From positions 1-64,000 of the forward strand of contig JAQGDQ010000448.1 in assembly GCA_030141605.1 (NCBI GenBank): DNA of 64,000 bases. Reading direction: 5' to 3'. The notes under the pieces were generated by a model. That model searched no databases, was not told the DNA's origin, and saw nothing but the letters and a program-made list of their open reading frames with translations. Position 1 is the stretch's first letter, and every line of letters begins with the position of its first letter. The DNA is from Tubiluchus corallicola (taxonomy: Eukaryota > Priapulida > Priapulimorpha > Priapulimorphida > Tubiluchidae). The position numbers and the translations under genes are program-made. This document shows positions 1-64,000 of this stretch, piece by piece.

Positions 1-78
1 AATGATATTATAATTAATAGTTATATTAATATTATTAATAATATAATAATTATAATATAATAATTTTATAATAAAGTG

Positions 79-338
79 CTACCGAATCGCCTCTGTTGCC
101 GAAGCTAAACCAGATTTTTTTCAAGTTTCTGCTGAATTGGGTCGGAACTAAAGTAATTTAGAACTTCAGCAAATTGAATCGGATCAAAGCTCAGATTCGG
201 ATTTGGTTTCGAAGCTCTGGTTCTATCAAAGATTCGTGACATCCCGAAAAGAAATATTTCCTTAAACCCAAATTCGCTCTGTTCTGGTCCCCGTATGGGT
301 CTAAAATATGAAGCAGTTTTAAACATCCACAGTATCAA
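79..338 (-). repeat. Dispersed CCGAATCC-type repeat, left copy
   Basis: Mirror of 58101-58360; the outermost recognisable element of the left arm. Bases 1-78 are almost pure A/T. Confidence 0.5.
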
Positions 339-360
339 TCTCTTTGATGATATTAGAAGC

Positions 361-3149
361 TTTGTATTAAATCAGCACGTGCCATCAGTGTATATGAATA
401 TTTATATACTGTTTTCTATAGAAGTCAGTGCAATGCTTTCTATGAACGTTTAACGACGATTCACTTAACGTCGCGTTTTCCTAGAACGCACTTAAATATC
501 TAGATTCTAGGTATAAATGACTTCATACATCAATATTATTATATAATATATTTATAGAATTATAATATTAGTTCAATTTCAACTGTTCAAATGCATAAAC
601 AATACACATCTACTTACTACAAGTATGCCTTACAGCTGTTTACAAGACCTTGAATAACGGCAGCTAGTTAATTTATTTTATTAATGGTTTAATAATTTCG
701 TCAAATATTCGGGGAGTCAAAAATAGTGACTTCTCAATATTAACTAAATTAACTCCGAACAAGCATGCACGCCGACAACACAAATTCGCGAAAAATCTCT
801 CCTCGTTCACGCACCGAAGTGGTTGCGTCCTCTGTTGGTAACGCAAGAAACAAACAATAGAAAAAATAGTTCCCTTAATATCTATGTCATAGATATTATA
901 GAAATGTGCCAAATTAGTAAATTCTTTTGGTAAATTCTCCCATAAATATCACACACAGACTAGGACGGAGAATGGCCATCTGGCATGGATCTACGATTTT
1001 AAGGACCTATTTTATTTGTTGGCAACATTCCGCCCTTTTCGTTATTTCTTTCACTCTGTTATGCTACTTGAAGTACGTCATATGCACTAATTACATTGTA
1101 CATTGATGTATGTTCATTATTAAGCAGGATAAGTACTGTTAAATAGGCTGTTAGCTGCATAAATTTTCTTGAGGCTGGTCAATAAGTGGGTCGACCCATC
1201 ATCAATGCTCACTCTGAGTCATTTCATTTGCTGACTCTGATTCTGACGTTTTACAGAAAGGTCTATTTTTACTATCTAACCAGAGCCTTTATTCGATTCT
1301 GCACGACCCTAGTTATTTATACACAGAAATATTTGTTAGAAGCTGCGTTTAATCACCTCATTTGCATCTATAATGCCTAACAACACTTTAGAACACAAAA
1401 ATAGTAATACAAAAAGAGGAAGAATTAACGCGTGGGCACAAGTAATGGAGGCAATAGAAGGTACACTACAGATGTGAAGAATAACTTTTAGGCGATGTGT
1501 TTGAATTTTGAATTTTATTATAATCAATCTATGAAAAGTTATGTGATGACAGCAATATTTCAGTAAGTTGGTCTTTGGGTTTTAGCAAGGAAAATTAATT
1601 TCATGAATATGAAAACAGTAAGCATGCTTGCAATAAATAAAATAAAGATCCAATAAAATATTTGATCCATGAATAAAGCATTTATCATTTTGTTTCTGAA
1701 ATATAAGTGAATGTTTTTACTTTGTGTGGCATGTGTCCTATACATAGAAGGCATGTTTTTGTCGTGCTTTACTGAGTTCCATTTGGGTCGTTAATCGTAT
1801 TTATGATGATAATGATTATAATGGATGCACGTGAGTAATTTCCAGCCCTAAATGACCGTTATGTTTTTCATAATTATGACGAATCACGAATTGCAAGATA
1901 CTTTAGTCCTATTTGGAAACATGCGTTAACTAATTTTATGTTTTCGTTTACTCATTCCTATGTGTTTTTCGTGTGATCTCTGAAGTTTTTTTTATCACAG
2001 GTACTCTTTAATTCATAAATAGCAAAATTACCATAATCCGTATTTTTCTTTTAAAAATAAGTGCAATTTATGATACATAACATGTAAATATGTGACTGTT
2101 TTCTTCCAATTCTCTAACCAAGGAAATATAAAAAATAACTATTTCATATGCACTTAAGGAAGTAGTTAAAAAAGAAAAGTCCTTGGTACTAAACTTTACA
2201 AAAGCAAAAAGAAATAATAATTTACATTGCTTGGATACTATCTCCACCATATATATATATATATATACATATATTATATATATATAAGTACTTTTTCCTT
2301 TTTCTATTAATTATGTACAAAAATAATTGAATTTTCTATTTACTAAACGTAGGCAACTGAATAAATCAGTTATGATACGTAAGGTTTAGTCAACTATTTT
2401 TTATCTTGATGATGCATTATGTATAGCCAATTCTGTGCTTTACTATCGTTTATGCCTGCATATGTACTATAAATTTTAATTGGCATAGCACTTTTTGTTG
2501 TACTAGTGTTTGCAGTTTTAACTATTTACAATACAATTTTGTTACCTCCATTTTTTCTGTTATTCCTAATGCCTAATAAGAGATTGTTTTAATATGCATG
2601 TGAATTTACATAATATCCCCTACCCAACAATTTTAATTTATAAAGTTAGGATGGCCGGTTTAAAAAATCTTCAGTTTGTTCGCCTCTCCTTCTTTGAGTT
2701 TATATTCAATATTCATAGCAGGGGAAAACAAATCCAAATCTGAATTGAAATCTAATTATCAATTAATCTATTATCTTTGGTTGTCAAATGCAGAGTGCGC
2801 AGACCGACACTAACCATTGCGTCTTTCTTTTCCCGTGCGTTCTAATACATATATCCGCCGGACTCAATCAGTCCTGCCTTGGCCGCCATTTACTAACTAA
2901 TGGTGTAATCTTGAGCAATCAAATTCTTTCAATTGTTATATTTGTGAAAGTGTTACTGTTTCAGGAAGTTGATCATAACAAAATTTGAAAATTCCGTGCC
3001 TAGAAAAACCAGACATCTGCAGGTGGCATTCCGCTCAGGTATTATTACTTTATTAATATTTTACAGGATGGAGAATGTCAGTACTGGCATTAGAAACATG
3101 AAATTTTACCGTAATCACACCATACTGCCACTCATAAAACATGAGAGTG
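361..3149. other. Intergenic, left arm
   Basis: AT-rich, with no supported gene. The interval 2780-2890 is locally GC- and CpG-richer (GTGCGCAGACCG, TCCGCCGGACTC, GGCCGCCATTT) and could be a promoter or 5' exon region for ODC, but no clear core element was seen. Mirror at about 55290-58078. Confidence 0.5.
2250..2287. repeat. TA-rich microsatellite, left copy
   Basis: Interrupted (TA)n; the mirror is at 56152-56189. Confidence 0.85.
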
Positions 3150-3360
3150 ATGGAGGTTAATCCGGCCAGCTCAGTGTAACCCCATATTTCGAATCTAGAT
3201 GTCTGATATCTGTCCAGGTAGTTCTTGAAGTTATTCACTGAAGAAGCTTTAGCAGTAAATTCCACTCTCTGACTACTTTCTGTGAAAAAATATTTTCTAC
3301 AGTCCAATCTGGCTTTACTTTCATGATTTAGAGTGATCTCTTGGTAATGTTGATATTGGT
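3150..3360 (-). pseudogene. LINE reverse-transcriptase tail, second remnant, left copy
   Basis: On the minus strand the reading HESKARLDCRKYFFTE, then RVEF and ASSVNNFKNYLDRYQ, is the end of a LINE RT. The usual W-N-LP core is lost. It lies 320 bp from, and opposite to, the remnant at 3680. Confidence 0.62.
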
Positions 3361-3679
3361 AAATGCTTACTTTATCGGGTTAGTAAACCTGTAAGAGTTT
3401 GGGGTCGTAACTAGTGAAACTACAGGTAGAGATGTGAGTAGTGGTTGCTCTTGGGGTAGTGATTAGTGAAGGAGTGGAATAGTTTGCCTGGCAATATACC
3501 ATTGAATGGTTTAGTGACTAGCCAACAGTTGCCATTGAGGGTGTCACTCTAATTGCGCTTTATTAACATTTTATCAGTCTATGTGTCACTATAACCTTAG
3601 CAGTTATTGAAGTTGATATGTGGGAACACAAAGGAAAGCAATCAAATTATTTCTAATCTAAGCATGAGAGGGAAAGATT

Positions 3680-3997
3680 ACCCACAACTTCTCAAGGAGT
3701 TGGGACTAGTCACATAGAAATACAGGTGAAACAGGCATGATATAATACAGAGCACTTCATGGGAGAGACGCGGTGCACTTGGACAGGCACATATGAATAT
3801 AGGGTACACTGAGGACAATGGGGCATTTGTTAAAATTGCATAAGACAAAATTGCAAGTAGGATAGAGCAAGAGGCGTAACATATTTTGCCAAAGAATGAT
3901 AAATGCTTGGAACAATCTACCTTCAAGTGTATATAAGTCTACCACTATAACACAATTTAAGACTCGTTTGGACAACCATTGGCAAAATGAGCCTTAA
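3680..3997 (+). pseudogene. Non-LTR retrotransposon (LINE) reverse-transcriptase tail, left copy
   Basis: Decayed C-terminal end of a LINE ORF2. The piece KDYPQLLKELGL is followed by stops and frame changes, then by an open stretch from 3896 reading MINAWNNLPSSV and TTITQFKTRLDNHWQNEP, with a stop at 3995-3997. The W-N-x-LP-x-x-V followed by F-K-x-x-LD signature is typical of the end of CR1/jockey-like reverse transcriptases. No upstream RT domain is seen, so it is a 5'-truncated copy. Confidence 0.7.
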
Positions 3998-3999
3998 AA

Positions 4000-5394
4000 A
4001 ATTATTAATCCCATTTGGCCTTCGTGGGAACAATAGAGTGTAGCAATGATGTAAAATTCTGCCTCTTGATATGCTGATAGTGCCTTTTTCAAGTTTATTT
4101 ACTATTTATAGCGTTTTTGGAAAAGTAGTACTAGAAGGCATAAATACCATATTTGCTAAATCCCTATCGACTGATTATGATTTATGGATTATGAGCATTT
4201 TATAAAAAAAAACGTGGCTTAAAACCTGAATCATGGCGGTATTACACTAACATGGAAAGTGATTATAAAATTTTATGCCAAACATTATAAAAATGCAAGT
4301 GTGGCACAGTCATTGAATTAACTGCCACACTTTTACAGAGAGAAATTGTCAGTCTGCAAATACTTCCAAATTGTGTCACTCAATGGGTGTTTTTGCCATA
4401 AAATTGAATGCAGTTTTTGTATTGTATTACGTGGCACCCACTGTTTGCCATACAGCAGACCATAGCATTTGTATTAGAACATGGCACCCATTCTTTGCTT
4501 CGCTTTTTGGTCAAGTTTAGCAATCTCTCTTTCTGCCCCATGCAAGGCATTTAAAGCTACAGGCGCAGCAAAAAATGTTAGGTCATAATAGCAGGGATGT
4601 TACTGAAAATGAAATTACAAATCGGAACCGAAATTTATGAAACACACAACCAATAACGGAATCGAACTGAAATCATTTTTGCAAAACCAACTACTATCAA
4701 ATCTGAAAATTAATTTTGAAATAAATAAAATACTTTGTGTTTGCTTATTTGCTTATATTTGCTCTAGTACAACCTCGATGAGGTAGCTAGGCAAAAAGTC
4801 CTAATCAAAAAAAGTACAACAATGTTTATTGTTAAAGATCATAAAACTTCAAGAACATTGACACATTTCATTTTGTTATTGTGATTTTGGCTGTATTTCA
4901 TAAATTACAAAATTAGACTTGGTTTTATTCAAGTTACACTTCGATATTTCTGTTGATTGTGCCTGGAGACCTTAAAGCTTCACAGTTGCCAACACTGGAG
5001 ATTACCCTAAAAAGTTACAAAATGCTACAAAAGTTAAATAAACGACATTTACGCTTTATTTGAACTATTTTCGCAAAAAATTTTAGTGATTTTTAACGTC
5101 TAGGAGAAAAAATAAGCATTCGTCTGCGAAACTTGATACTTTTTGACGAAAGCGTAACTACACTGAAAGTGAAATCGTCAAACCGTTTCGGTAACATGTG
5201 AAAAAGATTGCTTTTGAATTTGCCTCGCTTATAGGAATACCAACTTTGCAGGTTATACATTTCTCTGGTAGTTTTTGCCTTGGATATTTGTGAAATCTAA
5301 TCACTGCCTAAAAGTATGTAATTGCCAGTGAACCAGTGCGGGCTGAATTAATATGTTCCTTTTGTACATGCTAAATTTTTTGTGCTTCTTTGCA
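4000..5394. other. Intergenic, left arm, repeat-derived
   Basis: Holds a 10-bp stem (AAGTGTGGCA / TGCCACACTT, about 4298-4334), a partial tandem duplication around 4420-4500 (TGGCACCCACTGTTTGCC against TGGCACCCATTCTTTGCT) and the diverged repeat at 4585-4720. No gene. Mirror at about 53045-54439. Confidence 0.45.
4585..4720 (+). repeat. Diverged CCGAATCC-type repeat, left arm
   Basis: Starts GCAGGGATGTTACTGAAAAT and contains AATCGGAACCGAAATT and GGAATCGAACTGAAATC. Mirror at about 53719-53854. The distal end was not recognised. Confidence 0.35.
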
Positions 5395-5517
5395 GGGGGG
5401 CGTTTTCTACAGTACAGACCCTGAGGGAGGCTGCCGAGCGGTAACGCTTGACTACAACGCCTTGAGGATCAGGGAGCCTAGCTGATATTTGCTCAAGCAG
5501 CAGGCATTTTATTACAG
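5395..5517 (+). other. Candidate exon upstream of ODC, left copy
   Basis: Preceded by a strong acceptor (TGCTTCTTTGCAG) and followed by a weak donor (CAG|GTTTGC). The local GC content is well above the surroundings. Read in phase 0 it gives GGVFYSTDPEGGCRAVTLDY and then NALRIREPS and a stop, which looks protein-like. The simplest view is an ODC 5' non-coding exon joined to 6107-6263. The alternative is the terminal coding exon of an unrecognised small gene; the GG-x2-F/Y-ST-x-P-x-GG-x-R pattern only faintly recalls 4E-BP. Confidence 0.4.
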
Positions 5518-6106
5518 GTTTGCATTACTTACTTCTATATGTGTGGTGTATTGTTTATACCTTTGTAATTATTGTAGCTGTAAATTGTATGTACCTTTTT
5601 GTGCACTTTGTTTGTAGCTTTATAAAACTAATAGCAAACAACATAACATATGCTAGTTTAGCAGCAGTAGCTTAGTTCATCAGTTGTCATAGTTTACCAT
5701 GAAATTTATCATTTCATAGAATAATAAGTGTCTGCATGTGAGTAACCATTTGTGAGGAAATCTGCAGGTAAAACAGATCGGTTGCAAATACAACTTTGCA
5801 AATGAACCTTTCCATTTGAAGGTGATTTTCGTTCACATTGACTTAGCCAAACCGTAACTGAAGAAACTTGGAACTGTGAATGATGTACCAGCATTCCCAT
5901 GAGACTGAGTGCTCTATGAACTGCTTTATTAAGATTTGCAAAATTTAGCACATGAAAATTTAGCACAAGAGCATTTAGCAAAAGTAATTTTTAAAACTAA
6001 ACTATTTTTAATCTAAAATTTCAGAATTTGTAGTAGCATTGTAATTAAACTTATTGTTAATTTGATCAGGTATTACTCTACTTATGGTTGCAAAACTTTT
6101 TTTCAG

Positions 6107-6167
6107 GTTATTAGGGATCACTTAGCAAATCTATTACACTACATAGGCATTTCCTTCACCTTGTAAA
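6107..6167 (+). other. ODC 5' UTR part of first coding exon, left copy
   Basis: Begins after CTTTTTTTCAG (6106) and runs to the ATG at 6168 without another ATG. The acceptor shows that ODC has at least one upstream non-coding exon. Confidence 0.55.
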
Positions 6168-9100
6168 ATGAAGAACATTACTTTGGACAACATTTCCATT
6201 GCCTCGCTAAACAAACCTATTGATAGTGTAATTACTGAGCATATCGCTCATAACCACGGCAATGTAAGTTTGCGTAACATTTATAATAATACATATGGCC
6301 ATTACAATCTTCTTGCTGTTACACATTTTTGTGTTTAACACTTTGTGCAATGGTATATATAATTGGGTTATATAGTAACCATTATATTATAAATGGTATA
6401 CATAATGGGCTTTATTTTTTGGATAAATACTCTTGATATTGTAGCAATCTGCCAATTAAAGCAAAAATTTACACATTCAACATAAAATAATTTTTGTGTT
6501 GAATGTATAAATTTTTGCTTTAATTGGCAGATTTGAAAGTATTTTAAACTACAAGCTACTTTTTACTGTAATAAATGGCAACTTATAGATGGTTTCATAT
6601 ACCAAAATATGTTTAGGACACATTTGCATTACCTGAATGTTTTGTTTTTGTGATTATCTAGGAGGATCCGTTTTATGTGGTTGATATTAGTGACATCATC
6701 AGAAAATGTAAACAGTGGGAGGAGAAGATGCCCCGTGTTGACCCATATTATGGTAATTATTTCTAATTCATTTTGTCTGATCATAGATATTTTTTGAAGA
6801 TTGGCTAAATCTGTGTCTCATTGTTTAATCATCATGAAGTATGCCAGTATGACTTGATTAATATTAATATTAAAAGCCTAAGGAATTAAACACATATTCT
6901 GATATAAAGTTCTTATTCATAGTCCAGTCGACATTTTTGACAAGAATTTGTAAAGCTATTGCTTTAACACCGGGCCTCGAATTCATGCATTTTTATTAGA
7001 TTTTCAGTTTTGAACCTATTTTGGCTTTTAATGTTAATATCATAATTGTCCAGGCAGTTCCGGTTAATTTTTTATTATTAAATGTCACCGTGTTTTAAAA
7101 TCTAACAAAGTATGTTTTAGTACTAATAGTTTTAGTTTTGCAAAGCCTCCAATACATGCAAAAATACAACTTAACTGAAACCATTTTATTCTAGCTGTGA
7201 AATGTAATGACGGAGCTGGGGTTCTTCGCATTCTTGCCAACATGGGGGTGGGATTTGATTGTGCCAGTCGTTCAGAGATTGCCACCGTTTTAGACCTTGG
7301 TGTCCCTCCAGAGAGAATAATTTTTGCAAATCCCTGCAAAATGGCATCACACATCAAGTTTGCAAGGCTGAACAACATCCGCCGAATGACATTTGACAAT
7401 GAGCTCGAGCTGCATAAAATTAAGCGATTATATCCGGAATCAGAGTAAGCTGTGATTTCTATATTTGCCTATACTTTTTCTGAGTTGTAAACTGCGAATA
7501 TAACTGCATCTATAGGCTGTGCGGAAGAACTGAGTTTCTGTTGTGCAGTGCAGTGCAGTTTAGTGTATTAGCCTCTGACATTGTTCTTAGTGGAATTCAT
7601 GTGTGTTCTTGAAAACATTGTGACTTGCATAGTGTGTGATTTTGTTTATTTGTTTCATGATTAACTAATCCCTTTTAGATATGTCAGTCCTAATGTAGGG
7701 TGTAATTACTAATACCATGTCATTGAATGCAAAAATTAGCCCTTTAAAGTACTGTAGTCTGTTTACATTTTCGATTTTACACTAATCAGTAATGTGTTCT
7801 TAGTCGTGAATTTCATACAAAACTTGGCATGGCCTCTTGAATGTCAGTTATATAATACAAAATTTGCAGTTCACGTGGGAGACAGCAGTTTCATATCACA
7901 CTCTAAATTGTTTTATACAGGCTTGTTATTCGCATTGCCACAGATGACAGCAAGGCACAATGTCAGCTGAGCATGAAATTTGGCATACCATGGGAAAAAG
8001 CTTATCATTTGCTTCGCGTGGCTAAAGACCTCGAGTTAAACGTGATTGGTGTAAGGTATGTCATTGTTTTGTTGTAATTAATTATTCATCGTAACTAATT
8101 CATATACATGGTGAAGACTAATATTAAAAGTATAGGATGATTCAAATATACTTTCATAAATATGTCAGAAATGGCACTTCGTGTATTCTGGTTCTCTTTT
8201 TTATTCTTACTTTTCTAACCTCAACCTCCTGATTTGTCAGTTTTAACTTTTATTTTAGAAAGATAATTAATAATTAATGAATAAATAATTTAGATATTGT
8301 ATTGGTAATTCTTTATAGAAATTTATAAGCCAATATTGGGGAACTGTGTAACTTTTTTAATCCTTTTTTGCGTAAGTTTTAGTATAAACAGTCTTATTCT
8401 TATTTTCCATTAGCTTTCATGTTGGCAGTGGATGTTATGATCCCTCTGCTTGGAGTGCTGCTATTGCTAATGCCAAGAAAGTGTTTGGGTTTGGCAAAGA
8501 AGTTGGATATAATTTTGATTTCTTAGACATTGGTGGTGGGTATCCTGGACATGACAAAGCGCGTATCAGCTTTGACGAGGTATAGAATTAGTTATTTGCT
8601 TTAATTCACTACAAATTATTTATATCAACAATAGCCCGTTAAACTTTAAGTTTGGCAAAAAAATGTCGTGAATAATAAATAAACAGTACTGTTTAAAAGC
8701 TTACAGTGACAGTGGAAAACATTATTGCACTGCAACAGCTTACTATTTGCAAATTGAATGTATCGAGTGCAAAAGTTAGATACATATGTTTTACATTACT
8801 TTTAATCACTTTTGTAACACTGCTCCACGCAATAAAATGTTTATTTTTGTAATAAAAACTAATTCTGGATAGACTTCCTGTAATAAGGATATGATTACCT
8901 GAACCTTTTTAATTCTGATAATATTATTGACTAACTAGAGAGCATTGCTACCAGTTCTCAGCTATTTACAAGGCGCTGTATTAATTATCCGGCTCGACTA
9001 CTTTGATTAGATATGCGGGTTTAAACATACAGTCTTGCAGAAATGTAGATGAATTATAGATATAATCATTTTTAGTAGTCTGCCTCCAACTATTTACAAC

Positions 9101-12100
9101 TGCAAATGTTTCCAAGGACTGTATCCTTTCCGTGTTAAAAGAAACCATACTATGTAGGAATTCTAATCTACCTGACTTATATTAATTATTGTCAACGACA
9201 CTAAGTATTGCTGCAAAATGTGTTATCTGCCTTGGACTCACCACCATGCGCATCACTCAGATATCTTTTAGTCATAGCGCAGTCATTCTCCGAAAATTCT
9301 CCAGGTGCCACAGTGTGTTGACAGCAGTTGTAGTTCGGTTTCATCTCTGTGACACTATTTTCATTGCAGTAGCAAACAGTGTTTAATAAAAAAAATTCTG
9401 TGTTAAACTGTTTTTGCATTTTCACTGTAAGTGAACCGTGACAAACAGTGGGGTCTAGAAACTGCCATGGTGTGTGAGATTTTGCTCCATTATTTCTGTT
9501 ATTCTAACAGGAATAACAATTTAGTGATTAAATGAAATAACAGTAAATTTTATTTAACAGCATTGTGCAAGCTAATAGTTCAGTATCAACCTATTAACAA
9601 GGATTAGAAAGTAAAATGTAGTGACAACAACATTTTTTTATTTTGTTACTTGAGGTTTGTGATGAAGTAAACTTGTCACTGGCAAAACATTTTCCTGCTG
9701 GCAGTGGAGTACGTGTGATTGCTGAACCAGGACGCTACTTTGTGGCATCTGCATTTACTTTAGCTGTTAACATCATTGCAAAAAAAGTTGGAGAAACCTC
9801 TGATTCGACAGGTTTGTTAGAGTTTTTTTAGTACTCCAATGTTGGTAAATGCAATATACGGTAATTCTTGGCCTAAAAATTCTTCATTCAGTGACAACCT
9901 GTTTCTGTCACTTTTTCTCTCAGAAAAAATGAAACATAACAGCAAATGTTATGTGTGATGGCAAATTTGTTTGTTGTGCTGGCACTAGGGGTGGGACAAA
10001 GCTTAAATTTCCAAAACCGAATCAAATCCGAATCACATTTTTTAAGTTTCCGAAACCGAACTGAAGTCAAGTGTTTAATTCACTCTTAATTTTCAATACC
10101 TGACGAATCTGAATCTTGCAACTTAATTCCAATTAGGTTTTCCATCTTAGGATCTGTGTGCAGTTAGTTGCAATGGATGTTTCAATGAAACATTTATAAA
10201 ACAGTCTTGTATAATGTCATTGCTAAACACAATAAAGTTCTCTTGTTCAGATCTTGTTTTTGCCTTATGTTTAGTTTGTTTTGATCTTTATTCATTGCAA
10301 TTTAGAAAATAATGCTATTACTGGGCAAAATGTGAGTGGTACTATGTAAAAAGAATTCAGATAAATTTTGGCACACTTCATGACTGCATTTTCTTCTTTG
10401 TAACTAAATTAATAACATTCAGAAAGTAAAATTAAATTTAAGCTAAAATATTGTTTGTGTTCAGCAGCACAATAACCGAAATGTTGTGCGTAAGTTGGGA
10501 CACCATTGAAAAAAATTAGCATCGGTCGGACCGCAGACGAATAATTTATGCGGTACATAACTTTTTACGGAACTTCACGTTTTGATAAGAAGAGAAATTT
10601 AAAATAAGTGATTAAAATAAGCCGATCTGTTCCTTAACTGGGTAAACATGAATTATGGAGGCTGCTTCACATTTTTTTGCGTAATCTAAGCTCCGGTTCG
10701 GATCCTGTTGCGAAACTCTGGAGTAGCAAAGCTTCCTATCATGCCTAGTTGGCACTTCGCTCCCTGTAAAGAAGATGCTACTTTGGCCCTGTGTGAGTTA
10801 GTATTAGCTTAAGCTACTTACCAAGCTATTCATTATTACATTTTGGATAACCAAAATTATTTTATTGCATTAATAACGAGCTTGCAGTTTGCAAGGCAGT
10901 AAGTTCCTGCAACTACAAAAGCTTTTGTTTACCAAGAATAATGTTATTACTAAAGTGAAAGCTGTCTTTTTGCAAGTTAGGAATTCAGACATTGCTAAGT
11001 CATTTGGAAATTGATTGCAGGAAATGGTATTACCAACATGTACTACGTAAATGATGGTGTGTATGGGTCATTCAATTGCTTGCTTTATGATCATGCGGAA
11101 ATTTATCCTTATCATCTTTTGGTATGTATATCTGTTGAACTTTCGCAATTTTACTGAAAGCCAATTTGTTTAAAAATTAGAGTTAGAGTTATGAGCTAAC
11201 AGCTCATAAAATGTGTTTGTTGAAGCTCTATTTGTGTTAAAGTGAAAGTAGAAACTTTAAACTATAAGTTAAACATTTAATTGTAATTGAAATCAAAGTC
11301 AAAAATGCTATTTAATAACAGTGTGCCACTTGTGATGACACAATTGAACTCTCTCACTGATTACATTGAGGAATTCGAAATTGTCTGAAGTGCCTCTTAA
11401 TGAGTTGCTAAAATGAGTCTTTCTTACCGTGGAGTGCACAGTATCATCCTCCATGCAAAATTTCGTAAATGATTTCTGGTTTGTCTCGACTTGGAGCTTG
11501 AAACTTGACCAGTTGTGGAACCTATACGGGAGTCATAATTGTGTCTACATACAGTTTGCTTGCTCTAAAAAATATGGCTTGCTTTTTCAGTCTAGAGTTT
11601 TACTAAATCAACTGTGTGCAAATATTTGTCTTTTTGTGAGAATGTAGTACAATTTTGGTAAGCTTTCTAATTGATAAATAGTGCTTACTCTTTGTGTTTT
11701 TCTTGTAACTTTATTTTGATGAATAATCTTTTGTTTTGTAATCCCCTATGAAGCCCTGGATAGGGCAAAATGTGTATGTTGTTAATAAAAATACTTAGTG
11801 AGACTGCACATGTACTTAGTAATGTTGCTTATGTTGCTTCGCATTAAATTTAATAATTACAATATATTTTATTGAACGAATAAGTGAACAAATGAAAGTG
11901 TGCTTCATGTACATTTTACAAAAATCTACTGTTGCCGAAGAGAATATTTTTTGTGGGATAAGAAAATGTAGTAAATATTTTTAGGGCCATGGCAAACCTT
12001 TGTACAGCAGCAGCGTATGGGGACCAACTTGTGATGGCTTGGACCGCATTCTGGAACACGTTAACCTGCCTCAGCTTCCTGTGGGTGGTTGGCTGCTGTT

Positions 12101-13217
12101 TAGTGATATGGGAGCTTACACAATTTCTGCTGGATCCTGCTTCAATGGATTTCAGAAACCAAGACTGGAATATTTCATCAACGACAATGATAGGTACCAT
12201 TCTGCAAGCTCAAATGAGCTGTTTTGCTGTGCGACTATGTTTAAAGTCTGTACAAGAATTGTTGCTAAACAGCAAATTGTTGAAATTTTCTTTACGTATA
12301 TGCACTCTGGTAAATAATTGTGTCCGTTTCGTACTATCCCTTTATACCTCTAATAAATGTAGTAAACTTTGATATCAGTAAATAAGCATGACATGAATAT
12401 AAATGTGCCTATTTTAAGGCAAGTAACTTTGTAATGCCTGTAAGGACGTACTTGTTACTCCTTCACTGATGCAGCAAGTTTCTAATTTGTTGAGCTGCAT
12501 TCAGAATTTAATACTTCTCATCTTTGCTATGCACCTTTTCACAACACAGTTGTAAAGAACTTAGGCCAAATGATGCTTTACTGTCATTTTATTTACTGAG
12601 GTGCATGATTACCAAAGGATGGCAAAAATGGCTAAGTTCAAAAGTTTTTATTTCCAATTCCATTGCTCAATATTTTAAAAATTTAATTTTAGGCTTTTAC
12701 GTTGTAACTCATCTTGGATACTGCTAAAGCATAAAATTTTGCCTTTTTAAATGAAAATAAAAATGTTATTTTATCAGCATAAATTTTGAGTTTTACAAAA
12801 GAATCAGAAACATAATAAAGTAGGCTACAAGATTAATGGGTACCAGGAATAATATGCGCAGCTGTAAGTGAACATCTACTGGTTGAATTGAATTTCTGCC
12901 AGACTTTACGGAACACGTATTTGTTGAACCATATTTACAGAATCTGAGCGTTTAATTACAATACTATGTAAGAGACTAACATGTTGGTATGTTTACTATA
13001 CTTTTACATCCATATTGAGTCTTATGTATAAGATGCTAAGTAACTTCCCTGCATGTGGTATCAAAATTCAAACAGGATTGTTGTATTTTATAGATGCTAT
13101 TGGAGTACAGAGACCGAAGATTTGTGTGATGATGTGGCTTCTCTGTCGTCTGTCGACTCTGGCTTGGAAATGGACGAACTTGCTGCTTGTCTCGCTGAGT
13201 CAGCCTATGTTCGCTGA
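6168..13217 (+). CDS. ODC1: Ornithine decarboxylase, left copy (9 coding exons)
   Basis: Pyridoxal-phosphate enzyme converting ornithine to putrescine, the entry step of polyamine synthesis in the cytosol. CDS = join(6168..6263, 6662..6752, 7195..7444, 7921..8055, 8414..8579, 9655..9811, 11021..11121, 11985..12193, 13094..13217), 442 codons plus stop; all junctions are GT-AG and phases close. Visible family residues: PLP lysine in YYAVKCND (Lys65), FHVGSG (His193), GGGYPG (about 231), EPGRY (Glu270), catalytic cysteine in [11 protein letters not shown] (Cys348) and MGAYT (Tyr377). All catalytic positions are kept, so this is a true ODC and not an antizyme inhibitor. It is slightly shorter than the human enzyme (461). 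The last exon is rich in D, E, S and T, like the degradation-promoting tail of animal ODCs. The first coding exon is preceded by an acceptor at 6106, so a 5' non-coding exon lies upstream. Intron 6 contains a MITE-like element. Confidence 0.95.
6446..6533 (+). other. Near-perfect 88-nt hairpin in ODC intron 1, left copy
   Basis: AATCTGCCAATTAAAGCAAA starts the 5' arm and TTTGCTTTAATTGGCAGATT ends the 3' arm. The arms pair over about 40 bp with one or two mismatches and a tiny AT loop. It could be a small MITE or a precursor of a small RNA. Nothing coding. Confidence 0.75.
9986..10747 (+). mobile_element. Non-autonomous hAT-like element (MITE) in ODC intron 6, left copy
   Basis: A 762 bp segment starting TAGGGGTGGGACAAAGC and ending GCTTCCTATCATGCCTA, weak inverted termini. 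It is flanked by 8 bp near-identical repeats (GCTGGCAC at 9978-9985, GTTGGCAC at 10748-10755). It holds the motif CCGAATCAAATCCGAATCAC, which recurs in diverged form at 58.1-58.4 kb, 59.7-59.9 kb and 4.6 kb. No coding capacity. The boundaries are inferred from the repeats only. Confidence 0.5.
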
Positions 13218-16068
13218 CTAGTCGTGGCATGTGTGTAATCTAATTGCATGTAAGCACTTGCATTACAACTACAATTGCTGTGTTTCTACATGTCCAGGTT
13301 TCATGAAAATTTATATCATAATTATTTAATTTGCAGAATAATTATATTCATGTATTATATTGGATGTATGGATTATTTGATACACGCATTGTTAAGTACT
13401 GTGCCTGAAAAGATTTTGTAAAAATATGTTTGTCTATATGAATTTTAAAATCTACACTACAATAAATGTTTAGTCTATAATGCATGTTTTGTATAATTGC
13501 AGTCACAATTTGTCAATATCAATAATTAAAACGCCCTTTTAATTGATTTTGTGAGAAATAGTTAATCAAACGTACATTATTATTAATAAGATTGTTGAAC
13601 TTTAAACAATTGTGTATAACAGGCACCAAAACATTTGTTGTATGCAAGTGCTTACTGTGCATTCGATTACTATACCTAAGAGTTGATGCTTACACATTGT
13701 AACAATTTTATGTTCGTATTGTTTAGTACAGTGATCCTGCATAATTTGCACGAAATGCCAATTTCCATATTCTTAGTTAACTGAAACTAGGAAAGTGAAA
13801 TCTTGGATAATTCAAAAAGTGTTGCATAGAGCTTTGTAACACTTTGTGGTAACTTTGTTTGTTAAAGAAAAATTGCACACTTTATTTAATTATGCTTGTA
13901 GTTATAACCATTCGTTGAGTATGAACAATTAATGTACAAGATAATGACGGGATTTTCCTTGATAAACACTTGTACCAGGGTTGTTCACTACTCAACCTAA
14001 ATGGAAGCATGCTTTATTGACTACAAAGTAATGTTGTTATTATTAATTCCGGTGAATGTCAGGAAGTAACGGGTTTAGCCTTTGTAAAATTGGGTAACAA
14101 CAACCTGGCGATGATGTTAGAAACTAATACTTTGTGAAAATACAATTGTATGAATATGTTAATCTCTGAAATTCTCTTTTTTTGGGAAAAACAGCTTTTT
14201 GATGCTGTTGTATTGCTAGTTGTTGTTGCCTTTTCATAGGTGGAAGCACTTCCATGTAATAATTGTTCCTTTAGAGATTTTACATTTGGCTACCTGATAT
14301 GTAGGTAGATTAGAAAACATCCATTTTAAATGCCTGCTAATGGATTTCAAGTTTGATGGCTGTGTGGCTGGTAAAATAATAAAATACTGACAATGTTGAG
14401 GCATTCGAGTATTCTATTTTTTACAAACGTGTTCTAGATCTATATTTTTTTGACAATGAAAATTTAACTTTAGCACTCTGATATGTTACTTAAAGGAAGG
14501 TTTTGCTTGTAAATTAGAAAGGCTGTGTTGTCGGACACCATAAATAGGTCCAGTGTCTTGTAATGCACTGCAACCATTTGGTAACTTCTCAGCATTAACA
14601 AATAGGCCTTACAGAGTAATGTTAAATAATAACAATAAAAATAATAATAGTAATCAAATTAATATCAACGGATAATGAACTTGTATGACTTATTGCTAGC
14701 TGTAATAACAAAATGTAAGAACAACAGAAATGGTAGTATGCAGAAGAGCAAGAAGTACTATTAAGATTTGTCTGACAGAGGTGTAGTGTTGAACCTATGC
14801 TATAATTTCCAAATGTGAAAAGCGAGGTAGTTATCTATTGCACACCATAAGAAAAAACTGTTGTTCTAGTGAGACTGAGACCTCTATCATTGCTAGAGTT
14901 TCACGATAGTTTTGTAAGTATTCTGCTGAAAATAAGCTTCAACAAGTCGAAGAATGTGGTGTTGACACATCACTGTGAACTTATTTTCAAGTTTTGTGAG
15001 AAAATTTTCCATTGTGATAATCAGCTCCTTTGTGTTGATTAAAGCAGTTACTCATTAGACTTAAATGTGAAGAGGTTGACATCTAAATAAACACAATCAT
15101 CATAATTATGCCCATTACATCTATTGCATACATTGGGCAGGTAGAATTCTAAAATGAAAGAAATCTGCCCTCGAGACGGTAAACACAGCACTAATCCAGC
15201 AAAAAACTAGACGCTGCTATGTCATTGGTTTTCCAGCACCACTTCCGAGCTAAGTGCAATCAATGATAAGGTAATCAATGTCAATTTCGCTGCTAAGCCA
15301 AAGTTGAAGGAAAAAACAGAAGAACTTAAAAGGTTTCTCACATTGCTGTTTCTGTACAGCTCAATGAGCTGATAGCCTGTTTGCATTTATGACATGCGTT
15401 GATTTCTTTAATGTTTTTTTTGCGAACATCGCCGGGATTCAGACATTCCGAGTTGATCGTACATAAAATGTTATCGTATGTTATTTACTAAATAAAGACT
15501 GGAATTTATGCGTTCATTACTAGTTACCCTATTTGTTATTATTTATAGAATTGAAACGTGCGGACAGAATCCTGTCTTGATGGGTTCCACACCACATTCA
15601 ATGTCTCTAAGCACTGTCGTTTAATGATATTGGCCTGAAACACCAGCAAGTAAATATATGACGACAGGATACTTTTCCGGTATGAAATCACTATGGGGGT
15701 GCGACATTTGTTTATCTTGATCTTTGACCTGTTGAAGTAGCCTTTGTGTTTCCATGTCTTCCAGAATTACCCCTGTGCCAAGTGTGGTGATTGTACGTGT
15801 GGCTTCATTTATTTTAATATATACAGTACACATAGATGCGACTAAATGCCTTACCCATGTATCGACCATGCATTATAATTGGGATTGATAGTAATGAGAT
15901 TAGAAATTAGGGTATGGGTCAGAGTTAGCATGAAATAAGCTCTGTCCATGTAATGCATGTGCAATAATCTGTACAATGACAAAATGACTTTTACTGGCAG
16001 ACTGTTTAAGCTTCTAGCTATTTTCATAAATATTGATCACCCATTTTTCTATTTTTTTTAATTTTTAG
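13218..16068. other. ODC 3' region and ODC-FBXL15 intergenic, left arm
   Basis: ODC 3' UTR with an AATAAA at about 13460. The rest is AT-rich. An 82-codon minus-strand open frame (15621-15869) begins with an ATG soon followed by GGGTAAGG, a donor-like site; it matches no family I recognise and may be chance. Mirror at about 42371-45222. Confidence 0.45.
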
Positions 16069-17961
16069 ATGGCAGGATTAGCTGATGTCTGTGATGTAAA
16101 CTACTGTTTGCTTGATCTCCCCTGGGAAGATGTCCTTTGCCGATACATATTGCCATATCTGACTCTGTCTGATTTGTTCAAACTACGCCATGTATGCATT
16201 GCTGCCAGAGACTTGACATCGTTTTACTTTAAAAAACTTATCAACCTAGACCTAACACATTGCAATGGTCGCCTGTCAGCAGAAGCCTTTAAAGCAATTA
16301 CCAATGATAATGAATTAATACAAAAATTAGTGTTGCTTAACTGCAAGGACTGGTTAACCGATACTACTCTTGCTAATGTGATACAAAGATGTTCACTGTT
16401 GAAATATATCAACTTGGCTGCTTGCTCCAGGTTGACAAATGCTACAGTGCAAAGACTAGCCGACAATTGCCAATATCTGCAGTGTGTGATTTTACGGAAC
16501 TGTCACTGGCTCACTGAAGCATCATTAATGGTGCTTGTTATGAACTGTAGGGATATTAGGCACCTCGACTTAGAATCATGTTGGGACATAACCGACCTTG
16601 CAGTTCACACTATTGTTACTACTTGTAAAAGGTAAAGTCATTCTGAAAAATTACAGCTTTTGAGTAGTATTATTGTAGTTGTATAAATGCTGATGTAGGT
16701 TTTACGGTATAGTACAACTTTTTTTTGTCAATTACCTATGTTTAATTTGGCATTGTTTCACCTGTATGTTACCATTTGAAATCAAAATGTAACGACATGC
16801 AACAATTTTTTGCTGCAAAGCTATTGTGTGTAAAAACTTGTGCAAGGACTGGAGCATTTTAGCATTAAGTGTAATAGAATCTATCCAAATAAAATTTGAT
16901 ACTAAATTACAAATCTGCATTAAGTCCTTAAGTATTACAGTCATTATCATGGACTATGACTGGCTCCCACCACCCATCTCATTCTTTAAAAAGTATAGCA
17001 CTGACTAAGATAGTTTGCCAAATTGACCTCTGTTCTTGATGATTTAGATAGCAATATACCAAACTGAATCCTGGAAAAAATATAAGAATGCATTTATGCA
17101 GAAATATTTGTACTGAAAAGCTCTTTTAGCTCAGGATAAAACTAGAGCCTGTACTGGCTAAGTTGTAATGAGCACAGATTAATGAGTACTGCAACCAGCA
17201 TAACACAGACTCATAAGTGCAATAATCGGAGACATTAATGCCAGTGGACCCTTTATAACAAATACTCAAATTTATGGTGTTTTAGTTTGGAATTTCTATT
17301 TTCCACAGCATTTTTCATTACAATGCAATGCATCTTATTTTAATTTAGCTTACAGTGTCTGTCACTATGCAAAATCTATGGCATAACTGATGCATCTCTA
17401 AGAGCAATTGCGATGAGTGGCATTCCACTGAATGAGCTTAACATATGTGGCTGCTGGCGAGTCACTGACGATTCAGTAAGGTAGATATATAAAATTATGA
17501 GCATTGAAACTAAGAATTGGGTTGTACTTTGTAGACTGTCAAGTCCTTACACAATAAAAAATAATTTTTATTTTTAACCAATAGGCAATTTAGTAGCTGA
17601 ATCTTTGCATTAACTTTTGATGCTGACTCAAGCTTGATGTGACCAAATCTGTAAATATTGTACAGTATGTTTATATATATAGTTGAGTACATTATCTCTC
17701 CATTGCTTTATTTGATTACCGGCTTGTTGCAACTACTACCTATACATTTATATTTGCAGACTTTTAGCTGAGTATTGCAAGACATTAAAGCTATTACATG
17801 TAAGCGATTGCCGAGACGTCACTGAAAGGACGCTGGCTCGAATGCGTATCAATGGAGTCCTCATAGACAGGCCAATGCTAAAATACATCCCTCTTCATGG
17901 AGCTGCTAGCGCTGATCAATATCTGGGAATCCTTAGGACTAAATTAAATCCACAGATTTAG
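16069..17961 (+). CDS. FBXL15: F-box/LRR protein, FBXL15-like, left copy
   Basis: Predicted substrate receptor of an SCF ubiquitin ligase; in vertebrates FBXL15 targets Smurf1 in BMP signalling. CDS = join(16069..16631, 17349..17480, 17760..17961), 298 codons plus stop, close to the usual FBXL15 length of about 300. An F-box starts at about residue 14 (LPWEDVL, then RYILPYLTLSDLFKL). Cysteine-containing leucine-rich repeats follow from about residue 56 (LINLDLTHC, YINLAACSRLT, HLDLESCWDIT, ELNICGCWRVT). The end (LLAEYCKTLK, LARMRINGVLIDRP) matches the FBXL15-specific C terminus. A splice acceptor (TTTTTAG) directly abuts the ATG, so transcription begins further upstream. It is convergent with the GCKR-like gene 1.3 kb downstream. 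Confidence 0.87.
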
Positions 17962-19278
17962 GTGCAACTTCATTTTAGTTGTACTGAAGTTGTTCATTTT
18001 ATTTGTCTTTACTGCGGTAGAAAAAAGGGACAGTCAAGTGGATAATTTAGCTAAATATATAATGCTTAAGACTTTTCTATTTTTCATCATTATTAACTGA
18101 ATTTTTGATAATGTGGTTATCATAAGTGATTACGTAGCCTTTATTTAAGGCAACAGGTATTTGTGTTCCACTGCAGGAAAGCTGAAAGGTCTAAAACTTA
18201 ATTTTTTCGTGTCTTTCAGTTCTTGTGATCATCTAAGTCGTCATATAGACAATCTTTTTACTAGTTCACTTTTTAAAAACCGTTATTTGGCCGTGTGTGA
18301 AGAATAACATGGCATTAATGCTTGATCAGCATTGCAGTCTATCTAAATGAGAATAATATGATAAAAGATTTACTGTGCTGTTTATTTCTTAGAGAATTTA
18401 TAAAAATTCAGTAAACATGAGTGGACAATTTTATTATCACAATAACTAGCTTTTGTTCTATAATTCATACGCCAACAATCTATTATTGCAAATATTGTTT
18501 TATATCATAAAATATATTAAGCTATTACAACAGATGTTGAAAAATATTTAATATATTTAAAATTATAAAATTTATTAAATGTAAGTTGAATAAATATACA
18601 AATTAGATATCGTAATATGTAAACATGTGGCAGTTTGAATTTGAAAGTAAAATGTGTTACTTTATATAAAAAACATTTCTGCACTGTACAGTTCCCATAG
18701 GTTTTTTGGAAGAGTAAAGTTTACAACCAATCTCTTCACAATACATGCACCTCTTTACAAAGAAGCTGGCCAGGTAATGAGTTCACATTTGCAAACCTAA
18801 CAAATTATTCACATTTCTTTGGAATTTGTGCATGTGCTCGAAGAATTAATAAAGTTAGTTTTTGCCTATCCAGGAACTTCCGATTGTCTATCCGATTGTG
18901 CTATTTTACACTCAGCTACTGAAGTACAGATGACCGTCCTAATCTTTGGTTCCTTCTTAAGCATTAACTGTGCCATGTGAACAGGTATTGACTGCAGTAC
19001 CATCAAAATGGCAACCGGAACAATCTATCGGAAAAATTCTACAAAGATTATGCATGCAAAAGCTGTCTAAGACTACATTAAATAATCATTTCACTATTGT
19101 AATAAATGAGAGCTCTTCATTTCAATGGTATGTACAATATGTACAATATCCGCCTTCCTGTTAGTCGTGTCGGTTAAGGGGTAAAAACCATTCTATCAAC
19201 TACCCCATGATCAGTAGCAAAACAAGGCTCATGTCTTGGGTGCTGTGGTGCTGTCTTTGTGCTTACCACCTTATCAAC
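17962..19278. other. Convergent 3' region between FBXL15-like and GCKR-like genes, left arm
   Basis: AT-rich 3' UTR/intergenic sequence; nothing coding was recognised. Mirror at about 39159-40477. Confidence 0.5.
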
Positions 19279-19947
19279 CTATTGCAAAGTCTGCAAGGCA
19301 TCACAAACTGTTAAGCTTTGTGAGGAGACAAGTCATGCAAGTGTTCCACATTTCAAAAAGTAGCTAGTTCATTAAATTTAATTAATGCCAGCAATTTCAG
19401 ACAATTCTCGAAAAAAATGCTGATAAAATTTTAACAACTTTGAAAAATGTTAAATTATAATTAAGTGTTTGCAAATAATTAAAAGCGGGAGCGAGGCTGC
19501 TCGATTGCTTACTATAATGAGTTCGACACAAAATACAGTACCATAAAATGCAAAAGCATGTTGATCACACTTATTTTTCTGTTATAAACAAGCAAACACA
19601 ACACTTAACAATGGAACAGCTTTACTCTGTAAGATATGATATGACTAGTCTTACCTTGTGTACATGTCTAGCTTTGCTAACATGATCATCAATGGATTTG
19701 CTCAACAATGCTGACACATCTTCCACACAATAGATGGATTGCAGTAATGCCTGCTCAGCTGTTGCTTTAGAGCATTTACATATGTCACTGATAATTGTTA
19801 TTGCTCGTTTATATAACTTCGTATTGCTGCAAAAAATCCACTATAGCTAAAGTTCAAACTGATTCAAATAATTCTTATTTTTTAAATATTCCTCAAGTGG
19901 CAGGTACTGTTTACCTGTTGAGCTGCTGATATTCTCTCAACATATTG

Positions 19948-19982
<35 letters not shown>

Positions 19983-21437
19983 ATAAATATATAATGCAGC
20001 ATATTCAATAAATTGGACATCTCTATTGAAGGATATAGTACAAAGACGAAACATTTTGACGATCACTGATTACGCTACTTATTTAAGACTTCGACAGTGA
20101 AATAAACCTTCGCAAAACCTATTTCCTGTGGTAAAACTGATGATGGAACCTTGTAGATTCCATATAGCTTTCAATATACACTTTTAACACCTATTAAAAA
20201 CTGTCTTCAGCGTACACTTAGTTACTAAGTACATATTAGTACATATCAGTCTTAGTACATATTAAAAACTCAACATTTACTTGGGAGTAGCAACACAATG
20301 ACCATATTTTTGATATTTATGTAGTGGCAAAGCATGTGAACAATAGTAGTAAAGTTTTAAGTTGACGGTAACCTACATTTATAAAATCACTGTTTACATA
20401 TGAATGTATTACATATGGTACCACCTACTTTGCATCAAATGAAAATTGTAACAAAACTGAGACCAAATCAACAAAACTGCTAATTAATTAAAAATCTCAG
20501 TTTTAAGGTACAAGCTGAGTTTTAAGGTGCAATATTTTGTTGTCTTACCCAATTTTCAAATCAACCATGATGTTCTGAAAAGTCTTCCCTTTCAAAACAT
20601 GTGCGCAGGTTGTGATTGCATTACATACAAGCTTTGACAGAAGGAGCTGCTTTGTAGTCGACCTGGGATACGACAAATTCGTTTCAGAGGTGGCATCTGC
20701 TATTAGAATAGCATCCCACTTCATTAGCGATTCGGCAAAGTTCTACACAAATCACGTACAAAAATAAGTTAAATAAGTACTGTGGCTACAAGCAGACATT
20801 GGCTAGAAATTATCAGCTTTGTGTTGAAATTTTTTTACCAGTTTCTTTCAAAAAATGTCAACGCATTAAACTATTACAGTTTCCAGCCTGCATCCAGTTT
20901 TGGTGAAAAAGTTAAAAACTGCTTGACAGGTTTATAGAGTCAGTTATCCTGAGTTACACACCTGTATGATTTGAAACGATTAGCTTACACTAAGTAGCAT
21001 AAAAATTTGAGTCACATTTCTTATTCCTAATGAAAAGCAACTAAACTTGTGTTTCAAAAAACTCAATGCTACGTTCTGTAATTACTCTCAAATAAAAATG
21101 GACAAATAATTATACAAATTAATTAGGAAGTAAAATATTCAAAATGATACCAGAATTCCAGCATCCAGTTTTTCTTTATGTACAATTACTAGTGCTTTTT
21201 TCGGTCGTATCAGGTAAGACTGATTGCGCGTTAGCCATTTGGTGAATCTGTCATCTAAAAAAAAGAGACTGTGAAAACAGCGAAATCTAAAAACACTGCT
21301 TCATAATGATGTTACTGTGAAGCAAATGTAGCCTAAATGAATTAAGAAAATGGTCAATATTAAAGCCAGGTAATAGATGTCAATCCTGCTGTGTGCGCTG
21401 ATGAAAGCGGATGAAACACACATGCACGCACGCGCAC

Positions 21438-21473
<36 letters not shown>

Positions 21474-24400
21474 TTGTTAGATCAGATTCAATTAGATTAG
21501 ACTTATTCAATCCAAAAGTCAATCCAATTTGTTCCTGTACTGCTCAAAATTTTGCATTTTGAGTAGTAACGCAGTCAGATGTTTGCTTCTTGAAATGAAA
21601 CAACATGAAATGAGAATGACAGCAAGTTTTCGTGAAAATATAACAGTACAAATAATTCAAGTATCAAAGGTTAAGTATTAAATAAAATGCCAAACTTTAT
21701 TTAAACTTTAAACAGAATTCTATGCACTGGCAAAGTGGTAGTTATTGGCAAGAAGCAAGATTTTATAAAGGCTTTCTAAATGGATAAATAAGACGAAAAG
21801 TCATGGAAAAGCAAACTTATGATTGGTATAGCAGTGATTTCCCATTATTTACCTGTAAGGATGAGACAAGGTCAAGAACTTACTGATGCTTAGTATTAAA
21901 TGTATTGCTGATACTAGTAGACAACTAGCAAAATCTATAATGGACACATTGGTGGCATCATTATTATGGTGTCCGATAATAATATACTAGCATTGGTATT
22001 GTGGTGCTAGTGCCTGGTGCAGTTTTGCAACAAAATTGCGCATATGTTGGTTTCGAATATCTGAGACATGTGTAAAGCATTCCCTATTGTGTAAGCTGAT
22101 ATCTTGGTGTTAACTCAAAGTGTACTAGTAGTGTAACTAACAGATTTGTCATATACCAGTGATATCAGTAGAAAAATATAGCCAGTAGTATATTAAAACC
22201 AATGTACCTAAATCTTCAATTAGCATGATGAGAAAGTCATCAGATGTCAGACTACTTAGCAAGTCCGACTCAAAATTGTCCGTGGATATCCTATATAAGT
22301 GCCCCTGTAAATAAATAAACCAAAATTCGTACCAGAAGTTTGATACACAATATCTGTTTGATTGACACAGATCAAGTGATTATACATATTTTAGTACACT
22401 AACAAAACCTCAACATAATAACTACAAACTTCATTTACAAAATCTGCTCTTTATAGTCAAACAGTAGTGAGAATGCAATAATACTACAATAACAAATATC
22501 ACAAAATATACTTCTATAACTTCTATAATTATTGTTTTCCTTACTAGAAATAATATTTAAAACATAGCAATAATGTTACATAGCAAATCCTTCTGATGTG
22601 GTAAAATCATAACTATCCTCACTAGGATAACAGCTAATCAAATAAACTAAATAACAAGCAACGTGTAAAATTCTGTGATTCTAAATAGAAATCAAGTTTT
22701 CGTGTTATATTTTACACGAGTTATGTAACTATTTCTAGTCAAACTTTAGAAGCAAATGAACAGGGTCATTGTGCAGTTTTAATTTTCATAACCTTCATTT
22801 ACATGTGATATATAGTAAGATAAGAACATACTGAATAGGCATTATTACACATATTTACTGTTAGGATTAATTAATATTCAATATATCAGCTACCTAATTA
22901 AGCTGCAAGTTGTTATTACCTAACTAAAATGCTATGATAAAAAATTTGATCAACAATTTATAACAATTTACTTTCCAGTATCCTATTTAAAAAACTAACC
23001 CTTAATAACTACCTAAATACTGACGCACACTGTCTAGTTACTCTAAAGTCTCTACTATACTACACAGTTTTCTATTATCTACACAGGAAACAGTTGAGAA
23101 AATTGGAAAATCAGTCTACCCAGAGATATTCGTATAGAGATGCTACCAGTGTTGACTGGCAATTAACAAGTTAACTTTGTCTTTCGTAGAACTGAAATTA
23201 CTAATGTAAGTCTAGAATTGCACCCCAACTTAATAATGTCCCTGTCTTTGATAAAGAAAACAGCCAAGAATTAAAAAATAGCCTTCATTTATCAGGTTTA
23301 GTTATATGTGATATGATGACTGATATGATATAAAAAACTAAGCTGCACCTATGATAGAAAAGTCAGTATTACAAACAATAATTTGACGATTTTGTAATTG
23401 GATTATTTCACATAATATATCCAACTTTTATAATGCACTAGGATATCAGAACAATATCACTATATGTTATACATGCACCTGCTGAACACATTTAAGCAGC
23501 TTACTTACAAGTTCAGACAGATCACCCTCCTTGTTACCGAATGATGACCATCCGCCATAGAGAAATCCCCGAACATCATTCGCATCTGCACCAAATGTAG
23601 GCGGGCATTCGGAGGCATCAATCAAACCTAGCTTCCCAAGACTGCCAAATCCGATATAGTATAAATGCCCTTCTGCGTTCAAACTGCCAGAAATTAAAAA
23701 GAAGCTAGTATAAGCAATCAAAATATGCATTAGAAATTTGGTTTACAAGGCTAAAGTTCAAAAGTAAACATAGTCGTGATGGTGACTTTCAAAACATAGT
23801 TCCGATCTCTTAGTTGCTGCCTGTTACAGATAATCAACATCATTAGTCATATGATGATGCAATAGCTATACAACACTCATATCTATAAGTCAGCCTGTAT
23901 GCGTACAAAATATTACTTGTTTATGCTTTTTACAGCTACATAACTTGTAACATTTTATAGTGAAAATTCTCTAATATTAAAAAGCATAAAGAAAAATGAA
24001 ATTGTTGATTTTACAACAGTCTATCGTCCAAAATTATCATTTGTATTATCATTTGTATCATTTGTACAATAGCTAGTACAAAAATTATGCATAATTTCTT
24101 GGTAAATTATAAAATCTCAATATCAGCTTGAATATAAGAGTAACTACAGTGCAACAACTTAAAAAATTCTTCTATTATATTTTGAGCACCCAGGGCAGAA
24201 ATAAACCCTTGCCTTAACATTCAGAACCAAAGTATTTACAAATGAACAAAAAATGTCATTACTAACATACCAGTCACCAGCAATTTGCACAATGTTTCCC
24301 AGTATTTCAACATTAGATTCACAGTAAAGACTTTTTAGAGACAATGCGGTCTCTTTCATATAATCACACAATGACAGCTTTTGCTTGTAGGTCAGCTGTT

Positions 24401-27400
24401 GAAATAATGCATCTAATAGTAGCATGGTTGCTGTGCCACCCTTCATTCGACTAGATCCAGCAATTGCTTCAGGCTGCAACACAATGAATCATGAAAGGAA
24501 AAAATCTTTGAATAAGACATTGTCATTTGTCGAAGCTGAAAAGTAAATTTGTCAGGAAAAAATATTGGTAGTATTATCAACTGTTTTAATTGTAATTTTA
24601 AAATTTTAAAACATATTGAGCAAATAACTTGCTTTTTTAAAAGTTTAAATTATTTAGAGTTTGCAATATTTTCTTTGAAAAAACAATACTCAAATAAGTT
24701 ATGAAAAACAGAAATTTTTCAGTTTTTTTCTATTATCAAGAAAAGGAATTACAAAAACTTAAAACAGAAAAATAAAAGTGCATGAAACCCGTCTGAAAAG
24801 CACAAAAAGTCAAAAATGTGATGCCCACCAAATTGACTTAGTGTATGGTGGTGAAAAAGTCAGAATAAGCAGCAAGAGATATCATATGAACTCTCTAGAA
24901 AAGTACCAAACAAATATTTACCCCAATTATGGGATTAATGATGAAAGCTTGACCAAATTTTTCCAGTGCTTGCAGTTCTTCAACAACTGGAAGAACAAAA
25001 GGTGTTATGCTTTGATTAAAATTATATATAACAGCATATAATTATATATTATAACAATAATTATACAAATTCCAAAAAGCATAAGCAGTCACAAAGCAAA
25101 CTAAATTGAAAAGATTTGTTAAAAGTACATTCACATTTTGCAGAACTCAAATTGGGCATTATCCAAATTGCCTACTTGACAAAAACACACACTAATTTAA
25201 ACTACCCCTAACAATGAGTTCGCCTTGCAATTCATAGTGTTCTTCAAATGCAGAAATTGTTACTTGGTAACGAAATGCCCTCTCCCAATGAATCCAAATA
25301 ATGTACTGTAAAAATAGATTAAAACTGATCTCGAAAGACCACCAATATAGAAACATTTAGCTGACAGCATAGAAGGATTGAATTTGTAGACAACTTAAAG
25401 CATATTAGACTGAAGTTAGTGTAGGCTGTTGTAGACTATTCTGGTTCACTCTGGTGGTTGAAACAAAGAATATGAAATTGTATTGAACTGTGAAAGACTT
25501 TATTTCTAGTTACATAATACACTGCTATCTACAGGAAATAAGACACGTGGTGGCCATTCAACAGAAATGCTTAAGAAGAAAAAACCTTAGCTGGCCTTAG
25601 CAGAGCTAGCCAAGTCATGTGCACCCATTGAGCTCACCTAATTGGCTAATAAAACACACTATCAACACTAGTATATACGTAAAGCCCAACAGGTACAGGT
25701 GGCTGAGTAGTACTGACCAAGGCCACAACCTGGATTAAATTTGACTAAGTTCAAAAATAAACAATTTTAAAATGTAGGTGGCAGCACATATTAAATTATT
25801 ATTGTAGTACTTTAAATTAAGAATCGCAAATGAAAATGTGCGAAAACCAGTAAATTTAGTCATCCAGCTTTTTGCAGAACTTAAGTTCAGTAATATGTTC
25901 TTTGCCTAACAATGGTGATAACAGTAATGGTGGCAGCGATGATGCAGCAACAAAACAAACATTTAAGATGGTTGATTCACATTACCAAATATAACAGCAT
26001 ATTTTGTTAAAAAAGAAAGGGAAATACAAAAAGATAACTGTGATACTAAAGTAAATAACAAAACACAGAAGTACCTCTCAAGAAGGTTTTGTCCCAATTC
26101 TGAATGTGTGTATTTCTAATCAAAACAAAAAAGTCATGCAAGAAAAAACTAAACACAACATGTTACAACAAGAAATTTGTTGGGTTGAAAAAATAATTAA
26201 AAGTAAAGCATACTGTACAGTGGTTAACTTTACATTATTTGTATGAATCTGAAAAGTAATTACAAGCTCACTGGTGGACCAGTTTAAGCTCAATTTTGCA
26301 AAGTATTATAGCTTTTCAACAATTAAAAAATATTAAAAAAACTAACCTAATAAATAAACCTGAATAAAATGCAAAATGTTAACAGTTAATCACAGAAACA
26401 ATCAAGAATTAGTGATTACCTACCAATAGTTTACTGGTAGTCAGAAATCTAATAAACGGTAATACCATGGCATTAATTTTTTTATAGAGCTGGCGCACTG
26501 CAAGATGGAATCGAGCTATCAAGGGCAGACTTCCTAGTATTAATATTAAATTGTTGCAGCAGGATTGGAATCTATCTAACCATTAAGAATAATCCTATAG
26601 GACGAGACTATGAATTGACATGATGTCTTAATAATGTAGGAATGTACATATATCTTCACTTAACAAGAGAAATAGCCAGAAGCAGTATAGCATACTGAAT
26701 ACTAACATTTCAGCTTGAAGTATAAAAAATTTGCAAACAAGTAGAAAAAACTAGACAACCATTTATACCTTGCCATGAAACATGGGTTGAAGCCAATAAG
26801 AACTGGGACAAACTTGTCTAAATGTCGCATGCAGTAATCAAGTTGTCCAGCTACGTAAGGAGCCGATAACCCACAACTGATGCCAATGAAAAGAACTTTT
26901 TCTGCATTTGCTGACACCTGTACTTAAACAGAAAACACAAAATTCAGCTCAAAAACACAATGTACTTAAAATTAAATGAAGCGATTGTTCTTTCTGCTTA
27001 TCAAATAGCTAGGAATGATCTGAAGGCTGCATACTTGCTTGGCAATCCCTTTGAGTTACGTTTACATCTGTATAGCAATAGATGTAATTTTGTTACTGCA
27101 TTGCTTTACATCTACTTGATGTATACATGCAGTGCATTCACAGGCAAATCCAAGGTTGTTATAATTTGCATTTAATTAAGTCCTAATTTAATTGAACATC
27201 TGAGCTGCACTGCCACAATCACCCGTTCTTACATGTAAAGATTGAGTGAACATGCTTAGGCTGAAGGCATGCTTACGTTATCTCCAGCAAACAATAATTA
27301 GCTATTGAATGAGGTGATAAATTGATAACAAAACCAAACTCCCTGTTGCAATGAGATTTTAACAAAATGCCTATTGTTCGCTAAATCTCATTGGATTTAT

Positions 27401-28853
27401 AATATTACTACCGGTTAATTCTGCTAAATTGGTACCTAGTTACCTAAATTGGTAACTCCAACTTCTGTAATCTCATATCAGATCTCAAATCACAAATCCT
27501 TGATACAGAAACACATACAACCCACGTTTTATGTAACTCTTAGTCATTTGAGAAATTCCTGTCATATTTACAATACGCAGTGGTCGAATATCATGTTCGC
27601 GATGAGGAGGTTACCCTTTTCGGGTATACACTCTAAAAGCCCCACTCATAACAAACGGGTAGTCATTTGTGAAATGACACACCCATACCAATGATATGCG
27701 TCGAAAATCCTCTTCCTGATGAGGTCGTTATTTCGTCACGGGCTCTTGGACTATTTAATCCCACTGCATAATCTTCAAACTACGAGTTTGATAATCGCAG
27801 TATTATAAGTAAATTTGAAATTTGATGCGTTTCATCAAGCACAATATCAATGTGTTTCGTGAGCAGCTAATGTGGACATTTTTTTCTATAAAAAAGTCAA
27901 AAATTTTAAAATACCTTTACCAAATCTTCTGCACCAGCATGTGGACTATCTTCCTTACTCTCGTGCGGTATAAATAATGCTCTAAAAGCACAAATTATTG
28001 TAGAAAAGGACATCAAAACTTCAAAAGCAAACGCTGAATGCCTTTTTAGTTTTATAACAGATTGTTCATTTTTTTGAGGAGCCTTCACCTTAATGAGATT
28101 CGTCAGCTGAAAATTACAGACAAAATGCAAAAGTATGTAAAAAAAGACAGAAAATTAGAAACAAAAACATCATAGATTTAAAATAATAACAAGTTAGGAA
28201 GAGTAGAACCGACTGCATGGGAAGAAAAAAACAAGCACTATACAACAAGTCTTGCCAGAACAAAAGCTAATTAAACAAAGTAAAAAAGAATAAATTGAGA
28301 TTCCTGAATAGATTGCTCTGCTAACTAGAGAGTGAGGTTTATAATATAGGGAGGTTTATAAACACTAAACACATATAAGTGATTACAGTGAGAGGTACAT
28401 AAAATTGAATGATTGTAGTGGGTTACACTAAATAAATGACACTTGAACCTAAATCAAATAAAAATCATACTTGTGAAAGAGGAGAAAGAAAGATTGTAGT
28501 ACAAAGTTTGACTAACAATTTAGAGTTAAAATGCTAAATGTTAAATAATCTGTTATGAGACTATAAAGAACATTCATCATTTTACTTATGTTAAAGATGG
28601 CAAGTCTCAGGAGAGCTCTCTCATGTTTTATTTAACAAGTAAACTTATGATATACAATTTCATAATGACTGAGGAAACTAATTAATCAATCTTACACTCA
28701 GGTTCCTAAACACATCAAAAAATTTTATTTTACCATGCTAATTTCTAATAACAGAAGAATCAATAGCAAAATCTGTACAATGTACCTGTCATTTCCTGCA
28801 CAAATATAATGAATGGACTCCCTTGTCGCAGGAAATCTGTTCTTAATTTCGGT
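19279..28853 (-). CDS. GCKR: Glucokinase regulatory protein-like (double SIS), left copy, 5' incomplete
   Basis: Family of sugar-phosphate-binding SIS proteins (GCKR, bacterial MurQ); vertebrate GCKR inhibits glucokinase in the nucleus. Exons on the minus strand in order: 28786..28853, 27915..27981, 26769..26917, 25272..25324 (edges uncertain), 24922..24986, 24271..24473, 23509..23683, 22208..22304, 21151..21254, 20549..20742, 19655..19826 and 19279..19290 (terminal, tentative). Phases close to one frame of about 452 codons. Diagnostic stretches: EDSPHAGAEDL, IGISCGLSAPYVAGQ, VPVLIGFNP, AIAGSSRMKGGTAT, HLYYIGFGSLG, FGADANDVRGFL and CAHVLKGKTFQNIM. GCKR is normally about 620 residues; the N-terminal part, with the start codon and the glycine-rich opening of the first SIS domain, is missing because the sequence turns into the right arm at about 29317. 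Confidence 0.85.
19949..19980. repeat. TA microsatellite, left copy
   Basis: (TA)n in a GCKR intron. Confidence 0.93.
21442..21470 (+). repeat. CA microsatellite, left copy
   Basis: (AC)n in a GCKR intron, preceded by a CACGCACGCG stretch; length and flank differ slightly from the right arm. Confidence 0.95.
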
Positions 28854-29316
28854 CTGTAAAGCGAATTATTATTTTTTAAAACACTGCCCATCTAAAACAA
28901 AGCTGTAACACTAAAATCAACAATGCTGACAATAACTGATGTAATCTATTTTCATATATTAAGCAACAGGTGCAGTGGCCTAAACCTGTAAGTGTGAGAT
29001 AAATAACTATGTTAGTTCAAATTTATTATCAGCATGACTTTTACTGGACTACAAGGCCACATTTACTGACTTAATGATAGGTATTGAAATTCAAACTAGC
29101 TGTACAAGTAATAGTACAATAGTTATTAGTTTGTTATAATTATTGAGATTTTGATGAGATACAGAAATGATGAGCGCATGATTGATCATCATTATGAGTT
29201 TATTACCCTCATGATGAAGTGATGGCATGCAACTTGTGCTAGCATGAGGCAGCAATACAACAAAAATAATTTCATTATGGATTAGATCTACAACACACTA
29301 CATGCAATGAAGAGTT
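26386..29316. other. Single-copy spacer at the palindrome centre
   Basis: This is the only stretch between the arms without a mirror copy. On the minus strand it carries three exons of the left GCKR-like gene (26769-26917, 27915-27981, 28786-28853) and their introns. The part from 28854 to 29316 has no recognisable exon; I looked for the glycine-rich SIS motif expected next upstream in this family and did not find it. The spacer therefore belongs to the left copy, and the turn-round point lies at its right end. Confidence 0.85.
27400..27760. other. Unusual block inside a GCKR intron of the spacer
   Basis: Lies between exons 27915-27981 and 26769-26917. It contains a direct repeat (TAGTCATTTGAGAAAT / TAGTCATTTGTGAAAT) and two GATGAGG(A)GGT-like phrases, with higher GC than the rest of the intron. 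It may be a transposon remnant; the termini were not found. Confidence 0.3.
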
Positions 29317-30055
29317 CTGTTAACACTTCAAATTTTATTCAGGTTTATTTATTAGGTTAGTTTTTTTAATATTTTTTAATTGTTGAAAAGCTATAATACT
29401 TTGCAAAATTGAGCTTAAACTGGTCCACCAGTGAGCTTGTAATTACTTTTCAGATTCATACAAATAATGTAAAGTTAACCACTGTACAGTATGCTTTACT
29501 TTTAATTATTTTTTCAACCCAACAAATTTCTTGTTGTAACATGTTGTGTTTAGTTTTTTCTTGCATGACTTTTTTGTTTTGATTAGAAATACACACATTC
29601 AGAATTGGGACAAAACCTTCTTGAGAGGTACCTCTGTGTTTTGTTATTTACTTTAGTATCACAGTTATCTTTTTGTATTTCCCTTTCTTTTTTAACAAAA
29701 TATGCTGTTATATTTGGTAATGTGAATCAACCATCTTAAATGTTTGTTTTGTTGCTGCATCATCACTGCCACCATTACTGTTATCACCATTGTTAGGCAA
29801 AGAACATATTACTGAACTTAAGTTCTGCAAAAAGTTGGATGACTAAATTTACTGGTTTTCGCACATTTTCATTTGCGATTCTTAACTTGAAGTACTACAA
29901 TAATAATTTAATATGTACTGCCAACTACATTTAAAATTGTTTATTTTTGAACTGAGTCAAATTTAATCCAGGTTGTGGCCTTGGTCCGTACTACTGAGCC
30001 ACCTGTACCCGTTGGGCTTTACGTATATGCTAGTGTTGATAGTGTGTTTTATTAG

Positions 30056-30063
30056 CCAATTAG
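30056..30063 (+). repeat. hAT target-site duplication, left copy
   Basis: CCAATTAG, identical to 32810-32817; 8 bp is the hAT-typical length. Confidence 0.93.
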
Positions 30064-32809
30064 CAGTGGCGTCGTGCCATAGGGGCCCGGGGCCCCCCAA
30101 TTTTCTTTAGAAAATGTCAAAAATTTGAAGGGCATCAGCGGCTCGTAATGAGACCGGTAAGCAAATTTATTTCCGACTTTTTGACACGCGGCCAGCGCTC
30201 CATAAATGCGAACAGTATGAGCATGAGTATGTGTTTACCTGAAAGTCAGGATGTAGTTAATTTGTTTGCCTGTAATCTATCTATTCAGGAGGCAGGCAGG
30301 AACAATTAACAAAGCAGCTCGTTGAGCAGCATTAGCGTCTTTGCACAAAAGACTGTTAGTTAACAAAACGGCTCAGTTAGCACTCGAGCTTCGTTCAGCA
30401 GTGTGTTATAATAGAGAATAAGTGAAATAATAGAGCAAAAACAATGCAAACATTGAAGTCATGTTGAGCTAGCCTAGCACCAGAGAGTCAGTTTGTCGAG
30501 CTAGCCTAGTACCAGAGAGTCGGTTTGTCGAGCTAGCCTAGTACCAGAGAGTCGGTTTGGGAGATACCAATTGATGAGCCACGGCTCAGCCACCTCCTGA
30601 TTGGACATTAACGACTCTTTGCTACTCCTTAGTGACTCTTTCCCACGAGTTTGCTGCATAAAAGGGCGTGATTTTGAGCACATTTCATCATTTTTCTGCT
30701 GCTAGGAAAATCTTTGCTAGTTTTCGCTGCGATTTTAGCTATATTTCTTAAACGATGTCAAGGCAGTCCAATCTGACTTCATTTTTCAAGTCCAACCGTG
30801 TTCCCGACCCAGGTTCTACGGCGTCTGTATCTACTGTAACGTCGATTCCAACAGAATGAATCCAAAAGGATGAGTACATCCGTCGCGGGCCATTGCAGGA
30901 CGTAGTGGATGCATACCCAAAGACCAAAATGGGAGGAAAATCGAGATCATTTCAGGGTCAGTGGTTCAACGATAGGTCCTGGTTGGAATACGTAAAGGAT
31001 ATTGATGCTGCATTCTGTTTCCCGTGTCATGTGTTTGGCGCATCGACTTACGACGTGACGTTCCAAAAGACAGGATTCAGAAATTGGCATCGAGCGTTGG
31101 AAAGTAATAAAGGCTTCGACAAACACTCTAAATCTGCGGAGCATCAAGCCTGCATGCAGTCTTGGCAAGCATTTTTGACGAAACCACCCATCGATGCAGT
31201 ATTAGATGCAGAGAGGAAGAGGCTGTTGGAGTTGGGCGACTCTGATCGGCAGAGACGACACGACATTCTCCCTATACTTGTGGATGTTACAAAGACGCTA
31301 GCAAGACTCCGATTACCATTCCGCGGTCACGACGAGTCTGAAGATTCTGACAATAAAGGAGTGTTCATGGAGATCACAAATCTTCTCTCTCGATGGAACC
31401 CTGACCTGGCTACACACCTCGCCAAGTCAAGTGCCAATCCAAAGGGATACCCCAGCTACACGTCTCCCAGTTCTCAGAACGATTTGATTAAGTGCAGCGC
31501 TGATGTGATCCGTTCTGGAATTATCAAGGACGTAAAGGCAGCCAAGTATTTCGCCGTGTGCTTGGACACTACACCAGACACGAGCAAGCAAGATCAACTC
31601 TCAGTCATTCTCCGTTATGTCGATAAAAGTGGAGGCGTGCACGAAGATTTTTTAGACCTTGTCCATTCTGAGGACATGACTGCTGCAGGACTGTTCAACG
31701 ATCTACAGAAGGTTCTCGAAGCACATGGGCTCGAGATGACAAATATCCGAGGACAAGGATACGACGGCTGCTCAACGATGTCAGTCACTCCAGAGCAAAG
31801 AACTCAATGTGCCCTCAGCAGTGCTTCTCATCCAAGCCTTAATTAAAGAGACTGCAGCAAAGCGAACGGTGAATGACTTCGAAAAGTACTGGAAGATTGC
31901 ACAAGAAATAGCTGAGAGCATTGGGGTGGAGTACAGTGAGCCACGTCGTTGCAAAGTCTCGAAAAGAATTGACGAGTACTGGCAAACAGAGGCAACGCAA
32001 ACCGGTGTTGATTCTCTCCGAACAGCTCTGTTCTATGAGACCATCGACCTGATGACAAGTGCATTGAACTCTAGATTTGGTCTGATGTCATTCCGTTGCT
32101 ACTGTCAACTGACTGTCTGATCAACCCATCAACATCACCTGCAAAGATGGAGAAAGTCAAAACTCTTTGCACTTGCAAAGATGGAGATGGCTGATCTCGA
32201 TGAAGAAACCCTCGAGTTGGAGTACCGCTTGTTCACTCATGCTGTCACTGCAGACTCTGTTCCTGAACATGTCAACACAAACTGCATTCACTCAATATAC
32301 TGTTATATGACTTCTGGACTGGACAAACTTTTCCCAATGATCTCCATCGCATACCAGTTGATTCTGACTCTGCCCGTTACATCTTGCTCTTGTGAGAGAT
32401 CCTTTTCTGCTCTTAAATTTGTCAAGAATGCTCTCCGCAGTACTATGAGTCAGACACGACTGAGTGACCTGATGATCCTTGCAGTTGAAGCTGAGAAAAC
32501 AAAGAATGTGGACTTGAAGTCTGTGGTTGAGCTCTTCTGGAGTGATGTTCTGCGTCGATAGTTCTGCGTCGGATTCCTGACAGCTGATAAATACTTAATT
32601 AAATTTTAATTTAATTTTTAGTTTTAATTAAGTTTCCTTTACTATAGCTTTAAGTTAAATGTCATGTTAAATAAATCGTTTTTCTTGCACGCAAAATACT
32701 GTTTATTTTTTTCAAAATTAAATTTTCAAAATTTAAAATTCAAATTTAAACAGTTAAAATCCACCATTATAGTCCCCCCCCCAATTTTTTTGGGTGCACG
32801 ACGCCCCTG
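30064..32809 (+). mobile_element. hAT-family DNA transposon, right arm only
   Basis: Terminal inverted repeats: the left end reads CAGTGGCGTCGTGC and the right end, reverse-complemented, reads CAGGGGCGTCGTGC (one mismatch). It is flanked by a perfect 8 bp direct duplication CCAATTAG at 30056-30063 and 32810-32817. The left arm at about 25630-25650 has a single uninterrupted CCAATTAG (as CTAATTGG) in the same flanking sequence, that is, the empty site. Length is 2746 bp. The internal coding region is broken (see the transposase entry), so the element is probably not autonomous now. Confidence 0.95.
30755..32561 (+). pseudogene. Broken hAT transposase (TTF zinc finger, DUF4371, hAT C-terminal dimerisation)
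   Basis: The likely start is the ATG at 30755; codon 35 is a stop (TGA at 30857), after which the same frame stays open to 31846. It encodes a TTF-type zinc-finger region (CFPCHVF near 31016, with a later FDKHSKSAEHQAC) and a DUF4371/RNase-H-like start with CLDTT (Asp near 31565) and GQGYDGCSTM. Just after that the text jumps to material normally found much later (ETAAKRTVNDFEKYW), in another frame. The expected middle of the catalytic domain is therefore deleted near 31780-31850. The last part carries a stop at 32118 and then the dimerisation signature (TLPVTSCSCERSFSALK) up to 32561. Relatives include ZMYM1-like proteins. Confidence 0.85.
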
Positions 32810-32817
32810 CCAATTAG
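32810..32817 (+). repeat. hAT target-site duplication, right copy
   Basis: CCAATTAG directly after the terminal CCCCTG of the element; the left arm has only one copy at the matching place. Confidence 0.93.
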
Positions 32818-35800
32818 GTGAGCTCAATGGGTGCACATGACTTGGCTAGCTCTGCTAAGGCCAGCTAAGGTTTTTTCTTCTTAAGCATTTCTGTTGAATG
32901 GCCACCACGTGTCTTATTTCCTGTAGGTAGCAGTGTAATATGTAACTAGAAATAAAGTCTTTCACAGTTCAAGACAATTTCATATTCTTTGTTTCAACCA
33001 CCAGAGTGAACCAGAATAGTCTACAACAGCCTACACTAACTTCAGTCTAATATGCTTTAAGTTGTCTACAAATTCAATCCTTCTATGCTGTCAGCTAAAT
33101 GTTTCTATATTGGTGGTCTTTCGAGATCAGTTTTAATCTATTTTTACAGTACATTATTTGGATTCATTGGGAGAGGGCATTTCGTTACCAAGTAACAATT
33201 TCTGCATTTGAAGAACACTATGAATTGCAAGGCGAACTCATTGTTAGGGGTAGTTTAAATTAGTGTGTGTTTTTGTCAAGTAGGCAATTTGGATAATGCC
33301 CAATTTGAGTTCTGCAAAATGTGAATGTACTTTTAACAAATCTTTTCAATTTAGTTTGCTTTGTGACTGCTTATGCTTTTTGGAATTTGTATAATTATTG
33401 TTATAATATATAATTATATGCTGTTATATATAATTTTAATCAAAGCATAACACCTTTTGTTCTTCCAGTTGTTGAAGAACTGCAAGCACTGGAAAAATTT
33501 GGTCAAGCTTTCATCATTAATCCCATAATTGGGGTAAATATTTGTTTGGTACTTTTCTAGAGAGTTCATATGATATCTCTTGCTGCTTATTCTGACTTTT
33601 TCACCACCATACACTAAGTCAATTTGGTGGGCATCACATTTTTGACTTTTTGTGCTTTTCAGATGGGTTTCATGCACTTTTATTTTTCTGTTTTAAGTTT
33701 TTGTAATTCCTTTTCTTGATAATAGAAAAAAACTGAAAAATTTCTGTTTTTCATAACTTATTTGAGTATTGTTTTTTCAAAGAAAATATTGCAAACTCTA
33801 AATAATTTAAACTTTTAAAAAAGCAAGTTATTTGCTCAATATGTTTTAAAATTTTAAAATTACAATTAAAACAGTTGATAATACTACCAATATTTTTTCC
33901 TGACAAATTTACTTTTCAGCTTCGACAAATGACAATGTCTTATTCAAAGATTTTTTCCTTTCATGATTCATTGTGTTGCAGCCTGAAGCAATTGCTGGAT
34001 CTAGTCGAATGAAGGGTGGCACAGCAACCATGCTACTATTAGATGCATTATTTCAACAGCTGACCTACAAGCAAAAGCTGTCATTGTGTGATTATATGAA
34101 AGAGACCGCATTGTCTCTAAAAAGTCTTTACTGTGAATCTAATGTTGAAATACTGGGAAACATTGTGCAAATTGCTGGTGACTGGTATGTTAGTAATGAC
34201 ATTTTTTGTTCATTTGTAAATACTTTGGTTCTGAATGTTAAGGCAAGGGTTTATTTCTGCCCTGGGTGCTCAAAATATAATAGAAGAATTTTTTAAGTTG
34301 TTGCACTGTAGTTACTCTTATATTCAAGCTGATATTGAGATTTTATAATTTACCAAGAAATTATGCATAATTTTTGTACTAGCTATTGTACAAATGATAC
34401 AAATGATAATACAAATGATAATTTTGGACGATAGACTGTTGTAAAATCAACAATTTCATTTTTCTTTATGCTTTTTAATATTAGAGAATTTTCACTATAA
34501 AATGTTACAAGTTATGTAGCTGTAAAAAGCATAAACAAGTAATATTTTGTACGCATACAGGCTGACTTATAGATATGAGTGTTGTATAGCTATTGCATCA
34601 TCATATGACTAATGATGTTGATTATCTGTAACAGGCAGCAACTAAGAGATCGGAACTATGTTTTGAAAGTCACCATCACGACTATGTTTACTTTTGAACT
34701 TTAGCCTTGTAAACCAAATTTCTAATGCATATTTTGATTGCTTATACTAGCTTCTTTTTAATTTCTGGCAGTTTGAACGCAGAAGGGCATTTATACTATA
34801 TCGGATTTGGCAGTCTTGGGAAGCTAGGTTTGATTGATGCCTCCGAATGCCCGCCTACATTTGGTGCAGATGCGAATGATGTTCGGGGATTTCTCTATGG
34901 CGGATGGTCATCATTCGGTAACAAGGAGGGTGATCTGTCTGAACTTGTAAGTAAGCTGCTTAAATGTGTTCAGCAGGTGCATGTATAACATATAGTGATA
35001 TTGTTCTGATATCCTAGTGCATTATAAAAGTTGGATATATTATGTGAAATAATCCAATTACAAAATCGTCAAATTATTGTTTGTAATACTGACTTTTCTA
35101 TCATAGGTGCAGCTTAGTTTTTTATATCATATCAGTCATCATATCACATATAACTAAACCTGATAAATGAAGGCTATTTTTTAATTCTTGGCTGTTTTCT
35201 TTATCAAAGACAGGGACATTATTAAGTTGGGGTGCAATTCTAGACTTATATTAGTAATTTCAGTTCTACGAAAGACAAAGTTAACTTGTTAATTGCCAGT
35301 AGCATCTCTATACGAATATCTCTGGGTAGACTGATTTTCTCAACTGTTTCCTGTGTAGATAATAGAAAACTGTGTAGTATAGTAGAGACTTTAGAGTAAC
35401 TAGACAGTGTGCGTCAGTATTTAGGTAGTTATTAAGGGTTAGTTTTTTAAATAGGATACTGGAAAGTAAATTGTTATAAATTGTTGATCAAATTTTTTAT
35501 CATAGCATTTTAGTTAGGTAATAACAACTTGCAGCTTAATTAGGTAGCTGATATATTGAATATTAATTAATCCTAACAGTAAATATGTGTAATAATGCCT
35601 ATTCAGTATGTTCTTATCTTACTATATATCACATGTAAATGAAGGTTATGAAAATTAAAACTGCACAATGACCCTGTTCATTTGCTTCTAAAGTTTGACT
35701 AGAAATAGTTACATAACTCGTGTAAAATATAACACGAAAACTTGATTTCTATTTAGAATCACAGAATTTTACACGTTGCTTGTTATTTAGTTTATTTGAT

Positions 35801-36963
35801 TAGCTGTTATCCTAGTGAGGATAGTTATGATTTTACCACATCAGAAGGATTTGCTATGTAACATTATTGCTATGTTTTAAATATTATTTCTAGTAAGGAA
35901 AACAATAATTATAGAAGTTATAGAAGTATATTTTGTGATATTTGTTATTGTAGTATTATTGCATTCTCACTACTGTTTGACTATAAAGAGCAGATTTTGT
36001 AAATGAAGTTTGTAGTTATTATGTTGAGGTTTTGTTAGTGTACTAAAATATGTATAATCACTTGATCTGTGTCAATCAAACAGATATTGTGTATCAAACT
36101 TCTGGTACGAATTTTGGTTTATTTATTTACAGGGGCACTTATATAGGATATCCACGGACAATTTTGAGTCGGACTTGCTAAGTAGTCTGACATCTGATGA
36201 CTTTCTCATCATGCTAATTGAAGATTTAGGTACATTGGTTTTAATATACTACTGGCTATATTTTTCTACTGATATCACTGGTATATGACAAATCTGTTAG
36301 TTACACTACTAGTACACTTTGAGTTAACACCAAGATATCAGCTTACACAATAGGGAATGCTTTACACATGTCTCAGATATTCGAAACCAACATATGCGCA
36401 ATTTTGTTGCAAAACTGCACCAGGCACTAGCACCACAATACCAATGCTAGTATATTATTATCGGACACCATAATAATGATGCCACCAATGTGTCCATTAT
36501 AGATTTTGCTAGTTGTCTACTAGTATCAGCAATACATTTAATACTAAGCATCAGTAAGTTCTTGACCTTGTCTCATCCTTACAGGTAAATAATGGGAAAT
36601 CACTGCTATACCAATCATAAGTTTGCTTTTCCATGACTTTTCGTCTTATTTATCCATTTAGAAAGCCTTTATAAAATCTTGCTTCTTGCCAATAACTACC
36701 ACTTTGCCAGTGCATAGAATTCTGTTTAAAGTTTAAATAAAGTTTGGCATTTTATTTAATACTTAACCTTTGATACTTGAATTATTTGTACTGTTATATT
36801 TTCACGAAAACTTGCTGTCATTCTCATTTCATGTTGTTTCATTTCAAGAAGCAAACATCTGACTGCGTTACTACTCAAAATGCAAAATTTTGAGCAGTAC
36901 AGGAACAAATTGGATTGACTTTTGGATTGAATAAGTCTAATCTAATTGAATCTGATCTAACAA

Positions 36964-36966
<3 letters not shown>

Positions 36967-37000
<34 letters not shown>

Positions 37001-37020
37001 CGCGCGTGCGTGCATGTGTG
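36967..37020 (+). repeat. GT microsatellite, right copy
   Basis: (TG)n followed by a CGTGCGCGCGTG stretch; mirror of the left CA tract with a different interruption pattern. Confidence 0.93.
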
Positions 37021-38454
37021 TTTCATCCGCTTTCATCAGCGCACACAGCAGGATTGACATCTATTACCTGGCTTTAATATTGACCATTTTCTTAATTCAT
37101 TTAGGCTACATTTGCTTCACAGTAACATCATTATGAAGCAGTGTTTTTAGATTTCGCTGTTTTCACAGTCTCTTTTTTTTAGATGACAGATTCACCAAAT
37201 GGCTAACGCGCAATCAGTCTTACCTGATACGACCGAAAAAAGCACTAGTAATTGTACATAAAGAAAAACTGGATGCTGGAATTCTGGTATCATTTTGAAT
37301 ATTTTACTTCCTAATTAATTTGTATAATTATTTGTCCATTTTTATTTGAGAGTAATTACAGAACGTAGCATTGAGTTTTTTGAAACACAAGTTTAATTGC
37401 TTTTCATTAGGAATAAGAAATGTGACTCAAATTTTTATGTTACTTAGTGTAAGCTAATCGTTTCAAATCATACAGGTGTGTAACTCAGGATAGCTGACTC
37501 TATGAACCTGTCAAGCAGTTTTTAACTTTTTCACCAAAACTGGATGCAGGCTGGAAACTGTAATAGTTTAATGCGTTGACATTTTTTGAAAGAAACTGGT
37601 AAAAAAATTTCAACACAAAGCTGATAATTTCTAGCCAATGTCTGCTTGTAGCCACAGTACTTATTTAACTTATTTTTGTACGTGATTTGTGTAGAACTTT
37701 GCCGAATCGCTAATGAAGTGGGATGCTATTCTAATAGCAGATGCCACCTCTGAAACGAATTTGTCGTATCCCAGGTCGACTACAAAGCAGCTCCTTCTGT
37801 CAAAGCTTGTATGTAATGCAATCACAACCTGCGCACATGTTTTGAAAGGGAAGACTTTTCAGAACATCATGGTTGATTTGAAAATTGGGTAAGACAACAA
37901 AATATTGCACCTTAAAACTCAGCTTGTACCTTAAAACTGAGATTTTTAATTAATTAGCAGTTTTGTTGATTTGGTCTCAGTTTTGTTACAATTTTCATTT
38001 GATGCAAAGTAGGTGGTACCATATGTAATACATTCATATGTAAACAGTGATTTTATAAATGTAGGTTACCGTCAACTTAAAACTTTACTACTATTGTTCA
38101 CATGCTTTGCCACTACATAAATATCAAAAATATGGTCATTGTGTTGCTACTCCCAAGTAAATGTTGAGTTTTTAATATGTACTAAGACTGATATGTACTA
38201 ATATGTACTTAGTAACTAAGTGTACGCTGAAGACAGTTTTTAATAGGTGTTAAAAGTGTATATTGAAAGCTATATGGAATCTACAAGGTTCCATCATCAG
38301 TTTTACCACAGGAAATAGGTTTTGCGAAGGTTTATTTCACTGTCGAAGTCTTAAATAAGTAGCGTAATCAGTGATCGTCAAAATGTTTCGTCTTTGTACT
38401 ATATCCTTCAATAGAGATGTCCAATTTATTGAATATGCTGCATTATATATTTAT

Positions 38455-38457
<3 letters not shown>

Positions 38458-38488
<31 letters not shown>
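38458..38488. repeat. TA microsatellite, right copy
   Basis: Mirror of 19949-19980. Confidence 0.92.
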
Positions 38489-38489
<1 letters not shown>

Positions 38490-40477
38490 CAATATGTTGA
38501 GAGAATATCAGCAGCTCAACAGGTAAACAGTACCTGCCACTTGAGGAATATTTAAAAAATAAGAATTATTTGAATCAGTTTGAACTTTAGCTATAGTGGA
38601 TTTTTTGCAGCAATACGAAGTTATATAAACGAGCAATAACAATTATCAGTGACATATGTAAATGCTCTAAAGCAACAGCTGAGCAGGCATTACTGCAATC
38701 CATCTATTGTGTGGAAGATGTGTCAGCATTGTTGAGCAAATCCATTGATGATCATGTTAGCAAAGCTAGACATGTACACAAGGTAAGACTAGTCATATCA
38801 TATCTTACAGAGTAAAGCTGTTCCATTGTTAAGTGTTGTGTTTGCTTGTTTATAACAGAAAAATAAGTGTGATCAACATGCTTTTGCATTTTATGGTACT
38901 GTATTTTGTGTCGAACTCATTATAGTAAGCAATCGAGCAGCCTCGCTCCCGCTTTTAATTATTTGCAAACACTTAATTATAATTTAACATTTTTCAAAGT
39001 TGTTAAAATTTTATCAGCATTTTTTTCGAGAATTGTCTGAAATTGCTGGCATTAATTAAATTTAATGAACTAGCTACTTTTTGAAATGTGGAACACTTGC
39101 ATGACTTGTCTCCTCACAAAGCTTAACAGTTTGTGATGCCTTGCAGACTTTGCAATAGGTTGATAAGGTGGTAAGCACAAAGACAGCACCACAGCACCCA
39201 AGACATGAGCCTTGTTTTGCTACTGATCATGGGGTAGTTGATAGAATGGTTTTTACCCCTTAACCGACACGACTAACAGGAAGGCGGATATTGTACATAT
39301 TGTACATACCATTGAAATGAAGAGCTCTCATTTATTACAATAGTGAAATGATTATTTAATGTAGTCTTAGACAGCTTTTGCATGCATAATCTTTGTAGAA
39401 TTTTTCCGATAGATTGTTCCGGTTGCCATTTTGATGGTACTGCAGTCAATACCTGTTCACATGGCACAGTTAATGCTTAAGAAGGAACCAAAGATTAGGA
39501 CGGTCATCTGTACTTCAGTAGCTGAGTGTAAAATAGCACAATCGGATAGACAATCGGAAGTTCCTGGATAGGGAAAAACTAACTTTATTAATTCTTCGAG
39601 CACATGCACAAATTCCAAAGAAATGTGAATAATTTGTTAGGTTTGCAAATGTGAACTCATTACCTGGCCAGCTTCTTTGTAAAGAGGTGCATGTATTGTG
39701 AAGAGATTGGTTGTAAACTTTACTCTTCCAAAAAACCTATGGGAACTGTACAGTGCAGAAATGTTTTTTATATAAAGTAACACATTTTACTTTCAAATTC
39801 AAACTGCCACATGTTTACATATTACGATATCTAATTTGTATATTTATTCAACTTACATTTAATAAATTTTATAATTTTAAATATATTAAATATTTTTCAA
39901 CATCTGTTGTAATAGCTTAATATATTTTATGATATAAAACAATCTATTTGCAATAATAGATTGTTGGCTTATGAATTATAGAACAAAAGCTAGTTATTGT
40001 GATAATAAAATTGTCCACTCATGTTTACTGAATTTTTATAAATTCTCTAAGAAATAAACAGCACAGTAAATCTTTTATCATATTATTCTCATTTAGATAG
40101 ACTGCAATGCTGATCAAGCATTAATGCCATGTTATTCTTCACACACGGCCAAATAACGGTTTTTAAAAAGTGAACTAGTAAAAAGATTGTCTATATGACG
40201 ACTTAGATGATCACAAGAACTGAAAGACACGAAAAAATTAAGTTTTAGACCTTTCAGCTTTCCTGCAGTGGAACACAAATACCTGTTGCCTTAAATAAAG
40301 GCTACGTAATCACTTATGATAACCACATTATCAAAAATTCAGTTAATAATGATGAAAAATAGAAAAGTCTTAAGCATTATATATTTAGCTAAATTATCCA
40401 CTTGACTGTCCCTTTTTTCTACCGCAGTAAAGACAAATAAAATGAACAACTTCAGTACAACTAAAATGAAGTTGCAC

Positions 40478-42370
40478 CTAAATCTGTGGATTTAATTTAG
40501 TCCTAAGGATTCCCAGATATTGATCAGCGCTAGCAGCTCCATGAAGAGGGATGTATTTTAGCATTGGCCTGTCTATGAGGACTCCATTGATACGCATTCG
40601 AGCCAGCGTCCTTTCAGTGACGTCTCGGCAATCGCTTACATGTAATAGCTTTAATGTCTTGCAATACTCAGCTAAAAGTCTGCAAATATAAATGTATAGG
40701 TAGTAGTTGCAACAAGCCGGTAATCAAATAAAGCAATGGAGAGATAATGTACTCAACTATATATATAAACATACTGTACAATATTTACAGATTTGGTCAC
40801 ATCAAGCTTGAGTCAGCATCAAAAGTTAATGCAAAGATTCAGCTACTAAATTGCCTATTGGTTAAAAATAAAAATTATTTTTTATTGTGTAAGGACTTGA
40901 CAGTCTACAAAGTACAACCCAATTCTTAGTTTCAATGCTCATAATTTTATATATCTACCTTACTGAATCGTCAGTGACTCGCCAGCAGCCACATATGTTA
41001 AGCTCATTCAGTGGAATGCCACTCATCGCAATTGCTCTTAGAGATGCATCAGTTATGCCATAGATTTTGCATAGTGACAGACACTGTAAGCTAAATTAAA
41101 ATAAGATGCATTGCATTGTAATGAAAAATGCTGTGGAAAATAGAAATTCCAAACTAAAACACCATAAATTTGAGTATTTGTTATAAAGGGTCCACTGGCA
41201 TTAATGTCTCCGATTATTGCACTTATGAGTCTGTGTTATGCTGGTTGCAGTACTCATTAATCTGTGCTCATTACAACTTAGCCAGTACAGGCTCTAGTTT
41301 TATCCTGAGCTAAAAGAGCTTTTCAGTACAAATATTTCTGCATAAATGCATTCTTATATTTTTTCCAGGATTCAGTTTGGTATATTGCTATCTAAATCAT
41401 CAAGAACAGAGGTCAATTTGGCAAACTATCTTAGTCAGTGCTATACTTTTTAAAGAATGAGATGGGTGGTGGGAGCCAGTCATAGTCCATGATAATGACT
41501 GTAATACTTAAGGACTTAATGCAGATTTGTAATTTAGTATCAAATTTTATTTGGATAGATTCTATTACACTTAATGCTAAAATGCTCCAGTCCTTGCACA
41601 AGTTTTTACACACAATAGCTTTGCAGCAAAAAATTGTTGCATGTCGTTACATTTTGATTTCAAATGGTAACATACAGGTGAAACAATGCCAAATTAAACA
41701 TAGGTAATTGACAAAAAAAAGTTGTACTATACCGTAAAACCTACATCAGCATTTATACAACTACAATAATACTACTCAAAAGCTGTAATTTTTCAGAATG
41801 ACTTTACCTTTTACAAGTAGTAACAATAGTGTGAACTGCAAGGTCGGTTATGTCCCAACATGATTCTAAGTCGAGGTGCCTAATATCCCTACAGTTCATA
41901 ACAAGCACCATTAATGATGCTTCAGTGAGCCAGTGACAGTTCCGTAAAATCACACACTGCAGATATTGGCAATTGTCGGCTAGTCTTTGCACTGTAGCAT
42001 TTGTCAACCTGGAGCAAGCAGCCAAGTTGATATATTTCAACAGTGAACATCTTTGTATCACATTAGCAAGAGTAGTATCGGTTAACCAGTCCTTGCAGTT
42101 AAGCAACACTAATTTTTGTATTAATTCATTATCATTGGTAATTGCTTTAAAGGCTTCTGCTGACAGGCGACCATTGCAATGTGTTAGGTCTAGGTTGATA
42201 AGTTTTTTAAAGTAAAACGATGTCAAGTCTCTGGCAGCAATGCATACATGGCGTAGTTTGAACAAATCAGACAGAGTCAGATATGGCAATATGTATCGGC
42301 AAAGGACATCTTCCCAGGGGAGATCAAGCAAACAGTAGTTTACATCACAGACATCAGCTAATCCTGCCAT
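40478..42370 (-). CDS. FBXL15: F-box/LRR protein, FBXL15-like, right copy
   Basis: Mirror copy of the left gene: complement of 41808..42370, 40959..41090 and 40478..40679. The first-exon peptide (188 residues) is identical between arms and the splice junctions are conserved. Same orientation relative to ODC and GCKR as on the left. No disabling change was seen. Confidence 0.86.
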
Positions 42371-45222
42371 CTAAAAATTAAAAAAAAATAGAAAAATGGG
42401 TGATCAATATTTATGAAAATAGCTAGAAGCTTAAACAGTCTGCCAGTAAAAGTCATTTTGTCATTGTACAGATTATTGCACATGCATTACATGGACAGAG
42501 CTTATTTCATGCTAACTCTGACCCATACCCTAATTTCTAATCTCATTACTATCAATCCCAATTATAATGCATGGTCGATACATGGGTAAGGCATTTAGTC
42601 GCATCTATGTGTACTGTATATATTAAAATAAATGAAGCCACACGTACAATCACCACACTTGGCACAGGGGTAATTCTGGAAGACATGGAAACACAAAGGC
42701 TACTTCAACAGGTCAAAGATCAAGATAAACAAATGTCGCACCCCCATAGTGATTTCATACCGGAAAAGTATCCTGTCGTCATATATTTACTTGCTGGTGT
42801 TTCAGGCCAATATCATTAAACGACAGTGCTTAGAGACATTGAATGTGGTGTGGAACCCATCAAGACAGGATTCTGTCCGCACGTTTCAATTCTATAAATA
42901 ATAACAAATAGGGTAACTAGTAATGAACGCATAAATTCCAGTCTTTATTTAGTAAATAACATACGATAACATTTTATGTACGATCAACTCGGAATGTCTG
43001 AATCCCGGCGATGTTCGCAAAAAAAACATTAAAGAAATCAACGCATGTCATAAATGCAAACAGGCTATCAGCTCATTGAGCTGTACAGAAACAGCAATGT
43101 GAGAAACCTTTTAAGTTCTTCTGTTTTTTCCTTCAACTTTGGCTTAGCAGCGAAATTGACATTGATTACCTTATCATTGATTGCACTTAGCTCGGAAGTG
43201 GTGCTGGAAAACCAATGACATAGCAGCGTCTAGTTTTTTGCTGGATTAGTGCTGTGTTTACCGTCTCGAGGGCAGATTTCTTTCATTTTAGAATTCTACC
43301 TGCCCAATGTATGCAATAGATGTAATGGGCATAATTATGATGATTGTGTTTATTTAGATGTCAACCTCTTCACATTTAAGTCTAATGAGTAACTGCTTTA
43401 ATCAACACAAAGGAGCTGATTATCACAATGGAAAATTTTCTCACAAAACTTGAAAATAAGTTCACAGTGATGTGTCAACACCACATTCTTCGACTTGTTG
43501 AAGCTTATTTTCAGCAGAATACTTACAAAACTATCGTGAAACTCTAGCAATGATAGAGGTCTCAGTCTCACTAGAACAACAGTTTTTTCTTATGGTGTGC
43601 AATAGATAACTACCTCGCTTTTCACATTTGGAAATTATAGCATAGGTTCAACACTACACCTCTGTCAGACAAATCTTAATAGTACTTCTTGCTCTTCTGC
43701 ATACTACCATTTCTGTTGTTCTTACATTTTGTTATTACAGCTAGCAATAAGTCATACAAGTTCATTATCCGTTGATATTAATTTGATTACTATTATTATT
43801 TTTATTGTTATTATTTAACATTACTCTGTAAGGCCTATTTGTTAATGCTGAGAAGTTACCAAATGGTTGCAGTGCATTACAAGACACTGGACCTATTTAT
43901 GGTGTCCGACAACACAGCCTTTCTAATTTACAAGCAAAACCTTCCTTTAAGTAACATATCAGAGTGCTAAAGTTAAATTTTCATTGTCAAAAAAATATAG
44001 ATCTAGAACACGTTTGTAAAAAATAGAATACTCGAATGCCTCAACATTGTCAGTATTTTATTATTTTACCAGCCACACAGCCATCAAACTTGAAATCCAT
44101 TAGCAGGCATTTAAAATGGATGTTTTCTAATCTACCTACATATCAGGTAGCCAAATGTAAAATCTCTAAAGGAACAATTATTACATGGAAGTGCTTCCAC
44201 CTATGAAAAGGCAACAACAACTAGCAATACAACAGCATCAAAAAGCTGTTTTTCCCAAAAAAAGAGAATTTCAGAGATTAACATATTCATACAATTGTAT
44301 TTTCACAAAGTATTAGTTTCTAACATCATCGCCAGGTTGTTGTTACCCAATTTTACAAAGGCTAAACCCGTTACTTCCTGACATTCACCGGAATTAATAA
44401 TAACAACATTACTTTGTAGTCAATAAAGCATGCTTCCATTTAGGTTGAGTAGTGAACAACCCTGGTACAAGTGTTTATCAAGGAAAATCCCGTCATTATC
44501 TTGTACATTAATTGTTCATACTCAACGAATGGTTATAACTACAAGCATAATTAAATAAAGTGTGCAATTTTTCTTTAACAAACAAAGTTACCACAAAGTG
44601 TTACAAAGCTCTATGCAACACTTTTTGAATTATCCAAGATTTCACTTTCCTAGTTTCAGTTAACTAAGAATATGGAAATTGGCATTTCGTGCAAATTATG
44701 CAGGATCACTGTACTAAACAATACGAACATAAAATTGTTACAATGTGTAAGCGTCAACTCTTAGGTATAGTAATCGAATGCACAGTAAGCACTTGCATAC
44801 AACAAATGTTTTGGTGCCTGTTATACACAATTGTTTAAAGTTCAACAATCTTATTAATAATAATGTACGTTTGATTAACTATTTCTCACAAAATCAATTA
44901 AAAGGGCGTTTTAATTATTGATATTGACAAATTGTGACTGCAATTATACAAAACATGCATTATAGACTAAACATTTATTGTAGTGTAGATTTTAAAATTC
45001 ATATAGACAAACATATTTTTACAAAATCTTTTCAGGCACAGTACTTAACAATGCGTGTATCAAATAATCCATACATCCAATATAATACATGAATATAATT
45101 ATTCTGCAAATTAAATAATTATGATATAAATTTTCATGAAACCTGGACATGTAGAAACACAGCAATTGTAGTTGTAATGCAAGTGCTTACATGCAATTAG
45201 ATTACACACATGCCACGACTAG

Positions 45223-48200
45223 TCAGCGAACATAGGCTGACTCAGCGAGACAAGCAGCAAGTTCGTCCATTTCCAAGCCAGAGTCGACAGACGACAGAGA
45301 AGCCACATCATCACACAAATCTTCGGTCTCTGTACTCCAATAGCATCTATAAAATACAACAATCCTGTTTGAATTTTGATACCACATGCAGGGAAGTTAC
45401 TTATCATCTTATACATAAGACTCAATATGGATGTAAAAGTATAGTAAACATACCAACATGTTAGTCTCTTACATAGTATTGTAATTAAACGCTCAGATTC
45501 TGTAAATATGGTTCAACAAATACGTGTTCCGTAAAGTCTGGCAGAAATTCAATTCAACCAGTAGATGTTCACTTACAGCTGCGCATATTATTCCTGGTAC
45601 CCATTAATCTTGTAGCCTACTTTATTATGTTTCTGATTCTTTTGTAAAACTCAAAATTTATGCTGATAAAATAACATTTTTATTTTCATTTAAAAAGGCA
45701 AAATTTTATGCTTTAGCAGTATCCAAGATGAGTTACAACGTAAAAGCCTAAAATTAAATTTTTAAAATATTGAGCAATGGAATTGGAAATAAAAACTTTT
45801 GAACTTAGCCATTTTTGCCATCCTTTGGTAATCATGCACCTCAGTAAATAAAATGACAGTAAAGCATCATTTGGCCTAAGTTCTTTACAACTGTGTTGTG
45901 AAAAGGTGCATAGCAAAGATGAGAAGTATTAAATTCTGAATGCAGCTCAACAAATTAGAAACTTGCTGCATCAGTGAAGGAGTAACAAGTACGTCCTTAC
46001 AGGCATTACAAAGTTACTTGCCTTAAAATAGGCACATTTATATTCATGTCATGCTTATTTACTGATATCAAAGTTTACTACATTTATTAGAGGTATAAAG
46101 GGATAGTACGAAACGGACACAATTATTTACCAGAGTGCATATACGTAAAGAAAATTTCAACAATTTGCTGTTTAGCAACAATTCTTGTACAGACTTTAAA
46201 CATAGTCGCACAGCAAAACAGCTCATTTGAGCTTGCAGAATGGTACCTATCATTGTCGTTGATGAAATATTCCAGTCTTGGTTTCTGAAATCCATTGAAG
46301 CAGGATCCAGCAGAAATTGTGTAAGCTCCCATATCACTAAACAGCAGCCAACCACCCACAGGAAGCTGAGGCAGGTTAACGTGTTCCAGAATGCGGTCCA
46401 AGCCATCACAAGTTGGTCCCCATACGCTGCTGCTGTACAAAGGTTTGCCATGGCCCTAAAAATATTTACTACATTTTCTTATCCCACAAAAAATATTCTC
46501 TTCGGCAACAGTAGATTTTTGTAAAATGTACATGAAGCACACTTTCATTTGTTCACTTATTCGTTCAATAAAATATATTGTAATTATTAAATTTAATGCG
46601 AAGCAACATAAGCAACATTACTAAGTACATGTGCAGTCTCACTAAGTATTTTTATTAACAACATACACATTTTGCCCTATCCAGGGCTTCATAGGGGATT
46701 ACAAAACAAAAGATTATTCATCAAAATAAAGTTACAAGAAAAACACAAAGAGTAAGCACTATTTATCAATTAGAAAGCTTACCAAAATTGTACTACATTC
46801 TCACAAAAAGACAAATATTTGCACACAGTTGATTTAGTAAAACTCTAGACTGAAAAAGCAAGCCATATTTTTTAGAGCAAGCAAACTGTATGTAGACACA
46901 ATTATGACTCCCGTATAGGTTCCACAACTGGTCAAGTTTCAAGCTCCAAGTCGAGACAAACCAGAAATCATTTACGAAATTTTGCATGGAGGATGATACT
47001 GTGCACTCCACGGTAAGAAAGACTCATTTTAGCAACTCATTAAGAGGCACTTCAGACAATTTCGAATTCCTCAATGTAATCAGTGAGAGAGTTCAATTGT
47101 GTCATCACAAGTGGCACACTGTTATTAAATAGCATTTTTGACTTTGATTTCAATTACAATTAAATGTTTAACTTATAGTTTAAAGTTTCTACTTTCACTT
47201 TAACACAAATAGAGCTTCAACAAACACATTTTATGAGCTGTTAGCTCATAACTCTAACTCTAATTTTTAAACAAATTGGCTTTCAGTAAAATTGCGAAAG
47301 TTCAACAGATATACATACCAAAAGATGATAAGGATAAATTTCCGCATGATCATAAAGCAAGCAATTGAATGACCCATACACACCATCATTTACGTAGTAC
47401 ATGTTGGTAATACCATTTCCTGCAATCAATTTCCAAATGACTTAGCAATGTCTGAATTCCTAACTTGCAAAAAGACAGCTTTCACTTTAGTAATAACATT
47501 ATTCTTGGTAAACAAAAGCTTTTGTAGTTGCAGGAACTTACTGCCTTGCAAACTGCAAGCTCGTTATTAATGCAATAAAATAATTTTGGTTATCCAAAAT
47601 GTAATAATGAATAGCTTGGTAAGTAGCTTAAGCTAATACTAACTCACACAGGGCCAAAGTAGCATCTTCTTTACAGGGAGCGAAGTGCCAACTAGGCATG
47701 ATAGGAAGCTTTGCTACTCCAGAGTTTCGCAACAGGATCCGAACCGGAGCTTAGATTACGCAAAAAACTGTGAAGCAGCCTCCATAATTCATGTTTACCC
47801 AGTTAAGGAACAGATCGGCTTATTTTAATCACTTATTTTAAATTTCTCTTCTTATCAAAACGTGAAGTTCCGTAAAAAGTTATGTACCGCATAAATTATT
47901 CGTCTGCGGTCCGACCGATGCTAATTTTTTTCAATGGTGTCCCAACTTACGCACAACATTTCGGTTATTGTGCTGCTGAACACAAACAATATTTTAGCTT
48001 AAATTTAATTTTACTTTCTGAATGTTATTAATTTAGTTACAAAGAAGAAAATGCAGTCATGAAGTGTGCCAAAATTTATCTGAATTCTTTTTACATAGTA
48101 CCACTCACATTTTGCCCAGTAATAGCATTATTTTCTAAATTGCAATGAATAAAGATCAAAACAAACTAAACATAAGGCAAAAACAAGATCTGAACAAGAG

Positions 48201-51200
48201 AACTTTATTGTGTTTAGCAATGACATTATACAAGACTGTTTTATAAATGTTTCATTGAAACATCCATTGCAACTAACTGCACACAGATCCTAAGATGGAA
48301 AACCTAATTGGAATTAAGTTGCAAGATTCAGATTCGTCAGGTATTGAAAATTAAGAGTGAATTAAACACTTGACTTCAGTTCGGTTTCGGAAACTTAAAA
48401 AATGTGATTCGGATTTGATTCGGTTTTGGAAATTTAAGCTTTGTCCCACCCCTAGTGCCAGCACAACAAACAAATTTGCCATCACACATAACATTTGCTG
48501 TTATGTTTCATTTTTTCTGAGAGAAAAAGTGACAGAAACAGGTTGTCACTGAATGAAGAATTTTTAGGCCAAGAATTACCGTATATTGCATTTACCAACA
48601 TTGGAGTACTAAAAAACTCTAACAAACCTGTCGAATCAGAGGTTTCTCCAACTTTTTTTGCAATGATGTTAACAGCTAAAGTGAATGCAGATGCCACAAA
48701 GTAGCGTCCTGGTTCAGCAATCACACGTACTCCACTGCCAGCAGGAAAATGTTTTGCCAGTGACAAGTTTACTTCATCACAAACCTCAAGTAACAAAATA
48801 AAAAAATGTTGTTGTCACTACATTTTACTTTCTAATCCTTGTTAATAGGTTGATACTGAACTATTAGCTTGCACAATGCTGTTAAATAAAATTTACTGTT
48901 ATTTCATTAAATCACTAAATTGTTATTCCTGTTAGAATAACAGAAATAATGGAGCAAAATCTCACACACCATGGCAGTTTCTAGACCCCACTGTTTGTCA
49001 CGGTTCACTTACAGTGAAAATGCAAAAACAGTTTAACACAGAATTTTTTTTATTAAACACTGTTTGCTACTGCAATGAAAATAGTGTCACAGAGATGAAA
49101 CCGAACTACAACCGCTGTCAACACACTGTGGCACCTGGAGAATTTTCGGAAAACGGCTGTGCTATGACTAAAAGATATCTGAGTGATGCGCATGGTGGTG
49201 AGTCCAAGGCAGATAACACATTTTGCAGCAATACTTAGTGTCGTTGACAATAATTAATATAAGTCAGGTAGATTAGAATTCCTACATAGTATGGTTTCTT
49301 TTAACACGGAAAGGATACAGTCCTTGGAAACATTTGCAGTTGTAAATAGTTGGAGGCAGACTACTAAAAATGATTATATCTATAATTCATCTACATTTCT
49401 GCAAGACTGTATGTTTAAACCCGCATATCTAATCAAAGTAGTCGAGCCGGATAATTAATACAGCGCCTTGTAAATAGCTGAGAACTGGTAGCAATGCTCT
49501 CTAGTTAGTCAATAATATTATCAGAATTAAAAAGGTTCAGGTAATCATATCCTTATTACAGGAAGTCTATCCAGAATTAGTTTTTATTACAAAAATAAAC
49601 ATTTTATTGCGTGGAGCAGTGTTACAAAAGTGATTAAAAGTAATGTAAAACATATGTATCTAACTTTTGCACTCGATACATTCACTTTGCAAATAGTAAG
49701 CTGTTGCAGTGCAATAATGTTTTCCACTGTCACTGTAAGCTTTTAAACAGTACTGTTTATTTATTATTCACGACATTTTTTTGCCAAACTTAAAGTTTAA
49801 CGGGCTATTGTTGATATAAATAATTTGTAGTGAATTAAAGCAAATAACTAATTCTATACCTCGTCAAAGCTGATACGCGCTTTGTCATGTCCAGGATACC
49901 CACCACCAATGTCTAAGAAATCAAAATTATATCCAACTTCTTTGCCAAACCCAAACACTTTCTTGGCATTAGCAATAGCAGCACTCCAAGCAGAGGGATC
50001 ATAACATCCACTGCCAACATGAAAGCTAATGGAAAATAAGAATAAGACTGTTTATACTAAAACTTACGCAAAAAAGGATTAAAAAAGTTACACAGTTCCC
50101 CAATATTGGCTTATAAATTTCTATAAAGAATTACCAATACAATATCTAAATTATTTATTCATTAATTATTAATTATCTTTCTAAAATAAAAGTTAAAACT
50201 GACAAATCAGGAGGTTGAGGTTAGAAAAGTAAGAATAAAAAAGAGAACCAGAATACACGAAGTGCCATTTCTGACATATTTATGAAAGTATATTTGAATC
50301 ATCCTATACTTTTAATATTAGTCTTCACCATGTATATGAATTAGTTACGATGAATAATTAATTACAACAAAACAATGACATACCTTACACCAATCACGTT
50401 TAACTCGAGGTCTTTAGCCACGCGAAGCAAATGATAAGCTTTTTCCCATGGTATGCCAAATTTCATGCTCAGCTGACATTGTGCCTTGCTGTCATCTGTG
50501 GCAATGCGAATAACAAGCCTGTATAAAACAATTTAGAGTGTGATATGAAACTGCTGTCTCCCACGTGAACTGCAAATTTTGTATTATATAACTGACATTC
50601 AAGAGGCCATGCCAAGTTTTGTATGAAATTCACGACTAAGAACACATTACTGATTAGTGTAAAATCGAAAATGTAAACAGACTACAGTACTTTAAAGGGC
50701 TAATTTTTGCATTCAATGACATGGTATTAGTAATTACACCCTACATTAGGACTGACATATCTAAAAGGGATTAGTTAATCATGAAACAAATAAACAAAAT
50801 CACACACTATGCAAGTCACAATGTTTTCAAGAACACACATGAATTCCACTAAGAACAATGTCAGAGGCTATTACACTAAACTGCACTGCACTGCACAACA
50901 AAAACTCAGTTCTTCCGCACAGCCTATAGATGCAGTTATATTCGCAGTTTACAACTCAGAAAAAGTATAGGCAAATATAGAAATCACAGCTTACTCTGAT
51001 TCCGGATATAATCGCTTAATTTTATGCAGCTCGAGCTCATTGTCAAATGTCATTCGGCGGATGTTGTTCAGCCTTGCAAACTTGATGTGTGATGCCATTT
51101 TGCAGGGATTTGCAAAAATTATTCTCTCTGGAGGAACACCAAGGTCTAAAACGGTGGCAATCTCTGAACGACTGGCACAATCAAATCCCACCCCCATGTT

Positions 51201-52271
51201 GGCAAGAATGCGAAGAACCCCAGCTCCGTCATTACATTTCACAGCTAGAATAAAATGGTTTCAGTTAAGTTGTATTTTTGCATGTATTGGAGGCTTTGCA
51301 AAACTAAAACTATTAGTACTAAAACATACTTTGTTAGATTTTAAAACACGGTGACATTTAATAATAAAAAATTAACCGGAACTGCCTGGACAATTATGAT
51401 ATTAACATTAAAAGCCAAAATAGGTTCAAAACTGAAAATCTAATAAAAATGCATGAATTCGAGGCCCGGTGTTAAAGCAATAGCTTTACAAATTCTTGTC
51501 AAAAATGTCGACTGGACTATGAATAAGAACTTTATATCAGAATATGTGTTTAATTCCTTAGGCTTTTAATATTAATATTAATCAAGTCATACTGGCATAC
51601 TTCATGATGATTAAACAATGAGACACAGATTTAGCCAATCTTCAAAAAATATCTATGATCAGACAAAATGAATTAGAAATAATTACCATAATATGGGTCA
51701 ACACGGGGCATCTTCTCCTCCCACTGTTTACATTTTCTGATGATGTCACTAATATCAACCACATAAAACGGATCCTCCTAGATAATCACAAAAACAAAAC
51801 ATTCAGGTAATGCAAATGTGTCCTAAACATATTTTGGTATATGAAACCATCTATAAGTTGCCATTTATTACAGTAAAAAGTAGCTTGTAGTTTAAAATAC
51901 TTTCAAATCTGCCAATTAAAGCAAAAATTTATACATTCAACACAAAAATTATTTTATGTTGAATGTGTAAATTTTTGCTTTAATTGGCAGATTGCTACAA
52001 TATCAAGAGTATTTATCCAAAAAATAAAGCCCATTATGTATACCATTTATAATATAATGGTTACTATATAACCCAATTATATATACCATTGCACAAAGTG
52101 TTAAACACAAAAATGTGTAACAGCAAGAAGATTGTAATGGCCATATGTATTATTATAAATGTTACGCAAACTTACATTGCCGTGGTTATGAGCGATATGC
52201 TCAGTAATTACACTATCAATAGGTTTGTTTAGCGAGGCAATGGAAATGTTGTCCAAAGTAATGTTCTTCAT
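45223..52271 (-). CDS. ODC1: Ornithine decarboxylase, right copy (9 coding exons)
   Basis: Mirror copy of the left ODC. CDS on the minus strand = complement of 52176..52271, 51687..51777, 50995..51244, 50384..50518, 49860..50025, 48628..48784, 47319..47419, 46247..46455 and 45223..45346. Splice sites and reading frame are intact, and the peptides of the exons I compared are identical to the left copy. The coordinate offset changes by one within intron 6 because of a homopolymer difference. If both arms are real, this locus has two functional ODC genes pointing towards each other; if the palindrome is a misjoin, this is the second allele. Confidence 0.94.
47693..48454 (-). mobile_element. Non-autonomous hAT-like element (MITE) in ODC intron 6, right copy
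   Basis: Mirror copy of 9986-10747 with the same termini and flanking 8 bp repeats. Present in both arms, so it predates their separation, unlike the hAT at 30064. Confidence 0.5.
51906..51993 (-). other. Near-perfect 88-nt hairpin in ODC intron 1, right copy
   Basis: Mirror copy of 6446-6533. Confidence 0.75.
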
Positions 52272-52921
52272 TTTACAAGGTGAAGGAAATGCCTATGTAG
52301 TGTAATAGATTTGCTAAGTGATCCCTAATAACCTGAAAAAAAGTTTTGCAACCATAAGTAGAGTAATACCTGATCAAATTAACAATAAGTTTAATTACAA
52401 TGCTACTACAAATTCTGAAATTTTAGATTAAAAATAGTTTAGTTTTAAAAATTACTTTTGCTAAATGCTCTTGTGCTAAATTTTCATGTGCTAAATTTTG
52501 CAAATCTTAATAAAGCAGTTCATAGAGCACTCAGTCTCATGGGAATGCTGGTACATCATTCACAGTTCCAAGTTTCTTCAGTTACGGTTTGGCTAAGTCA
52601 ATGTGAACGAAAATCACCTTCAAATGGAAAGGTTCATTTGCAAAGTTGTATTTGCAACCGATCTGTTTTACCTGCAGATTTCCTCACAAATGGTTACTCA
52701 CATGCAGACACTTATTATTCTATGAAATGATAAATTTCATGGTAAACTATGACAACTGATGAACTAAGCTACTGCTGCTAAACTAGCATATGTTATGTTG
52801 TTTGCTATTAGTTTTATAAAGCTACAAACAAAGTGCACAAAAAGGTACATACAATTTACAGCTACAATAATTACAAAGGTATAAACAATACACCACACAT
52901 ATAGAAGTAAGTAATGCAAAC

Positions 52922-53044
52922 CTGTAATAAAATGCCTGCTGCTTGAGCAAATATCAGCTAGGCTCCCTGATCCTCAAGGCGTTGTAGTCAAGCGTTACCG
53001 CTCGGCAGCCTCCCTCAGGGTCTGTACTGTAGAAAACGCCCCCC
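52922..53044 (-). other. Candidate exon upstream of ODC, right copy
   Basis: Mirror of 5395-5517 with the same splice-site context. Confidence 0.4.
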
Positions 53045-54441
53045 TGCAAAGAAGCACAAAAAATTTAGCATGTACAAAAGGAACATATTAATTCAGCCCG
53101 CACTGGTTCACTGGCAATTACATACTTTTAGGCAGTGATTAGATTTCACAAATATCCAAGGCAAAAACTACCAGAGAAATGTATAACCTGCAAAGTTGGT
53201 ATTCCTATAAGCGAGGCAAATTCAAAAGCAATCTTTTTCACATGTTACCGAAACGGTTTGACGATTTCACTTTCAGTGTAGTTACGCTTTCGTCAAAAAG
53301 TATCAAGTTTCGCAGACGAATGCTTATTTTTTCTCCTAGACGTTAAAAATCACTAAAATTTTTTGCGAAAATAGTTCAAATAAAGCGTAAATGTCGTTTA
53401 TTTAACTTTTGTAGCATTTTGTAACTTTTTAGGGTAATCTCCAGTGTTGGCAACTGTGAAGCTTTAAGGTCTCCAGGCACAATCAACAGAAATATCGAAG
53501 TGTAACTTGAATAAAACCAAGTCTAATTTTGTAATTTATGAAATACAGCCAAAATCACAATAACAAAATGAAATGTGTCAATGTTCTTGAAGTTTTATGA
53601 TCTTTAACAATAAACATTGTTGTACTTTTTTTGATTAGGACTTTTTGCCTAGCTACCTCATCGAGGTTGTACTAGAGCAAATATAAGCAAATAAGCAAAC
53701 ACAAAGTATTTTATTTATTTCAAAATTAATTTTCAGATTTGATAGTAGTTGGTTTTGCAAAAATGATTTCAGTTCGATTCCGTTATTGGTTGTGTGTTTC
53801 ATAAATTTCGGTTCCGATTTGTAATTTCATTTTCAGTAACATCCCTGCTATTATGACCTAACATTTTTTGCTGCGCCTGTAGCTTTAAATGCCTTGCATG
53901 GGGCAGAAAGAGAGATTGCTAAACTTGACCAAAAAGCGAAGCAAAGAATGGGTGCCATGTTCTAATACAAATGCTATGGTCTGCTGTATGGCAAACAGTG
54001 GGTGCCACGTAATACAATACAAAAACTGCATTCAATTTTATGGCAAAAACACCCATTGAGTGACACAATTTGGAAGTATTTGCAGACTGACAATTTCTCT
54101 CTGTAAAAGTGTGGCAGTTAATTCAATGACTGTGCCACACTTGCATTTTTATAATGTTTGGCATAAAATTTTATAATCACTTTCCATGTTAGTGTAATAC
54201 CGCCATGATTCAGGTTTTAAGCCACGTTTTTTTTTATAAAATGCTCATAATCCATAAATCATAATCAGTCGATAGGGATTTAGCAAATATGGTATTTATG
54301 CCTTCTAGTACTACTTTTCCAAAAACGCTATAAATAGTAAATAAACTTGAAAAAGGCACTATCAGCATATCAAGAGGCAGAATTTTACATCATTGCTACA
54401 CTCTATTGTTCCCACGAAGGCCAAATGGGATTAATAATTTT

Positions 54442-54759
54442 TTAAGGCTCATTTTGCCAATGGTTGTCCAAACGAGTCTTAAATTGTGTTATAGTGGTAG
54501 ACTTATATACACTTGAAGGTAGATTGTTCCAAGCATTTATCATTCTTTGGCAAAATATGTTACGCCTCTTGCTCTATCCTACTTGCAATTTTGTCTTATG
54601 CAATTTTAACAAATGCCCCATTGTCCTCAGTGTACCCTATATTCATATGTGCCTGTCCAAGTGCACCGCGTCTCTCCCATGAAGTGCTCTGTATTATATC
54701 ATGCCTGTTTCACCTGTATTTCTATGTGACTAGTCCCAACTCCTTGAGAAGTTGTGGGT
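54442..54759 (-). pseudogene. LINE reverse-transcriptase tail, right copy
   Basis: Mirror copy of 3680-3997 in the right arm, with the same decay. Confidence 0.68.
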
Positions 54760-55078
54760 AATCTTTCCCTCTCATGCTTAGATTAGAAATAATTTGATTG
54801 CTTTCCTTTGTGTTCCCACATATCAACTTCAATAACTGCTAAGGTTATAGTGACACATAGACTGATAAAATGTTAATAAAGCGCAATTAGAGTGACACCC
54901 TCAATGGCAACTGTTGGCTAGTCACTAAACCATTCAATGGTATATTGCCAGGCAAACTATTCCACTCCTTCACTAATCACTACCCCAAGAGCAACCACTA
55001 CTCACATCTCTACCTGTAGTTTCACTAGTTACGACCCCAAACTCTTACAGGTTTACTAACCCGATAAAGTAAGCATTT

Positions 55079-55289
55079 ACCAATATCAACATTACCAAGA
55101 GATCACTCTAAATCATGAAAGTAAAGCCAGATTGGACTGTAGAAAATATTTTTTCACAGAAAGTAGTCAGAGAGTGGAATTTACTGCTAAAGCTTCTTCA
55201 GTGAATAACTTCAAGAACTACCTGGACAGATATCAGACATCTAGATTCGAAATATGGGGTTACACTGAGCTGGCCGGATTAACCTCCAT
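55079..55289 (+). pseudogene. LINE reverse-transcriptase tail, second remnant, right copy
   Basis: Mirror of 3150-3360. Confidence 0.6.
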
Positions 55290-58100
55290 CACTCTCATGT
55301 TTTATGAGTGGCAGTATGGTGTGATTACGGTAAAATTTCATGTTTCTAATGCCAGTACTGACATTCTCCATCCTGTAAAATATTAATAAAGTAATAATAC
55401 CTGAGCGGAATGCCACCTGCAGATGTCTGGTTTTTCTAGGCACGGAATTTTCAAATTTTGTTATGATCAACTTCCTGAAACAGTAACACTTTCACAAATA
55501 TAACAATTGAAAGAATTTGATTGCTCAAGATTACACCATTAGTTAGTAAATGGCGGCCAAGGCAGGACTGATTGAGTCCGGCGGATATATGTATTAGAAC
55601 GCACGGGAAAAGAAAGACGCAATGGTTAGTGTCGGTCTGCGCACTCTGCATTTGACAACCAAAGATAATAGATTAATTGATAATTAGATTTCAATTCAGA
55701 TTTGGATTTGTTTTCCCCTGCTATGAATATTGAATATAAACTCAAAGAAGGAGAGGCGAACAAACTGAAGATTTTTTAAACCGGCCATCCTAACTTTATA
55801 AATTAAAATTGTTGGGTAGGGGATATTATGTAAATTCACATGCATATTAAAACAATCTCTTATTAGGCATTAGGAATAACAGAAAAAATGGAGGTAACAA
55901 AATTGTATTGTAAATAGTTAAAACTGCAAACACTAGTACAACAAAAAGTGCTATGCCAATTAAAATTTATAGTACATATGCAGGCATAAACGATAGTAAA
56001 GCACAGAATTGGCTATACATAATGCATCATCAAGATAAAAAATAGTTGACTAAACCTTACGTATCATAACTGATTTATTCAGTTGCCTACGTTTAGTAAA
56101 TAGAAAATTCAATTATTTTTGTACATAATTAATAGAAAAAGGAAAAAGTACTTATATATATATAATATATGTATATATATATATATATATGGTGGAGATA
56201 GTATCCAAGCAATGTAAATTATTATTTCTTTTTGCTTTTGTAAAGTTTAGTACCAAGGACTTTTCTTTTTTAACTACTTCCTTAAGTGCATATGAAATAG
56301 TTATTTTTTATATTTCCTTGGTTAGAGAATTGGAAGAAAACAGTCACATATTTACATGTTATGTATCATAAATTGCACTTATTTTTAAAAGAAAAATACG
56401 GATTATGGTAATTTTGCTATTTATGAATTAAAGAGTACCTGTGATAAAAAAAACTTCAGAGATCACACGAAAAACACATAGGAATGAGTAAACGAAAACA
56501 TAAAATTAGTTAACGCATGTTTCCAAATAGGACTAAAGTATCTTGCAATTCGTGATTCGTCATAATTATGAAAAACATAACGGTCATTTAGGGCTGGAAA
56601 TTACTCACGTGCATCCATTATAATCATTATCATCATAAATACGATTAACGACCCAAATGGAACTCAGTAAAGCACGACAAAAACATGCCTTCTATGTATA
56701 GGACACATGCCACACAAAGTAAAAACATTCACTTATATTTCAGAAACAAAATGATAAATGCTTTATTCATGGATCAAATATTTTATTGGATCTTTATTTT
56801 ATTTATTGCAAGCATGCTTACTGTTTTCATATTCATGAAATTAATTTTCCTTGCTAAAACCCAAAGACCAACTTACTGAAATATTGCTGTCATCACATAA
56901 CTTTTCATAGATTGATTATAATAAAATTCAAAATTCAAACACATCGCCTAAAAGTTATTCTTCACATCTGTAGTGTACCTTCTATTGCCTCCATTACTTG
57001 TGCCCACGCGTTAATTCTTCCTCTTTTTGTATTACTATTTTTGTGTTCTAAAGTGTTGTTAGGCATTATAGATGCAAATGAGGTGATTAAACGCAGCTTC
57101 TAACAAATATTTCTGTGTATAAATAACTAGGGTCGTGCAGAATCGAATAAAGGCTCTGGTTAGATAGTAAAAATAGACCTTTCTGTAAAACGTCAGAATC
57201 AGAGTCAGCAAATGAAATGACTCAGAGTGAGCATTGATGATGGGTCGACCCACTTATTGACCAGCCTCAAGAAAATTTATGCAGCTAACAGCCTATTTAA
57301 CAGTACTTATCCTGCTTAATAATGAACATACATCAATGTACAATGTAATTAGTGCATATGACGTACTTCAAGTAGCATAACAGAGTGAAAGAAATAACGA
57401 AAAGGGCGGAATGTTGCCAACAAATAAAATAGGTCCTTAAAATCGTAGATCCATGCCAGATGGCCATTCTCCGTCCTAGTCTGTGTGTGATATTTATGGG
57501 AGAATTTACCAAAAGAATTTACTAATTTGGCACATTTCTATAATATCTATGACATAGATATTAAGGGAACTATTTTTTCTATTGTTTGTTTCTTGCGTTA
57601 CCAACAGAGGACGCAACCACTTCGGTGCGTGAACGAGGAGAGATTTTTCGCGAATTTGTGTTGTCGGCGTGCATGCTTGTTCGGAGTTAATTTAGTTAAT
57701 ATTGAGAAGTCACTATTTTTGACTCCCCGAATATTTGACGAAATTATTAAACCATTAATAAAATAAATTAACTAGCTGCCGTTATTCAAGGTCTTGTAAA
57801 CAGCTGTAAGGCATACTTGTAGTAAGTAGATGTGTATTGTTTATGCATTTGAACAGTTGAAATTGAACTAATATTATAATTCTATAAATATATTATATAA
57901 TAATATTGATGTATGAAGTCATTTATACCTAGAATCTAGATATTTAAGTGCGTTCTAGGAAAACGCGACGTTAAGTGAATCGTCGTTAAACGTTCATAGA
58001 AAGCATTGCACTGACTTCTATAGAAAACAGTATATAAATATTCATATACACTGATGGCACGTGCTGATTTAATACAAAGCTTCTAATATCATCAAAGAGA

Positions 58101-58360
58101 TTGATACTGTGGATGTTTAAAACTGCTTCATATTTTAGACCCATACGGGGACCAGAACAGAGCGAATTTGGGTTTAAGGAAATATTTCTTTTCGGGATGT
58201 CACGAATCTTTGATAGAACCAGAGCTTCGAAACCAAATCCGAATCTGAGCTTTGATCCGATTCAATTTGCTGAAGTTCTAAATTACTTTAGTTCCGACCC
58301 AATTCAGCAGAAACTTGAAAAAAATCTGGTTTAGCTTCGGCAACAGAGGCGATTCGGTAG
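58101..58360 (+). repeat. Dispersed CCGAATCC-type repeat (hAT-like MITE family), right copy
   Basis: Contains GGGATGTCACGAA and the phrases AAACCAAATCCGAATCTGAG and TTCCGACCCAATTCAG. Related wording occurs at 59690-59870 (opposite terminus GTGACATCCCTA) and about 4590-4700 (CAGGGATGTTAC). The mirror copy is at 79-338 in the left arm. It has an open frame of 77 codons, but the sequence is repeat-derived and I do not call a gene. Confidence 0.5.
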
Positions 58361-58438
58361 CACTTTATTATAAAATTATTATATTATAATTATTATATTA
58401 TTAATAATATTAATATAACTATTAATTATAATATCAGT

Positions 58439-58618
58439 AATCCAGCTAAACTTAATATAAAACAGTATCGTACTAGATACAACGAATACACTATTAATTT
58501 TTCAAGAACTAATGTTGGCAAACACTTTATTTCCACTAATGGCCCTACAACTTGGAATAAATTACCCGAATGTATTAAAACCTCAGTGTCAATTCATAAA
58601 CTAAAGAAAGATCATTAG
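58439..58618 (+). pseudogene. LINE reverse-transcriptase tail abutting the outer edge of the right arm
   Basis: Open for 59 codons from the window's arm boundary: NPAKLNIKQYRTRYNEY, then FSRTNVGKHFISTNGPTTWNKLPECIK, then a stop at 58616-58618. The TNxGK...GPTxWNxLP pattern is typical of LINE RT ends. It is cut at its 5' side exactly where pairing with the left arm ends. Confidence 0.7.
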
Positions 58619-58942
58619 ATCTTTGATCTAAAGAATTGATCACTTTTAATGTGTGGATGTATAATGTGTATACCAATATTACTTCACAGCATGTACATGC
58701 GAACACTGACAACTGTCAAGTCATCCCTATAAAACTTTATAATATAATTGGCAATCAATTGTGCCTCTTTTTATTTTGTTATTTTATTCTTATTTTTGTT
58801 CTTATATTCATGCTTTGGAAATATTATCATGACTTAATCGTCGTCATAACATCATCGCGTTAACATCTGTCATTCATGTATTCCTCATCAACATGCTGAA
58901 TTTCTACCTTCTGTACTTTGTCCTCATTCTAGAAAGAAAGTT

Positions 58943-58963
58943 TGAGTGAGTGAGTGAGTGAGA
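58943..58963 (+). repeat. GAGT tetranucleotide microsatellite
   Basis: About five GAGT units in the single-copy right flank. Confidence 0.85.
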
Positions 58964-59689
58964 GATCATTTAATACATTTCTGTTTTGTTTTTCAAATTT
59001 CAAATTTACCATTAATCTGAGCAGCACCAACATAAGATTTTCTTCCTGGTGTTACTGGTACTGTCCAGAGGCATAACAGTTGCCTCAATAAAAATTATAA
59101 TTTTATATTAATGTTTTCTGTGTCAAAATTTATGTTTTAATTTAATGATTGTGTAAACTATCATTGTAAACTTATATGCTCATGGTAAATATAGCAATAA
59201 ATTCTGTGCAATAAGTATTATGTGCTCATTTACCATTAAATATTTCGGCAAAATTCTGAAATCGCTGCCTTTTTTGATAATTTTGCTCTACTTGAAATAC
59301 ACCAACGCCAGCATATTCAGTTTCAGCATGTGTCCAACTCATGCAGTCCTATGCGGAAGTATGCATACGATTTTAACTGCTACTTTCAACAAAAATGCAA
59401 AGATTTCTCATATTACTTTGGCAGAATGTGATTTTGGTAACAACACACGATGTGGCTTAGACGATCGTGGATTTTGTCATCCACATTACAGGACTCACGG
59501 AGTATAGGTAAAAGCACCCCAAGGAATTTTTTGACTAACAGATTATTTTATATTGTTAATCGTCGACAGAAAAAATCTGTTACAAAATAATTAGATAATC
59601 TATATTCTTTATTATTGCAGAATTACTGTCAAACGTGATGCTCAGACAGGTCATCTGTAATCTTCGTGAAAAACACTACAGTCTGCCAT

Positions 59690-59870
59690 AATTTGGTTGA
59701 AGACTGCGTTGATTTGAAAAAGATTCGGTTGAAAGAACTAACTGAGATTCGAAAATAATTTGGTTTCGAAAATTATTTTAAGCTGAGATTCGGATTAGAT
59801 CCAAATTCGAAAAAGAAATTCGGTGCAAACTCCGATTCGGTAATTTCACCTTCGTGACATCCCTAATTTC
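59690..59870 (+). repeat. Dispersed CCGAATCC-type repeat (right flank)
   Basis: Repeated GATTCGGTT, GAGATTCGGATT and CCGATTCGG phrases, ending GTGACATCCCTAA, the reverse complement of the TTAGGGATGTCAC terminus seen in related elements of this window. Confidence 0.45.
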
Positions 59871-59976
59871 TTTAAATAGCCATAGGATAATTGATTATTG
59901 GAATGGATTACCTCAAAAGGCTGTGGAAGCTGTTACAGTTAATCGGTTTAAACAGGCCCATTTAAACATTTGCTAA
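59863..59976 (+). pseudogene. LINE reverse-transcriptase tail (right flank)
   Basis: Short open stretch reading SHRIIDYWNGLPQKAVEAV and TVNRFKQAHLNIC with a stop at 59974-59976; W-N-GLP followed by V-N-x-F-K is the terminal signature of LINE RTs. It follows directly after a decayed CCGAATCC-type repeat (59690-59870). Confidence 0.65.
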
Positions 59977-60303
59977 TTTCACTGAAGAATGGAATTTAAA
60001 TTGGATTCACGAGAAACAATTTTACAAACACTGAGTTTCTTCATCACCATGATAACAGTAGTATCCTTAGTTACTTTATGCAGCATGATACCTATAAGCC
60101 TGTTTGTTTTTGCTCAATGTGTATATCTTATATTATATTGTCAGTGTAATTATATATAAAACGTTGAATAGTAAGTGAGTATATTATGTAACCCAGTCTT
60201 GGGTTCTTTACACATTAGGCTGCCAATTAAAGCTGCAATAAATGGAAATAATAATGGGATAGCTGGAAAAGTGATTTACAGCAATGTGGCACATTGCAAG
60301 TAC

Positions 60304-60411
60304 AGTGACGAGTGCTCACTTGCAAGTCACAGTGGCGAGTGCTCACTTGCAAGTCACAGTGACGAATGCTCACTTGCTAGTCACAGTGACGAGTGCTCAC
60401 TTGCAGGTTTC
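60304..60411 (+). repeat. 27-bp minisatellite, four copies
   Basis: The unit begins AGTGACGAGTGCTCACTTGC and ends AAGTCAC. The first three copies differ by one to three bases; the fourth is degenerate at its end (CAGGTTTC). 27 is a multiple of three, so one frame reads a 9-residue repeat (ECSLASHSD). There is no ATG start in that frame, and I do not call a gene. It lies about 0.6 kb upstream of p23. Confidence 0.9.
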
Positions 60412-60985
60412 AGCAAAGTAAAGTAACTCGTTCTTTCAAGTCACAGCAACATGTCGTAAGCCTTACCATAACCTCATTTCACTAGCGAGCTGATAGTAGT
60501 CATTTGCTATTGCAGCGATTAAACTACAGTCCGGAACTCCCTCATTTATTTGCAACATGATAGTTTCACGGAAGTCAAGTGTAGTGTGTAGGGGCAAGAA
60601 GTGAAGCTTGTAGTGGTCTTGCCCTTTCTATCCACATTTTTATTCATTCAAAAAGTTATTGTATGCTCTGATCAGTCTTTAAGTTTATCTCCCTGTGGAA
60701 TTGCAAATCGCCGTCATGGATTATTGCAAATGATCCAAGCAATCGACTGTAGATTAGCATTCAGAAATATGAATGTTCTCGTAACGAGACAAAGGAAGCT
60801 TTACGGAAAAACTCATTTTGATGTCACAGAAATGGTACAGGTTAAAATTTGTCTTGTGGTCTATTGAAGTTTTGTGTACATTAGAAGGAGACTGTGAGAT
60901 ATATACAAATTTGGTGTATGTACAGTCCTTTTCAAGTTTTTCTTATAATAGAATTTCCCATGTTGTTTTGTGTTCCAGGTAGAAT
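60412..60985 (+). promoter_or_regulatory. p23 upstream region with probable 5' exon junction
   Basis: Holds a polypyrimidine-type acceptor TTGTGTTCCAG ending at 60978, seven bases before the p23 ATG. A donor-like AATG|GTACAG at about 60836 could end an upstream non-coding exon. No TATA-type core was identified. Confidence 0.35.
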
Positions 60986-61480
60986 ATGACGTCTGAAGTG
61001 ATTCCACCACCTGTTGTATGGGCACAGAGGAAAGACATACTCATAGTTACCATACAAGTTCCAGACTCTGTAGATCCGGTTATCAAATTAGATGCCGATA
61101 AACTCTTTTTTAAAGCCGTAGGTGGTGACTTAAAGCATTATGAAATAACCATGGAATTTTTTGAAGACGTTGATACTGACAAATCCCGATATAAAGTATT
61201 GCCGCGACAAATAGAATTCTACCTCAGAAAGAAAACGGAAGGTCCATTCTGGAAGCGGTTATTGAAAACCGATGTGAAAGCACATTGGCTGAAAGTTGAT
61301 TTCCAGCGGTGGAAAGATGAAGATGATTCTGATGATGATGAGTTTGATAGAGCCCAGAACTTAGATGAAATGATGCGGCAGATGGGTGGGTTAGGCAGTG
61401 TCGAGAAACCTGATATGGACGACCTTGACATGGACGGAGAAGATAGCGATGATGAACAACTGCCTGATCTGGAAGACTGA
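60986..61480 (+). CDS. PTGES3: HSP90 co-chaperone p23 (PTGES3/Sba1 family)
   Basis: Binds ATP-bound HSP90 and stabilises client complexes in the cytosol. The protein is 164 residues against about 160 in human p23. A CS domain (about residues 7-110) starts PPVVWAQRKD and ends with the conserved AHWLKVDFQRWKDEDDSDD. Then comes EMMRQMGG and an acidic tail ending DDEQLPDLED, as in family members. The whole CDS is in one exon, unlike most animal p23 genes, which are split; it is nevertheless fully open. The start is the first ATG after an acceptor (TGTTCCAG, ending 60978), so a non-coding 5' exon or a trans-spliced leader is likely. It lies in the single-copy right flank. Confidence 0.94.
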   Translation: MTSEVIPPPVVWAQRKDILIVTIQVPDSVDPVIKLDADKLFFKAVGGDLKHYEITMEFFEDVDTDKSRYKVLPRQIEFYLRKKTEGPFWKRLLKTDVKAHWLKVDFQRWKDEDDSDDDEFDRAQNLDEMMRQMGGLGSVEKPDMDDLDMDGEDSDDEQLPDLED

Positions 61481-64000
61481 CCGACCATTATCAGTGAAAT
61501 ATTTTATATACACGTGATAGACACACTACAGTTAGTTTGTGTTTGTTTACTTGTAATGACTTTGGTGCTCAAGTCAAGAAGAAATGTTCTAAATTATTGC
61601 CAATCTCGTGATCCAATTTTAAAAATTTCATTATGGGCACAGTTTCTGTAAAATATTTCTAAGTGGCAAAGTTTTTATAAATTATATTTGAAAACTTCTT
61701 GGTCCATTCATTCAGGAAATTATGTTGTTTGCTCATCATCATGAAGAAAATAGGGTTTCTTCTTATACTGGAATGAAATAGATAGTTAAGCACATTTTAA
61801 GTTCACAAATTCTAATTTAAGGTATTAATCGGCTGAAGTCTGAATTCTCAAGGTTTTCTTAACATTGTGGCTAGGTATGTAGTCGTGTAAGTATTTTTGT
61901 ACAATGGCTATCTAAGAAGGAGGCCCCGATGCTTGTCTTTGCGAGAATTTTTTTGAATGTGTCATTCTGATGTAATCATTCTTTAATGTAATTCATTCTT
62001 TCAAAACAATGCTTACACTAAGATATTTTAGAGTACAGGCCATTCTGAGCGAAGTTTTGAAACTATTAAGTAAGTGAACACCTGGCGACACCATACAGTC
62101 ACGCTGCAGACTTTAAAGTGGCTTGATTGATGGGAGAAAGTAGCAACTAAGAAGCGACTATTATCATTAGTAGAAGTTGGCAATTGTTAGCTGCTGTTAA
62201 AGGAGTCACTCAAGCAATGTTAGACTATCTGAAGTTTTTGAAATAACTGCTACTTTCTGATGTTTATTCAGACATTTATAAAACTATGTTATGCCTGTAC
62301 ACATATTAAGAGAAACTGTAATTTGAACAAGGATTGACTTTGCTGCTATCATTTAAGTATCAGACACGTAGTTATATCTTTAACTTTAATGTAACTAAAT
62401 TTAACGGTAATGATAGTTTTTTCAGCCCAGTGCTAATTACACTAAATATGTGTTTGATTTCAACAAGAATGTTGATAATATTGTGTAATGCATATAATAG
62501 TAGTTGAATAATGTGTATTTTAGTTCTTTGTTCAAATGCTTATCTTTGGCTTAATAACTAAGACAGTTTGTTTGGTGATGCTACATTAATTACGTTTTAG
62601 CATCATTTGTAGTTAAAAGATGTTTGTAATTGTTCTGTTTGTTCGTGTGCTGTGTAATTCGTTTTTCATGACTTGGAGTCATTGCAGTGTAAATGGTTGA
62701 ACAAAATTTTTTTCATGTAATAATAATTATGACAAGTTTTACCTTGGATGGTTGTACTTCATGTTGAAATATCAATACCTTACAACCAAGAAGAGGATTA
62801 AGTCTGTCTTTTTAAAGTCAGTTTTTGACCAAAATGCGAAGTAAATGTCTGCTATTCTAACTTTGAAGGATAGTTAATGTAATCGCCATTGGTCAATTTC
62901 GTGAAAATTAATAATAAAAATCACACACAATATTAATAGTATATTGTATTATCAGTACTAATCTTTGCCTTTTTAGATTTCCAAATTTGGCAATGCTAAG
63001 TATATTTAAATTTCATTAGTTGTGCTTTATTACAAGTTGCATTGCCTATGTACGTGGCGCCATCTTCATTTCATAAAGGGAAATACCAAAATGTACCTTA
63101 AATTAAATTCCATCTGTTTACTGATACGTTATGATAAAAATTACACAGATGAGTATTGCAGGAAGTAACAAGAAAAACACTACAGAAACATTTATAGTAC
63201 TCTAAATAACAAAAACTAATGAAGTTACATTTTTTAGTTATATTTTTATTTCAATTGATAAAAACGTGGTGTTGTGCTTCAATTTGTGCTGACAGGTGCT
63301 GTTTCATAATACGATTTTTTTAACATTATTGCTTAGTATTTAGTAGCTTGACAGGTTCATATTTTATGCGTTGATGATATTTTCAATTATCATAAAATAT
63401 TGCTTTTGTCTATATTTTTTGCAAAGCTTACTGTTTAAGATCGGCCTGATGCAACATTTATGTAGTAAAAATTACTAAAAAAATATAAACTTTTAATAAC
63501 AATTCCATTTCATATGAGAATAATTTCAGCAAACAATAATTATTAGAATTAAAGTATTAAAATAATAAAAAACTATTTGTTGGAATTTTAACAAAACTGT
63601 GAAAACGAGAATTCCCAAATAAACACACTTTTTTGAGATTATAATACGCAGTATTTTATTGGACATTAATAAACGTATTACTGCATTTCGTGTATTGTTT
63701 CCTTAATGTTACAAATTTTTTGTTTATTTTAAATAGATCACTGTTAATTGGAGTTTACCTAGTGTCCGGATGCGCGCGTGTTTTCACCTGCGGAAACAAT
63801 CTATAGTAATAGTTGTAGTAAAAGAACAACGCATACGCAGGCTGCATAAACGGGGGCATTTAAAAAATATACGTTTTACCTATTATGCACCCCCCCCCCC
63901 CAAATAAGAAACGTATGCGCATCCGTAAACGCCAGTAGCAGCCATAAAGCCCATTAGTTACCCATATAAATAAATTCAAATTTATTTCAATTCTCTACAA
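61481..64000. other. p23 3' region and downstream intergenic
   Basis: AT-rich with no gene seen. The p23 3' UTR probably occupies the start. A C homopolymer of about 12 lies at 63889-63900. Confidence 0.45.

Follow-up and report, generated by a model that had tools for sequence, protein, structure and literature searches.

A 58-kb mirror structure at the start of a Tubiluchus corallicola contig is very probably an assembly artefact around a chimeric fold-back join

Does the start of contig C2326 of T. corallicola hold a chromosomal palindrome, or was its mirror image made on the way from DNA to assembly? The window analysed here, 64,000 nucleotides long, comprises bases 1-64000 of this contig (192,478 bp), which belongs to an assembly of 343.5 Mb in 2,344 contigs. 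An earlier note had described a 58-kb fold-back with arms of about 26 kb and a spacer of about 2.9 kb, and self-BLAST bore this architecture out. The main inverted repeat pairs 3-25646 with 58436-32809 (99.80% identity over 25,647 columns, with 29 mismatches and 22 gap positions) and an inner block pairs 25638-26385 with 30063-29317 at 97.7% identity, a pairing of the arms well above chance level. Taken as a whole, 1-26370 and 58436-29332 are reverse complements of each other with about 99.8% identity. The left arm (1-26370, plus strand), whose base 1 is the start of the contig, is followed by a non-palindromic spacer of 2,961 bp (26371-29331), the right end of which overlaps the start of contig C1050, and then by the right arm (29332-58436, minus strand), which repeats the left arm in reverse complement and additionally carries a hAT insertion. 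The arm homology stops at 26370/29332, the last 15 seemingly paired bases being part of the join, and a unique flank (58437-192478) continues the right arm outward. The 58-kb mirror structure is present in the assembled sequence, yet it is very probably an artefact of assembly at a contig end.

Where a chromosomal palindrome would have an outer boundary, the left arm of C2326 starts at contig base 1-3. The right edge is no breakpoint either, since position 58436 pairs with contig base 3 and is the mirror of the contig start. In a search of the assembly, flank segment 60000-60600 was single copy at high identity, and so was the spacer, its overlap with C1050 excepted. For the arm pieces 1-9000 and 17000-23000, the assembly returned the two copies in C2326 and no third one, and telomere-like repeats, looked for at contig starts, were not found there. 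A search for COX1 likewise gave no match. The flank also contains, at 60983-61480, a single-ORF gene with a CS domain and an acidic C-terminus that resembles p23/PTGES3.

A linear alternative to the mirror order was provided by contig C1050 (303,464 bp), which turned up in a search with 12000-30063 that was otherwise dominated by matches to a dispersed repeat. C1050 begins inside the spacer: its bases 15-239 are identical to window 29109-29335 and then diverge exactly at the join, beyond which C1050 runs into different sequence that contains 5' exons of GCKR (C1050:1573-304, minus strand, human residues 28-96 and 100-120). The following exons lie in the spacer, where an ORF at 27906-28154 (minus strand) includes the preceding GCKR exon (FRALFIPHESKEDSPHAGAEDLVKV) and 26747-26920 (minus strand) carries the exon for human residues about 165-226, the two together covering residues about 130-226. 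The 3' exons (residues about 229-549) occupy 19712-24987 of the left arm, again on the minus strand. GCKR is therefore collinear on the minus strand from C1050 through the spacer into the left arm, and the concatenated exons matched glucokinase regulatory protein structures in order in a PDB search (E 8e-77), which is independent of the human GCKR probe. Because the exons are collinear and C1050 is identical with the spacer, left arm, spacer and C1050 represent the native order, and at the level of sequence the linear arrangement is shown to run from the flank (192478 to 58437) through arm and spacer into C1050. Adjoining GCKR, C1050:3880-4359 contains an ORF with MGNCFS and an SH3 domain, like the N-terminus of a Src-family kinase. 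The spacer segment 28029-28540 has copies of 68-82% similarity on many contigs, including C1050:2510-2785; as its initial portion overlaps the ORF of the GCKR exon, it may represent either a duplicated fragment or an intragenic repeat.

The join of the right arm interrupts GCKR, and the mirror copy of the left-arm exons (33468-38725, plus strand) is truncated at its 5' end, beginning at about human residue 229, so that GCKR is incomplete in both arms. The earlier note had placed ODC, FBXL15-like and GCKR-like genes with all introns in each arm; Pfam confirmed the C-terminal domain of ODC, the FBXL15-like ORF gave an LRR match only, below threshold, and for GCKR the claim of complete genes failed.

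At 29332-29335, C2326 departs from the linear order. The chimeric join at this point brings together the linear sequence seen in C1050 and the reverse-complemented left arm, which have a 4-bp microhomology (ATTT) in common; upstream of it there is patchy similarity, including CTGTTAACA. Four base pairs, even with the patchy similarity, are too little for an assembler overlap, and therefore a chimeric fold-back molecule probably carries the join. Chimeras of multiple displacement amplification (MDA) are inverted with an intervening deletion in 85% of cases, the segments lying mostly less than 10 kb apart, and most joins have 2-21 nt of complementarity (Lasken and Stockwell, 2007; PMC1855051). 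The join in C2326 shows these features: its second segment is inverted, 2.96 kb (<10 kb) is skipped, and the complementarity of 4 bp lies within that range, as do the 8 bp at the join of a second contig, C2340. Unlike those chimeras, the present case was seen in an assembly and not in reads, its arms far exceed one junction read, and MDA is here an inferred source.

In the arm alignment, 41 SNPs were counted across 26,370 bp (0.16%, a count that leaves out four mismatches at the junction, 26371-26376), together with a few short indels. The SNPs are clustered along the arms, with 0 differences in the outermost 7.3 kb (P about 2e-6 for such a tract under uniform SNPs). The right arm alone carries a 2.75-kb hAT-type insertion (30064-32809, plus strand), in which Pfam identified a DUF4371 domain and a hAT dimerisation domain; its terminal inverted repeats begin CAGTGGCG/CAGGGGCG, its 8-bp target-site duplication (CCAATTAG) lies at 30056-30063 and 32810-32817, and the left arm holds a clean empty site. 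These data agree with the earlier description of arms that differ by SNPs and one transposon, and the differences look allelic, the SNPs and the hAT insertion presumably separating two alleles and not the arms of a palindrome. The inner 750 bp were considered as an unusually old segment on account of their 97.7% identity, an idea that was dropped, since the join itself accounts for four of the mismatches and most others fall in one 265-bp cluster adjoining the hAT site. Being too long and too different to derive from one molecule, the 26-kb arms are best read as two alleles beside a chimeric join. The earlier statement that the arm differences exclude an artefact of one molecule consequently stands for the arms and not for the junction: a single chimeric molecule may underlie the latter, with ordinary reads of the two alleles making up the arms.

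C2326 is not alone in the assembly. Eight terminal fold-backs are known, and all eight are anchored at a contig start. C2326, C1667, C126 and C1426 were found without selection for contig-start position, the last three having first been noticed as mirror pairs among repeat matches in unrelated searches. Contig starts were also probed directly, and 3 of 31 informative ones were fold-backs (C60, C2340 and C1950): a first, evenly spaced sample of 14 informative starts yielded C60 and C2340, the same search exposing C866, and a second sample of 17, mostly from large contigs, yielded C1950. The palindrome runs end to end in C1667 and C126 and over the first 40 kb or so of C1426, with 98.2-100% arm identity in the sampled pieces and non-palindromic centres of 2.5, 2.3 and 2.2 kb, respectively. 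Together with C2340, C60 and C866, these contigs have arms that are 97.9-100% identical and centres of 1.6-2.6 kb. C866 is palindromic over the whole contig, and C2340, C60 and C1950 are palindromic at their starts. A fixed spacer length across fold-backs was entertained and abandoned, C1950 having almost no spacer.

Two of these contigs, C2340 and C866, carry one and the same sequence or close variants of it (97-99.6%) and turn at different points. C2340:1-3961 tracks C866:105-4245 and then reverses along C866:1681-1, its join having an 8-bp microhomology (TTTTAACT), whereas C866 continues to 10355 before its own turn. Similarly, C1950 forks from C2066 as C2326 forks from C1050. Random chimeras would produce fold-backs that turn at different places in one locus, every one with a linear sister contig beside it; an inherited palindrome would not. 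For a real palindrome the join should be specific to its locus, and the one in C2326 is instead one of eight found at contig starts.

Based on these findings, we propose that a chimeric fold-back molecule arose in library preparation, phi29 MDA being the likeliest source, although another source of fold-backs is possible. After copying the arm and the spacer, a strand would have jumped from about linear position 29335 to about 26370 on the opposite strand by means of the 4-bp microhomology, which would result in an inverted join that skips 2.96 kb. The assembler may then have walked through the chimeric join, reads of the second allele would have filled the other arm, and the contig would have ended in the allele-identical tract, where allelic paths merge and become inseparable. 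The clustering of spacers at 1.6-3.0 kb in most fold-backs counts against this proposal, since it is not by itself predicted by the distance statistics of MDA, which fall with distance. Previous studies describe comparable artefacts. Palindromic long reads are produced after whole-genome amplification and, if uncorrected, give rise to false inverted duplications that reach assemblies, as probably in our case (Warris et al., 2018, PMC6218980; Vecchi et al., 2026, PMC13265396). Unamplified nanopore DNA also yields fold-back artefacts, in which the read turns back along the opposite strand of its own locus, one example having about 2 kb between the segments; the tool definition used in that work requires segments within 200 bp, in contrast to the skip of 2.96 kb in C2326 (Heinz et al., 2026; PMC12870357).

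Of the other readings, the one that survives best is a real, heterozygous fold-back inverted duplication, formed in vivo by template switching in replication or by breakage-fusion, with the other chromosome linear through C1050. C1050 and the order of GCKR would, alone, also fit this reading, which explains the linear alternative, and template switching in vivo likewise leaves a physical join with microhomology; SNPs and one transposon do distinguish the arms. However, its outer edge lies at the contig start, similar structures at 3 of 31 sampled starts are far too frequent for real rearrangements, and one locus folds at different points in C2340 and C866. It also predicts three arm copies where two were found, a collapsed third copy being possible. 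We regard it as improbable, and we give the same small chance to the form in which a real heterozygous fold-back truncates GCKR as one among many located at fragment ends of somatic or germline DNA. If real, the structure would be a fresh fold-back caught together with its linear parent allele.

Less probable still is a pure misjoin, in which the assembler placed two allelic contigs head to head with no chimeric molecule involved. The arms differ as alleles do (0.16% and one hAT insertion), their outermost 7.3 kb are identical as at the closure of a bubble, and the assembly has many redundant contigs. Nevertheless, the two sides of the join have only 4 bp plus patchy similarity in common and no overlap on which to join, and a short-homology join of the same kind was seen again in C2340. 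The earlier note had left a real fold-back, gene conversion between arms and a haplotype misjoin as three options; the evidence favours the third in that the structure is very probably an artefact, and its mechanism needs to be modified, since a 4-bp join is too short for a haplotype overlap. We give almost no credence to an ancient palindrome with arms kept alike by gene conversion in the manner of primate Y chromosomes, since the high arm identity, patchy differences and identical outer tract that it would explain are set against a single-copy order still present in the genome, as the linear GCKR through C1050 shows, a GCKR truncated in both copies and an arm end that is a contig end. Real large palindromes, such as those of the ape Y and the chromosome-scale ones of Botryllus schlosseri (PMC12448946), also have long inverted arms flanking a spacer, but they lie inside chromosomes and were checked by depth, whereas the one in C2326 lies at a contig start and has a linear alternative.

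The preferred reading, an assembly artefact around a chimeric join, has a consequence for the use of these data. Because the assembly has many terminal fold-backs and much redundancy, caution is needed with duplications at contig ends: neither the apparent duplications of ODC, the FBXL15-like gene and GCKR nor an inverted repeat or a truncated gene close to a contig end should be read as biology. The assembly is highly redundant. Six contigs (C2107, C2074, C2072, C1974, C1831 and C1752) share two markers at a constant spacing of 88.6 kb and are 100% identical over the 1 kb sampled between them, C2254, C628 and C457 match one another exactly at a shared coordinate (267300-268300), and many of the contig starts probed recur on other contigs at 98-100%.

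Two dispersed repeats were also observed in the left arm. The first, of about 520 bp (4590-5110), has dozens of genomic copies that are 74-79% identical. The second, of about 500 bp (25348-25860), has at least 30 genomic copies at 79-84% identity, some of which adjoin arrays of a unit of about 83 bp (C524, C1588 and C828).
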